This document shows positions 1 to 48,949 of a stretch of 48,949 nt of DNA, piece by piece. Origin of the DNA: Deinococcales bacterium. Its GTDB lineage: Bacteria > Deinococcota > Deinococci > Deinococcales > JAAFIG01. The notes beneath the pieces are model-generated. The model saw only the letters and a list, made by a program, of their open reading frames with translations, made no database searches and was not told the origin of the DNA. Both the position numbers and the translations under genes were made by a program. How positions within the stretch are numbered: the stretch's first letter is position 1; each line of letters begins with the position of its first letter. The stretch is from assembly GCA_013298595.1 (NCBI GenBank), contig JAAFIG010000033.1:1-48949 (forward strand), given 5' to 3'.

Positions 1-351
1 AGGACAACATCTTTGCTTACCTCAATTGAATTCGTATTGGTCGGTACGAGCTTGTGTTTGCCGCAAGATTGCAGGGCATAATCTGCGGATTTGGTTGGGG
101 CTATAAACCACTAGCACCCGACGTAAATTAGAAAAAATAGCAGAAAATAAATATGAATTTTTTGAGTACATTGTAAATGATAAATATTCAACAATGAGTG
201 CCGAAAAATATCGCAATGGACAGTTGTATTGAACCAATACCTGTAGTAACTTACACAACCTTTATCGCGTAATCTTGGTCTTGAGATAATTTGCCTCACG
301 CCTCAGCTTGATTTAGTTTCAATAAACTCGAGATTTTTAAAAGGTAAAGCA
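1..351. other. Left edge, no supported gene
   Basis: No frame here shows a recognisable protein. A frame open from base 2 to the stop at 104-106 could be the last 34 codons of a gene that starts outside the window, but its residues match nothing I know. The reverse-strand frames are low-complexity and have no convincing start. The segment from about 110 to 240 is AT-rich. One CTCGAG lies near 327, just before the ribosome binding site of the next gene. Confidence 0.4.
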
Positions 352-567
352 ATGAATTCATCGCTCAAACAAAAAATAATCGAAGTCTGTGCTGCAAAAA
401 TCCAGCAAAAGGGCAGTAATGTTGGTTTGTCGTTTTATGCTTTTTTCAGTAACAAAAACGATAATCCAGAACTGCTTTTGGAAGCAGCTACATGGTGGAT
501 TTCAACACAAAAGTTTGACCATTTTGAAAAAGCAGCCAAAATTAAGAAAATTGTCGAGGCTATGTAG
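352..567 (+). CDS. Small conserved protein of unknown function (possibly DUF6500-like)
   Basis: The 71-residue product has no signal peptide or membrane segment. It contains a stretch around residues 25-50 with VGLSFYAFF, NKNDNPELL and EAATWWI. That pattern reminds me of a small conserved bacterial family, possibly DUF6500, but I cannot confirm the name. The start is supported by AAAGG about eight bases upstream of the ATG. The gene ends five bases from the stop of a convergent small gene. No CTCGAG occurs inside it. No function can be assigned from sequence. Confidence 0.7.
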   Translation: MNSSLKQKIIEVCAAKIQQKGSNVGLSFYAFFSNKNDNPELLLEAATWWISTQKFDHFEKAAKIKKIVEAM

Positions 568-571
568 TCAA

Positions 572-799
572 TCAATACGTGAGATCTGCTTTAATTGTCC
601 AAGAACCTAACAACTCAATGACTCGCTGCTGATTGTGTGCAGCACGGAATCGGATGTATGGAATTGCACCAAAACGCATGCCTATTTCTTCGACTTCTCC
701 AATTTTTACAGCATCTGTTGAACGGGTTTCACCGCCACCCCGTACCGAGAAGTAGCACCATAAACCAACAAGCGAATCTTTATCCGAAGTATTTGTCAT
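572..799 (-). CDS. Small hypothetical protein divergent from padR
   Basis: This 75-residue frame begins at the ATG at 799. A TATCTT box (807-812) ends seven bases before it, matching the leaderless layout of other genes in the window, and there is no Shine-Dalgarno. The protein is soluble-looking, with a glycine-rich turn (VRGGGET) and a basic C-terminal half, and I do not recognise it. It ends next to the stop of the preceding plus-strand gene, which fits two real convergent genes. A palindrome covers its start and -10 box, and a related one lies in the padR promoter, so the two may share regulation. An unrecognised chance frame remains possible. Confidence 0.45.
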   Translation of the reverse strand: MTNTSDKDSLVGLWCYFSVRGGGETRSTDAVKIGEVEEIGMRFGAIPYIRFRAAHNQQRVIELLGSWTIKADLTY

Positions 800-858
800 C
801 TTGTGCAAGATACGCGATATTTTTTTGAAAAGTTCCCACTATCTTATTTGACAAGATA
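798..858. promoter_or_regulatory. Pair of inverted repeats, candidate PadR operator
   Basis: ATCTTGTGCAAGAT (798-811) is a perfect inverted repeat with 6-base arms. TATCTTATTTGACAAGATA (840-858) has 6-base arms and shares CAAGATA with the first copy (806-812 and 852-858, 46 bases apart). The first covers the start and -10 of the minus-strand small gene and the second covers the -35 of padR. PadR proteins commonly bind dyads in their own promoters, so autoregulation is the natural inference; binding itself is not shown. Confidence 0.5.
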
Positions 859-876
859 CATATTTGGTAATATAGT
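848..876 (+). promoter_or_regulatory. padR promoter, leaderless
   Basis: TTGACA at 848-853 and TATAGT at 871-876 are separated by 17 bases. The -10 box ends six bases before the padR ATG at 883, so transcription should start at or within a base or two of the start codon. No Shine-Dalgarno is present. Confidence 0.6.
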
Positions 877-882
877 CAAGCC

Positions 883-1218
883 ATGAACTCGAGCCAAAAA
901 CAACTCGACCTTGATTTAGTCATTCTCGCCACCCTCGAGCAAGCGCCACTATACGGACTTGAGATCATCAAAGAAGTCCAAGAACGCACCAATGGCGCAT
1001 TGGCATTCAAAGAAGGCAGCCTCTACCCAGCATTGCACCGCTTAGTCAAACTTGGTTGGGTTCTGACCGAATGGCAACCCAGCACCACTGGTGGTGCCCC
1101 GCGAAAATACTATCAACTTTCAGACAGTGGAATTAGTGCATTAAAAAAGAAAAAACTCGAGTGGAACACTATCCGCAATGCCTTAGACAGCTTAATCACA
1201 AGCATGATTGGAGTGTAG
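883..1218 (+). CDS. PadR-family transcriptional regulator
   Basis: The 111-residue protein is a single winged-helix domain of the PadR type. The family motifs are visible in order: LYGLEIIKEV (about 24-33), the recognition-helix region FKEGSLYPALHRL, and the wing PRKYYQLSDSG. The C-terminal helix is short, as in the small PadR subgroup. Such proteins are dimeric repressors that often respond to small hydrophobic or drug-like ligands. The next gene starts three bases after the stop and encodes a membrane protein of the kind often paired with PadR, so the two are probably co-transcribed. The start follows from the -10 box six bases upstream. Confidence 0.92.
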   Translation: MNSSQKQLDLDLVILATLEQAPLYGLEIIKEVQERTNGALAFKEGSLYPALHRLVKLGWVLTEWQPSTTGGAPRKYYQLSDSGISALKKKKLEWNTIRNALDSLITSMIGV

Positions 1219-1220
1219 TT

Positions 1221-1751
1221 ATGTTTAAAACTCGTCCTATAGACCGTTACATCAAACAAGCCACTGCTGGATTACCACGGCTTGAGCGCATAGATACTGC
1301 TGCTGAGTTACGGGTGAATCTAAATTTGCGTATTAAAGAATTGATGCTCGAGGGACACACTCCAGAAGAAGCTGAATTGCTGGTCGTTAAGAATATGGGC
1401 GATGCTGCAAGCACCAATCGAGCATTCATTTTCAATAGGTTTAAGTTGAGCATTGGCTGGCTTTTAGTGTCTGCGAGTATTTTTGGAGGCGCAGGATTTT
1501 GGCTATTCAAAACTTCAAACGACGCTCGATCTGAAAACCTTAACTCTTTAATAGCAGCAAGCAATATCAATGGAGAAATAACGAAAGAAACCTTAGAAAA
1601 CTTAAATAATGAGTTGTATTTTGTAAAAGTCGATGACGGTTTAGGAAACGATTTTGCAATAAATGTAACGGATAAAAGCTATTTTGGACGTAAAATTTAC
1701 TTACTTTCTGAGCAATCGAAGATACAACCTATACTCGTTTATCCACGCTAA
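1221..1751 (+). CDS. PadR-associated membrane protein, permease-prefix-like
   Basis: A 176-residue product follows padR. Residues 1-70 form a charged helical region (IDRYIKQATAGL, ELRVNLNLRIKELMLEGHTPEEAE) resembling the HAAS or permease-prefix domains that occur beside PadR regulators. One membrane segment lies at about 76-96 (IGWLLVSASIFGGAGFWLF), and an unrecognised extracytoplasmic tail of about 80 residues follows. I chose the ATG at 1221 over the longer frame because GGAG lies seven bases upstream and the longer frame runs inside padR. In known pairs the partner acts as a sensor or anti-regulator; that role is only inferred here. Confidence 0.75.
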   Translation: MFKTRPIDRYIKQATAGLPRLERIDTAAELRVNLNLRIKELMLEGHTPEEAELLVVKNMGDAASTNRAFIFNRFKLSIGWLLVSASIFGGAGFWLFKTSNDARSENLNSLIAASNINGEITKETLENLNNELYFVKVDDGLGNDFAINVTDKSYFGRKIYLLSEQSKIQPILVYPR

Positions 1752-1783
1752 AACGTTCCAAGACGTAACATTCACAAACCCTG

Positions 1784-1798
1784 TACACTCGAGGTATG
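1784..1798 (+). promoter_or_regulatory. Fused -10 / CTCGAG / start module of the P450 gene
   Basis: TACACTCGAGGTATG combines a -10 box (TACACT, 1784-1789), the CTCGAG palindrome (1788-1793) and the ATG at 1796. The -10 box ends six bases before the start, which implies a leaderless transcript. GAGG is too close to the ATG to act as a normal ribosome binding site. Three other genes in the window share this arrangement. Confidence 0.5.
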
Positions 1799-3028
1799 CA
1801 AAACGTTCCCGAATACCATCTCGAGATTAACGATCCTGATTTCCTGCGTAACCCATACCCGCTGCTTGAGGATTTACGCAATACCAAACCTATTTTTTGG
1901 GATGCTGCTTGGAAGAAACTCTGGTTTTTACGGTACGAAGATATCTCGAGTTTGTTACGTGATAAGCGTTTAGGTCGGAGCATTTTTCATTTACTCTCGA
2001 GGGATGAGCTTGGTTTTCCTGCACCTGATCCGCGTTTAACAGCGTTTGATGCTTTTCAGAAGAATCATATTTTGGATATGGAACCGCCAAATCATACGCG
2101 AATTCGGGGTTTGGTTCAAAAGGCTTTCACACCGTCACGAGTGGAAAATTTACGGCTTAGGATTCGGCATTTAGTGGCGCAGAGTCTCGAGGTGTTGCCG
2201 AATTCCTTTGATGCAGTTCGTGATTTTGCTGAGCCTCTGCCCGTAACAGTCATTGCTGAACTTTTGGGTGTGCCAGAAACCGACAGGCATTTGTTGCGTC
2301 CGTGGAGTTCAGCAATTGTTAAATTATACGAACTTGGTTACTCAGACATCCAAGCTGAAGCTGGTAATAACGCCGTACTTGAGTTCTCGAGTTATATCAA
2401 AGATTTAGCTACTAAGCGGCGGCAAATGCCTCAGGATGATTTGATTACTGCACTGGTGCAAGTCGAAGAAGCTGGTGAAAAACTCAATGCCGATGAACTT
2501 GTAGCAAACTGCATTTTGTTCTTAAATGCTGGGCATGAAGCAACAGTCAATGGTTTAACTTCGGCATTACTGGCATTGCATCATCAGCCAGAAGCAAAAG
2601 CCGAGTTGATAACTGCGACTCGAGAACCTGATACCGCGAAAATTTGGCAGACCGCCGTGGATGAACTGCTGCGTTTTGATACACCATTACCAATGTTTGA
2701 ACGTTGGGTGCTCGAAGATTTTGAATTCCAAGGTGTGGTATTAAAAAAGGGGATGGAACTAGGGTTTTTCTATGCCAGTGGCAACCGCGACCCTAATAAA
2801 TTTATCAATCCAGACAAGATTTTACTGACTCGAGAACCCAACCAGCACCTGACTTTTGGGCTTGGTACGCATTACTGCATTGGTGCACCATTGGCTCGGC
2901 TTGAAATGGGTGTGGCATTGCGGGCTTTCCTTGAGAAATTCCCAAATTACAGCATTCCAGAGCAACTGCTCGAGTACAGTGGTTTTGTGATTCGGGGATT
3001 AAAAAAGCTAGAAGTGATTAGCTCCTAG
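1796..3028 (+). CDS. Cytochrome P450 monooxygenase
   Basis: This is a 410-residue soluble bacterial P450 of normal length. The I-helix motif AGHEAT is at 245-250, the ExxR pair is E290-R293, and the haem loop FGLGTHYC ends in the axial Cys361. The residue after the I-helix acid, usually Thr, is Ala249 with Thr250 behind it; some bacterial P450s such as EryF lack the Thr and rely on the substrate for proton delivery. The substrate is unknown. No ferredoxin or reductase gene is adjacent, so electrons must come from proteins encoded elsewhere. The gene follows the PadR pair by 44 bases but has its own promoter-like box. Confidence 0.95.
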   Translation: MQNVPEYHLEINDPDFLRNPYPLLEDLRNTKPIFWDAAWKKLWFLRYEDISSLLRDKRLGRSIFHLLSRDELGFPAPDPRLTAFDAFQKNHILDMEPPNHTRIRGLVQKAFTPSRVENLRLRIRHLVAQSLEVLPNSFDAVRDFAEPLPVTVIAELLGVPETDRHLLRPWSSAIVKLYELGYSDIQAEAGNNAVLEFSSYIKDLATKRRQMPQDDLITALVQVEEAGEKLNADELVANCILFLNAGHEATVNGLTSALLALHHQPEAKAELITATREPDTAKIWQTAVDELLRFDTPLPMFERWVLEDFEFQGVVLKKGMELGFFYASGNRDPNKFINPDKILLTREPNQHLTFGLGTHYCIGAPLARLEMGVALRAFLEKFPNYSIPEQLLEYSGFVIRGLKKLEVISS

Positions 3029-3031
3029 CTT
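3001..3031 (-). terminator. Terminator of the SodC/CHRD-like gene
   Basis: Arms AAGCTAG (3005-3011) and CTAGCTT (3025-3031) form a 7-bp stem. Read on the minus strand, the stem is followed by a run of six T. It lies just downstream of the minus-strand secreted protein gene and overlaps the last codons of the P450. Confidence 0.6.
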
Positions 3032-3051
3032 GGCTGGTTCGTAGGCGTGAT

Positions 3052-3531
3052 TTAGTTTTCAGAAGTGAGTGTGGTTGCGTTACCACAAGCAATATAATCT
3101 CCGATTGGACGAGGTTTGTTGGAGTGAATGTTAAAGTACAACTTGCTTTTGGGTAAATTTGGTAGTTCAGTGGCAGAAATAAGCGTGTAATTTACAGCGT
3201 TACCTTTTGCATCAGCAACAAGATTTTTAAAGCTAATGGCATCTTCGCCATTTTGGGCTTCGCAAGTTGGGTCAGCAACTTGGTTACTAAAATGCAAGTG
3301 ATTAGCGTAAACACCAGAATTTGGTTGCAATCCCGAAATTCGCACATAAACTTCGTGATCGCCACTTGGCAATGTGACAAAGACCATGTTGGCTTTGACA
3401 TTTGGATTGTCCTTGTTTCCAAGCGCTTCGGCGTACATGACTTTACTTTGATTACCATGTGCAATGGCTACCATACTGACCGAGAGGGCTGTGATGAGTG
3501 TGACTCCGACAAGAGCAAAAACTTTTTTCAT
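3052..3531 (-). CDS. Secreted SodC/CHRD-like protein
   Basis: The 159-residue protein has a clear signal peptide (residues 1-24, MKKVFALVGV to VAIAHG) and should be exported. The mature part recalls the Cu/Zn superoxide dismutase fold. ANHLHF provides a His-x-His pair, and Cys in DPTCEAQNG plus Cys in YIACGNAT match the positions of the SodC disulfide. The usual zinc loop and full copper ligand set are not visible; only one further His (FNIHSN) is obvious. It is therefore better called SodC- or CHRD-like than a proven dismutase. GGAGGTAAC ends just before the ATG. A stem with a T run lies downstream. No CTCGAG occurs in this gene. Confidence 0.7.
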   Translation of the reverse strand: MKKVFALVGVTLITALSVSMVAIAHGNQSKVMYAEALGNKDNPNVKANMVFVTLPSGDHEVYVRISGLQPNSGVYANHLHFSNQVADPTCEAQNGEDAISFKNLVADAKGNAVNYTLISATELPNLPKSKLYFNIHSNKPRPIGDYIACGNATTLTSEN

Positions 3532-3615
3532 TGTTACCTCCGATCAGGTATACGTATGAAAACACTGTCTTGGATGCGGTAATTATGACTTTTTAGTGAC
3601 AGAATAAACACCAAT

Positions 3616-4632
3616 TCATGACTCGAGATAAATGACTTGTCCTGTTTTGCTGGATTGATAACTGGCGAGTGCCACTTGCAAACCTGCAAATCCGTCTTGC
3701 CAAGTAATTGGCACAGGTTTTTGCTTGCTAACAGCTTCGAGAAAAGTATTCAGCATGGCTCGAGTGGCATCTGCACCATAACCCAACCAATTGGTGGCTC
3801 GAGTGGTGTTTTTGGAGTACAGGTTAACTCTGTTGGCAAAGCCGTCTATTTCAAAAGCAGCATTTTCCAGATAAATCTCGAGTTTTAGGTGTCCCCAGCG
3901 TGGGTAAACTCCGACTGGGCGACTCCAAGAAGAATCTGAACTGGTAATGACTCGAGTTTCGTTGGTACCAAGTGTCATAGTGATAAATCCTGCGCTATCA
4001 ATGTCTAATTCTGGGTAGAACGGGTTGCTGATTTCGGCTTGTACACTCGAGACTTCTAAATTTAACAACCATCGGTATAAATCTGTTAGATGCACAGTAT
4101 GATCCATAATCGCGCCACCACCAGCCAGTTGTTTATTGGCAAACCATGCTTGGCGATACATTGGGTTTTCAGCATGGTTAATTCCAACAATTCCCAAAAC
4201 TTTACCAAGTTTGGGTTGCTCAAGTTTTTGTTTAAGGGTCATTAAATTGGGGTCAAATCGCATGGGGTACGCGGTCATAAATTGGACGCTAGCTTGTTCA
4301 CATACCTCGCGCATTTTTATGGCATCTTCAAGGGTAGTAGCAATTGGTTTTTCGCAAAGGATATGTGCTCCCGCTCGAGCTGCCAGTGTGACCAGTGGTA
4401 GATGCAAAGCCGTTTCAGAACATATAATCACAGCGTCAAGTCCTTGATCTATTAAGGCACGATGGGTTGCAAAATGCTTTAGACCTGATGTTTCAACAAA
4501 TTTCTTGGCAGCTTCGGAATTGTTTTGTGAAAATCCAACAACCTCGAGATTAGCAGTGGTTCTTAAAATTTCCGCAAAACCATCAGCGTGGACATGAGCT
4601 GTACTGAGAATACCAATTCGTAAAGGTTTCAT
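3616..4632 (-). CDS. Gfo/Idh/MocA-family oxidoreductase (first copy)
   Basis: The 338-residue protein has an N-terminal NAD(P)-binding domain and a C-terminal substrate domain. CEKPIATTL (about 93-101) carries the catalytic-Lys EKP motif. The dinucleotide loop is atypical, RIGILSTAHVHADGF in place of GxGxxG, which suggests an altered cofactor site or a subfamily feature. GGGAIMDHTVHLTDL supplies the conserved Asp and His region. Its ATG overlaps the TGA of the upstream homologue by four bases, so the two are translated together. Being divergent from a sugar ABC transporter, they probably oxidise or epimerise the imported sugar derivative; the substrate is not deducible. Confidence 0.9.
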   Translation of the reverse strand: MKPLRIGILSTAHVHADGFAEILRTTANLEVVGFSQNNSEAAKKFVETSGLKHFATHRALIDQGLDAVIICSETALHLPLVTLAARAGAHILCEKPIATTLEDAIKMREVCEQASVQFMTAYPMRFDPNLMTLKQKLEQPKLGKVLGIVGINHAENPMYRQAWFANKQLAGGGAIMDHTVHLTDLYRWLLNLEVSSVQAEISNPFYPELDIDSAGFITMTLGTNETRVITSSDSSWSRPVGVYPRWGHLKLEIYLENAAFEIDGFANRVNLYSKNTTRATNWLGYGADATRAMLNTFLEAVSKQKPVPITWQDGFAGLQVALASYQSSKTGQVIYLES

Positions 4633-5624
4633 AGGTTGACCACCAATCCTGTTTGCAGGGATTCTCGAGCGGCTAAAGCTAACTTCAGGGCTTTCATGGC
4701 ATCGTTAGCAGTAACAGCAAATGGTGTATCCGTCTCGAGTGCATTTTTAACATGTGCGATTTGCGAATGGTACGGGTCGGCACCTGCGCTCAGGTCTGGC
4801 ATTCCCACGCCTGCACTTGCTTCAGATGCTGTCGCCAAGAAACTCATCACAGCGGGGTTATCATCCGAACGCCACTCGAGTACGCCTGCTGAACCTGCAA
4901 TATCAAATCCTGTGCGAAAAATGCCTGCTGGATATGCCCAAGCTCCCTCGAGATGGGCAATAACCCCAGACTCAAAACGTAAGGTTACAATGACCACATC
5001 GCTTTTGATGTCGGCATTGATGGCTCGAGTGCTGCGGGCAAAAACTCGAGTCACCGTTCCAGCCTTGGCATTTTGGGCGTACCATAAGGCTGTATCAAAA
5101 TCGTGAATCATTAAATCTAAAACCACGCCACCTGAACGCTTTTCATCAAGAAACCAATTATCCGTAAGTTGAGCGGGCAATTGCCCAGCTCGTTTGAAAC
5201 GCATGGTTCCTAAACTGCCAATTTCGCCTCGAGCAATGCTGGCGGCAGCCGTTTGATATTGCGGAAAAAACCGTACTACATGGGCAATAAAAAGTCGGAC
5301 ATTAGCTGCTTGGCAGCTATCAAGCATCGCTTGAGCATCTTTAATGGTTAAAGCAATTGGTTTTTCGCAGACCACATGTTTACCTGCTGTGGCAGCAGCT
5401 ATGGTCAACTCGAGATGTTGCGGTGTTGGCACACAAATATCTACAACATCCACTCGTTCAAGCATTTCCTCGCGTGTACACACAGCACAATTGTATTGCG
5501 CTGCAAGGGTTGCCGCATGGTCTATTTTGTTATCGAGTACAGCTGTAATTGTCGCTCCAGCAGCCTGCCAAGCTGCTAAATGCACTGTTCCCATCAGCCC
5601 TAAGCCGATCACACCTACTCGCAT
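4629..5624 (-). CDS. Gfo/Idh/MocA-family oxidoreductase (second copy)
   Basis: The 331-residue protein starts with a standard Rossmann loop, VGVIGLGLMG, and has the EKP motif in VVCEKPIALT. The substrate domain contains GGVVLDLMIHDFDTALWY, with the usual Asp-His pair. The start at 5624 is set by GGAGG seven bases upstream; the open frame continues a further 318 bases, but that extension has no family similarity and runs into the divergent gene. It is the first gene of a two-gene operon with the homologue at 3616. About 90 bases separate it from the divergent solute-binding protein, so both directions are likely controlled from one spacer. Confidence 0.93.
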   Translation of the reverse strand: MRVGVIGLGLMGTVHLAAWQAAGATITAVLDNKIDHAATLAAQYNCAVCTREEMLERVDVVDICVPTPQHLELTIAAATAGKHVVCEKPIALTIKDAQAMLDSCQAANVRLFIAHVVRFFPQYQTAAASIARGEIGSLGTMRFKRAGQLPAQLTDNWFLDEKRSGGVVLDLMIHDFDTALWYAQNAKAGTVTRVFARSTRAINADIKSDVVIVTLRFESGVIAHLEGAWAYPAGIFRTGFDIAGSAGVLEWRSDDNPAVMSFLATASEASAGVGMPDLSAGADPYHSQIAHVKNALETDTPFAVTANDAMKALKLALAARESLQTGLVVNL

Positions 5625-5715
5625 GCAAACCTCCGAAGATTTTCTTAGTATACCGATTTGCGTTCTTGTCAGGCAGCGCAGTAGACTTTGTGCAACACAA
5701 TTCATGGAGGCTGTT

Positions 5716-6975
5716 ATGAAGAAATCGGCAACGGTGGCTTTTTTACTCGCAAGTGGCGCTCTACTCGGAGGTTTAGCATTATCGCAAGATAAAAGCAAAA
5801 TCTCAATTGAGTCTTGGCGCAACGACGATCTCAAAATTTGGCAAACACAAATCATTCCAGCATTCAATAAGAAATACCCAAATATCGAAGTGGTTTTTGC
5901 ACCCAGTGCACCAACCGAGTACAACGCTGCACTTGATGCCAAATTACAAGCTGGTAGCGCAGGTGATTTAATTACTTGCCGTCCATTTGATAAGAGTCTC
6001 GAGTTATTTCAAAAACAACAATTGGAGGCTTTGGATAGCCTAAAAGGCATGAGTAATTTCTCGAGTGTGGCAAAAAGTGCTTGGCAGACCGATGATGGTA
6101 AAAATACCTTCTGCGTACCGATGGCAAGTGTGATTCATGGCTTTATTTACAATAAGAAGATCTTTACTGAGTTAAAACTTGCACCACCAAAAACCGAAGC
6201 TGAATTCTTTGCTTTGCTCGAGAAAGTCAAGAAAAATGGTAAGTACTCACCGTTGGTCATGGGTACCAAGGATCAATGGGAAAGTGCCACAATGGGTTAT
6301 CAGAACATTGGACCAAATCACTGGGGTGGCGAAGCAGGTCGGCTTGGTTTAATTAAAGGTACTGCCAAGTACAACGTTGGTGGTTTCTTAAAGGCTTTTG
6401 AATCCTTGGCAAAATGGAAGAGTTACTTACCAAAAGGCTATCAAGCTGTCGCTTACCCAGATGCTCAGAATTTATTTAGTCAAGGTAAAGGCGCAATTTA
6501 TCCAGCTGGTTCTTGGGATATCAGCACGTTCCGCGCTGCCAAAATGGATATTGGTGCGTTTAAACCACCAGCACCAACTGGTAGCAAAAAATGTTATATC
6601 TCCGATCACACTGATATTGCCATGGGCTTAAATGCTGCCAGCCCTAACAAAGACGCAGCAAAAACTTTCCTCGAGTGGATGACCACCGACGAATTTGCCA
6701 GTATTTACGCCAATGCTTTGCCTGGTTTCTTTAGTTTAAATAGCAAAGCCAAAGTCAAACTTTCCGACCCTGTTGCCCAAGAATTTGTGTCTTGGCGTGA
6801 CCAATGCGACAGCACCATTCGCAGTGCATACCAAATTTTATCTCGAGGTACGCCCAATAACGAAAATGATTTATGGGCTGCCAGTGCCGCTGTACTCAAT
6901 GGCACAAAAACCGCTAAACAAGCAGCGGATGCTGTGCAAAAAGGTTTGGAGAGTTGGTTTAAACCAATGAAGTAA
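5716..6975 (+). CDS. Carbohydrate ABC transporter solute-binding protein
   Basis: The 419-residue protein belongs to the UgpB/MalE-like extracellular binding proteins. It has a signal peptide (MKKSATVAFLLASGALLGGL, cleavage probably after ALS) without a lipobox Cys, so it may be released or free in the periplasm. The opening of the mature part (ISIESWRNDDLKIW, IIPAFNKKYPNIEV) is typical of family 1 sugar binders. GGAGG five bases before the ATG at 5716 fixes the start; the much longer frame from 5344 lies inside the opposite gene. Two permeases follow, but no ATPase gene is present, so a shared MsmX/UgpC-type ATPase elsewhere must energise the system. Confidence 0.93.
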   Translation: MKKSATVAFLLASGALLGGLALSQDKSKISIESWRNDDLKIWQTQIIPAFNKKYPNIEVVFAPSAPTEYNAALDAKLQAGSAGDLITCRPFDKSLELFQKQQLEALDSLKGMSNFSSVAKSAWQTDDGKNTFCVPMASVIHGFIYNKKIFTELKLAPPKTEAEFFALLEKVKKNGKYSPLVMGTKDQWESATMGYQNIGPNHWGGEAGRLGLIKGTAKYNVGGFLKAFESLAKWKSYLPKGYQAVAYPDAQNLFSQGKGAIYPAGSWDISTFRAAKMDIGAFKPPAPTGSKKCYISDHTDIAMGLNAASPNKDAAKTFLEWMTTDEFASIYANALPGFFSLNSKAKVKLSDPVAQEFVSWRDQCDSTIRSAYQILSRGTPNNENDLWAASAAVLNGTKTAKQAADAVQKGLESWFKPMK

Positions 6976-6992
6976 TTGTACTGAGTTGACTG

Positions 6993-7023
6993 CCCTCCCC
7001 CGTGATTTTGGGGGAGGGTTTTT
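6993..7023 (+). terminator. Intra-operon terminator after the binding-protein gene
   Basis: CCCTCCCCC (6993-7001) and GGGGGAGGG (7010-7018) form a 9-bp G/C-rich stem with an 8-base loop, followed by TTTTTC. It sits between the binding protein and the first permease. Leaky termination here would give more binding protein than membrane subunits, a common stoichiometry control in such operons. Confidence 0.85.
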
Positions 7024-7036
7024 CTAAAAGGATTCA

Positions 7037-7948
7037 ATGCAAAAACGTTTTCCAACACAAATTCTGGTTTTCACTGCACCTGCTGTGCTGATTTACAGCG
7101 TGTTTATGATCTATCCTTTGTTTGATACTTTGCGATTATCCTTATTTGCAATGGGTATTGATTTTAAAACACATTTTGTTGGACTCGAGAATTACCAGAA
7201 ATTATTAACTGATGAACGCCTTGCCCCTGCACTCTGGAATGCAATTGGCAACAATGCTATTTTTTTTATCATTCATATGTTGTTGCAAAACCCAATTGGT
7301 TTAACCTTAGCAGTTTTATTAAATGGCAAATTGCGTGGCAAAACTGTGTACCGTACCCTAATTTTTATTCCAACGGTTTTATCTGTGGTTCTGGTTGGTT
7401 TTTCATGGCGTATGATTTTATCACCAATTTGGGGCATTGCTGAATCTGCTTTAAATCTTTTTGGCTTAAAAGAAGCTTTTCAACCTTGGCTTGGTCTCGA
7501 GCAATCAGCCTTGATTACGGTTTCTTTAATTAGTGTTTGGCAAAATGTTGGCATCCCCATGATGCTGTTCTTAGCAGCATTGGTTCGTATACCAGAAGAA
7601 TTTCTCGAGGCAGCTCGGGTGGATGGTGCAAGTGCTTGGGTGATTTTTTGGCGCATCCAATTTCCATTGTTATTACCTGTAGTTGGAATTGTTTCAGTTT
7701 TAACCTTTGTTGGTAATTTCAATGCTTTTGATTTGGTCTACGCATCACAAGGTGCTTTGGCGGGTCCGAGTTTTAGTACCGATTTACTTGGCACTTTGTT
7801 TTACCGAACTTTTTTTGGTTTTCAATTACAAAGCGGGAATCCTTACCTTGGAGCCAGTGTAGCAGGGATTATGCTACTCCTCATTTTGGGTGGTTTATTG
7901 CTGTACTTGGTTACCGTGCAACGCCGAATCGAACAGGTGGAATTCTAA
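7037..7948 (+). CDS. Sugar ABC transporter permease, UgpA/MalF type
   Basis: The 303-residue polytopic protein has six predicted membrane segments. Its EAA loop, EEFLEAARVDGASAWVIFW, docks the ATPase. Length and order match MalF/UgpA-type permeases of binding-protein-dependent carbohydrate importers. AAAAGGATTC precedes the ATG. The stop overlaps the next start (TAATG), so the two permeases are translationally coupled. Confidence 0.95.
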   Translation: MQKRFPTQILVFTAPAVLIYSVFMIYPLFDTLRLSLFAMGIDFKTHFVGLENYQKLLTDERLAPALWNAIGNNAIFFIIHMLLQNPIGLTLAVLLNGKLRGKTVYRTLIFIPTVLSVVLVGFSWRMILSPIWGIAESALNLFGLKEAFQPWLGLEQSALITVSLISVWQNVGIPMMLFLAALVRIPEEFLEAARVDGASAWVIFWRIQFPLLLPVVGIVSVLTFVGNFNAFDLVYASQGALAGPSFSTDLLGTLFYRTFFGFQLQSGNPYLGASVAGIMLLLILGGLLLYLVTVQRRIEQVEF

Positions 7949-8775
7949 TGCCTCGAGTCCATTGGAATGTACTTGCTGTTCATGCAGTACTCCTTTCCTA
8001 TACGGCATTAACCCTCTTTCCAACGCTTTTAATGATGCTAAATTCGGTCAAAACTCGAGAAGCTATTTTCTCGAATCCACTGGCGTTACCAACACCTAGC
8101 ACACTCGATTTTATTGGTTATCAAACAGTTGCCAACAGTGCCCGATTTGATTTGTATTTCTTAAATAGTTTAATTGTTACACTTGGTTCTTTAGCTGTCA
8201 TTCTCTTTGCCTCGAGCGGCGCTGCATGGGCTTTGGCACGCTACCAATTTGCTGGGAATACTTTGCTAGGTTTGTATTTATCCATTGGCATTATGGTACC
8301 AATCCGGTTAGGTACCATTAGTCTCCTCAAAATGATGGTGGCATTAAAACTCACCAATACACTCTGGGCATTAATTCTGGTTTACAGCGCCAGTGGTATT
8401 CCCTTAGCGGTTTTTATCCTGACCCAATTTTTTAAGCAAATCCCTCGAGAACTCGAAGATGCTGCCAAGATAGACGGGGCAAATGATTACCAAATTTTTT
8501 GGCTGTTGCTACCACTGGTACGCCCTGCACTGGGCACAGTGGCAGTTTTTAATATGATTCCTATTTGGAATGATCTATGGTTTCCACTCATTTTAGCTCC
8601 AAGCGAAAGTAGCAAAACTGTTGTTCTAGGAGCACAAATTTTCTTAGGACAATTTATCAACGATTGGAATGCGATTCTTGCAGCTTTAACCTTAGCTGTT
8701 TTACCAATTATGGTGCTTTACATTATTTTCTCGAGACAATTGATTCGTGGTTTGACCCAAGGTGCTATAAAATAA
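7948..8775 (+). CDS. Sugar ABC transporter permease, UgpE/MalG type
   Basis: The 275-residue protein is the second permease of the importer. It has six membrane segments and the EAA loop PRELEDAAKIDGANDYQIFW. Its ATG shares bases with the previous stop. The transporter needs an ATPase encoded outside the window. The -10 box of the following gene lies in its last codons. Confidence 0.95.
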   Translation: MPRVHWNVLAVHAVLLSYTALTLFPTLLMMLNSVKTREAIFSNPLALPTPSTLDFIGYQTVANSARFDLYFLNSLIVTLGSLAVILFASSGAAWALARYQFAGNTLLGLYLSIGIMVPIRLGTISLLKMMVALKLTNTLWALILVYSASGIPLAVFILTQFFKQIPRELEDAAKIDGANDYQIFWLLLPLVRPALGTVAVFNMIPIWNDLWFPLILAPSESSKTVVLGAQIFLGQFINDWNAILAALTLAVLPIMVLYIIFSRQLIRGLTQGAIK

Positions 8776-8779
8776 ATTC

Positions 8780-9376
8780 ATGGCAAAAGCAGCTATTCTG
8801 GAAACCACTGAACAATTCACACCAGCCTCCAGAGGCAATTGGCGAGCTTGGCTTGAAAAAAATCATGCAATAAAAGAACGAGTTTGGTTGGTTTTTTATA
8901 AGAAAGCCACAGGTAAAAAAACGCTTTCCTATGATGAAGCTGTTGAAGAAGCGTTGTGTTTTGGTTGGGTGGATTCATTGCCAAGAAAACTCGACAATGA
9001 GCGCCATATGCTGTTAATCACGGTTCGTAAACCAAAATCGCCGTGGTCTGGGTTAAACAAAACTCGAGTCGAAAAATTAATAGCCAGTGGTTTAATGACA
9101 GCGGCTGGTCTAGCAAAAATTGAAATTGCTCGGCAAAACGGAGCTTGGGAATCGTATGACGCTGCCGAGGAATTACTCGAACCAGAAGATTTAACAATTT
9201 TACTCAATGCCAATGCAGCAGCTCGAGCCAATTGGGATGCGTTTGCACCATCGGCTCGTAAAGGCATTTTATTTTGGCTAAGCACTGCTAAACGTGATGA
9301 AACACGGCAAAAGCGTTTGCTCGAGATTGTTGAAAAAGCAGCCGTGAATATCAAAGCTAATTTTCCTCGTCAATAA
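8780..9376 (+). CDS. YdeI/OmpD-associated family protein
   Basis: The 198-residue cytosolic protein matches the YdeI family. LSYDEAVEEALCFGWVDSL (about 53-71) is the family signature and the C-terminal part contains FAPSARKGILFWLSTAKR. Homologues are linked to bacteriocin or peptide tolerance in some bacteria, but no biochemical role is firmly known. TAAAAT at 8768-8773 ends six bases before the ATG, so it can be transcribed on its own as a leaderless mRNA although it lies four bases behind the permease gene. Its end overlaps the convergent nuclease gene. Confidence 0.88.
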   Translation: MAKAAILETTEQFTPASRGNWRAWLEKNHAIKERVWLVFYKKATGKKTLSYDEAVEEALCFGWVDSLPRKLDNERHMLLITVRKPKSPWSGLNKTRVEKLIASGLMTAAGLAKIEIARQNGAWESYDAAEELLEPEDLTILLNANAAARANWDAFAPSARKGILFWLSTAKRDETRQKRLLEIVEKAAVNIKANFPRQ

Positions 9377-10341
9377 AAAATTATATTAACTGAGTCAACT
9401 TGCAAACCTAACTGAATTTCTTTTTGTTTTAGGACATCACTGAATTTTATTTCTCGAGTACCAACTCGAATTTGATCATTTTCAATACCTTTGTCGGTTT
9501 GTAAAAACTCAATAAATGATTGTGTGGTTTCCTTCTTCTCGAACGCTTCAAAATATGTTTCGAGTCTACGGTAAAGTTTTGGATGAATTAATGTACCTGT
9601 TTCTCGAATAGCTTCACGGTTAGGAATTAAAAACTTGGCGCTTTGGTCAATCTGCCAGATGCCCCTATTTTCAACTCGGGCTTTTTCAATGATTCTTTGA
9701 AACTTAGCTCGATGGCTTGGCGGCATTGTGTTATAAAACTCTGGAAATGCCAAGCTCTTTTGCAAAAGCTGATAATTCAGGCTTTTTTCAAGCCAATCTG
9801 GTTGAATAATGGTTGTTTGGGCAGCACTATTCCAATCCTGTTCTCGAAAAACATAAGCAATTGGACGACCATTGTTAAAACCAATCGCAGCTTTGCTTAG
9901 CAACACACCGCGAGTTCGTCTAGGTTCAGCATTGCGAACTTGTTTGCCTAATTTCGTGTATTCAATATTTGTAAAGCCCAAATATGAAAGCGTAAAATCT
10001 CGGGCTTCCTTTCCTAGTGGTTGCCGTTTACCAGAATTACCAAATTCTGGTGTATCAATTCCTTCAAACCGCAGTTGAACACTATTCTTTTTGTTTATAT
10101 CGTCTTGGTTTTGGTTACTTTTTGTATCAAGGAACTCTTGATGAATATATTTAGCATTCTCGAGTGAATCCCAATCTTTGATATTATCGGCTATAAATCT
10201 GACACTATCACCATCAGGTTCATAGTCTTCGATGACAAATGCACCACGAATGATTGTGTATAGACTTGAATCTGGCACATCAGCGGGTCTTGCCAAAGCA
10301 AACATTGTCAAGAAAACCAGCAGCGCAACGACAAATTTCAC
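9370..10341 (-). CDS. Secreted staphylococcal-nuclease-like protein (paralogue 1)
   Basis: This protein of about 323 residues has a hydrophobic export signal (KFVVALLVFLTMFALARPA) and an SNase-type domain. The catalytic set of staphylococcal nuclease is recognisable: Asp in PDGDSVRF, Arg-Asp-Glu in LRFEGIDTPE, and the second Arg in NGRPIAYVF. An insert of about 30 residues lies between the first two strands (DWDSLENAKYIH onward), and an unassigned C-terminal extension of about 120 residues follows. It is likely an extracytoplasmic Ca-dependent nuclease. I prefer the GTG at 10341 because the longer frame overlaps the divergent gene and would bury the signal peptide. A paralogue with the same layout is at 35914-36930. 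Confidence 0.82.
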   Translation of the reverse strand: MKFVVALLVFLTMFALARPADVPDSSLYTIIRGAFVIEDYEPDGDSVRFIADNIKDWDSLENAKYIHQEFLDTKSNQNQDDINKKNSVQLRFEGIDTPEFGNSGKRQPLGKEARDFTLSYLGFTNIEYTKLGKQVRNAEPRRTRGVLLSKAAIGFNNGRPIAYVFREQDWNSAAQTTIIQPDWLEKSLNYQLLQKSLAFPEFYNTMPPSHRAKFQRIIEKARVENRGIWQIDQSAKFLIPNREAIRETGTLIHPKLYRRLETYFEAFEKKETTQSFIEFLQTDKGIENDQIRVGTREIKFSDVLKQKEIQLGLQVDSVNIIFY

Positions 10342-10404
10342 TCCGCTATAAGCATAACAGACTTGAGAACCCAATTCAATTGTTTTGCATGTTAGCCTGA
10401 GGCA

Positions 10405-11328
10405 ATGCAGCAAACTTCAGCGCAAAAACCAACCACAACGCAATTCATTACCATTTTAGGCATTGGTTTACTGGCTGTTTGTTGTGCTTCAATTTTCATT
10501 CGCTTAGCCAGAGAAAGCACAGGCTCGAGTAGTGCTTTTATTGGTGTGTTTATTGCTTTTGCTCGAATTACTGTGGCAAGTTTAGTGACTGTACCTTTAG
10601 GGTTTTTTGCTATTCGTAAAGAAAAACCTTCTCGAGAAGCCATTCGATTGGGTGTTTGGGCAGGTGTAGCTTTGGCTTTGCATTTTGCTTTTTGGATCTC
10701 GAGTTTATCCTTTACCAGTATTGCTGCGAGCACAACCATTGCCACAACCAATCCGATTTGGCTGAGTTTATGGGCTTGGTTGGTCTGGAAGCAACCGCCA
10801 AGTACTCGAGTACGTTTTGGTGTTGCTGTGGCGTTTCTGGGTGGTATTTTGGTGGCATTTGGTGATACTGGTGGCTCGAGTCAGGCAACCAATCCATTAT
10901 TGGGGAATTTTTTGTCGTTACTTGGGGCTTTCTCAGTTTCTGCTTATTATTTGTTGGGTCAGGCAGCCCAAAAAGCTGGGTTGAGTATCACTGCCTATGC
11001 AGGTGTGGCATATGGCATGGCAGCATTGGTTTTACTGCCTTTACCTCTGATTTTTTCAGTGCCTTACACTGGTTATCCACTCGAGGCGTACTTTTGGTTG
11101 TTGCTGCTGGGTTTGATTCCACAATTAATTGGTCATACCAGTTTTAATTGGGCAGTCAAATTCTTAGCGCCCACCACGGTCACAATGGTGATTTTGCTCG
11201 AGCCTGTTGGTAGTGCCATTTTGGCAATCACTGTTTTTCGTGAATTACCAAGTTTCCTGACAGCCTTGGGCGCGAGTGTTTTACTTTCTGGTGTTTTTAT
11301 TGCTGTTTCGGAAAAACAAAAAAGCTGA
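10405..11328 (+). CDS. EamA/DMT-family transporter
   Basis: The 307-residue protein has ten predicted membrane helices arranged as two EamA repeats, including WISSLSFTSIAASTTIATTNPIWL in the first half and TTVTMVILLEPVGSAILA in the second. Drug/metabolite exporters of this type export amino acids or other metabolites; the substrate is unknown. TGAGGCA lies immediately before the ATG but is close for a ribosome binding site. The gene is divergent from the nuclease gene, with 63 bases between the starts. Confidence 0.9.
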   Translation: MQQTSAQKPTTTQFITILGIGLLAVCCASIFIRLARESTGSSSAFIGVFIAFARITVASLVTVPLGFFAIRKEKPSREAIRLGVWAGVALALHFAFWISSLSFTSIAASTTIATTNPIWLSLWAWLVWKQPPSTRVRFGVAVAFLGGILVAFGDTGGSSQATNPLLGNFLSLLGAFSVSAYYLLGQAAQKAGLSITAYAGVAYGMAALVLLPLPLIFSVPYTGYPLEAYFWLLLLGLIPQLIGHTSFNWAVKFLAPTTVTMVILLEPVGSAILAITVFRELPSFLTALGASVLLSGVFIAVSEKQKS

Positions 11329-11375
11329 CATGCCAATGACACCAGTTGCTCTTGAGAATGCGTCATACTAGCGTC

Positions 11376-11897
11376 ATGGATTTAACTGCTTTTCGTCTCG
11401 AGAAAGATCAATTTTTTGTATCGCGTCATTCACCACTACCCAATAGCTTAAAAGCGGATTTTAAGGGTTTGCAGTATTTTGGTGAGAATACTGCACTGCG
11501 TTTTTCTTTGTTACTCGAGCCAGATATCAATCAGGAAGTTACTATTATGCAAACCAGTAACGGTTCTGAACGAGTTTATCAGCGTTTAGGTTGGATCACT
11601 TTTCCTGTTAAAGGCAGTGTTTGCCGCTTAGCGCTTTTTGTGCCAGAAGGTCAGCTCGAGGCAACAGAGGTCTTTATTCCTTTTCGGGATAGTACCAGTG
11701 GCAACCAAACATATGGTGCTGGACGGTATCTCGAGGCGGAAATTCAGCACAATATCGTTCAACTCGATTTCAATTTAGCGTATAACCCTTATTGTGCCTA
11801 CGCAGATGGTTGGGCTTGTCCTGTGCCACCACTCGAGAATTGGTTACAAGTGGCTATCGAAGCTGGCGAAAAAACCTTTGGAGTACACCATGATTGA
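11376..11897 (+). CDS. DUF1684 protein
   Basis: The 173-residue protein is a DUF1684 member. Signature blocks are FIPFRDSTSGNQTYGAGRYL, LDFNLAYNPYCAYA and CPVPPLENWLQVAIEAGEK. No signal peptide or membrane segment is seen and no activity is established for the family. I start at 11376 since CATACT (11364-11369) ends six bases upstream; the frame opens ten codons earlier without support. The stop lies inside the start of the TPR gene (8-base overlap), so the two are coupled. Confidence 0.88.
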   Translation: MDLTAFRLEKDQFFVSRHSPLPNSLKADFKGLQYFGENTALRFSLLLEPDINQEVTIMQTSNGSERVYQRLGWITFPVKGSVCRLALFVPEGQLEATEVFIPFRDSTSGNQTYGAGRYLEAEIQHNIVQLDFNLAYNPYCAYADGWACPVPPLENWLQVAIEAGEKTFGVHHD

Positions 11898-12690
11898 CCA
11901 AAACACTGCGATTGCCGATCTGAAACGCAACTTAGAAACACATCTCGAGAAATACGAATGGGAAGCAGCTCTTGGTAAAGTTCGAGCACTTGAACTGGTT
12001 AGTCAACGCGACCTCGATCTCGAGCGAGCATTATTGTTAATCATTGATTTTATGGACGCACTACGTGCCAAAAATTATGTAGGAGCAACAAAAACAGCCA
12101 GAGAAGGTTGGAAAGAAAAACTGTATATTGTCCTCGAGGGGTTAGATGAAGCCCTTGAAGCTTTACAGCAAGCCGAGCAAAACTGGCGCACCAGCGAAAC
12201 CGCTGTCAGAAATGCACTCAAGAAAGCTTCACAACACATCCTGACTCGAGGTGAAGCCGAAAACCAAATGGGTGTACTCGAAGCGATTATCGAAAACCGC
12301 GATGCCGCTCGAGGGCATTTTCAAGCTGCTTTAGGTGCAGACCAACGGCATTACCGTGCCATGACTAACTTAGGTAATCTTGAACTGGAAGCAGGTAATT
12401 TTGCCGAAGCCGAGATGCGTTACCGCGAAGTAATTCGTTTAAATCCAGATTACAGTGTTGTTTACAATAACTTAGCTGCTGTGATGAAAAAACAAGGCAA
12501 ACGTAGTGAAAGTGTTACGTACCTCAAAAAAGCTCAGCAACTAGCAGTACGCGAAGTTCGAGGCGACACTCGAGGCACCAATATTGGCAAAATCAAAAAC
12601 CCTGCTCTTGATTGGCTAGGTAACCCCAAAGCACGATGGGGTATTGCTATTGCTGTACTGGTAATCGCCTTTTTAATCTCGAGACGTTAA
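11890..12690 (+). CDS. TPR protein with C-terminal membrane anchor
   Basis: The 266-residue protein is mostly helical. Residues about 1-150 are charged and coiled-coil-like, two clear TPR repeats follow (HYRAMTNLGNLELEAGNFAE and SVVYNNLAAVMKKQGKRSES), and a membrane helix (WGIAIAVLVIAFLI) ends in basic residues. It should sit on the membrane with the TPRs in the cytoplasm and act as a scaffold; partners are unknown. It overlaps the DUF1684 gene by eight bases, so the ATG at 11890 replaces the longer open frame. Confidence 0.82.
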   Translation: MIDQNTAIADLKRNLETHLEKYEWEAALGKVRALELVSQRDLDLERALLLIIDFMDALRAKNYVGATKTAREGWKEKLYIVLEGLDEALEALQQAEQNWRTSETAVRNALKKASQHILTRGEAENQMGVLEAIIENRDAARGHFQAALGADQRHYRAMTNLGNLELEAGNFAEAEMRYREVIRLNPDYSVVYNNLAAVMKKQGKRSESVTYLKKAQQLAVREVRGDTRGTNIGKIKNPALDWLGNPKARWGIAIAVLVIAFLISRR

Positions 12691-12734
12691 AGCGTAGACT
12701 GATTAACTACAAAAAAGTCAGAACTAACTTTCTC

Positions 12735-13835
12735 TCACAGCTTCTTTTGAAAAATGCGGTAACGCTTGTATGGAATAGCACCGAGTGCCTTCATACCATT
12801 GTTAATGCCATCATTACTCTCGAGAGTCCAGCCGAATTCTCCGCTCGAGTATTTACTTTTGCCTCGCCACCAAGTCTCGGCATAGAGTAAGGCATCTAAG
12901 CCGCGTCCGTGGTATTCATCTAAGATACCAAGGGCAATCAGGCGCATTCTGGTGTATTTAAAAAATTGTAACTTAAAAACACCAAATGGTAAGAGCTTAC
13001 CTCCTGTACCTGGTAGGGCTTGGTTTAAATCTGGAAGAACAAGACTAAAGGCGACTGGTTTACCTTCAATTTCTGCCATAAAGCTAATTTGCTGATCGGC
13101 AACTTGTCCAAGTTGTTTTTTCAAATGATCTATTTCAGCTTCTGTCCAAGGCACAAAACCCACATTACTTCTCCAAGCGCTGTTATAAATTGCCCGCAAA
13201 TGCACAACTTCTTCGTTCAGTTTCTTAAAGTTTAATGGACGCAAAGTCACTTTCAGATTTTTCTTGACCCGCTCAGCAATCCGCCCAACTCGCTCAGGTA
13301 AGCCTTGCTCGACTGTCATCTTCCATGCAAATGTGTCCTCGTACTTGCTATAACCCGCTGCTTCAGACCAAGCAATGTACTCAGGAACATTGTAATTCAT
13401 CATTAAAGCGGGTGGGTCATCGTAGTTATCTACCAAAAAACCGTGCATATCGTTTTGGGCAATTTTACTTGGACCTTTGATAGTATCCATACCACGTTGT
13501 TTGCCCCAAGCTTCAACTCGCTCGAGTAAAGCTTTGAAAACTTCGATAGTTGCCGCCTCGAGACAGGCAAATAACACGGTTTTTTCGTTGCGGTATTGAT
13601 TAAAACTCTGATCGACAATCGCAGCGATACGTCCAACAACCGCGCCATTCTCGAGGGCTAAGAAAAGTTCGATATCTGAATGATCAAAAAAAGGGTTTTT
13701 CTGCGGGTCTGTGTCAGCCCATTCTTGAATCAGTAATGGAGGAACCCATGTTGGATGTGAACGGTACTTCTGGTATGGATATTCTATCCAGCGTTTACGG
13801 TCGGCTCGAGATTGTACACTTGCGATTTGCATCAT
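12735..13835 (-). CDS. GNAT-fold acyltransferase-like protein
   Basis: The 366-residue protein belongs to a long GNAT-like family of unknown substrate. KGPSKIAQNDMHGFLVDNYD and the C-terminal LDEYHGRGLDALLYAETW and GEFGWTLESNDGINNGMKALG are characteristic; the second resembles an acetyl-CoA pyrophosphate loop. It is soluble. TAGATT ends seven bases before the first of two adjacent ATGs, consistent with leaderless expression. Confidence 0.78.
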   Translation of the reverse strand: MMQIASVQSRADRKRWIEYPYQKYRSHPTWVPPLLIQEWADTDPQKNPFFDHSDIELFLALENGAVVGRIAAIVDQSFNQYRNEKTVLFACLEAATIEVFKALLERVEAWGKQRGMDTIKGPSKIAQNDMHGFLVDNYDDPPALMMNYNVPEYIAWSEAAGYSKYEDTFAWKMTVEQGLPERVGRIAERVKKNLKVTLRPLNFKKLNEEVVHLRAIYNSAWRSNVGFVPWTEAEIDHLKKQLGQVADQQISFMAEIEGKPVAFSLVLPDLNQALPGTGGKLLPFGVFKLQFFKYTRMRLIALGILDEYHGRGLDALLYAETWWRGKSKYSSGEFGWTLESNDGINNGMKALGAIPYKRYRIFQKKL

Positions 13836-13852
13836 GGTCTACAATCTACTAT

Positions 13853-13889
13853 AAATTTCGAGTTTTTTTGTTTTGCACTCGAGAAATTT
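13853..13889. repeat. CTCGAG-containing hairpin in a divergent spacer
   Basis: AAATTTCGAGT (13853-13863) pairs with ACTCGAGAAATTT (13877-13889), except for two unpaired bases. A T-rich loop separates the arms. The element lies between the divergent starts at 13835 and 14086. It could be an operator or a degenerate terminator; nothing else is recognisable in this 250-base spacer beyond TAAAAT at 14075-14080. Confidence 0.5.
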
Positions 13890-14085
13890 CTTTGTTAGGC
13901 ATTTTTCAACTTCTGTGCCAAAACCTTATGATCTGGGGTAAAATAGTATTTATTGCTTTTAGGACAATATTTACTCGATTAAGGCTAGCATTGGGTTACA
14001 GATTCTTCGATGTCATATTATTTAGCCTTTGACAGTTTGACGCAATTTTCGCACACAAATCCTGAAAGCATGAGTAAAATAGCGT

Positions 14086-15276
14086 ATGTTCCTATACGCA
14101 TCTCGGCGGATACTTGGCATGATCCCAATTCTCATGTTTGTGTCAATGGCAATTTTTGGGTTAATCCAATTACAACCAGGCGACTTTCTCGATGAACTCA
14201 AACTGGGAAATCCGAAAATCACCCAAGCAGACATTCAACGCTTACGCCGCGAATACGGCTTAGACCAACCTTGGTACGTGCAATATGGCAAATGGGTATC
14301 TCGAGCCGTGCGGTTTGATTTTGGTTTATCTCGAGAAAATGGGTATGTTCCTGCTGCTGAATTTGTTTTTGATCAGCGGCTTGGTAATACAGTCACTTTA
14401 TCTTTAACAGCTTTTGTTATTGCTTTGGTGATCGGTATTCCTGTAGGGATTTACGCTGCTGTCAAACAATATAGTTTACTTGATTACATCACCACTTTTT
14501 TATCGTTTGTTGGTTATAGCGTACCTGTGTTTTGGTTAGGCATCATGATGCTGATTTTATTTGGTGTGACTTTTAAAGTATTTCCCACAGGTGGGATGCA
14601 ATCCGAAGGGGTTACACCGTATATCGAAAGTAGTGAAAAATTCCCTGCCACAGGACAAGTCAAAAAACTCGAGACCCGAGATGGGCGCAGTGTGATTACC
14701 CTAGCGATTTACAATGAGGTTGCCCAAAAAGATGAACCCAAAGAATTTATTTTACCTGCCGATATTCAACCCAATGTGGTGGTTGATGATTACGTTTCTG
14801 AAGGGCAAGCCATTGGTCAGCGGATGACGTTTAACTCATGGTTAGCTTGGCTTTTAGATCGTTTGCATCATCTTATTTTACCAGCCGTTGCTTTATCTGT
14901 GATTTCAATAGCTGGTTGGACACGTTTTATGCGAGCCAGTTTACTCGAGGTAATTAATCAAGATTTTGTTCGTACTGCCAGAGCCAAAGGTTTAGCTGAA
15001 CGAGTGGTTATTTACAAACATGCTTTACGTAACGCACTGATTCCTATTGTCACTTTGGTTGGATTATCTATTCCTGGCATTCTCAATGGAGCGGTTCTGA
15101 CCGAAACTGTTTTCAATTGGCCCGGCATGGGCACAGCACTTTTAGATAGTGTGATCAAAAAAGATTATAACGTCGCTATGGTCATTCTGATGTTACTTGC
15201 CATTGTTACTTTGGCGGCTAATTTACTGACCGATTTAGCATATGCGTTCGTAGACCCACGCATTCGCTATAACTAA
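14086..15276 (+). CDS. Peptide-type ABC transporter permease (DppB/OppB-like) with extracytoplasmic insert
   Basis: The 396-residue protein is a DppB/OppB-like permease. The family ends are intact (LYASRRILGMIPILMFVS at the N-terminus, the ARAKGL loop, NWPGMGTALLDSV near the C-terminus). Typical members have about 310-340 residues. The excess is one block at about 172-248, after WLGIMMLILFGVTFKVFPTGG and before LLDRLHHLILPA. The block has no membrane helix and includes ILPADIQPNVVVDDYVSEGQ, which recalls a beta-barrel or lipoyl-like turn, so it should form an extra domain outside the membrane. TAAAAT ends five bases before the ATG. No binding protein or ATPase is adjacent. Confidence 0.93.
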   Translation: MFLYASRRILGMIPILMFVSMAIFGLIQLQPGDFLDELKLGNPKITQADIQRLRREYGLDQPWYVQYGKWVSRAVRFDFGLSRENGYVPAAEFVFDQRLGNTVTLSLTAFVIALVIGIPVGIYAAVKQYSLLDYITTFLSFVGYSVPVFWLGIMMLILFGVTFKVFPTGGMQSEGVTPYIESSEKFPATGQVKKLETRDGRSVITLAIYNEVAQKDEPKEFILPADIQPNVVVDDYVSEGQAIGQRMTFNSWLAWLLDRLHHLILPAVALSVISIAGWTRFMRASLLEVINQDFVRTARAKGLAERVVIYKHALRNALIPIVTLVGLSIPGILNGAVLTETVFNWPGMGTALLDSVIKKDYNVAMVILMLLAIVTLAANLLTDLAYAFVDPRIRYN

Positions 15277-15301
15277 TTCTCGAGATTGTTAAAGGATAAC
15301 T

Positions 15302-16483
15302 ATGGCAACTGCAAGCGTTCCTCAACCGATACAAAAGTCTGAGAGTTCTTCAGCAAAAACATGGCGGCGTTTTCGTAAGCATCGCATGGCAAACATCGCA
15401 GCTTTTCTTTTAGCAGCTTTACTCTTGGTTTCGATTTTTGCGCCGATACTTGCTCCGTATCCACCTGATGCAATTGATTCCAAGAATTTATATGGCGGCT
15501 CGAGTGCAGCTCATTGGATGGGTACAGATGGTTTAGGGCGCGATGTTTTTAGCCGAGTTTTACATGCTGGACGAGTTTCATTAATGGTTGGTATCGTTGT
15601 TTCTGTATTGTCTGCCATTATTGGTGTGGTTATGGGTTTGGTCTCAGGGTATTTTAGTGGTGTACCTTGGGTCTTATCGGTTGGTGTTGGTAGCGAATTA
15701 TGGGCGGAACGCAAACGCAACGAAGGCTCGAGTTTTCTTTGGCGTACAGGGCTACGTTGGCTTATCTGGGCTGGGATTATTGCTTTGATTGTACAAATAA
15801 CCGTTCAATTTGCCAGTACATTCTCTGGGATTGCTGCTTTTGCCACTTGGCTGATTGGTGGCACGTTAGCCATTGCAACAGCTTATTTTGCTTTTTATAA
15901 AGCCATTGCAGTAGATATTGACAATGCCATCTCGAGGTTAATTGATGTGATGCTCAGTTTGCCACAAATCCCGTTTTTACTGATTCTGTCTGGGTTGCTT
16001 GCTAACCCCGAAGTTGAACTGGGTAAAGTGCTGAACAACTTTTTTGGCGAATCGCGTTCGATTGTTTTAATTATTTTTGTGCTGACACTGTTTGGTTGGC
16101 TTGGAACTGCTCGAATTATTCGTGGTTTGGTGCTGAGTTTACGGCAACAAGAATTTACTGATGCTGCCAGAGCCATTGGCTCAAGTGATTGGCGCATTAT
16201 GTTGCGGCATTTGTTACCCAATGCAATTGCACCAATTATTGTGCAGGTGACGCTCGATGTTGGTAATAATATTATTTCCGAAGCAGCCTTGAGTTTTCTT
16301 GGTTTTGGTATTCAAGAACCCACTGCCAGTTGGGGCAATATGTTGTCTGGTGCCCAAGAAGCCATTTTTCAAAGCCCATTTACCGTCTTCTGGCCCGGTC
16401 TATTTATTCTTTTAACCAGCCTGAGTATTAACTTTTTAGGTGATGGCTTGCGCGATGCGCTCGATCCTCGCAGTCGGTTGTAA
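15302..16483 (+). CDS. Peptide-type ABC transporter permease (DppC/OppC-like) with two-helix insert
   Basis: The 393-residue protein is the DppC-type partner. Its conserved parts are [20 protein letters not shown] (about 71-90), [17 protein letters not shown] (about 211-227) and [12 protein letters not shown] in the EAA loop. Standard members have about 280-300 residues. Here about 85 extra residues (roughly 121-205) interrupt the loop that normally joins SGYFGG directly to the DNxISRLIDV helix. The insert contains a charged part ([11 protein letters not shown]) and two hydrophobic helices (about 150-172 and 176-200). A CTCGAG lies in the 25-base spacer behind dppB. The ATPases and binding protein must be elsewhere. 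Confidence 0.93.
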
Positions 16484-16485
16484 TC

Positions 16486-16965
16486 ATGGCTGAATTAACC
16501 CACTTTAAAGATGGTACACCTGTTATGGTGGATGTCTCGAGTAAAGCAGTTACCATGCGAACAGCCACTGCCGAAGCAATTATCTGGCTACCAGAAGCAG
16601 CTCGAGCTGCCCTTAATGCTGGTGGTGTGGGTAAAGGTGATGTGCTGGCTGTGGCACAACTGGCTGGGATTATGGGTGCAAAACAAACCGCTAACCTGAT
16701 TCCACTGTGTCATCCGCTTAGTCTCTCGAGCGTAGAAGTGCAATTAACTCGAGTGATAGATGGTGTACGAGTCCAAGCAACAGCCAGAACCGCCGCCCAG
16801 ACTGGGGTCGAGATGGAAGCATTAACCGCTGTTAGTGTGGCAGCATTAACGGTGTATGACATGCTCAAAGCTGCCAGTAAGGGCATTGAGATTCGCCTTG
16901 TGCGTTTGCTCGAGAAAACAGGTGGCAAAAGTGGAGATTGGCAGGCAAACCAAACAAATTTATAA
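16486..16965 (+). CDS. moaC: Cyclic pyranopterin monophosphate synthase MoaC
   Basis: The 159-residue protein is full length for MoaC, which converts the MoaA product into cyclic pyranopterin monophosphate in molybdenum cofactor biosynthesis. Diagnostic stretches are [15 protein letters not shown] and [20 protein letters not shown]. It starts two bases after the permease gene and is probably read with it, though other moa genes are absent here. Its last six bases overlap the convergent hisB end. Confidence 0.96.
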
Positions 16966-17544
16966 ACTGCCTTTGGTGCTGGGTAACTCTGCATGTGTGA
17001 CTCGAGTGGCTTGAAACACAGCTCGAGCAAAGGCTTTAATAATCGCTTCGATCACATGGTGGGCTTCACGTCCAGATAACAAGCGAACATGTAAGGTCAC
17101 ACCTGCATGGTTGCAAAAGCCACGTAAGAATTCTCGTAAGTGGTAAATATGAAACCCATTGGCATTGCCAATGACATTTAGTTCTTCTGGGCGAAACTCG
17201 AGGTGTGCCCGACCCGAAAAATCGAGCACTACATGGGCTAAGGTTTCATCCATTGGTACAAATGCACTGCCGTACCGCTCGAGTCCAGTTTTATTCTCAA
17301 GCACTTTTGCAAATGCCATACCAAGGGTAATGCCAGTATCTTCGATTAAGTGATGCACATCCACGTGTAAATCACCTGTGGCACTAACCTCGAGTCCAAT
17401 TCGAGCGTGGCGTTTAAAAGCATCGAGCATGTGGTCAAGAAACCCGTGCCCTGTGGCAATGGTTCCCTCGAGTGAAGCATCTAAGTTGATGTTGACGCGA
17501 ATTTGCGTTTCTAAGGTATTTCGTTCAATGATGGCTTGGCGCAT
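16960..17544 (-). CDS. hisB: Imidazoleglycerol-phosphate dehydratase HisB
   Basis: The 194-residue monofunctional enzyme catalyses dehydration of imidazole glycerol phosphate to imidazole acetol phosphate in histidine synthesis. The metal-binding His motifs are present: [30 protein letters not shown] and [17 protein letters not shown]. It lies four bases behind hisC, the next enzyme in the pathway, so the two form an operon. The phosphatase domain of the fused enterobacterial enzyme is absent. Confidence 0.97.
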
Positions 17545-17548
17545 AGGC

Positions 17549-18616
17549 TTATTCTAACTCGAGAGCAGCAGCTATAAAGGCAGTATTTTCGGCTGGGGTT
17601 CCAATCGAAACTCGGATGCAGCCTTCTAACCCCAAGTAACTGTCTTGTTTGCGTACCAACACGCCTTTCTCGAGCAATTGTGCATGGGCGATTTTGGCAT
17701 CTGGGGTGCGGATGAGATGGTAATTGGCTGCTGATGGAAAAATTTTCCAAATTGCATGAGACTCGAGGGCAGCGTAAACCCGTGCTCGTTCGGTAATCAC
17801 TTCGCTAATTCGTTGTTGAACATAGGCTGGTTGCTCGAGGGCTGTTTCGATAACTGCTTGGGTGATACCTGACACATTAAATGGGCTGAGGATTTTTTGG
17901 ATTTGTGTGGCTAACATTGGATTTGCTAATAAATAACCAACCCGTACTCCAGCTAATCCCCATGCTTTAGAAAAGGTACGCAAAATGCAAACATTAGGGT
18001 ATTGCCCCAGTAATGCCAGATGTGAACGATTGGAAAATTCAAAATAGGCTTCGTCTATGACAACAATCCATTGCTCAGAAGCGGCTTTAAGCAAAGCTTC
18101 AACTTCTTCGATGGGGTGTAAAGCACCTGTAGGCGCATGCGGTTCTGCCAGAAAAACCACGCCAGGTGTGGCTTGCTCGAGTTGGGTTTTTAAGGCAGTG
18201 AGTGGCAAGGTAAAATCTGGATTGAGTGGATACTCGAGTAAATCGGCTTCGAGTAATTTGCTCGAAAGTGCGTATAAAGAAAAAGCTGGTGATACGCTGA
18301 GCACTCGTTGGCGCATACCTGCGGCTTGGGCTAAGGCATGGATAAGAACATTACTGCCCGGTGTGATGACAATACCTTCAGCCTGCCAACCAACATGGGC
18401 AGCAATTTTTTCACTCAGGCTGTTGGCGTGAATATCAGGGTAACGATTCCAGTCGCTGTGCAGCATTCGCTCAAGAGCAATGGTTTTTAATTTGGTCGGA
18501 AAATCATACGCCGATTCGTTTTGATCGAGTTTAACAGGTGCATCTATTTTGCTAAATGGGTACTCGGCTGCGTCTCGAACAGCTTGGCGAATACCGTAAT
18601 TGATAGAATTTAACAC
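17549..18616 (-). CDS. hisC: Histidinol-phosphate aminotransferase HisC
   Basis: The product has 355 residues if started at the GTG at 18616. It is a PLP-dependent fold type I aminotransferase converting imidazole acetol phosphate to histidinol phosphate. KLDQNESAYDFP is the N-terminal signature, and LRTFSKAWGLAGVRVGY holds the PLP-binding Lys. I prefer this GTG because TACGAT ends six bases upstream and the protein then begins at the usual family position. An ATG at 18655 in the same frame would add 13 residues. It is the first gene of hisC-hisB. Confidence 0.95.
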   Translation of the reverse strand: MLNSINYGIRQAVRDAAEYPFSKIDAPVKLDQNESAYDFPTKLKTIALERMLHSDWNRYPDIHANSLSEKIAAHVGWQAEGIVITPGSNVLIHALAQAAGMRQRVLSVSPAFSLYALSSKLLEADLLEYPLNPDFTLPLTALKTQLEQATPGVVFLAEPHAPTGALHPIEEVEALLKAASEQWIVVIDEAYFEFSNRSHLALLGQYPNVCILRTFSKAWGLAGVRVGYLLANPMLATQIQKILSPFNVSGITQAVIETALEQPAYVQQRISEVITERARVYAALESHAIWKIFPSAANYHLIRTPDAKIAHAQLLEKGVLVRKQDSYLGLEGCIRVSIGTPAENTAFIAAALELE

Positions 18617-18705
18617 AGCTGCATCGTAACACCATCGCCTCACGACATTTGACATGGGTAGGGGTTTGTCGCAATACAAGCTACAACTGCGCTATGCTAC
18701 GTCGC

Positions 18706-19644
18706 GTGAAGGTAAAGTTTCTCGAGCAAGCCAAGGGCTGTTTAATCGGATTAGCCATTGGTGACGCATTAGGTGCAACAAATGAATTTAAGACCCGCGA
18801 GGCGATTACCAGTGCTGGTCTGGTTTCTGAAATGGTTGGTGGTGGCTGGTTGAACTTAACTGCTGGCGATGGCACCGATGACACCGAAATGATGATGTGT
18901 ATTCTTGAAGCATATGCACAAGGTTTTTCGCTCGAGCGAGTCTCCCAGAATTTCTTAACTTGGTTTGCCCAAGAACCCAAAGACATTGGTAATGTCACCA
19001 CTGTTGCCCTAACCGAATTAAAACGCGGTGTTTCACCTCGAGAATCAGGCAAATTAGCCGCTGCCATCACTCGGCATTCAAGTGCTAGTAATGCTGCCAT
19101 TATGCGTTCTGCGCCAACCGCTATTTTTCGAGCCTCAGACCGCGAGGTACGGGTCATGGAAGGCACAGCCATTGCCCGTATGACCCATTGGGATCAGCGT
19201 AGTGTCGAAGCAGCTTTGTGGTTAAATGCAACCATAGCTGCCTTACTGAGCAATGCTACTGACGCAGAAGCATTGCAAGCCGCGCAGAACGAATTAGAAT
19301 TTGCTCGAGTCAGCCAAGCATGGGATATTCCCGATGCCGATGTCCTCACTTGGGTGAATGCCGCAACCACACTGGAAATAGATCATTGGAATACCAGTGG
19401 TTACGCGCTGGCTACAGCGCAATGTGCTGCTTGGGTGTTCACTCGAGCCGAATCTTTTGAAGATGGCATGTTACTGGCAATTAACCAAGGTGGTGATGCC
19501 GATACCATTGGCGCTGTGGTCGGGGCGTTACTGGGAGCTAAATTTGGTTTTCAGAACATCCCTGAACGTTGGATTAAACCATTACTGGTTGGTGCTAAAC
19601 TCGAGAAAGCCTTAAACCAAGCTTTGGCGCTGCATCGTGAATAA
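18706..19644 (+). CDS. ADP-ribosylglycohydrolase family protein
   Basis: The protein of about 312 residues is a DraG/ARH-type ADP-ribosylglycohydrolase. Metal-binding motifs are GLAIGDALGATNEF near the start, DGTDDTEMMMCILEAY (about 60-75) and NQGGDADTIGAVVGALLGAKFG (about 260-281). Such enzymes remove ADP-ribose from Arg or from other acceptors. No partner ADP-ribosyltransferase is nearby, so the target is unknown. TATGCT ends seven bases before the GTG at 18706; an ATG at 18694 in frame is the alternative start. Confidence 0.93.
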   Translation: MKVKFLEQAKGCLIGLAIGDALGATNEFKTREAITSAGLVSEMVGGGWLNLTAGDGTDDTEMMMCILEAYAQGFSLERVSQNFLTWFAQEPKDIGNVTTVALTELKRGVSPRESGKLAAAITRHSSASNAAIMRSAPTAIFRASDREVRVMEGTAIARMTHWDQRSVEAALWLNATIAALLSNATDAEALQAAQNELEFARVSQAWDIPDADVLTWVNAATTLEIDHWNTSGYALATAQCAAWVFTRAESFEDGMLLAINQGGDADTIGAVVGALLGAKFGFQNIPERWIKPLLVGAKLEKALNQALALHRE

Positions 19645-19667
19645 CAAACCAATCTAATAAAACGGTT

Positions 19668-19682
19668 TACTCTCGAGGTGTG
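19668..19682 (+). promoter_or_regulatory. Fused -10 / CTCGAG / start module of the OsmC-like gene
   Basis: TACTCTCGAGGTGTG contains a -10 box (TACTCT, 19668-19673), the palindrome CTCGAG (19672-19677) and the GTG start at 19680. The spacing is the same as at the P450 gene. Confidence 0.5.
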
Positions 19683-20129
19683 AATACTAAGTTTGTTCGT
19701 ATTGATGCCTTAGACCCTGCTGGTGCCGCCCGTAGCCGTTTTGTGGCACAAAACCCTCGAGGTGATCGTATTATACTCGAGGCACACCATGAAGCGCCCA
19801 CCGATGCAGACCCCGCTAGTGTTGGTTTAGGTCCGATGGAGGCTTTGTTAGCAGCGCTGGGCAGTTGCACAGCCGTGGATGTCCAAGACATCATGAAAAA
19901 GAAACGCACCCCCTTGGCAACTTACACTGTTGAAATTGAAGGCGAACGAGCAGATAGCATTCCTAAGCGTTACACCAAAATCATCATGAAACACATTGGT
20001 AGTGGAGAAGGTGTCAGTGCTGAATCACTTGAGAAAGCGGTGCGCTTATCTTTTGAAAAGTATTGCTCGGTGGCGACCAGTTTACGCCAAGATATCGAAT
20101 TTATCCTCGAGGTATCGGTAAAATCTTAG
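19680..20129 (+). CDS. OsmC-family peroxide-resistance-like protein
   Basis: The 149-residue OsmC/Ohr-fold protein has the two redox Cys positions of the family, GSCTAVDV (about 61-68) and KYCSVATSL (about 122-130). OsmC proteins reduce organic hydroperoxides using a thiol partner. GLGPMEALLAALGSC is the conserved helix. It starts with GTG; a -10 box ends six bases before it and overlaps a CTCGAG. The stop overlaps that of the convergent regulator gene. Confidence 0.93.
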   Translation: MNTKFVRIDALDPAGAARSRFVAQNPRGDRIILEAHHEAPTDADPASVGLGPMEALLAALGSCTAVDVQDIMKKKRTPLATYTVEIEGERADSIPKRYTKIIMKHIGSGEGVSAESLEKAVRLSFEKYCSVATSLRQDIEFILEVSVKS

Positions 20130-20857
20130 CGTTTTGGTTTATCGAGCAAATCGGCAAGTGAATCTCGGACAGGAGCTAAAGCACTGCGGAACAAGAATTG
20201 CTGCTTACCACTTGGCTGAGAATACTTAGCGAACAAAGCCGCTAATTCACGGCGTAACTCGAGAGCAGAATCTCGGTCTAACATGATGGCAGCATAATCA
20301 GACCAACCTAAACTATCAGCACTCGAGAGGAGTGGTTTAGGTTTGGCTGAGTTAGCTTCGCGGATATTAGCCACTGAGTAAGCTTCGATCCGTCCTGCAC
20401 GACCTTCAGTTTCGCTAACACGACGATGAATTAAACGCCCAGGTTTTGATTCATCACCAAGAATCTCGAGCATATGAGCCGATAAACAACGAAACAACAC
20501 ACGGCGCATTCGATCATCTTGCTCGAGTAAAAAATCTTCGAGCGTATCGGAGCCAAGCGTGTTATAAGGTACAAAAAATCTGTCTGCCACAGCTTTGTAA
20601 TGCTTTTGTGGACGACCTCGGCGCGGCGTGGCTCGGACAACATGAATTAACCCCATACTTTCCATACGTTGCACTGCCCGAAACATCCGTAAACTCGAGA
20701 CTCCGATACGTTCAGCAGCTTGGGTAATCGTGGTTTCGTGCTCGATGAACGGTTCGATCAACACACTGGTACGCGGGTCTGTCAGGAATTGTGCAGCGGC
20801 TTGATTAGCCACCACATGGCAAACATCGTTAGAGCTTGTCTCGAGAATCGCTTTCAT
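20126..20857 (-). CDS. Winged-helix transcriptional regulator
   Basis: The 243-residue protein has an ArsR-like winged-helix domain at about 35-100: TITQAAERIGVSSLRMFRAV is the helix-turn-helix and RGRPQKHYKAV the wing. A C-terminal region of about 130 residues, probably for ligand or dimer contacts, resembles nothing I can name. It lies 23 bases behind the DUF547 gene on the same strand, so the two may be one transcript. TACAAT precedes the ATG by a short leader. Targets are unknown. Confidence 0.82.
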   Translation of the reverse strand: MKAILETSSNDVCHVVANQAAAQFLTDPRTSVLIEPFIEHETTITQAAERIGVSSLRMFRAVQRMESMGLIHVVRATPRRGRPQKHYKAVADRFFVPYNTLGSDTLEDFLLEQDDRMRRVLFRCLSAHMLEILGDESKPGRLIHRRVSETEGRAGRIEAYSVANIREANSAKPKPLLSSADSLGWSDYAAIMLDRDSALELRRELAALFAKYSQPSGKQQFLFRSALAPVRDSLADLLDKPKR

Positions 20858-20880
20858 GCTTAACAATCATTGTACGCCAA

Positions 20881-21606
20881 TTATGAAAATTGAGATGGCA
20901 GTTTTGTGACACGCCACGAATACGGTAAAAACCTGACTCGAGCCTGCGCTGGAATATCAACACGATACCGCCGAGCAAACTCGAGCACAGCCCCAAAATC
21001 TGTGCGGTAATACGAGAATAACCGTGGTAACCAAACTGTATTGTCCATCACTCGAGCATCTTGTAAGTACGCATGTGTTGCCATCTCGAGTTGCGAATCA
21101 AGCTTCTCTGCCTGATACGCCCGAATTGGCGGGCAGGATAATGCTCCACAATTCAAAGCAAAATGCACTCGAGCATCCAGTGGCAACACAAAACTGGCTC
21201 GAGCATCCGAAGCTGCAAAGATTTTACCACCCAAAACAGCTTTATTACCGCGCAAAACACCATGTTCGATTTGCGATAAAGTCAGATTCTGCCCCGAAAT
21301 AGTATAGGCAAAACGATCAAAAAAACCAATTGACTCAAGCACCGACTGCTTAACACCAACCACTGCCATGGCATGTAAGGTTAAAGCGTTGTACAGGTTA
21401 ATCCAAAACGCTCGAGCTGCTAGCTCTGACTCTGGTACAACAAACTCAGCTTTTGACAAAGCCGTAAAATTACCACCTCGAGCAAAATCCAAAGCCTCGG
21501 CAGCCGAACAAGGTATCAGACCAGCATTTAGCACTTGCACTCGAGGACGCACCAGCAAACCCAGTCCTAATTGCAACAACCACACTGAATTCTCGAGCCA
21601 AGACAC
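20881..21606 (-). CDS. DUF547 protein
   Basis: The 241-residue protein contains a DUF547 domain. Characteristic blocks are AFWINLYNALTLHAM, LTLSQIEHGVLRGN and DARVHFALNCGALSCPPIRAY. The domain is related to papain/transglutaminase-like folds; the Cys-His environment (NCGALSC, HFALN) is compatible with that, but activity is unproven. The N-terminal 18 residues are mildly hydrophobic. It starts with GTG, and CATAAT ends six bases upstream. It is followed by the winged-helix regulator. Confidence 0.88.
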   Translation of the reverse strand: MSWLENSVWLLQLGLGLLVRPRVQVLNAGLIPCSAAEALDFARGGNFTALSKAEFVVPESELAARAFWINLYNALTLHAMAVVGVKQSVLESIGFFDRFAYTISGQNLTLSQIEHGVLRGNKAVLGGKIFAASDARASFVLPLDARVHFALNCGALSCPPIRAYQAEKLDSQLEMATHAYLQDARVMDNTVWLPRLFSYYRTDFGAVLEFARRYRVDIPAQARVRFLPYSWRVTKLPSQFS

Positions 21607-21634
21607 CCGAGCATTATGGCATTTTTAGCAGCCT

Positions 21635-21802
21635 TTATTTACCTTTTTTACTTGACTGATTTATGGGGACGTACTTCAACCACGGCTCTGCCACTTCAAC
21701 AAATTGCGGCACACTAGCACCTCGCACTTTGCTTTTTAAATCAGAATCAAAGGTTAAAACTTTTTGGTCAGGGCTGGGTACTTGCCTAACGGATTTCACC
21801 AT
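21635..21802 (-). CDS. Possible small protein, 55 residues
   Basis: This frame begins at the ATG at 21802, with CATAAT seven bases upstream in the leaderless position. It is rich in Lys, Val and Pro (VKSVRQVPSPDQKVLTFDSD) and has no membrane segment. I do not recognise it. The longer frame to 21877 overlaps the upstream membrane protein gene. It may be a small gene downstream of that protein, or chance. Confidence 0.35.
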   Translation of the reverse strand: MVKSVRQVPSPDQKVLTFDSDLKSKVRGASVPQFVEVAEPWLKYVPINQSSKKGK

Positions 21803-21839
21803 AGCTGTAATTATGACATAAAACGCGTCATTTTTCACG

Positions 21840-22415
21840 TCAGCCCACCAAAATTCGTAAAATGTGTGGTGCAACAACAGGATTTAAGCCCAAATGCAGC
21901 AAACTAAAAACAAAGTACAAACCAATAAAAATGGTCATGGCAAACATTGCTAAAGTCTGATTTTTCAAAGCCTGACTTTTCAAACGCATCGCAGCTTGAC
22001 CTTGCTCGAGATAAACCTTGTAAACATCAAGCTCGGATGCCACCGATTCCAATGAACTCGAGACACTCTCGGGTAAACTAACAATCCAATTAGGGTCTAT
22101 TTGATTGGCTTGGGTCGGACGAATAATTGTCAGATACTCCCGAAAAGACCAAATCACACAAAGCACAGCTTCAGCAAATGCCAACATCGCCATCAGTTGC
22201 CAATTAAGTGCCCAAGAAAACTGAGCTGCTACTAAATCTGGGCGCAAAATCAGAATCACAAAACCAAGAATGGTCGGAGCTAATGTAATATTATTGCGTC
22301 CTTTGTCCTCCACAGTTTTAATCGAACTTTCGACCAAAGCAAAAGAAACCTTAGCAAAATCCAAAGCCCGAAGGTACAACTCGAGTTTTGTTGTTTCAGC
22401 AGTTACATCTGGCAT
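21840..22415 (-). CDS. Small polytopic membrane protein of unknown function
   Basis: The 191-residue protein has a soluble N-terminus (about 1-40, helical), two membrane helices (about 45-62 and 72-90), a cytoplasmic helical segment (about 105-150, SSSLESVASELDVYKVYLEQ), and a third long helix (NQTLAMFAMTIFIGLYFVFSL). The order loosely resembles small SLATT or 2TM effector-type membrane proteins of bacterial immune systems, but I see no nucleotide-cyclase partner. AGGGGTG lies about seven bases before the ATG. It is adjacent to, and divergent from, a toxin-antitoxin pair. Confidence 0.75.
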   Translation of the reverse strand: MPDVTAETTKLELYLRALDFAKVSFALVESSIKTVEDKGRNNITLAPTILGFVILILRPDLVAAQFSWALNWQLMAMLAFAEAVLCVIWSFREYLTIIRPTQANQIDPNWIVSLPESVSSSLESVASELDVYKVYLEQGQAAMRLKSQALKNQTLAMFAMTIFIGLYFVFSLLHLGLNPVVAPHILRILVG

Positions 22416-22811
22416 GGCTCACCCCTGGAAAGCAAACAGAAAAACTTTTAAAGCAAAAAGCTTTACCAAGAAACAAGAGACTGCCAATCGCGCATAACTC
22501 GAGCAAGAAAAAAAGAATTCACTGTCTGGGAGTCCTGAAACGTAATAGTCATGATTGAACGTATTTTGTTCATATAATAAATTATAGCATATATTTAGCT
22601 AGAAACATTAGACAGCTTTTGCATCCAAAGGTTGCTTCACTAAACTCGAGCAACTTACTTGAGTATTTGTGAAGTCATACCATACCAACCTTTGACACCA
22701 ATGAACTGACCGACAGTATTCAGCAAATAATGCCGCGAACACAGCGCAGACATGACCATTTTCACAATCAGAGCATTTGGCAAAACTTGAGCCAAGCGCT
22801 ACAATACACCC
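22416..22811. other. Divergent spacer with the antitoxin promoter
   Basis: No supported gene lies in these 396 bases; a reverse frame at 22608-22835 is Cys-rich chance sequence overlapping the antitoxin start. An AT-rich tract lies near 22560-22600. TTGGCA (22776-22781) and TACAAT (22800-22805), 18 bases apart, form a promoter whose -10 box ends six bases before the antitoxin ATG. Two CTCGAG copies are present. Confidence 0.5.
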
Positions 22812-23114
22812 ATGACTGTAACAGCAAAAATACAAACCTCAGACACAGCCATCAACCCTCAATTTTTGATTGATGCCAATGGCAAACCAACCGCAGTCAT
22901 GCTCACCATAGAAACATGGGAACAAATCGCATCAATGCTACAAAGAAACCTTTCACTCGAGACACAAGTTGTACTAAAACACATCCCAATTGTGAATGAA
23001 CCCGTACCTACTCGAGTCAGCAAACGCTTCAAAGAACTGGCTCAAGGTATTCAAGTTAAAACGCTCACAATTCAAGAAGCCAAAGCCGAACTTAAAAGGT
23101 TACGCAGTAAATGA
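22812..23114 (+). CDS. Phd/YefM-like antitoxin
   Basis: The 100-residue protein has the antitoxin-type core GKPTAVMLTIETWEQIASML (about 32-51), close to the Phd/YefM pattern in which an N-terminal domain binds DNA. The charged C-terminal helix (RFKELAQGIQVKTLTIQEAK) would wrap the toxin. It overlaps the toxin start by four bases (ATGA), the usual gene order. The leaderless promoter is at 22776-22805. Typical antitoxins bind their own promoter, but I see no clear dyad at the start. Confidence 0.75.
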   Translation: MTVTAKIQTSDTAINPQFLIDANGKPTAVMLTIETWEQIASMLQRNLSLETQVVLKHIPIVNEPVPTRVSKRFKELAQGIQVKTLTIQEAKAELKRLRSK

Positions 23115-23406
23115 TTACACCTGAACGAACACCTTTTGTACTTGTACTAGAAAAACGTGCCCTAAAAGCATTCAGAACACTTAGCACCCAAGATGAAGCT
23201 CGAGTTTGGGATGCACTACTCCGACTTTGTGCCGAAGGCATTGGCGACATTGGACAATTACAAAACGAACCTACTGGCTCATTACGATTAAGAGTCGGAG
23301 ATATGCGAATTTTCCTTTTTCTCGAGGGGCATAGACTAACGCGATTGTAGAATTTGTGCAATTTAGACAAAGTTCACCATATCAAACTCGAGAAAGTATC
23401 AAGTAA
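23111..23406 (+). pseudogene. RelE/ParE-type toxin, C-terminus apparently frameshifted
   Basis: The annotated frame stops at 23350 after 79 residues. It has the RelE/ParE fold signature ending with GSLRLRVGDMRIFLFLEGHRL, then stops at RLTRL. The family normally continues with a strand and an HRxxxY tail. Another phase from 23344 reads IVEFVQFRQSSPYQTRESIK and stops at 23404-23406, which looks like the missing strand and tail. One lost base near 23343-23345 would restore a toxin of about 99 residues. The gene may be inactivated, or the read may contain an error. The first 79 residues could still be made, coupled to the antitoxin. Confidence 0.7.
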
Positions 23407-23550
23407 GCTCAAACATTTGCATTAAGGATTATCACGAAAAAGTAGCCTTAAACTGCACAATCACCATCAAACCTTTTAACAAGTATTAGTGTGATTCACA
23501 TTACATATTATATTTACTTTTCAGATGTTAAAATTGTCACAGAGGGCAAA

Positions 23551-24051
23551 ATGGTCAAAATAAAAAAGCGCAGTGGCATACTAATACTCGCAATATTGCC
23601 ATTACTATCATCATTTACACTAGGAAAAACCGCAACTACATGTTCCAAAAATGATGTTTGGACAGGCTGGCTTACGCGTCCAAACATCCTGAATATGAGC
23701 ACATTTCCAGAGTTTCCAATAAGGTGGGACACAAAAGAAGCCTTAGAAATGAAACGAAAAGCTGTAGAAAACTGGAATACCAGCAGCCTAAAAAGGTTTA
23801 ACGCACAAATAGAATCTTATAATCAGAAAACTGAAAAACAACGTTGTATCTTAGAAAACTTACGCTCTTCACAAAGTATTGGACTAACAAAATATAAAAA
23901 ATTGTATCAAGGATACATTCTGTTTAGTAATAAATTCTATCCGGAACTAACGAAAAGTTATAAAAAGGGGTTTGCAAGATATAAAGAATTCGATACTTGG
24001 TATAAGAAGGAATCAGCAAAACAACCAGGCATGCGGTCAGGAGGTCTTTAA
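23551..24051 (+). CDS. Secreted protein of unknown function
   Basis: The 166-residue product has a basic start and a hydrophobic signal (MVKIKKRSGILILAILPLLS, continuing to SFTLG). The mature part is Lys/Tyr/Asn-rich and helical (ALEMKRKAVENWNTSSLKRF, YKKLYQGY) with two Cys. GAGGG lies six bases before the ATG at 23551, so I do not use the longer frame from 23491. Its base use is more AT-rich than its neighbours and it contains no CTCGAG. The stop overlaps the next start (TAATG). I do not recognise the family. Confidence 0.7.
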   Translation: MVKIKKRSGILILAILPLLSSFTLGKTATTCSKNDVWTGWLTRPNILNMSTFPEFPIRWDTKEALEMKRKAVENWNTSSLKRFNAQIESYNQKTEKQRCILENLRSSQSIGLTKYKKLYQGYILFSNKFYPELTKSYKKGFARYKEFDTWYKKESAKQPGMRSGGL

Positions 24052-24488
24052 TGAGTCAAAACACAACTTCACCAACCATTTTTAAAGAGGACTTTTCCTT
24101 ATCTTTCCTAGTTTCTCAGTGTTTTGAGATAGTTCTGAAAGTCATTTTGCCCGCCACTATACTTTCAGTTGCTATTGCTTTAATTTTAGTTTTTATTACA
24201 AAACCCAAAAAAGAATATACTGTAGATACCTTAAAGTTTTTACTATCTTTTACGATAATTGGCGTAACTGTGGGTATTTTATCAGGCGCATCAAGAGACG
24301 CTAGTGTTGGTAATCTAATTACTGCAACAACAACAACTGTTGCAGCAGTATTAGCTTACATTTTTTCAGATAAAATCCAAGAGGGGTTTCGCAAAAACCT
24401 TCCCATTTCAATGATTGGATTTACAGTTGCTATCTTATTTGGAGCGTTTTTTGGTGCGCTCCTAAGAACTGGGATGACAGACAAGTAA
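24051..24488 (+). CDS. Four-helix membrane protein of unknown function
   Basis: The 145-residue protein has four predicted helices at about 25-50, 60-82, 88-110 and 118-140, with short loops. AGGAGG six bases before the ATG gives a strong ribosome binding site, and the start overlaps the stop of the secreted-protein gene, so the two are made together. No CTCGAG is present. The pair may be a recently acquired cassette; its function is unknown. It ends four bases before the convergent dnaJ. Confidence 0.7.
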   Translation: MSQNTTSPTIFKEDFSLSFLVSQCFEIVLKVILPATILSVAIALILVFITKPKKEYTVDTLKFLLSFTIIGVTVGILSGASRDASVGNLITATTTTVAAVLAYIFSDKIQEGFRKNLPISMIGFTVAILFGAFFGALLRTGMTDK

Positions 24489-24491
24489 TTA

Positions 24492-25364
24492 TTAAACCAG
24501 CTTTTCCCAAATCTCGAGTTCTACTTCACTTGGGTTTTGTGGCACAACTATCCGCATCTCGAGTAACGCATCTCCCCTACTACCATCTTTTTTGTACCAA
24601 CCTTGCCCGCGTAAACGCAGTACCCGCCCTGCTTGGCTACGCGGTGGAATACTGATCTCTCCTCTACCCTCGAGGGTCATGGCTTCGAGTTTTCCACCTA
24701 GTACAGCTATTGCGGCTGGCACATCAAGTATCACTCGCACATCGTCATGCTCGAGTTTAAAAATAGGATCTTTCTCGAGTTTAATGGTCAGCAGCACATT
24801 TGCGCCACCCGGAGCTTGTCCGCGTAATCGCAATTTTTGGTTATCTCGAGCGCCTTTAGGTACGCTAACCTCGAGTTGTTTATCGCCGATGTTGATGTTG
24901 CGGGTCGTGCCTCGGAAAGCTTCGGCAAGACTTATTGCCAGTGTGCCTTCAACATCGGGGGCAGGGCGTTGGAAACCTTGTCCAAAAATATCTTGTGGAT
25001 TGCCACCGAAACCGCCACCGCCTCGAGAACCACCAAAGCCACCACCGAAGAGTGTTTGGAAGAAGTCCGAGAAATCTCCTGCTCCGCCACCTTGTCCGCC
25101 TGGGTACGAGTAGCCACCACTTCCAGGTGGCACTCGACCATTGGCTGCATCTGCGCCGTAAGTATCGTAGATTTTACGTTTTTCGACATCACCTAGAACT
25201 TCGTACGCTTCGTTGATTTCTTTGAATTTGGCTTCTGCACTGGCATCACCCATGTTTTTATCTGGATGGTATTGCTTGGCTAGTTTGCGATACGCACTTT
25301 TGATTTCATCATCAGAGGAGCTTTTTGCAACCCCAAGGGTTTTATAGTAATCCTTGTAATTCAT
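24492..25364 (-). CDS. dnaJ: DnaJ-type co-chaperone without zinc finger
   Basis: The 290-residue protein has a J domain (1-70) with HPD at 33-35, a Gly/Phe-rich linker (about 85-135), and two C-terminal beta domains (SLAEAFRGTTRNI onward). The Cys-rich zinc domain of full DnaJ is missing, as in CbpA and in the DnaJ of Thermus and Deinococcus. It stimulates DnaK ATPase and delivers clients. It is the last gene of dnaK-grpE-dnaJ. GAGGAG lies upstream of the ATG, within a CTCGAGGAG sequence. Confidence 0.96.
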   Translation of the reverse strand: MNYKDYYKTLGVAKSSSDDEIKSAYRKLAKQYHPDKNMGDASAEAKFKEINEAYEVLGDVEKRKIYDTYGADAANGRVPPGSGGYSYPGGQGGGAGDFSDFFQTLFGGGFGGSRGGGGFGGNPQDIFGQGFQRPAPDVEGTLAISLAEAFRGTTRNINIGDKQLEVSVPKGARDNQKLRLRGQAPGGANVLLTIKLEKDPIFKLEHDDVRVILDVPAAIAVLGGKLEAMTLEGRGEISIPPRSQAGRVLRLRGQGWYKKDGSRGDALLEMRIVVPQNPSEVELEIWEKLV

Positions 25365-25441
25365 GTATAACTTTCTCCTCGAGATTCAATTCAATATTGT
25401 TAGGTTATAGGCTACTCAGGTAGTAAGCCTTGCCTAAAAGG

Positions 25442-26044
25442 TTAATTCATTTGCTTAGAAACAATCACTCGAGCTGGTCGAATTAATTTCCCATTGAGGG
25501 TAAATCCTGCTTGGAAAACCTCGAGTACGACATCATCTTGTGCACCTGGAATCACTTGCAGGGCTTCATGGACATTAGGGTCAAATTGGCTGTCTTTACC
25601 ACTGACCATGACGGCGCCATATTTCTCGAGATTCTTGAGGAAATTTTCGCGCACACTTTGCAAACCTGGAATCAGGGTAGCTGGGTCTTTAACACCTGCG
25701 TCGGTGGCTCTAGCGATGTCGTCGTATGTGCCAAGCAGGGTTTCGATAGCTTCGGCTGCACCTGTGGTCTTGGCTTCTTTAGCTTCATCGGCAGTGCGGC
25801 GACGATAATTCTCGAAATCTTCTTGCAGGCGCACATAACGGGTTTTCCATTCGCCAACTTCGCGTTCCAATGCGTCAACGCGCTGCATACGTTGCATCAT
25901 TTCCTCGAGTTGTTTCATGGCGGCATCATCCATTTCTGGCATGGCACCAGCGGCTTGTGCGTCATTCTCGAGTTCGGTGGTATCGTTTGGGCTATCAACC
26001 TCGGTGATTTCCTCGAGATTTTCAATATTTTCTTTGTCTGTCAT
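25442..26044 (-). CDS. grpE: Nucleotide exchange factor GrpE
   Basis: The 200-residue protein has an acidic N-terminus, a long coiled coil (about 50-100, MKQLEEMMQRMQRVDALERE) and the C-terminal GrpE beta domain (FDPNVHEALQVIPGAQDDVV). It releases ADP from DnaK. The start at 26044 is set by GAGGAAAACC upstream; the longer frame runs into the dnaK-grpE spacer. It is the middle gene of the chaperone operon. Confidence 0.97.
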   Translation of the reverse strand: MTDKENIENLEEITEVDSPNDTTELENDAQAAGAMPEMDDAAMKQLEEMMQRMQRVDALEREVGEWKTRYVRLQEDFENYRRRTADEAKEAKTTGAAEAIETLLGTYDDIARATDAGVKDPATLIPGLQSVRENFLKNLEKYGAVMVSGKDSQFDPNVHEALQVIPGAQDDVVLEVFQAGFTLNGKLIRPARVIVSKQMN

Positions 26045-26129
26045 GGTTTTCCTCAAAAAAAGTTTTGAGTTATAGGCTTTGAATCTCGAGATTATCCGAG
26101 ATTTCAAAACCCATAACCCATGTCTTATT

Positions 26130-28019
26130 CTAGCCAGCAGGTTTGAAATCTGCATCAATCACGTCGTCATCAGCTTTGCTCTCGGCATTTGGGGCTGCTT
26201 CGCCACCCGCTTGGTTTTGACCAGCCGCTTGCATCAGGTTACGCAAAGCTTCCTCAAGGTCTTTTTGCAGACTTTCAATTTTACTATCCTCGGTAAGATC
26301 GTTTTGGATAGCAAGTTTGGCTTCTTCAGCAAGGCTCGAGACTTTATCTTTGAGGTCTTGCGGAGCATTTTCGCTTTCGGTGACTTGTTTTTCAGCATTA
26401 ATTCGCAATGCGTCTAAGCCGTTGCGTTTTTCAATTTTTTCACGGCGAGCCTTGTCGGTGTCTGCGTTTAATTCTGCTTCACGCACCATACGATCAATTT
26501 CGTCTTTGCCTAAAGTGGTGGTGTTTTCAACACGGATATTGGCTTCTTTACCAGTGGATTTTTCTTTAGCTGATACTCGCAAAATACCGTTGGCATCCAT
26601 ATCAAAAGTCACTTCGATTTGTGGAATACCAGCTGGCATTGGTGGGATTCCCTCGAGCTTAAAGCGCCCAAGGCTTTTATTATCGTTTGCCATGCTGCGT
26701 TCGCCTTGCAGGATATTAATTTCTACACCTGGTTGATTATTCTCGGCAGTGGTGTAAATTTCGGTTTTCTTAGCTGGTACAGCGGTATTACGGCTAATCA
26801 TTGGGGCAACCAAGCCACCTTTGACTTCAACACCAAGGGTTAATGGTGTGACATCCACCAGAACAATATCGCCTACAGAGTCATCGCCCGAAAGAATAGC
26901 AGCTTGCACAGCAGCACCAAGGGCAACGGCTTCATCTGGGTTAACACTTTCGTTTGGTGTTTTATTGAGTAATTTTTCGACCAGCGCTTTAACGGCTGGG
27001 ATACGGGTACTACCACCAACTAAAATCACTTCGTCAATTTGACCAGCACTTAATTTTGCATCCTCGAGGGCTTGCAGAACTGGTTTACGGCAACGCTCGA
27101 ACAAATCGCCAACCAAGCCTTCAAATTGTGCTCGGGTCAGTTTTTTCTCGAGGTGCAACGGGGTACGGGTTTCTGGGTCGAAAGTGATAAACGGCAAGCT
27201 AATGCTGGTTTCTAACGCACTAGAAAGCTCGATTTTAGCTTTTTCGGAAGCTTCGATTAAGCGTTGCAAGGCTTGTGGGTCTTTACGAAGATCAAATTTG
27301 TTTTCTTCTTCAAAACCTTTGGCTAACCAACTGACAATGCGCTGGTCAATATCGGCACCACCAAGGTGGGTATCGCCGTTAGTGGATTTAACTTCAAAAA
27401 CACCATCGCCAATCTCGAGCACAGTCACATCGAAAGTACCGCCACCCAAGTCGAAAACCAGGATTTTTTCGTTACCTTTTTTATCTAAACCGTATGAAAG
27501 TGCCGCAGCTGTTGGTTCGTTAATGATACGCAACACATTTAAACCAGCAATTTTACCTGCTGCAGCTGTGGCTTCGCGCTGAGTATTATCAAAGTACGCT
27601 GGAACAGTAATGACCACATCAGAAACTTTGTAACCAAGTTTACTCGAGGCATCATCGACCATTTTACGCAACACCATGGCACTGATTTCTTCTGGTGCTT
27701 TTAAACCATCCGAAGTTTCGATTCGCACACTACCATTTGGTCCCTCGAGCACTTTGAACGGTGCCCGACCTGCTTCTTCACGAACTTCATCCCAGCGGCG
27801 ACCAATAAAGCGTTTGACTTCAAAGAACGTATTACCTGGATTCAGAGGGGCTTGACGCTTAGCAACATTACCAACTAGCTTATCTGCACCTTTAAAAGCC
27901 ACAACACTTGGGGTTGTCCGAGTGCCTTCGCTATTGACAATCACATCGGGTTTGCCACCTTCAACGATGCTAATGACACTGTTTGTCGTACCTAAATCAA
28001 TTCCAACGGCTTTTGCCAT
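26130..28019 (-). CDS. dnaK: Chaperone DnaK (Hsp70)
   Basis: The 629-residue protein is a complete Hsp70. The N-terminal ATPase begins AKAVGIDLGTTNSVISI, with phosphate loops VFDLGGGTFDVTVLEIG and VGGSTRIPAV; the substrate domain and the acidic C-terminus (DDDVIDADF) are intact. I chose the ATG at 28019, which has GGAGAGG eight bases upstream; the longer frame is leader sequence. Copies of CTCGAG are sparser in the C-terminal half. A sigma70-type promoter and a palindrome lie in the leader, described separately. Confidence 0.98.
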   Translation of the reverse strand: MAKAVGIDLGTTNSVISIVEGGKPDVIVNSEGTRTTPSVVAFKGADKLVGNVAKRQAPLNPGNTFFEVKRFIGRRWDEVREEAGRAPFKVLEGPNGSVRIETSDGLKAPEEISAMVLRKMVDDASSKLGYKVSDVVITVPAYFDNTQREATAAAGKIAGLNVLRIINEPTAAALSYGLDKKGNEKILVFDLGGGTFDVTVLEIGDGVFEVKSTNGDTHLGGADIDQRIVSWLAKGFEEENKFDLRKDPQALQRLIEASEKAKIELSSALETSISLPFITFDPETRTPLHLEKKLTRAQFEGLVGDLFERCRKPVLQALEDAKLSAGQIDEVILVGGSTRIPAVKALVEKLLNKTPNESVNPDEAVALGAAVQAAILSGDDSVGDIVLVDVTPLTLGVEVKGGLVAPMISRNTAVPAKKTEIYTTAENNQPGVEINILQGERSMANDNKSLGRFKLEGIPPMPAGIPQIEVTFDMDANGILRVSAKEKSTGKEANIRVENTTTLGKDEIDRMVREAELNADTDKARREKIEKRNGLDALRINAEKQVTESENAPQDLKDKVSSLAEEAKLAIQNDLTEDSKIESLQKDLEEALRNLMQAAGQNQAGGEAAPNAESKADDDVIDADFKPAG

Positions 28020-28042
28020 AACAATACCTCTCCTCATGGAAA

Positions 28043-28067
28043 TACTCGAGAATGATTTTCTCGAGTA
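28043..28067 (-). promoter_or_regulatory. Perfect palindrome in the dnaK leader
   Basis: TACTCGAGAA (28043-28052) and TTCTCGAGTA (28058-28067) are perfect 10-base inverted repeats around TGATT. Each arm contains one CTCGAG. The element ends 23 bases upstream of the dnaK start and inside the predicted 5' untranslated region, just before the ribosome binding site. It could be a repressor operator or an RNA hairpin that affects translation. It is not the CIRCE sequence. Confidence 0.65.
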
Positions 28068-28111
28068 CCAATTTATTGGCGCAAGGCGCTCAAGCGTCCT
28101 GCAATAAGGGA

Positions 28112-28140
28112 AGTGTAGCAATTAGAGTCTAAATTGTCAA
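28112..28140 (-). promoter_or_regulatory. dnaK promoter
   Basis: On the minus strand, TTGACA (28140-28135) and TACACT (28117-28112) are 17 bases apart, a near-consensus sigma70-type promoter. Transcription should start near 28105, giving a leader of about 85 bases that contains the palindrome at 28043-28067. Confidence 0.7.
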
Positions 28141-28160
28141 TAGACTTGAGTGTGGTTGTA

Positions 28161-28438
28161 TCAAGTTTGTGCTTTGTATACTCGAACACTTTTTACTGCA
28201 GCTCTATTCAACTTTTGGTCAAATGCTAAAAAATACACAAAACGACGTTCTCGAACTAACCAAGCCGCAGTAACTAATTGAACCGCAGATTAGGTTCGAG
28301 TCCTTTCGCTTTTTGCTCATTGCCAGAATCTATCTTGGTTTGGATAGAAACAATAGTATCTAACTATTCTGGCAACAAAAGCTGCTCCTCAGTAGACAAC
28401 TTCTTTGTACTTTCAATAATTGCCTCTAAGGTACTCAT
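28161..28438 (-). pseudogene. Decayed VapBC-like toxin-antitoxin remnant
   Basis: On the minus strand an ATG at 28438 opens MSTLEAIIESTKKLSTEEQ, the typical start of a small antitoxin, but a TAG (28366-28364) stops it after 24 codons. The same frame continues for 29 codons to a second TAG at 28276-28274. In another phase, residues VTAAWLVRERRFVYFLAFDQ and LNRAAVKSVRVYKAQT run to a TGA at 28163-28161, like the last strand and helix of a PIN-domain toxin. The bulk of the toxin is missing. The remnant fills the cheB-dnaK spacer and partly overlaps the region upstream of the dnaK promoter. No intact gene is seen in 28020-28448. Confidence 0.5.
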
Positions 28439-28448
28439 ATCGATACTT

Positions 28449-29576
28449 TTACGGTGGTTGCCAATCCAGTCTCGAGCGACGCGCAAAATCAATTAAAGTA
28501 TTGGCAATTTCGATTGGATTCATAACATGATGCACAATACCTTTTTTAATTGCACTCGAGGGCATACTGTGAATCACACTACTGGCTTCATCTTGGGCAA
28601 GTATAGCAGCACCTGCTTTGTGCATCATCTCGAGTCCAGCTGCACCGTCATCGCCCATGCCTGAGAGCACAACACCAACTGCATTATTGCGGTACTCACG
28701 GACTAAGCTTCTAAATAAAACGGTGCCGCTGGGTCGTTGCCCTGAAACTGGCATTTCCATACTCGAGTGAAATAATCCTTCTTGGACAACAAGGTGTGAA
28801 CCACCACCAGCAACCCAAATACCTGCCGTGACAGGTTGACCAATTACGGCAAGGTTAATTTGTAAAGCACAAAGTGGTTTTAACCATTCAACAAGACTGG
28901 CAGCAAAACCTGGGACAATGTGTTGCACAATAATAATTGGTACTGGGTAATCGGCAGGTAGTTTGGTCAGTAAAGGCTCGAGAGCTTGTGGTCCACCTGT
29001 ACTCGAGGCAATACCAATAACATCGACTCGAGCCACACTGGTTGGCAGAATAGCAGGACTGAGCCGTGCCACTGGTTCGCGGCGTTCAAAAGGCAAAGCA
29101 GCAGCTTCTGCAATAATCGTTCGCGCCATTGGATTGGATGCTGGTTTCTGCTGGGGTTTACGGCGTATAACTTTGACTCTCGAGATACCTCGTACCATGC
29201 GGAGGAATTCGTTGGTATCGGTATTGATATTGGGTTTGGCAATAATGGCAAGGATACCCGCACCAATGGCTTTCGCAACAAGGCGTTGATCGTCTTTGCT
29301 GGCACTACTGGTGACCATTAAAATCGGGATTGGGGCTTGTTCAATAATGGCTTCGGAGGCGGCTAAACCATCCATAATTGGCATGCGTAAATCCATGGTA
29401 ATCACATCTGGCTGCAATTTCAGTGCCATTAAAATAGCTTCAGCACCATTACTGGCTGTACCAATAACTTCAAAACCACCGTCTACCTCGAGTAAACTTA
29501 CTAACATACGACGTTGTACACTGGAATCATCTACGACCAGTACACGAATTCGTTTTTGAGGAGAAGTTGGCAACAT
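28449..29576 (-). CDS. cheB: Chemotaxis methylesterase CheB
   Basis: The 375-residue protein has a receiver domain (about 8-125; acid pocket VVDDS, phosphorylated Asp in VITMDLRMP) and a C-terminal methylesterase. The catalytic Ser is in GIASSTGGPQAL, the His in VQHIVPGF and the Asp in SGMGDDGA. It removes methyl groups from the MCPs after phosphorylation by CheA. It follows cheA by about 68 bases and ends the cluster. No cheR lies in the window, so the methyltransferase must be elsewhere. Confidence 0.97.
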   Translation of the reverse strand: MLPTSPQKRIRVLVVDDSSVQRRMLVSLLEVDGGFEVIGTASNGAEAILMALKLQPDVITMDLRMPIMDGLAASEAIIEQAPIPILMVTSSASKDDQRLVAKAIGAGILAIIAKPNINTDTNEFLRMVRGISRVKVIRRKPQQKPASNPMARTIIAEAAALPFERREPVARLSPAILPTSVARVDVIGIASSTGGPQALEPLLTKLPADYPVPIIIVQHIVPGFAASLVEWLKPLCALQINLAVIGQPVTAGIWVAGGGSHLVVQEGLFHSSMEMPVSGQRPSGTVLFRSLVREYRNNAVGVVLSGMGDDGAAGLEMMHKAGAAILAQDEASSVIHSMPSSAIKKGIVHHVMNPIEIANTLIDFARRSRLDWQPP

Positions 29577-29644
29577 ACCGCACGAGAGTCTACCGTGAAA
29601 TCTGAAATAACAAACATGGACTAAGGAACAGGTTGAGTCACCGC

Positions 29645-31921
29645 TTATAATAAACGATTGATTGTCTCGAGTAGCACACCTTGATCAAATTCGCCTTTGA
29701 CAATATAGGCATCGGCTCCTGCTAGTGCTCCACGTTCTTTGTGTTCAGGTGCGTTCAAACTGGTAATCAGAATAACGGGTATTTGGGCTAGTCTTGGGTC
29801 TCGACGAATTTCGGTGGTTAAACCAAAACCATCGAGTTCTGGCATTTCAACATCGGAAACAACCAAGTCTACCTGCTCACCACGCCTTAAAAAATCAAGG
29901 GCTTGGGCACCATGCACAGCCGTAATTGTTTCAAAACCAGCCGCTTCAAGGATACTACGCTCGAGTGTACGACTGGTGATGCTGTCATCTACAACCATAA
30001 TTCTTGGTACTCGAGCTGCAACAATAGGAGCAAGTTTTAGTTCGCGGCGCACCCGAATCTCGCGGCGCAATCCGCGTTCAAGCAAATGATTGCTCGAGAG
30101 TATCGAAACAAGTTGTCCGCTGCCAAGAATAGCTGCGCCTTCAAGTGGTGCAAATTGCTCGAGTGGGTAAGAAAGTTTTTTAACCACCACTTCTTGTTCG
30201 CCTAGCATTGCATCTACGGTACAAGCTAAACGCTCTTCTTCGCGGCGCAAAACAAAATAAGGTTGCCAGGCATCTTCTGCTTCAAATGGCACTTCCAGTA
30301 TTGCCCCTAGCTCGACTAAAGGAATGGCACGATTTTCGAGAATGATAGCGCTGCGTCCCTCGAGTTGTTGAATGCCTTCGATTTTGACTCTACCTGTGCG
30401 TTCTAAACTGGCGGTTGGAATAGCAAATGTATCACGTCCGATACGAACCAGCAGGACACGAACTGTAGCAAGTTGGGCTGGTACGCGAAGCGTGAATTGG
30501 CTACCCACACCAAGTTCGCTCTGAATAGCCACCGTACCACTGAGTGCACGCAGGTTTTGTCGCACCACATCCATACCCACGCCACGCCCAGATACATCGG
30601 TGACAGCAGCAGCGGTGCTAAAACCAGGTTCAAAAATCAAATCCAGCGCTAATTTTGGGTCGTAAGTAGCGGCACTAGGAATAATGCCTTTTTCTTCGGC
30701 TTTACGCAAAATCCTTTGCACATCCATGCCCGCACCATCATCTTCGAGGGTTAAGGTCACCATACCGCCACTGGTACGAACCGATAAGTGAATCTGACCA
30801 ACGGCAGGTTTTTGTTGTGCTTGGCGAATTTCGGGTTGCTCGAGACCATGATCTAAGGCATTGCGAATCATGTGCATCAGGGGGTCGCGTAAACCTTCAA
30901 GAATTTTTCGGTCAATACCTATATTGCCACCAAAGGTTTGCAGTTGCACTTGTTTACCAAGTTGCTGCCCTAAGTCACGCACTAAACGCTCGAGGGGTGG
31001 GAACAGCATTGCCGCTGGTAGTAGACGCACCGATAACACTTCATCTTCGATGATAGTATTGACAGTTCTAAGTTGCGAGATATCGGTGGCTAACAAATGA
31101 AGAACGCTCTCGAGTTTATCTAAAGCACGTCTGGTGCTGTCTTCATTGGTTTCTAAGTAACCAAGTAACGCTGCGACATCACGGTTTTCTTCTGCTAAGT
31201 TTTGTAAACGCCGACGCATAACTCGAGCATGACGATTATTGCGACGTTCAATATTACGCCTCGAGAGCAATTCTCGTAAGTCATACAATCGTTCTTCGAT
31301 ACGAATTCGTCCAACGGTTAATTCGCCTGCTTGGGCAAGTAAGGCATCCAAGCGAACCACAGGCACTCGTACACTTTCTTGACTGACTGCGACTCGAGAG
31401 GTTGCATCTATGCTGACTTCCATACTGCGTTGAGCAGCTGGTACAACAGTTTGAGCAGGCGTAACTCGGGATTGTGGTAACGCCGCTTGTAAGCGGGCAT
31501 CCGTAACACTGTGTTGCTGTCCCGATTCTAAAAGTTGTAATTCTTGCTCGAGTGGGTCTTTTGCAGCTCGAGCGGCTACTCTTAGACGATGCAGTTCTAA
31601 GCGGAGCACCTCGGGGTTTGGTGCTCTTTTGAGCAAGGCTAAACGCTGCTCGAGTTCAGTGGCAAATACCGTTTGGATTTCTTGTAATTGCCACCAAGGT
31701 TTCCATAACGCAAGCCAACGACGTTCGATGTCAGTACTTGCAACTGGGTGCTGATTGGCTAATTGTTGTAAAAATTGGGCTAAAGGATTGGCTGTTGCTT
31801 GGGTAGCAACAGTCGCACGATACAAGAGCAATTGTGCTTCAGATAAAGACTTAGCTGCGCTTAAAGCAACTTGTAATTGCTCTAACTCGAGTTCTGCTAT
31901 GGCTGTTAATGCAGTATCCAT
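29645..31921 (-). CDS. cheA: Hybrid CheA histidine kinase with C-terminal receiver
   Basis: The 758-residue protein contains a dimerisation region (VPVVRLDALLAQAGELTVGR onward), the HATPase (N box MIRNALDHGLE, G boxes DDGAGMD and GRGVGMDVV), a CheW-like domain, and a fused receiver (about 635-755; VVDDS, Asp in VSDVEMPELDG). The N-terminal 135 residues are helical, but the HPt motif HxxKG is not canonical: the best match is HRLRVAARAAK with His111, followed by less helix than usual. The kinase core is intact; the phosphorylation site is uncertain. The ATG at 31921 lies five bases after the MCP stop. The receiver fusion suggests a Pil/Chp-type pathway. Confidence 0.94.
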   Translation of the reverse strand: MDTALTAIAELELEQLQVALSAAKSLSEAQLLLYRATVATQATANPLAQFLQQLANQHPVASTDIERRWLALWKPWWQLQEIQTVFATELEQRLALLKRAPNPEVLRLELHRLRVAARAAKDPLEQELQLLESGQQHSVTDARLQAALPQSRVTPAQTVVPAAQRSMEVSIDATSRVAVSQESVRVPVVRLDALLAQAGELTVGRIRIEERLYDLRELLSRRNIERRNNRHARVMRRRLQNLAEENRDVAALLGYLETNEDSTRRALDKLESVLHLLATDISQLRTVNTIIEDEVLSVRLLPAAMLFPPLERLVRDLGQQLGKQVQLQTFGGNIGIDRKILEGLRDPLMHMIRNALDHGLEQPEIRQAQQKPAVGQIHLSVRTSGGMVTLTLEDDGAGMDVQRILRKAEEKGIIPSAATYDPKLALDLIFEPGFSTAAAVTDVSGRGVGMDVVRQNLRALSGTVAIQSELGVGSQFTLRVPAQLATVRVLLVRIGRDTFAIPTASLERTGRVKIEGIQQLEGRSAIILENRAIPLVELGAILEVPFEAEDAWQPYFVLRREEERLACTVDAMLGEQEVVVKKLSYPLEQFAPLEGAAILGSGQLVSILSSNHLLERGLRREIRVRRELKLAPIVAARVPRIMVVDDSITSRTLERSILEAAGFETITAVHGAQALDFLRRGEQVDLVVSDVEMPELDGFGLTTEIRRDPRLAQIPVILITSLNAPEHKERGALAGADAYIVKGEFDQGVLLETINRLL

Positions 31922-31925
31922 AAAT

Positions 31926-34100
31926 TTAAATTTGGTACTTTTCAACAATGGTGCGTAAACGAGTAGCTAAATCTGAAAGGTCTTGGGCTGCATCTCGAGT
32001 ATGTTTTGCACTTTGCAAATTATCTTGTGTGGCACTACCAATACTATTCATTGCTCCCGTAATTTGTTCCATACCAATACTGTGTTGCCGTACCGAAGCC
32101 GAAATTAGTTGGGCGTTATAGGAAGTATTTTCGATGGTTTGTTGTAAATCAGCAATTACTTCCGAAACTCGAGCAATGCTGTTCACACCTGCATCGGCTA
32201 CTTTAATACCTTGTTCGGTAGTCATGACAGCACTGTTGGTCGCCCGTTGAATTTCACCTAAAATTGATTTTACTTGAGCTGTGGCTTGTTTACTTTGTTC
32301 AGCCAGCAAACGAATTTCTTGGGCAACCACCGCAAAACCTTTGCCATGCTCGCCAGCTCGAGAAGCTTCGATAGCTGCGTTTAATGCCAGCAAATTACTT
32401 TGGTCAGCGATATCGCCAACGGTTGAAATAATGTCACCAATGGCTTGGGTTTGCTCGGAAAGTGCCAGAATATTCTCAGCAATTTGTTGCACTCGAGAAC
32501 GAATTTCCGACATTCCTTCGTTGGCAGCTTTGCCAGCATCCACACCAATAATTGCCACTCGAGAAGCACTCATCGCGGTTTCGTTGACACTACCAGCAAT
32601 TTCCACAGCTTGCTCGGCACTGGTTTTCACTTCTTCTACAGTGGCTGTGGTTTGAGCTACAGCTGCACTTTGTTGATGTACACCACTGGCTTGTTCGGCA
32701 CTGGCAGCTAAAATTTGGCTTGAGGCAGCCGCCACAGCTGTACTACCTTGATTGACTTCGCTCAAGAGTTCTCGTAAATTCTGGGTCATCCGTTGAAAAG
32801 CTATACCCAGTTCGTCATGATCCGATTTTGCAGTGATGGATTGCGTTAAATCACCTTGAGAAATCGCATTGGCAACTCCTGCCATTTGTTTTTGGTAACC
32901 AACCATATCGTGAAAAGACCCTGTTAAACGACCAACTTCATCACGTCCAACCCTGCCAAGATTTTGCCCTAAATTCCCCACAGCTAAACCAGCCGCATGG
33001 TTAGTTAAACTTTGTACTTGCCCAGCGACATAACGAGCAGCAAAAAACATAGCTAGTGTCACACCTAGCAACAATGCCAATTGCGATAACGAAAATATGC
33101 TCAGTAAACCTGCACCTTCAGCTTGCACTTCGCTTGAGGCTCGACTGGCTAAGACCAACCATTTGAGACCAGGGTAACTCGAGTACCCTTTAGAAACATA
33201 AAAACCAACCAAACCTGGCGAAGTGAGACTCAGTTCTGGATTCGAGAAATCCCGACCTTGCACAAAACCTTCGGATCTTTGACGCGATACTGTATAAGAT
33301 TGGAAATTATCAATATTAATATTTTTCTCGAGCACATATTTACCTGTTGGTGTGTAAATTAATAAACCATTATCACTCGAGATTAAAAAACGAGTACTCA
33401 GATACCCATCTTGCTTAGCTCGGTCTTGAACTTCTTGAATGATTGATTTTGCCACTTCCCAATTAAAGAAATTATGCCAAACCCCAATGATGGAGCCTTT
33501 AGCATCGCGGATTGGTGCACAAAATGTCATAGCAAAAGATTTACTGGCTCCAAATAATTCTTTTAACATTGGTTGTGGTTGTAAATCTGTCACCACTGCT
33601 TGTCCAACTTGAACCGAACTACTTGTACAACGTATAAACCAAGCTTCGCTCGAGATATCACGGTTAATTATGGTATTGGTATTGGCTTTTTTCCAAACTG
33701 AATCTGATCGCACATCATCGTTATTGCTACCGTAACTAGCAATCACTTTACCTTTTAAATCAGCAACATACATAAAACGATAAATCGGGCGATACGTAGC
33801 TAACATCACTTCCATCCATTCTTCTATTTTTGTTCGGTTCATGGTTTTTGCGGCTGAAGATTGGGCAAAGGCTTGCACATCCCCGTATCGTTCAAATAAA
33901 TTTCTATCTAATTTATCCGAGGCATTAAAAGCTAATTGCTGGACTTGGCTGCCTGCTGAACGTTGTGTGACAGCATTAATCGAATTTGATAAAAACCAAC
34001 CCGAAAGTAAAATGAGTGGAATTAAAATAGTTAAACTAATCAGTAACATTTTAATGACCAGTACTTGTTGTTGAAACCAATTGCCCAAAGCAGTCATCAT
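31926..34100 (-). CDS. Methyl-accepting chemotaxis protein with dCache-like sensor
   Basis: The 724-residue receptor has a first membrane helix at about 17-40, an extracytoplasmic sensor of about 290 residues resembling dCache, a second helix at about 335-357, two HAMP-like units, and a cytoplasmic signalling domain. The hairpin tip is [41 protein letters not shown] in consensus form. Gln/Glu methylation pairs are visible on both arms. It begins at the ATG at 34100, overlapping the cheW stop (ATGA), and is followed by cheA, so it is the dedicated receptor of this operon. The ligand is not deducible. Confidence 0.95.
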
Positions 34101-34573
34101 AAGTCTAAGCCTCCACACAACACATCAACATCTAACCATGCCACAGAACCCTGAAAAATCCCTTTAATTGCTTCTCGCCCAGATAAGGCAGGCATTAACT
34201 GACTTGGCAACGCCTGATATAATTCGGGAATAGCTTCAACCCGTAAACCAATGGCTCCATATTTTGTATCAGCCAGCACTACAGCCACAGCCTCTTTGCT
34301 ACTGCGCTCGAGTCTGAGCAATGCCGCCAAATCGAGCACACTGACAATTTCACCACGCACATTCATCATGCCTGCAACGCTACTTGGCACCAATGGCAAA
34401 GGGGCAATTTCAGCAGCTAGAACAGCTTTTAACCGCGTTAATTCAAGCACGTATTTTTCGCCAGCCACTTGTAACAAAACCATTTCGAGCGGGATTTCAT
34501 GATCTTCAAGGTTTTCTCGAGCTAATCGTTTAGCACGTTCGCCGAGTAATTGCTGCGTTAAATCTTGTTCCAT
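34097..34573 (-). CDS. cheW: Chemotaxis coupling protein CheW
   Basis: The 158-residue CheW-fold protein ([20 protein letters not shown] is the core motif) bridges CheA and the MCP. About 25 extra charged residues precede the domain ([20 protein letters not shown]). It is the first gene of cheW-mcp-cheA-cheB. No good Shine-Dalgarno is seen; TACGAT lies eight bases before the ATG, compatible with a very short leader. Confidence 0.93.
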
Positions 34574-34593
34574 GTGCTGTTATCGTACCTGAA

Positions 34594-34636
34594 AACAAGC
34601 AATCCATGCCAAAAAACTTAGCATGGATTGCTTGTT
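34594..34636 (-). terminator. Long hairpin after carA
   Basis: AACAAGCAATCCATGC (34594-34609) and GCATGGATTGCTTGTT (34621-34636) form a perfect 16-bp stem with an 11-base loop. It lies between the carA stop and the cheW start. Read on the minus strand it ends carA; the T run after the stem is short, so termination may be partial. Confidence 0.75.
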
Positions 34637-34648
34637 TAGGCTTACGCC

Positions 34649-35830
34649 TTAAATGCCATATAAACCACTCGAGGATTTTGCCACTGGTTGCCCAGTTGTA
34701 CCGCTAAAGGTATTGACCTCTTCGATAAAACGTTGGAATAAATAAAAGCTATCGTGTGGTCCTGGACTGGCTTCTGGGTGGTACTGCACACTAAAGACGG
34801 GGTAGCGTAAGTGTGCCATACCCTCGAGGGTATTATCGTTCAGGTTGATATGGGTTGGCATAAAGTGATCTTTGACGGTATCGGCATCGACAGCATAGCC
34901 GTGGTTCTGGCTGGTGATTTCGACTTTGCCTGTGATCAAATTTTTGACTGGTTGATTGCCACCACGATGCCCATATTTAAGTTTAAAAGTTTTACCACCC
35001 ACACTTAAACCTAAGATTTGATGCCCTAAACAAATACCAAAGGTTGGTAATAAGCCAAGGAGTTTCCAAGCTGTATCGTGAGTGTACACAGGAGCACTTG
35101 GATCGCCAGGACCATTGGACAAAAATAAACCCTGCGGATGCAATGCCATAATCTGGGCTGGGGTGGTACTGGCAGGTACCACAATCACTTCGGCACCAAT
35201 TTCGGCAAGCTTTTTGATAATCATGTGTTTAATACCAAAATCCATAAACACAATACGTTTACCTTTCTCGAGGGTTGGGTACACATATGGAATTTGGGTG
35301 GTGACTTCGGGCATCATGTCACGCCCATCGATGTCATCGTGGAATTTGGCTCGAGCCACAAGGCGGTTTTCTTCTTCTTGGGTAAACTCGCCATACGGGT
35401 CTTCTGGGTGCGTATAACTGCGATGCGCCACCACACCTTTGACCACACCACCTTCACGTAAACGCCGTACCAAAGCTCTGGTATCTATACCTTCGATACT
35501 GACCACGCCATGTTGTTTGGTAAAACTCTCGAGGGCATCGGTAGCTCGAAAATTACTGTAGTTTTTGGAGAATTCTCTGGCAATAAAACCTTTAACATAG
35601 GGTTTGTTGCTTTCCATATCGTAAACAGTGATGCCATAATTACCAATATGTGGGTAGGTCATACAGACGATTTGTCCGTTGTAACTTGGGTCGGTCATAA
35701 TTTCTTGATAGCCCGTCATTGAAGTATTAAAAACCACTTCTCCAACGGTTTCTCCGCGTTTACCAGCCGCATAACCACGGTAAACTGTTCCATCTTCTAA
35801 GGCGAGGACTGCGCGTTCACGTTTCAACAT
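34649..35830 (-). CDS. carA: Carbamoyl-phosphate synthase small subunit CarA
   Basis: The 393-residue glutaminase subunit supplies ammonia to CarB for carbamoyl phosphate, used in arginine and pyrimidine synthesis. The nucleophilic Cys is in [15 protein letters not shown] and the His-Glu pair is in [12 protein letters not shown]. The N-terminal domain ([18 protein letters not shown]) is complete. GGAGG precedes the ATG. carB is not in the window. Confidence 0.98.
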
Positions 35831-35913
35831 GGGAAACCTCCAAAACGCCGAACAGTTTACACAATCTCGAGCGCCGAGTATTTATACAGATTTTTGCATA
35901 AACATGCAAGGGC

Positions 35914-36930
35914 TTATTTCTCGAGAAAAACCAAATCCAGCATATCTGCGCCTAGTTGCACCCGAGAACCTTGCACTTGCAGTACATCGGCTAATCGTTG
36001 CTTTTTTTGACCAACTTGTACAACATCATTCTCCGATTGTTGCTGAGTTTGAGTCCAACGCAACCACTCAGGTAAAGAACCTGTAAATTTCTTGGCTTGC
36101 ACTGCTGACAAATAATCCGAAGACCGACGAAACAATTTAGGTAAAATCAGTTGCCCTTGAAAACCAATATCCGATTGCTGCTTGAGCCTAAAATTATTGG
36201 TTTGATCAATTGCCCAAACACCTAATTTCGCAGCTCGAGCTTTTAATGTCAAACCACGCAAAAAGCTGCGGTGCTCGGGAGAGGTACTCGAATACACTGT
36301 GTAATATGCCATGCCATTTTCGAGCATTTTAGCATTCAAGGTTTTTTGCAACAGTAGTGTTGATAATTCCACTCGAGACCCAGAATCGAAGCCATTAGCA
36401 GCAGTGCCAACCAACACATAACTAATCGGGCGACCATTACCCTCGGCAGCTTGTGAAAAAATGAGACCACGAATTGTTGCAGGTGTGCTGGCTCGTACTT
36501 GGCGGTTCTGGACTGAAATATTCGTAAAACCCATGGTTGCTAACAAAACATCTCGAGACTTGGCACCCAATGGCTGCTCGAGATCACCATAGTGTAATTC
36601 TGGTGCGTCAATTCCTTCAAAACGTAATTGCACTGTGCCATCCTTAGAAACTTTTATACGACTTGGATTTTTTAGTTGCGTCAACAACGCTTCGGAATCT
36701 GGACGGAAACGCACACTGTCACCATCAGGCGATTTACCAATAATCACAAATTCGCCACGAATCACTAGAAAACCTCGAGCTTTTTTATTCGAGCCAGGCA
36801 AAGGAGCAGGTGCTGGTTTTGCTGCTGGAATAGTTACTTGACGCGGAGTAAGCGGTTGCAAAAATACCAGAACAGCAATCCCAATAATACCAATCAGCAA
36901 TGGCACAAGCCACGGTGTTCGTAAAAACAT
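35914..36930 (-). CDS. Membrane-anchored staphylococcal-nuclease-like protein (paralogue 2)
   Basis: The 338-residue protein has one N-terminal membrane helix (TPWLVPLLIGIIGIAVLVFL), a Pro/Ala-rich linker, an SNase-type domain and a C-terminal extension like paralogue 1 (9370-10341). Catalytic positions are kept: Asp in PDGDSVRF, Arg-Asp-Glu in LRFEGIDAPE and Arg in NGRPISYVL. It probably degrades nucleic acid outside the cytoplasm while tethered to the membrane. TATGCTCGAGTTATG carries -10 box, CTCGAG and start. Confidence 0.83.
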   Translation of the reverse strand: MFLRTPWLVPLLIGIIGIAVLVFLQPLTPRQVTIPAAKPAPAPLPGSNKKARGFLVIRGEFVIIGKSPDGDSVRFRPDSEALLTQLKNPSRIKVSKDGTVQLRFEGIDAPELHYGDLEQPLGAKSRDVLLATMGFTNISVQNRQVRASTPATIRGLIFSQAAEGNGRPISYVLVGTAANGFDSGSRVELSTLLLQKTLNAKMLENGMAYYTVYSSTSPEHRSFLRGLTLKARAAKLGVWAIDQTNNFRLKQQSDIGFQGQLILPKLFRRSSDYLSAVQAKKFTGSLPEWLRWTQTQQQSENDVVQVGQKKQRLADVLQVQGSRVQLGADMLDLVFLEK

Positions 36931-36942
36931 AACTCGAGCATA
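36928..36942 (-). promoter_or_regulatory. Fused -10 / CTCGAG / start module of nuclease paralogue 2
   Basis: On the minus strand TATGCTCGAGTTATG combines a -10 box (TATGCT), CTCGAG and the start codon with six bases between -10 and ATG, as at 1784-1798. Confidence 0.5.
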
Positions 36943-36945
36943 ACA

Positions 36946-37497
36946 CTATGCCACGCGCAAGCCTTGCATCAAAGCCACCCGTAAGACAGCTGCAACCGTA
37001 ATCGAATCAGTAATTTCACCACTCAGTACCATCTCGAGCACATCCTGCAAAGGCAAACGCCAAACCCGTAAATCCTCGGTTTCTTCTGGGGCTGCTACAC
37101 CAACACTCAGACCCGTAGCCAGATAAACAATACTTTCCTCATCGGAAACACTATTAGATAAATGCATTCGTAAAATTTCTTGCCAATGCTGCGCATACAA
37201 ACCTGTTTCTTCGAGCAATTCACGCTGAGCCGCCTCGAGCGGGGATTCGTTAAACGGTCCGCCACCTTCAGGTAATTCCCAAGAATAAGCATTAAGCGCA
37301 TAGCGCCATTGCCCAACCAAATAAGTACAACCATCGGTATCTAAAGGCAAAACCCCAATTGCACGGTTTTTAAAGTGCACCACACCATAAATACCTTTAC
37401 CACCATTTGGATTAAGCACTTGATGCTCGGTTAAAGCAATCCACGGATTATCGTAAATAGGTGTTGACTCGAGCGTTTGCCAAGGATTTTTTTCCAC
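36946..37497 (-). CDS. Nudix hydrolase, ADP-ribose pyrophosphatase type
   Basis: The 183-residue protein has a complete Nudix box, GGGPFNESPLEAAQRELLEETG, preceded by the ADPRase-like N-terminus NPWQTLESTPIYDNPWIAL. ADP-ribose or a related nucleoside diphosphate sugar is the likely substrate. I chose the GTG at 37497 because TATGCT ends six bases upstream and the protein then begins at the family's usual position; a TTG at 37542 would add 15 residues. Confidence 0.92.
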   Translation of the reverse strand: MEKNPWQTLESTPIYDNPWIALTEHQVLNPNGGKGIYGVVHFKNRAIGVLPLDTDGCTYLVGQWRYALNAYSWELPEGGGPFNESPLEAAQRELLEETGLYAQHWQEILRMHLSNSVSDEESIVYLATGLSVGVAAPEETEDLRVWRLPLQDVLEMVLSGEITDSITVAAVLRVALMQGLRVA

Positions 37498-37571
37498 AGT
37501 AGCAGCATAACAAACAACACTAAGCCGTTCAGACAATTTCAATTAGCAAAAAAATTCTTTACACTAAAAGC

Positions 37572-37736
37572 ATGGCACGGCAAAGACTGAAAAAAACTGA
37601 TCTCGAGAAACTCAAAATTGTGCTCGAAAAACCCAAACCCGCACTTGGACATACGGTTTCTCGAGCAGTTCAAACCCACGAAAACGAACGTCGTTACAAC
37701 CGTAAACGTGATAAACGCGTGGACACAGACGAATGA
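37572..37736 (+). CDS. Small basic protein, 54 residues
   Basis: The frame from 37572 encodes a highly charged protein (MARQRLKKTDLEKLKIVLEK, then KPKPALGHTVSRAVQTHENE and a run rich in Arg/Lys). TACACT (37560-37565) ends six bases before the ATG, the leaderless layout. Its TGA overlaps the MFS start (ATGA), which strongly suggests a real, translated gene. It may bind nucleic acid; I cannot name a family. Confidence 0.7.
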   Translation: MARQRLKKTDLEKLKIVLEKPKPALGHTVSRAVQTHENERRYNRKRDKRVDTDE

Positions 37737-39040
37737 ATGCTCTACTAAACTCGGCTGGTGGGCGCACTTTCTTAATCATGTGGTTCGGACAAAGCATTTC
37801 TGCTTTTGGCTCGAGATTAACCATTTTTGCATTTGGTATTTGGTTGTTTCAAAAAACAGGTGAAACCACTCCATTGTACTTAACAGCTTTAGCAGGGTTT
37901 TTACCTGGAGTTTTGCTGGCACCACTAGCAGGAGTGATTGTTGATCGTTCCAATCGGCGCAATGTCATGCTTTGGATTAACACCGTGCATACACTCGTCA
38001 CACTTGGACAATTTGCACTGATCAGCAGTAACAACACCAATTTACCACTGATCTTGCTATTACTTGCCATCTCGAGTACCGCTGAAACCTTTCAATGGCC
38101 CGCTGAATCCTCGAGCATGAGTGTTCTTGTGCCAAAGGAGCAACTTGGTCAAGCCAATGGTTTATACGCAATGATGGGTGGCGTAGGCGATTTACTTGCC
38201 CCAATAGCAGGTGGTTTATTGGTTGCAAGTATTGGTATTGCTGGTATTTTACTGATAGACCTTGCCAGTTTTATTTTTGAATTCATCACACTTTTTATTA
38301 TTCGCATACCCAAACCAAAAAAAAGCCAGATTGGCTCGAGTATGCAAGGCAATGTGCTACAACAAGCCCGTGATGGTTTTCGTTTTATTACTGCCCGACC
38401 TGGGTTACTGAGTTTACTGATCACCTTTAGTGGCATCAATTTCTTACTAGGGATTATTCAAAATTTACAAATCCCCTTGATTCTTTCAAGAAGCAAAGAC
38501 CCAAGTGCTGTTGGGTTGGTCGCCTCGAGTTTTGGAGCTGGTGTGCTACTCGGTGGTGCCTATATGAGCAGCACAGGCGGCGTTCGCCCTCGAGTTCATG
38601 GAGTATTTGCTGGCATTGGGCTTTCGGGCATTCTAGGCACAGCACTATTTGGTATCGCACAAAGTATTCCAATGTGGATGGCAGCCAATTTCTTTGCAGG
38701 CTTCTTGTTACCCGTACTTAATGGTGCAAGCCAGAGTATTTGGCAAAGCAAAACCCCAGCTGATATCCAAGGCAGAGTCTTTGCTGCCCGTCGGCAAATT
38801 GCCCAAATCACCAGCCCGATGGCATTTTTAATTGCTGGACCACTGGCGGATTGGGTCTTCAAGCCCGCCTTCTCGAGCAGCACATGGGATTCTTGGCATT
38901 GGCTACTTGGCGACTCGAGCGGACGTGGTTACGCTGCAATGTTCATCTTATTTGGCATCCTGACCTGTCTTTGGGGATTTGCTGGTTACTTACGCCCAGC
39001 CGCTCGTAACGTTGAACGCGACATTCCCGATGCAATCTAG
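37733..39040 (+). CDS. MFS transporter, EntS/MFS_3 type
   Basis: The 435-residue protein has about twelve membrane helices. The motif after helix 2 (GVIVDRSNRRNVM) and the repeats LAPIAGGLL and FRFITARPGLLSLLI fit the MFS_3 exporters, which include enterobactin and macrolide efflux proteins. The substrate is unknown. It is translationally coupled to the small basic protein. The C-terminus is hydrophilic. Confidence 0.92.
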   Translation: MNALLNSAGGRTFLIMWFGQSISAFGSRLTIFAFGIWLFQKTGETTPLYLTALAGFLPGVLLAPLAGVIVDRSNRRNVMLWINTVHTLVTLGQFALISSNNTNLPLILLLLAISSTAETFQWPAESSSMSVLVPKEQLGQANGLYAMMGGVGDLLAPIAGGLLVASIGIAGILLIDLASFIFEFITLFIIRIPKPKKSQIGSSMQGNVLQQARDGFRFITARPGLLSLLITFSGINFLLGIIQNLQIPLILSRSKDPSAVGLVASSFGAGVLLGGAYMSSTGGVRPRVHGVFAGIGLSGILGTALFGIAQSIPMWMAANFFAGFLLPVLNGASQSIWQSKTPADIQGRVFAARRQIAQITSPMAFLIAGPLADWVFKPAFSSSTWDSWHWLLGDSSGRGYAAMFILFGILTCLWGFAGYLRPAARNVERDIPDAI

Positions 39041-39112
39041 CACCAAGCACAAACATCGAGTAAACTGCATCTCGAGCATCGGCATTTACGCCCCCTCGCC
39101 TCAGGAGACGAT

Positions 39113-39400
39113 ATGAGCCAACTCGAAGATGAAGCCGCCTTAAACGCAGCTTGGGCAGTATTGCGTCAAAACCACATTCCAGACGGGTTACTTGGTGTGT
39201 TTTACCTAGAAACCCGAGAAATGTTTGTGCTGTTATACGAAGAAGAAGGCTGCCCTTACCAAGAATGGGTGAGGCTCGAGATTCCAAGTATGCAGAACTT
39301 AAAAGTCGAAGTACTCGAGGAAGCCGCTGGCAGATTAGCTAAACGCATGGCAATTACCCGACGCAGATTTATAGACCCACGTAAAAGCTTACAGGCTTAG
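39113..39400 (+). CDS. Hypothetical protein, 95 residues
   Basis: The protein is acidic in its N-terminal half and basic at the end (KRMAITRRRFIDPRK). GVFYLETREMFVLLYEEEGC suggests beta strands. AGGAGA six bases before the ATG gives a good ribosome binding site. It overlaps the convergent aroA end by four bases. Family unknown. Confidence 0.7.
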   Translation: MSQLEDEAALNAAWAVLRQNHIPDGLLGVFYLETREMFVLLYEEEGCPYQEWVRLEIPSMQNLKVEVLEEAAGRLAKRMAITRRRFIDPRKSLQA

Positions 39401-40698
39401 TTCCGCATTGTCTCGAGGACATCCCAGTAATTCGGGAAGGTTTTGCTGGTGCATTTTGGATCAAGGATAGTTACCCCTTTTTGCTTTAAGCCAATTAAGG
39501 CAAAACTCATTGCCATGCGGTGGTCGTCGTAGGTTTCGACTCGAGCTGATGTGATCAAACCTGGATGGATTACAAAGCCATCTGGTTCTTCGATGGCGTT
39601 AATGCCAAGACGTTGTAGTTCTTTGACCACAGCGCCTACTCGGTCTGTTTCTTTTTTGCGAATAAATCCAATGCCAGTCACTCGAGTAGGTCTGTCAGCA
39701 AACACAGCAACGGCTGCAAGGGTTTGGGCAGTATCAGAAATCTGACTCATGTCTATTTTCTCGAGTCCACGAAGTTGGGCTGTTCCAATCACTTCGGTTT
39801 CCGTGGCTGTCATCCGCACTGTACAACCCATTTGCTCGAGTACCCGCACAAATTGCAAATCGCCTTGTAAACTATTGGTGCCAAGTCCTGGTACAACCAC
39901 GCGCCCATTGGTGATGGCAGCAGCAGCAAATAAGTAACTGGCAGCGCTGGCATCGGGTTCAACTAGGTATGTAGTTGGTTGGTAACGATTTGGCTTAACC
40001 ACAAAGCGTTCAAAGCCGTGCATCTCGAGTGGTACACCAAAAGCTTGCATCGCTTGGGCAGTTACCTCGAGGTATGGTTTTGAAACCAGTTCACCCTCAA
40101 CAATTAACTCTAAGCCTTGCTCAAAATAAGGTGCGCTCATCAGCAGCCCACTCAGGTATTGACTGCTAAGGTCGCCACGAATACGAATACTTCCGCCACG
40201 CACACCACTGGCGTGAATCCGAATCGGTGGGCAACCCGTACCCTGAATACTCGAGACATTGCTACCTAATTGGTTTAATGCTTCGATTAAAGGTTGAATT
40301 GGGCGTAACCGCATGGCTTCAACACCATCAATAACGTATTCTGATTGACCCAGTGCCACCAACGGCGCAAGAAATCTGGCACTGGTTCCAGAATTTCCAA
40401 TAAATAAAAGTGGACTCGAGGCTTGAAGTTGACCACCTGTACCAAGCACTTTGAATTGTTGATGGGTTTCATGCTCGAGTACTTGCACACCCAATTGCCG
40501 TAAGGCTTGTGCCATGTACTTAGTATCATCACTAAACAACGCTCCTTCGATACTACTTTCGCCGTTTGCTAAGGCAGCCAATGGCAAAACCCGATTGGTA
40601 TAACTTTTCGAGCCTGGAGGAGCAATAGTGGCTTGAACAGGTTTATCAAATGGTTGAATCTCGAGGGCATCAGGTAACATCGGATGGTAGAATAACAT
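39397..40698 (-). CDS. aroA: 3-phosphoshikimate 1-carboxyvinyltransferase AroA
   Basis: The 433-residue enzyme joins phosphoenolpyruvate to shikimate 3-phosphate in aromatic amino acid synthesis. It is a full-length EPSP synthase: PPGSKSYTNRVLPLAAL at the N-terminus, GNSGTSARFL in the PEP site, IRGDLSSQYLSGLLM and the C-terminal ETYDDHRMAMSFA. The ATG at 40698 lies five bases after the MCP stop; an ATG at 40680 with TATTCT eight bases upstream is the alternative. Convergent with the small gene at 39113. Confidence 0.97.
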   Translation of the reverse strand: MLFYHPMLPDALEIQPFDKPVQATIAPPGSKSYTNRVLPLAALANGESSIEGALFSDDTKYMAQALRQLGVQVLEHETHQQFKVLGTGGQLQASSPLLFIGNSGTSARFLAPLVALGQSEYVIDGVEAMRLRPIQPLIEALNQLGSNVSSIQGTGCPPIRIHASGVRGGSIRIRGDLSSQYLSGLLMSAPYFEQGLELIVEGELVSKPYLEVTAQAMQAFGVPLEMHGFERFVVKPNRYQPTTYLVEPDASAASYLFAAAAITNGRVVVPGLGTNSLQGDLQFVRVLEQMGCTVRMTATETEVIGTAQLRGLEKIDMSQISDTAQTLAAVAVFADRPTRVTGIGFIRKKETDRVGAVVKELQRLGINAIEEPDGFVIHPGLITSARVETYDDHRMAMSFALIGLKQKGVTILDPKCTSKTFPNYWDVLETMRN

Positions 40699-40702
40699 GG
40701 GC

Positions 40703-42766
40703 TTAGTTAGCTGTTTTGGTTTCGTATTGTGCGGCTAATTGCTGTAAGTGCTCGGCAAGTTGGGTTAGATGCTGACTGGCATTGCGCGTATCTTTGGTAC
40801 TTTCAAGATTCTGCGTAGCACTTTCTTGGATTTGCTGCATAGCACTACCAATTTGTTCCATACCATTGGTGTGTTGTTGCACACTAACAAAAATAAGTTG
40901 GGCATTGGTAGCAGCTTCTTGAATAGCTTGTTCAAGGTTATAAATTGTGCTCGAGACCGATTCAATACTTTGTGTGCCTGTTTCAGCACTTTTTAAACCT
41001 TGCTCGGTGGTCATGACAGCGGTGTTGGTGCTGCTTTGAATATCCGATAAAATACTGGCAATTTGACTGGTGGCTGTTTTACTTTGCTCGGCAAGAATAC
41101 GCACTTCTTGGGCAACCACCGCAAAACCTTTGCCATTTTCACCAGCTCGAGCCGCTTCAATTGCCGCGTTTAAGGCAAGCATATTGGTTTGATCGGCAAG
41201 TTTAGAGACCGTTTGAATAATTTCACCAATGGCTTGGGTTTGCTCGGAAAGCTCTAAGATATTTTGAGCAATTTGCTGCACTCGTTCTCGAATATCATTC
41301 ATGCTAATTGTAGCCACTCGAGCTGCATGTACACCAACTCCAGCCACATTACTGGCAGCCCTAGCGCTACTATTGACCTGACTGGCACTCTGAGCAATTT
41401 GCTCGGCACTGACACGAACTTCTTCGACGGTACTGGTGGTTTGCACAACACTAGAATTTTGTTGAGTGGCGCTCAAAGCTTGGTGCTCTGTGGCAGCCAG
41501 AATTTGTTGTGAAGCACTCGAGACTTGTAATGCACTATTTTGCAGATTTTGGATCAGTTCAGCTAATCGTTTGGTCATATTGGCAAAAGCATGACCAAAC
41601 TGATCGTGCTCAGATTCTGGTTGGATTTGCTGCCCTAAGTCACCATTCGCAATTTTTTCGGCTGTTCGAGCCATATTGCGTTGATAGACAGTCATTTGCC
41701 GTAATGCAATACTGACAATACCAATTTCGTCTCTGGCATCATCAGCAAATTCTTGCTCGAGATTACCTCGAGCAAGTTCTTGTGCCATTTCAGACATTTT
41801 TCGTGCCCGATAACCAATGCTATTGGTAATTGTAAACACTGAAATAATCAGTAGTGGGGCAATTAAGCTCATGGCTGAAAAAATAGCTGTCATCAGGTCT
41901 TGACGTTGTTGGGTAACAAGTTCTGCTGCATAAGGCACATTGATTTTGCTTTCTAGTTGCACATACACTGCCAGCAAATACGGCGGAATTGTTATTCCTA
42001 GCACAAAGAAAATAGCATTGAAAATACTGGCATCCCGAAACCATGTCAATACCAGAGGTAACTTCTTACGATCAGCTAGAACCTCGGTTTTTTGTGGATA
42101 GAAAGCCAATAAAGAAATTCCTAGTAACCAAAAATTATGACGCATTTGACTGGCTAATTCTGGGTTAATTGGAGTCATGATGCTGGTCATCAGTTGCGCC
42201 AAACTCACTACCATTAAGGCTCGAGTGATACTTTGAATCACTTGCCAATCCAAATTGCGGCTTTTACTCGAGAAAGTAATATTTAAAAAAAGCACACTGA
42301 GAAAAATAGCCACACTTTGATAAATAATTCGTGCCAAAGAAGGTTGTGCCAGCCATGTTAAAACACCAGAAAGAATGGCACTTAAAATCAGACTCGAGAG
42401 CAGTAAATCCCAAGCATGACCAACTTTAAACAAACCAGTACTCTCAAGCCTAAAAGGAGTCAGGATACCACTCAGTAGCATAATGACCACACCGAAAATG
42501 GTCACACCCGTTTCGATACTATCGTTTTTCACAATAAAAGGCATGATTTCACCAAGCCCAACAAAAAACAAGCCAAGCGCTAAACCACGTAATGTATTGC
42601 GAATCTGCGGTTGTAAAATTTGTGTCGCAGCCAGTAAGAAGTAAATACCAACAAAATCAGCGAGTCCTAGAATAAGCCAACGCGCCTGATCCGAATCGAA
42701 AGCAAAAGCAATTATTGTGGCAAACCACAATAAAACAAAAAGTAATAAATTAACAGGTGAACCCAT
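40703..42766 (-). CDS. Methyl-accepting chemotaxis protein with multi-pass membrane sensor
   Basis: The 687-residue receptor has no large extracytoplasmic loop. Its first half contains about seven or eight predicted helices ([19 protein letters not shown] onward), then HAMP-like units near [18 protein letters not shown] and the standard signalling tip [37 protein letters not shown]. Signal sensing is presumably inside the membrane. TATGAT ends six bases before the ATG. It is separate from the che cluster but should use the same CheA and CheW; aroA follows directly. Confidence 0.93.
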
Positions 42767-42825
42767 TGTTTAATCATAACTTGAAAAACTTGTGCACAAG
42801 CCAAAATGCCAACCAAAAAGCAAAC

Positions 42826-45096
42826 TCAAGGGACTTTGCGCCGATACGCAATGGTTTCGAGTAACCAAGCCACAAAATTAATAGCATAAATGATTGCTAA
42901 GGCAATCAAACCAAATTGCCAATTGGTAGCAACATCGAGCAGCGGTGGCAATTTGGCAATTCCCAACGGACTCGAGCCTTGTAATAAACTCTCAGCGAAA
43001 GGCAATTGATACCATTGCACCGCCAACAGAGCAGCCAATGCAACTGTTGGCGGTAATAATAAAATGCCCCAGACTTCATCGGCTAAACCTGTCCCTGGAA
43101 TCAAAATTGCACCAAGATGATAAAGAATAGTGCGGTTTGCAGTGCGGGCAGTTGGAACTCGAGGCACCAATAACCACAACACACTCATGACAATAATTGC
43201 CAATAAAAATACGCCTAAGAATTGTTGTGCCCAGATTGGTAAACCCAAAGGCAGACTCAGCCAATATGCCCACGGATCAAGTACCAAACGCCGAAACTCT
43301 TGCTCCAAGGTACCAAAACGCAACTCGACTAATTCACGGGCACTTGGAATCTCGAGCATCGGTGTTCCTTTGCGATACGCTTCGTGGAAAGCTGCTCGGA
43401 AACCTTGAATACTCGAGCCTAAATTTTGGTTTGCCACACTCGAACCTAAACCAGCAGCCCGTTGATATTCACGCTCAGAGCCTGCATTATCACCTCGAGC
43501 TTGAAGAATAACACCAAGATTATTGGCTGCCCCAGCTATATTACTTAAACGGTACGCTTCGCTGGCTTTATCGTAATTGGTTTCGAGTTGTAAACCAATG
43601 CCTCGTAAATAATTGGCTGAGGTTTCTGGTACATCATTGAGGGCTTGAAAGTACACGGAGCCACCAGCTGTACCTTGCGTTAGGAAATCTTGTCGTAACC
43701 ATGTGGCAGCTTGGCTACTGTATTGCCACACACCAAGCCCCAAGAGACTCATGATCAATAGCACCAATAAAACAAGTTTCTCGGTAAACGTATGATAACC
43801 AGGTATACTATGTCGTAAACGCTGCAATGGCGCTCTGCCAATGGCTGCGAACCGCCCACCAAATGGCAGTAAATCCTTGGTTTGTTGCGACCAGTATTTG
43901 AGTAATAAAACAAATTGTAATAACAAAAACGCAATCAGACTGACTCCAACCAATGCCAAACCCAATGCTGATAAACGCGTTAAACCAGCATCACCAAACC
44001 GATATACCGAACCTGCATCCAAATCTGTGACAAATTCACGAATTTGCCGTGCTTCACCAGCCCGATTTTGTGTCTCGAGCCAAGCTGCGTATTCACGAAA
44101 AACGGCTCCTGTACCAGGAAATTGCGGACTGGTATCACGTAAATATGTTAACCATGCTTCGCCACGTTTAGGATTCTTGGCTTTAAACTGGGCTTGCGCT
44201 TCGGCTAATGGGTCACCCCAGAATTGCAAGGCTTTTTTAGAAACGGCAAAACCAGGGTCGTACCCAGCTCGAGCATACTCGAGTCTGGCTTTACTCAAGG
44301 CAGCATCGGCAAATTCGGGTTGATTGGCTTGCTCGAGTTGTTTAGCCAGTTGCACGAATACATAAAAAGGCGCACTGATTTCAAGCGATTGCGAGAACAA
44401 ATTTTTTGCTTCACTATTCTGCCCTGTTGCGTTCAGCACCGCTGCGAATTTTGCTTTCAGCAAAGGATTAGTTGGGTCACGTTGGCTGCGTTCACGCCAA
44501 AAGGCAACTGCATCGCCAATCACTGCTTGTCGAGTTGGGGCAATCATGGTTTCTAGTAAATCTGCACTTGGTACAAATACCACTCGTTCGGCAATTTTGC
44601 CATTCTCGAGATTAAAAACTTCTTCTGAACCAATACTGTGCTGCACCGTAATTCGGTACCCAGTATTGAGTTTCTCGAGCAATTTTACCCTACCAGAAAC
44701 ATACAAACGTTGTGCCACTTTGCCAGAAACCACTTCTCGAGCCAGTACAGTTGTGCCATCCTGCACCCATTCAAGTTGCGGTGGGGTTCTGGTTAAGGTC
44801 GCTGATTGAGTTCCACTTTTTGCAGTCAAAGAAACTTGGTTTTGTATCACTTTCAGCTCTAAACTAAATTGCCCCTGATCGTCGGCTTGTACCGAACTAG
44901 GCACGGCTTTACCATCAGGTAACAAAGGTAATGGTTTAGTGAATTGCAAAACCACTGTAGCTGTAGGCTTAAAACCCTGCCCAGTCAGTGTTACACGCCC
45001 ATCGGCAGGTGGTAGCCACGGGCTAACATCCAGTGTTTGCGCTAAACTCGAGGAGCCACAAAGCAGCCCAATCAAAACAATTAAGTGCCGAATCAC
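42826..45096 (-). CDS. Exported TIG-like and TPR-containing multi-pass membrane protein
   Basis: The 756-residue protein starts with a signal peptide (MIRHLIVLIGLLCGSSSLAQ). An Ig-like region follows (about 20-110; DGRVTLTGQGFKP), then TPR-type helices (about 200-360), a membrane helix near 385-405, another near 445-465, a second TPR-like segment (about 490-570), and about four C-terminal membrane helices. I recognise no family. It begins with GTG and TATTCT ends six bases upstream. It lies 43 bases behind a CoxE-like VWA gene on the same strand, so the two may act together in assembling or activating something at the membrane. Confidence 0.82.
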   Translation of the reverse strand: MIRHLIVLIGLLCGSSSLAQTLDVSPWLPPADGRVTLTGQGFKPTATVVLQFTKPLPLLPDGKAVPSSVQADDQGQFSLELKVIQNQVSLTAKSGTQSATLTRTPPQLEWVQDGTTVLAREVVSGKVAQRLYVSGRVKLLEKLNTGYRITVQHSIGSEEVFNLENGKIAERVVFVPSADLLETMIAPTRQAVIGDAVAFWRERSQRDPTNPLLKAKFAAVLNATGQNSEAKNLFSQSLEISAPFYVFVQLAKQLEQANQPEFADAALSKARLEYARAGYDPGFAVSKKALQFWGDPLAEAQAQFKAKNPKRGEAWLTYLRDTSPQFPGTGAVFREYAAWLETQNRAGEARQIREFVTDLDAGSVYRFGDAGLTRLSALGLALVGVSLIAFLLLQFVLLLKYWSQQTKDLLPFGGRFAAIGRAPLQRLRHSIPGYHTFTEKLVLLVLLIMSLLGLGVWQYSSQAATWLRQDFLTQGTAGGSVYFQALNDVPETSANYLRGIGLQLETNYDKASEAYRLSNIAGAANNLGVILQARGDNAGSEREYQRAAGLGSSVANQNLGSSIQGFRAAFHEAYRKGTPMLEIPSARELVELRFGTLEQEFRRLVLDPWAYWLSLPLGLPIWAQQFLGVFLLAIIVMSVLWLLVPRVPTARTANRTILYHLGAILIPGTGLADEVWGILLLPPTVALAALLAVQWYQLPFAESLLQGSSPLGIAKLPPLLDVATNWQFGLIALAIIYAINFVAWLLETIAYRRKVP

Positions 45097-45139
45097 ACGT
45101 GGAGAATAGCACTTTTACCGCCTCGAGAATAGAAAAAGG

Positions 45140-46336
45140 TTACGAACGCCAACCACTGCGTCTAGCAGAACGTATATTCGAGATACTTTGCAAATGATTT
45201 GCCAATTGTGCAAAAGAATTGAGGTTATGAATACTGAGAAAATCATCAGTATACGGTAATGCCGCCCGTAATCCTCGAGTTTGTGGCTGAAAACCCACTG
45301 TACCCAACAAGGGATTAAGCCAAATTAAACGATGACAGGTTTTTTGTAAGCGCTCCATCGCTGCCCCTAAAACACTGGGTTCACCTTGATCCCAACCATC
45401 AGAAATAATAATTACCACTGCGCCACGCCCAAGGACTTGCTTAGCATAAACCCGATTGAATTTTTCGATACTCGAGCCAATCCTCGTACCACCAGACCAA
45501 TCATTGACCAATTGCCCAACTTCGAGCAAAGCAGAATCCACATTGCGCCGCTCGAGTTGTTTTGTAATGCGACTCAGCCGAGTGCCAAAGGCAAAAGTTT
45601 CAATATTACGCCGCTCGAGTTTTTGCGTGACTGTGTGCATAAAGTGTAGCAACAAACGGGCGTATCGTTCCATACTGCCAGAAACATCTGCCAGCACCAC
45701 CAATGGACGAGGTTTGGTTTTTGGCGAACGCATCTCGAGATGAATCCATTCGCCCCCAAAACGCATGGCAGTATGAAACGATTTACGATAATCCAAACGC
45801 TGCCCTTTATTTGAGGCAGCAAACCGCCGAGTGCGCCTCTCACCTACGCGCCACACAAAGCGCTTGAGTGCCGCTTTAGCCGCCTCGAGTTCGGCACCAG
45901 ACATCTGATCAAAGCGCTTAGCTTTCAGGGTTTCATCAGCGCTATAGGTTAAAGCTCGATCAGTCAATGGCTGTGGCAACACATCCGACTGTACTTGCGA
46001 AGACTTGGCATTGCTTGAGGTGTCACGCACCTCAGCAGGACGAGGTTTTTGTTGCTGATTAGCTAAACTCAATTGATTGAGTAATTCGTCAGGAACACCA
46101 CCTAAACCCAACTCGAGCCAAAATTGCCGAAACACCTTTTCAAACTTAGCAATATCCTCGCGGTTTGAAACCAAACAAGCTCGAGCCGCATCAGCAAACA
46201 CTCGAGGTTCGTGAAATGGCAGATGTGTTAAGCCAATTGCAAAAACTTCGGTTTGGCTTGGTGTGACTTTGACACCAGCCTTGCGGAGTTCGCGGCTAAA
46301 ACGGACAGCGTGACTAAGTAAATGACTTGGCTGCAC
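45140..46336 (-). CDS. CoxE-like VWA-domain protein
   Basis: The 398-residue protein has a helical N-terminal region (about 1-120) and a C-terminal VWA domain with a complete metal-ion-dependent adhesion site: DVSGSM, the Thr in GGTRIGSS, and the Asp in ISDGWD. CoxE-type proteins work with MoxR-type AAA ATPases to insert cofactors or activate enzymes; no MoxR gene is present in the window. It starts with GTG, preceded by GAGG at six bases. The downstream partner is the TPR membrane protein. Confidence 0.92.
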   Translation of the reverse strand: MQPSHLLSHAVRFSRELRKAGVKVTPSQTEVFAIGLTHLPFHEPRVFADAARACLVSNREDIAKFEKVFRQFWLELGLGGVPDELLNQLSLANQQQKPRPAEVRDTSSNAKSSQVQSDVLPQPLTDRALTYSADETLKAKRFDQMSGAELEAAKAALKRFVWRVGERRTRRFAASNKGQRLDYRKSFHTAMRFGGEWIHLEMRSPKTKPRPLVVLADVSGSMERYARLLLHFMHTVTQKLERRNIETFAFGTRLSRITKQLERRNVDSALLEVGQLVNDWSGGTRIGSSIEKFNRVYAKQVLGRGAVVIIISDGWDQGEPSVLGAAMERLQKTCHRLIWLNPLLGTVGFQPQTRGLRAALPYTDDFLSIHNLNSFAQLANHLQSISNIRSARRSGWRS

Positions 46337-46379
46337 GACATTCCTCGTTGATGATCCCCGTCCAGTTAGATAAATAAGA

Positions 46380-46400
46380 GGGAGACCACAAGGGTCTCCC
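46380..46400. repeat. Short palindromic repeat, GACC-ACAAG-GGTC type
   Basis: GGGAGACC (46380-46387) and GGTCTCCC (46393-46400) flank ACAAG. The same core recurs near 47391 with GGGCGACC and GGGTCGCGCCC. It may also end transcription of the FKBP gene on the minus strand, where a TCTTATTTAT sequence follows. Repeats of this shape, often written GGGCGACCACAAGGGTCGCC, are common in many uncultured bacterial genomes. Confidence 0.7.
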
Positions 46401-46414
46401 CTACCAAAATGGCT

Positions 46415-46741
46415 TTATTCAACACCCAAAAGTTCAACTTCAAAAACCAGCGTGGCATTTGGCGGAATCACACCACCAGCACCTCGAGCACCATATCCAA
46501 GGTGCGGCGGAATGGTCAGTTTGCGTTTCCCACCAACTTTCATGCCTTGCACGCCTTCATCCCAGCCTCGAATAACGTGTCCTGCTCCGAGGGGAAATTG
46601 AAAAACTTCGCCACGTGGCACACTCGAGTCAAAGATGCGCCCATCTGGGAACATACCAGTGTAATGCACACTGACGATTTGACCTGCGGTTGCGGTTGCG
46701 CCTGTACCGATAACGGTGTCCTCTGAAATCATTTGTTCCAT
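46415..46741 (-). CDS. FKBP-type peptidyl-prolyl isomerase
   Basis: The 108-residue protein is a single cytosolic FKBP domain that accelerates cis-trans isomerisation at prolines. [38 protein letters not shown] and [20 protein letters not shown] are consensus motifs with the active-site aromatic and Asp residues. The start is the ATG at 46741 where TAGACT ends seven bases upstream; the longer frame overlaps the divergent GNAT gene. Confidence 0.96.
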
Positions 46742-46769
46742 GACCTCGAGTCTACCGTAAAATGAGCGG
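46739..46769. promoter_or_regulatory. Compact divergent leaderless promoter pair with CTCGAG
   Basis: Only 28 bases separate the FKBP and GNAT starts. The FKBP -10 (TAGACT, 46754-46749 on the minus strand) overlaps a CTCGAG and is followed by the ATG at 46741. The GNAT -10 (TAAAAT, 46758-46763) ends six bases before its ATG at 46770. Both -35 regions must lie inside the opposite coding sequence. Confidence 0.55.
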
Positions 46770-47267
46770 ATGAATCTCAAGATTGAATATGCTGCTTCTG
46801 CCGAGGATGGTTTAGCCGCCGTTGAAGTACTCAAAAGTGTGTCGTTATGGCTCGAGGAACAAGATCAACCCTTATGGAAACCAGCCCAATTCTCGCAAGT
46901 ATGGCTGCAACAACATCTCGATAAAAAAGAATTGGTGATTGCTCGAGACAGAAAAATGATTATTGCTACCATGCTGTTAATGCTCGAGGATCAAGCATTC
47001 TGGGCAGATTATCCGCTTGGTGAAGCTGTTTTTGTTCATAAACTAGCAGTTGCTAGAGCTTATGCTGGACAAGGTATTGCCACCCAACTCCTCGAGTTCG
47101 CAGCTCGAGAAGCTAAGCGTGTAGGTCGGCGTTTTGTACGTTTGGATGCGGCTCAGCGTTCCGCTTTGACTGACTTTTACGAAGCAAATGGTTTTGCACG
47201 TGTTGATCAAAAAGTTGTTAGTGAATTGACCTACTGGCGTTACCAACGCGATCTTGCCTACGGTTAA
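46770..47267 (+). CDS. GNAT-family N-acetyltransferase
   Basis: The 165-residue protein has the GNAT acetyl-CoA site [20 protein letters not shown] (about 90-109), followed by [20 protein letters not shown]. The acceptor is unknown; the size and the FYEANGF motif are shared with RimI- and small-molecule-type acetyltransferases. It is divergent from the FKBP gene. A block of repeats follows its stop. Confidence 0.92.
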
Positions 47268-47286
47268 GCTAAACAAAAACCGTAGC

Positions 47287-47342
47287 GGCGAGGCTTCTTG
47301 ATTCTAAACATGCACCTGTCGGGCAGAATCGCTTGCCTCGCC
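47287..47342. repeat. Imperfect long hairpin repeat
   Basis: GGCGAGGC (47287-47294) pairs with GCCTCGCC (47335-47342), and GATTCT (47300-47305) pairs with AGAATC (47325-47330), leaving internal loops. It lies 20 bases after the GNAT stop and could terminate that gene, but its composition is more like the palindromic repeat next to it. Confidence 0.65.
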
Positions 47343-47376
47343 CAACTAGCCATCATTCTCGAGGAGATTTTAAGAA

Positions 47377-47462
47377 TGTTGGTTAACACAGGGCGACCAC
47401 AAGGGTCGCGCCCTACGAAACGTAAAAACGTTGGTTAGCACCAAGCGACCATATGGGTTCTT
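47377..47462. repeat. Two degenerate direct copies of a palindromic repeat
   Basis: GTTGGTTAACACAGGGCGACC is followed, 53 bases on, by GTTGGTTAGCACCAAGCGACC, and both continue with a diverged ACAAGGGTC/ATATGGGTT end. The first copy holds the full GACCACAAGGGTC palindrome seen at 46380. No gene is present in 47268-47482. Confidence 0.65.
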
Positions 47463-47482
47463 GACCACAACCCAAACTCACT

Positions 47483-48136
47483 TTAATTGTTATCTAAGCT
47501 GGCAAGCCCTTCACGGATTGCGTACAAAGCAGCTTGTGTACGGTTATTGAGTTGCAATTTGGCAAAGATTTCCGATAAACGGTTTCGGACGGTTTTCTCA
47601 GAAATATTGAGTTTCAGCGCAATTTCTTGGTTGCTCGAGCCTTGTGCCAGTAAACGCAAAATAGCAGCTTCGCGTTCGGTCAAGTCGCCTCGGTTTTCGT
47701 CAGGTAAGCTTTCTTTTTTAACTCGGAAATCCTCGAGCACATTTTTTGCCATTTCAGGGTCGAGTAATGTGTCGCCTTCGTGGACTTGACGAATTGCGCT
47801 GATGAGTTCGCTCGAGTCTACATCTTTAAGTAAGTACCCTCTGGCACCAGCTTTGACGGCTTCAAAAACATAGCTATCTTGGCGATACATGGTTAATATG
47901 ATCACATTACCATTTGGGTTTATCTCGAGGATGCTTTGTGTGGCACGTACTCCATCAAGTTCTGGCATTTGAATATCCATCAGAATCACATCGGGTTTAG
48001 TGTCGGCGGCATAGCGCACCGCTTCGCGTCCAGTTTGAGCTTCGCCTATGACGCGTAAGTCTGGTTCAGTCTCGAGTAAACTTTTGAGACCTTGGCGGAA
48101 GAGGGCATGGTCATCGGCTAATAAGATGCGAATCAT
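47483..48136 (-). CDS. NarL/LuxR-type response regulator
   Basis: The 217-residue protein has a receiver domain (1-120; LLADDH acid pocket, phosphorylated Asp in VILMDIQMP, Thr in VIILTM, Lys in YLLKD) and a C-terminal LuxR-type HTH ([20 protein letters not shown] and [20 protein letters not shown]). TACAAT ends six bases before the ATG at 48136. No histidine kinase is adjacent, so its partner is unknown. Confidence 0.96.
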
Positions 48137-48197
48137 GGTGCTATTGTAGACTATTTTTAGATTGTGAATATATTCTCGAATACATAAATTGAAAAAC

Positions 48198-48216
48198 CCC
48201 CTCAAAACTCGAGGGG
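48198..48216 (-). terminator. pnp terminator
   Basis: CCCCTC (48198-48203) and GAGGGG (48211-48216) form a 6-bp G/C stem around a loop. On the minus strand the stem is followed by G and TTTTTC. A CTCGAG overlaps the stem. It lies 25 bases past the pnp stop. Confidence 0.8.
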
Positions 48217-48240
48217 ATTAGTCCATCTTAAAAATAGAAT

Positions 48241-48949
48241 TTAGCGCTTGCCACCACGATCACGGAAACCATCACCGCGTCCGCCGCCACGATCAGGACG
48301 CGGACCACTTGGACGGGCAGCTCGAGCTGGCACTTTACCCTCGAGTTCGGGGCGACTGAGATCAATTTTGCCACGGTCATCTATGTTAACCACTTTGACT
48401 TGTAACTTATCGCCAACACTAAGCGCATCTTCGACTTTGGCAATACGTTCCTCGGAAATTTGGCTGATATGCAACATGCCATCCAAACCAGGAATGATGT
48501 TGATAAACGCACCAAATTCCATGATTTTGACAACCGTACCGTTATAAACACTGCCAACCTTGGCTTCTTCGGTACTGCCTTGGACTCGAGACAACACTTC
48601 TTGGGCAGCGGCGGCATCTGAGGAGTAAATACGCACCGTACCATCTTGTTCGATGGTAATTTCGGCTCCTAATGCCTCGAGTTCACGGATATTCTTGCCA
48701 CCTGGTCCAATGATCGCACCAATCTTATCTGGTGGAATCTTGGTGGTCAAAATGCGTGGTGCATATTGGCTCATCTCACCTCGTGGGGCTTTAATGACAG
48801 CATCCATCTTATCGAGAATATGGATACGGGCTTGTTTGGCTTGGTCAAGCGCTTCACGCATTAAGGCTGGCGTTATACCCTTGATCTTCATATCCATTTG
48901 CAATGCTGTAATGCCATCTCGAGTTCCGCAAACTTTGAAATCCATATCG
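48241..48949 (-). CDS. pnp: Polyribonucleotide nucleotidyltransferase, C-terminal part
   Basis: The last 236 or so residues of PNPase are present; the N-terminal part lies beyond the right edge. Visible are the end of the second catalytic domain ([20 protein letters not shown]), the KH domain ([17 protein letters not shown]), the S1 domain ([20 protein letters not shown]) and a basic, Gly/Arg-rich tail. PNPase degrades RNA from the 3' end with phosphate. The reading frame continues to the window edge. Confidence 0.97.

Follow-up and report, generated by a model that had tools for sequence, protein, structure and literature searches.

The palindromic hexamer CTCGAG is present at approximately 1 copy per 165 bases in a genome of an uncultured member of the Deinococcales, an over-representation that is real and larger than first claimed, and a weaker excess of the same hexamer is present in many other Deinococcota. 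It is a highly iterated palindrome (HIP)-class element whose sequence, phylum, density, and effect on the proteome differ from those of known HIPs. In the whole stretch of DNA analyzed (48,949 bases, here called the window), 288 copies are distributed over positions 1 to 48949 on both gene strands, in all codon phases, and in spacers, against 9.2 copies expected by composition. The resulting 31-fold excess agrees closely with the sequence-only reading, which had counted about 290 copies at approximately thirty times composition. In first-order Markov simulations of the window, CTCGAG occurred 5.3 times on average and never more than 12 times; in the window itself it ranked first among the hexamers, with nothing comparable beyond the hexamers that overlap it.

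The same pattern extends across genome G000 (68 contigs; 4,582,226 bases), which carries 27,159 copies, or 5,930 per Mb, and only 15 copies of GAGCTC, which is CTCGAG read backwards; three relatives in the same family carry 26,600 to 28,200 copies each. Apart from these whole-genome CTCGAG and GAGCTC totals, statistics for G000 were obtained from 544 kb sampled across 16 contigs. This sample contains 3,265 copies (30 times composition), and the runner-up palindrome reaches 2.3 times composition. As CTCGAG itself inflates the usual Markov expectation, the motif was masked before an order-2 background model was trained. Only 46 copies were expected under this model, corresponding to a 71-fold excess overall and a 51-fold excess in intergenic DNA alone. 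Thus, the genome-wide count lies far above the Markov background, and no other hexamer is equally enriched.

The placement of the sites is consistent with the earlier proposal that the motif occurs on both coding strands, in three codon phases, and in spacers. In the G000 sample, CTCGAG density is 5.99/kb in coding and 6.08/kb in intergenic DNA, and the sites use both strands and all three codon phases. Within open reading frames (ORFs) of at least 120 amino acids in the window, the three phases hold 122, 78, and 61 sites, with 85 sites on plus-strand genes and 176 on minus-strand genes, and a further 27 sites lie wholly or partly outside such ORFs. A region without a long ORF (positions 22498 to 23392), probably spacer DNA, contains seven sites (22498, 22645, 22956, 23011, 23199, 23321, and 23387). 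It adjoins the longest CTCGAG-free stretch in the list of window gaps (23393 to 24512; 1,126 bp site to site). The bases flanking CTCGAG carry at most 0.025 bit of information, indicating that the unit is the bare hexamer, and since the hexamer is a perfect palindrome, it has no orientation.

The effect on codon choice is pronounced. In G000, CTCGAG encodes 69% of Leu-Glu dipeptides, where the usage of Leu and Glu codons outside the motif predicts 1.6%. Over half of the CTC and GAG codons belong to a copy of the motif. The log odds ratio for the synonymous choice of CTCGAG is approximately 4.9, a rough gauge of scaled strength rather than a fitted selection coefficient. Leu-Glu is also the most over-represented dipeptide of the proteome (2.3 times expectation), compared with 0.98 for the reverse dipeptide, Glu-Leu. 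Outside the motif, CTC accounts for 8.7% of Leu codons, GAG for 19% of Glu, CGA for 16% of Arg, and TCG for 12% of Ser; the suggestion that the genome otherwise avoids all four codons therefore holds for CTC and GAG, which are disfavored, and not for CGA and TCG, which are not strongly avoided. The equal coding and intergenic densities, the use of all phases, and the Leu-Glu bias together indicate a pressure on DNA itself, as had been proposed. This pressure is strong enough to change protein content, an effect that, like the local repulsion of sites and the weaker spread of the motif through much of the phylum, the sequence-only reading had not noted. A DNA-level signal powerful enough to reshape dipeptide content is relevant to analyses of codon usage and protein evolution in these lineages, and the Leu-Glu codon test offers a composition-robust search for similar signals elsewhere.

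These data make it extremely improbable that the pattern is an artefact of codon usage, composition, or assembly. CTC and GAG are common in GC-rich relatives, and codon usage may explain much of the mild excess in Deinococcus-like genomes (ln odds ratio of approximately 0.55). In family f1 and in genus g11 this explanation is refuted: intergenic DNA is as dense in sites as coding DNA and has a 51-fold excess, the observed share of Leu-Glu is 69% rather than 1.6%, no other hexamer is comparable, and the pattern recurs in metagenome-assembled genomes (MAGs) from separate accession series.

The relatives are uncultured Deinococcales (G001, JAAFJQ01; G002, JANYHH01; G003, JANXTZ01; G012, JANYFS01), and a further genome considered is G004 (JAJZIR01). 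For comparisons of CTCGAG sites between species, we used orthologues that included the DnaK gene (26130 to 28121, minus strand) and its neighbors; relatives of this DnaK are found in Deinococcales MAGs at 69 to 94% identity, which bears out the Deinococcus-like lineage assumed in the sequence-only reading. In orthologue codon alignments, 54% of G000 CTCGAG sites are also CTCGAG in G001, compared with 18% for hexamers generally. Maintenance of specific positions was rejected as the reason, since protein conservation and high equilibrium use explain most of this sharing, and we therefore did not use interspecies site sharing as evidence. Where two species both have Leu-Glu, their use of CTCGAG is nearly independent (pooled odds ratio, 2.1; P = 0.045; 1.06 for G002), indicating that individual sites turn over almost freely and that density rather than position is maintained. 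A density of approximately 6/kb holds at GC contents of 46, 48, 52, and 59%. One-base neighbors of CTCGAG are near expectation except for transitions, which are enriched 1.8- to 2.3-fold at all three position classes and represent an ordinary decay halo; exact CTCGAG outnumbers all one-base neighbors combined by about 2 to 1. T-to-C mismatch correction was rejected as the generator of the motif, as TTCGAG and CTTGAG are enriched instead of depleted.

The sites are spaced more evenly than chance would predict. When sites are counted in 250-bp bins, the variance/mean is 0.79 in the G000 sample and 0.64 in the window, an under-dispersion, compared with 0.97 to 1.48 for seven control hexamers of similar abundance. 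In a test at Leu-Glu positions, which keeps the protein constant, CTCGAG accounts for approximately 80% of the G000 Leu-Glu dipeptides whose closest neighboring site lies 75 to 200 bp away and for 24% of those with a neighbor at less than 15 bp (z = 12.6). CTCGAG sites repel one another below approximately 30 bp. Among other genomes, the effect is also seen in G003 (z = 5.7), is weak in G002, and is reversed in G008. Site density further depends on gene composition, climbing from 0.17/kb in genes of 32 to 35% GC (few genes) to 6.8/kb at 48% GC and above, and the majority of site-free stretches longer than 1.2 kb are AT rich. We read the AT-rich islands as newly acquired DNA that lacks the motif and gains it over time.

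One explanation for such spacing is a nucleoid, chromosome-organizing, or replication protein that would recognize CTCGAG and require one copy per 100 to 200 bp, with selection keeping the density. The under-dispersion, an exclusion zone of less than approximately 30 bp that resembles a footprint, the equal coding and spacer densities, and a set point independent of GC would all fit, and yet densities span 0.3 to 9/kb in relatives whose lifestyles are alike in name only, a variation that would be odd for essential architecture; we regard this explanation as rather unlikely.

The distribution of the motif across Deinococcota is graded. Extreme densities (6 to 9/kb) are found in family f1, whose GC content ranges from 46 to 59%, and in genus g11 of family f2. 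Lower densities occur in genus g8 of family f2 (3.2/kb, with CTCGAG in 69% of Leu-Glu), in genome G104 of genus g29 (2.5/kb and 57%), and in genera g13 (putatively Meiothermus-like), g23, and g24 (approximately 2.6/kb, with 56% of Leu-Glu compared with 16% expected). Family f4 shows intermediate enrichment, and most genomes of the Deinococcus-like family f3 are near codon expectation. No CTCGAG enrichment was detected in G004 (f2), G041 and G052 (both f3), g25, or the putatively Thermus-like genus g7. In a search of viral contigs for three closely spaced CTCGAG sites, the densest among the matches listed were short GC-rich fragments, and none carried the f1 signature. No literature on a CTCGAG motif in Deinococcota was found among open-license papers.

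The occurrence of the competence gene comEC, the one gene from which competence machinery was judged here, partly follows this gradient. ComEC is present in 79 of 85 well-completed genomes of the phylum, including all high-density genomes that are at least 90% complete, and it was found in G000 to G003, G008, G012, and G104. It is missing from G004 (97% complete) and G041 (96% complete), both small genomes without enrichment, and the remaining sampled genomes that lack it have Leu-Glu codon scores of at most 0.56 (G050 from very little sequence). Genera that carry ComEC score between −0.76 and 4.9, and ComEC is present without CTCGAG enrichment in G052 and g25. A rank test of ComEC against score gave P = 0.04 in a post hoc comparison of few genomes that ignores phylogeny and includes several rounded genus values; because of the rounding and the lack of phylogenetic correction, we consider the correlation suggestive only.

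Together, the ComEC pattern, the spacing, and the scarcity of sites in AT-rich islands lend some support to DNA uptake, which had been listed among the possible causes, and we tentatively favor, at less than even confidence, sequence-biased DNA exchange during natural transformation as the driver. Uptake or recombination would be the step that reads CTCGAG. This choice is based on two parallels: in Haemophilus, a bias in uptake is reported to be enough on its own to generate abundant sites that are fairly evenly spaced and scarce in newly acquired DNA (PMC7811141), and in Campylobacter jejuni, the short palindrome RAATTY decides DNA uptake and is read when methylated by CtsM (PMC10046745). The competence machinery, or a step just after entry, may favor incoming DNA that carries CTCGAG, and homologous recombination would then swap motif-less alleles for CTCGAG alleles, so that sites might build up at any coding or spacer position able to accommodate them. 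A second site close by would add little to the acceptance of a fragment and would not be kept, and recently acquired foreign DNA would be expected to carry few sites. Such a directional pressure on DNA could drive one palindrome to approximately 6/kb and hold it there. Counted against sequence-biased exchange are a density approximately sixfold higher than that of the Haemophilus uptake signal sequence (USS), the palindromic 6-mer form, the lack of coding depletion, and a spacing effect seen weakly in G002 and in the opposite direction in G008.

Polyploidy and proficient recombination are common in Deinococcota. CTCGAG might serve as an intracellular recombination or repair signal independent of uptake (Chi-like, or a gene conversion hot spot between genome copies), and biased conversion would likewise yield free turnover and density limits. 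However, Chi is asymmetric and acts by orientation, while CTCGAG is palindromic and far denser, and the loss of enrichment together with ComEC would have to be a coincidence, making this explanation quite unlikely. With somewhat more reserve than we attach to sequence-biased exchange itself, we hypothesize for the phylum that CTCGAG might be an ancestral palindromic self-recognition signal read in natural transformation or in recombination between genome copies, that one family has driven it to 1 per 165 bp, a density at which it determines codon choice and the dipeptide make-up of proteins, and that it disappeared from lineages in which competence was lost (G004 and G041) or is nonspecific (Thermus-like genomes).

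Since Elhai found a methyltransferase able to modify the motif with every cyanobacterial HIP (PMC4390886), we tested methylation first among mechanisms. No orthologue from five Pfam methyltransferase families is common to G000 to G003 and G012. The best orphan m5C methyltransferase of G000 (C15) occurs in G001 and G012 and was not found in G002 or G003; a plasmid-borne relative, 58% identical, adjoins an HpaII (CCGG) endonuclease, and CCGG is depleted tenfold in G000 (0.10 times expectation), suggesting that C15 probably is not the CTCGAG enzyme. Other candidates were also rejected: D12 methyltransferases are present in all five high-density genomes and yet belong to unrelated groups, a NotI-like restriction-modification pair in G000 (C34) is not shared as an orthologue, and the XhoI-type endonuclease family PF04555 is absent from f1 and f2. 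The one-base-neighbor spectrum shows no m5C hot spot. In the model of Elhai, a CTCGAG methyltransferase combined with methyl-directed mismatch repair would ratchet sequences toward the motif, or methylated CTCGAG would mark strands for repair. The cyanobacterial precedent and the several methyltransferases in G000 without assigned specificity are in line with such a model, and an m6A enzyme divergent in sequence in each genome is possible. On the other side are the missing shared orthologue, the probable CCGG specificity of the best orphan, the decay halo free of an m5C hot spot, and the example of Halorubrum BOL3-1, in which CTCGAG is methylated and numbers just 560 copies (PMC8112702). Methylation, the first basis suggested for the motif in the sequence-only reading, gains no support from these findings, and we consider the model unlikely.

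Several known systems share features with CTCGAG. Like the USS of Haemophilus and the DNA uptake sequence (DUS) of Neisseria, it is abundant, relatively evenly spaced (not in G008), scarce in acquired DNA, and accompanied by ComEC, whereas USS and DUS are longer (9 to 12 nucleotides), nonpalindromic, and, at approximately 1 per kb, about sixfold rarer; further, USS is under-represented in coding DNA, and CTCGAG is equally dense in coding and intergenic DNA. It shares with RAATTY of C. jejuni the form of a short palindrome and, unlike RAATTY, has no identified methyltransferase among the five Pfam families. XhoI/PaeR7I-type restriction-modification systems recognize the same sequence, but restriction sites are normally avoided and CTCGAG is enriched. 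Chi sites differ in being asymmetric and dependent on orientation.

The closest likeness is to the cyanobacterial HIPs, of which HIP1 (GCGATCGC) was first described in 1995. CTCGAG shares with HIP1 and the alternate HIPs the form of a single palindrome that greatly exceeds its chance frequency throughout the genome, in noncoding as well as coding DNA, varies between related genomes, and is lost in some; with its DNA-level pressure on both strands, in all phases, and in intergenic DNA, it fits the description of a HIP1-like signal that the sequence-only reading had given. The sequence is also new, as that reading proposed: Elhai (2015; PMC4390886) lists HIP1, GGCGCC, rCCGGy, GCsGC, GGGATCCC, and TCGATCGA, CTCGAG is absent from the paper, all the HIP cases surveyed there are cyanobacterial, and HIP1 function is still called a mystery. 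With an independent and denser HIP-like case in Deinococcota that varies by degrees among genera and has been lost naturally in some genomes, HIP function becomes a comparative question, with competence, methylation, and ploidy as testable correlates. Compared with the cyanobacterial HIPs, CTCGAG has another sequence and belongs to another phylum, its cognate methyltransferase was not found among the five Pfam families, its GC content is lower (67% compared with at least 75%), its density is higher (5,930 compared with 500 to 2,500 per Mb, or 1,000 to 2,000 per Mb by the class definition), and it measurably changes the dipeptide content of the proteome.

The hexamer GAGCTC, in which the two halves of CTCGAG are swapped, was nearly absent from every genome with extreme CTCGAG density (just 15, 4, 9, 9, 25, and 2 copies), whereas elsewhere in the phylum it numbered hundreds to thousands per genome. 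It had no copies in the window (1-48949), and CTCGAGCTCGAG had no occurrences in the sample. Other palindromes were also nearly missing from 544 kb sampled from the source genome, and these were numerous: GGCC stood at 0.01x and CCGG at 0.10x, TTCGAA was found once against 155 expected copies, and GGGCCC, CCGCGG, and AGGCCT had zero copies each. So many near-missing palindromes point to heavy restriction pressure in this genome.

CTCGAG itself was mildly avoided in a genus that we read as Thermus-like, encoding a share of 0.20 of Leu-Glu dipeptides where codon usage predicts 0.35 (p 3e-7), and in G004, with 0.09 against a predicted 0.15 (p 6e-3). In G016, an incomplete genome of the second CTCGAG-rich lineage (14 kb sampled; loci L167, L202, and L203), the motif reached 9.2 copies per kb, possibly denser still than in the window's family, and encoded 64 of the 75 Leu-Glu dipeptides.

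Gaps in CTCGAG flag recent acquisitions, as at a 3.6-kb CTCGAG-free island of 33% GC in the source genome (contig C66, L061:5589-9147), which holds a methyltransferase-like gene; the adjoining gene is DUF262-like as judged by eye. On contig C11 (L059:8312-10736), a gamma-type adenine methyltransferase is preceded by a 307-aa protein with zero Pfam matches, perhaps an unrecognised restriction endonuclease. On contig C34 (L062:8650-10496), the gene after a methyltransferase encodes a NotI-family endonuclease (PF12183 match, 3e-6), and the two probably form an intact restriction-modification pair.

Follow-up and report, generated by a model that had tools for sequence, protein, structure and literature searches.

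Do gene starts in which the hexamer CTCGAG is fused to the -10 box form a class of promoters of their own? The question is raised by four genes in a 48,949-nt stretch of DNA (the window), which is part of a 4.58-Mb MAG of 45% GC (labelled G000). The nearest named relatives of its DnaK are from Deinococcales MAGs, which places the genome in Deinococcota. For this analysis, the complete sequence was read for 849 kb of G000 (18.5%), with 748 genes called and their starts taken from a simple caller; whole-genome counts come from pattern searches. The MAGs compared are 91-94% complete: G001 (a sister species), G002 and G003 are relatives in the same family (f1), and G012 is a CTCGAG-rich genome outside f1. 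The labels Meiothermus-like and Thermus-like, which do not come from record titles, are our own, assigned from size and grouping.

Four fused starts and the leaderless -10 box

The four starts in the window are the following.

1784..1798, + strand: -10 box TACACT (1784-1789) overlapping CTCGAG (1788-1793), then GT and ATG (1796) of a cytochrome P450 ORF; TACACTCGAG-GT-ATG
19668..19682, + strand: -10 box TACTCT overlapping CTCGAG (19672-19677), then GT and GTG (19680) of an OsmC-like ORF; TACTCTCGAG-GT-GTG
36928..36942, - strand: -10 box TATGCT overlapping CTCGAG (36933-36938), then TT and ATG (36930) of a thermonuclease-like ORF (nuclease 2); TATGCTCGAG-TT-ATG
46739..46754, - strand: -10 box TAGACT overlapping CTCGAG (46745-46750), then GTC and ATG (46741) of an FKBP-type PPIase; TAGACTCGAG-GTC-ATG

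An earlier note on this DNA had described these TAnnCTCGAG-spacer-start arrangements, and all four were found where it had placed them. The spacer, which it gave as 1-3 bases, is 2, 2, 2 and 3 bases long at the four sites, and a spacer of 1 is absent from the 849-kb sample. The region at the thermonuclease-like ORF lies 15 bp past the stop of an upstream NUDIX-like ORF.

The further claim that TAnnCT is a real -10 box is borne out. In the 849-kb sample, TANNNT has a sharp maximum at positions -13, -12 and -11 relative to the start codon, in 229 of 748 genes (~30%). The consensus is TANACT, 54% of the boxes having C at position 5 and 58% having A at position 4, and the last T stands 6-7 bases ahead of the start codon. 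The leaderless -10 motif TANNNT is a known promoter type of Deinococcus-Thermus (PMC12340547, PMC3160421), and the boxes seen here resemble it in sequence and in position before the start codon. This likeness supports a predicted start codon at about +1, that is, leaderless transcripts of the known Deinococcota type. The one difference is that a fraction of the boxes ends in a copy of CTCGAG, with no sign of this mattering. In small samples from relatives, some of them poor in CTCGAG, a C at position 5 is frequent as well, and thus the C belongs to the promoter.

A palindrome repeated across the genome

The earlier note, although correct about the sites, overlooked the background of CTCGAG against which they stand.

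1..48949, no strand: highly iterated palindrome CTCGAG, 288 copies by count, one per 169 bp on average, both inside and outside coding sequence
23393..24512, no strand: longest CTCGAG-free gap in the window by CTCGAG spacing, 34% GC, with hypothetical ORFs at 23491-24051 and 24051-24488

Only 5.1 copies of CTCGAG would be expected in the window. The whole of G000 holds 27,159, or one per 169 bp, amounting to 3.6% of its bases and 58.8x the dinucleotide expectation. The three further members of the family that were sampled carry 26,600-28,200 copies versus 4-9 of the reversed control, GAGCTC. One genus of a second (sister) family has 21,868 CTCGAG and 25 GAGCTC, and another genus there has 683 and 1,525; the excess is intermediate in Meiothermus-like genomes and lacking in Thermus-like ones. 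A HIP-like palindrome is common to the whole family and to part of the sister family, at 5,900-7,400 copies per Mb in the carriers. The flanks of the 288 copies in the window are near background composition and are not conserved, which rules out an extended motif beyond CTCGAG. The gap at 23393-24512 is probably recently acquired DNA.

Is the fusion special?

CTCGAG has a similar density in coding (5.98/kb) and non-coding (5.27/kb) DNA. Whether fusion at starts exceeds chance, the check that the earlier note had proposed, hinges on whether the position-5 C of the box is counted. Measured against the frequency of CTCGAG and that of TANNNT at starts, there is an excess: 20 of 226 start-proximal TANNNT boxes (8.8%) hold an in-register CTCGAG, versus 98 of 4052 other non-coding TANNNT (2.4%; Fisher p 2.5e-6). 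This counts in favor of the reading that the fused CTCGAG has a function in a group of leaderless genes, as part of their promoters or as a methylation switch. Among boxes ending in CT, however, 20 of 121 (16.5%) are fused, versus 98 of 906 other non-coding TANNCT (10.8%, p 0.07) and 585 of 3648 coding TANNCT (16.0%, p 0.90). A marginal excess over non-coding TANNCT remains (p 0.055-0.07) and can be claimed for a promoter element, whereas the equal rate within genes speaks against one. With the box's own C counted, little or nothing of the fusion is left that needs explanation.

Comparison with relatives points the same way. CTCGAG is missing from all three G001 orthologues of fused promoters that were examined, nuclease 2 of the window included, although two of the three retain an in-register -10 box; among 30 TANNCT leaderless-type promoters of G001-G003, relatives equally rich in CTCGAG, a single one is fused. 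The functions of the fused genes are mixed, which also argues against a shared switch. The absence from all three orthologous promoters makes a role as promoter element or epigenetic switch unlikely, and with the other observations we regard such a function for the fused boxes as highly improbable. Thus, neither the suggestion that CTCGAG marks promoters or the +1 region nor the suggestion that it places them under epigenetic control is supported, and a promoter-specific role was dropped after conditioning on TANNCT and checking orthologues.

The four fused starts would instead be an incidental overlap of two independent genome-wide features, the leaderless -10 box and the hyperabundant CTCGAG: in a genome so full of CTCGAG, when a -10 box ends in CT, that CT often belongs to a copy. 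This explanation, taken jointly with the existence of a HIP-like element, we consider very probable. The promoter observation itself is ordinary; the genome-wide repeat, not the four promoters, is the real phenomenon, and it is apparently undescribed. For Deinococcota, no report of it was found in the open-access literature searched, including searches for CTCGAG with Meiothermus or Deinococcus and for HIP1 with Deinococcus.

Avoidance of other palindromes

Other GC-rich six-base palindromes stand at 0.07-0.24 of expectation in family f1 and G012. For instance, AGGCCT, CGGCCG, GGCGCC and GGGCCC are wholly absent from 832 kb of G000, and GGCC was seen 35 times in the G000 sample versus 2,583 expected. 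GGCC is also nearly absent in G001 and G003 and near normal in G012, independent of CTCGAG. The idea that CTCGAG-free gaps are islands with normal palindrome content was ruled out, since GGCC is avoided in the gaps too. Across 11 Deinococcota samples, which are related and so not independent, CTCGAG per kb and the observed/expected ratio of other palindromes correlate with rho -0.91. Like the CTCGAG carriers, a few cyanobacterial loci avoid other GC-rich palindromes (0.39); a Bacteroidota set shows no such depletion (0.94).

Protein imprint, retention and spacing of copies

In G000, 57% of genic copies sit in the Leu-Glu frame, and 66% of Leu-Glu pairs are encoded as CTCGAG. Leu-Glu is over-represented 2.39x, versus 0.99 for Glu-Leu; the excess is 1.9-2.4 in CTCGAG-rich relatives and 1.06 in a Thermus-like genome. 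The excess in G000 and its rich relatives indicates a process that overrides protein sequence. Ser-Ser (1.6x) and Arg-Val (1.33x) are also enriched in G000 coding sequences, which is the effect that CTCGAG should have in the two remaining frames.

Such forcing of amino-acid changes, with sites in all contexts, would be in keeping with a biased mutation or mismatch-repair process that makes CTCGAG without any benefit; the model of Elhai for HIP1 is of this type. Transition neighbours of CTCGAG are enriched 2x, a mark of decay and mutational turnover that fits the same process. One-step neighbours show no general depletion, contrary to what strong conversion would leave. Copies are also retained: at 70% identity, 57% of CTCGAG sites persist in G001 versus 17% of matched 4-GC hexamers, 3.4 times better, and 40-43% persist in G002 and G003 versus 12-14% of control hexamers. 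This persistence speaks against a process without benefit, although a drive that recreates the site could also give it. A purely biased process is plausible, though less likely than not.

Copies also exclude one another locally. Spacings below 20 bp occur at 0.13-0.63 of expectation. With the amino acids fixed, the fraction of Leu-Glu pairs written as CTCGAG is 23% with another copy less than 12 bp away, 38% where it is 12-20 bp away and 76-78% at distances of 60-200 bp; the contrast between a copy within 20 bp (33%) and one at 60-200 bp (77%) has p 2e-54. No such short-range exclusion is seen for control hexamers or for Leu-Glu pairs written otherwise than as CTCGAG. Most other carriers show the exclusion in a weaker form, mostly below 20 bp. 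Since the CTCGAG fraction is flat beyond 60 bp, copies are locally exclusive and gaps are not preferentially filled. Helical phasing was considered and rejected, there being no 10-11 bp periodicity.

Methyltransferases of the carriers

Methylation is a standing idea for HIPs, and cyanobacterial HIPs accompany cognate methyltransferases (PMC4390886). By analogy with what has been proposed for HIP1, CTCGAG could be the site of a resident DNA methyltransferase whose marks direct mismatch repair or regulate promoters. Five Pfam families were searched (C5, beta-class, Eco57I/gamma-class, HsdM-type and D12), and six DNA methyltransferase genes were recognised in G000. A gamma-class adenine methyltransferase at C11 (L193:2821-5236), with a distant likeness to M.TaqI (TCGA), favors this reading. 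That protein, however, has no close orthologue among 111 genomes of the phylum, and the C5 methyltransferase is found only in G000, G001, G012 and G095. Within the five families, and in MAGs that are 91-94% complete, no methyltransferase group spans the CTCGAG-rich G000, G001, G002, G003 and G012; a conserved cognate enzyme is not apparent within this scope. An XhoI-family endonuclease (PF04555) was found in none of 12 genomes, in a search without any positive control. Taken together, the methyltransferase explanation seems unlikely.

Several of these loci have features of their own. The C5 cytosine methyltransferase of G000 (C15, L203:3408-5746) shares 59-74% protein identity with those of G001 and G012, and in G000 and G001 it is followed by a conserved gene for a 403-aa RlmKL-like methyltransferase-domain protein. 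The beta-class methyltransferase (C34, L206:3650-5496) adjoins a NotI-family restriction endonuclease, and the two apparently form a complete type II system. The M.TaqI-like gene has a 304-aa neighbour without a Pfam match.

Relation to known repeated sequences

To our knowledge, descriptions of highly iterated palindromes (HIPs) have so far been confined to cyanobacteria. CTCGAG fits this descriptive class, being over-represented genome-wide and present in coding and non-coding DNA, as HIP1 (GCGATCGC) and the alternate HIPs of cyanobacteria are in genic and intergenic DNA. It differs in phylum, in sequence, in its length of 6 bp and in density, most cyanobacterial HIPs occurring at about 500-2,500 per Mb (Elhai), and in that no cognate methyltransferase common to its carriers was found in the five Pfam families searched. 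HIP1 proper is excluded by sequence, and its core, CGATCG, is itself avoided in G000 (0.16x). CTCGAG of Deinococcota is best called a variant of the HIP kind, outside cyanobacteria. The same hexamer is the site of XhoI/PaeR7I restriction-modification; here, however, the site is enriched rather than avoided.

Thermus and Deinococcus are naturally competent, which could be taken in favor of CTCGAG being a signal for DNA uptake or self-recognition that transformation has spread. Strong over-representation is likewise a trait of uptake sequences (PMC1939737), and those of Neisseria and Pasteurellaceae share with CTCGAG both genome-wide over-representation and mutational near-matches. They are, however, longer, non-palindromic and much sparser, with a non-palindromic core and a conserved flank, whereas CTCGAG is a palindrome with no conservation past its six bases. 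One copy per 169 bp is several-fold denser than uptake sequences are. An uptake role is very unlikely.

A possible reader of CTCGAG and its meaning

The mutual exclusion seen at synonymous codons, the lasting retention of copies and their price in altered proteins would fit best with a small per-copy benefit through a reader protein, or with biased repair. CTCGAG would arise and be kept across the chromosome, even where this alters the proteins encoded, and copies would exclude one another locally over some 20-40 bp. A putative protein shared across the lineage, binding or repairing DNA in a sequence-specific manner, would read it. Each copy would be slightly advantageous, while a second one inside the footprint of the reader would bring no extra benefit. 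The existence of such a reader is put forward tentatively, at somewhat less than even probability; local exclusion could reflect the manner in which copies form as well as binding, and the flat fraction beyond 60 bp and the weaker exclusion in relatives also count against it. The wider picture would be of a second, independent HIP system in Deinococcota, a CTCGAG code without a conserved methyltransferase, with a putative reader protein, strong enough to double Leu-Glu across the proteome and tied to the removal of almost all other GC-rich palindromes; this, too, is plausible while falling a little short of probable.

The density of CTCGAG could help in recognising acquired genes and in the binning of MAGs. 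The exclusion of neighbouring copies at synonymous codons provides a measurable sign of copies interacting, and a denser HIP case in another phylum, with close relatives poor in CTCGAG, allows methylation, repair bias and protein binding to be tested against one another.
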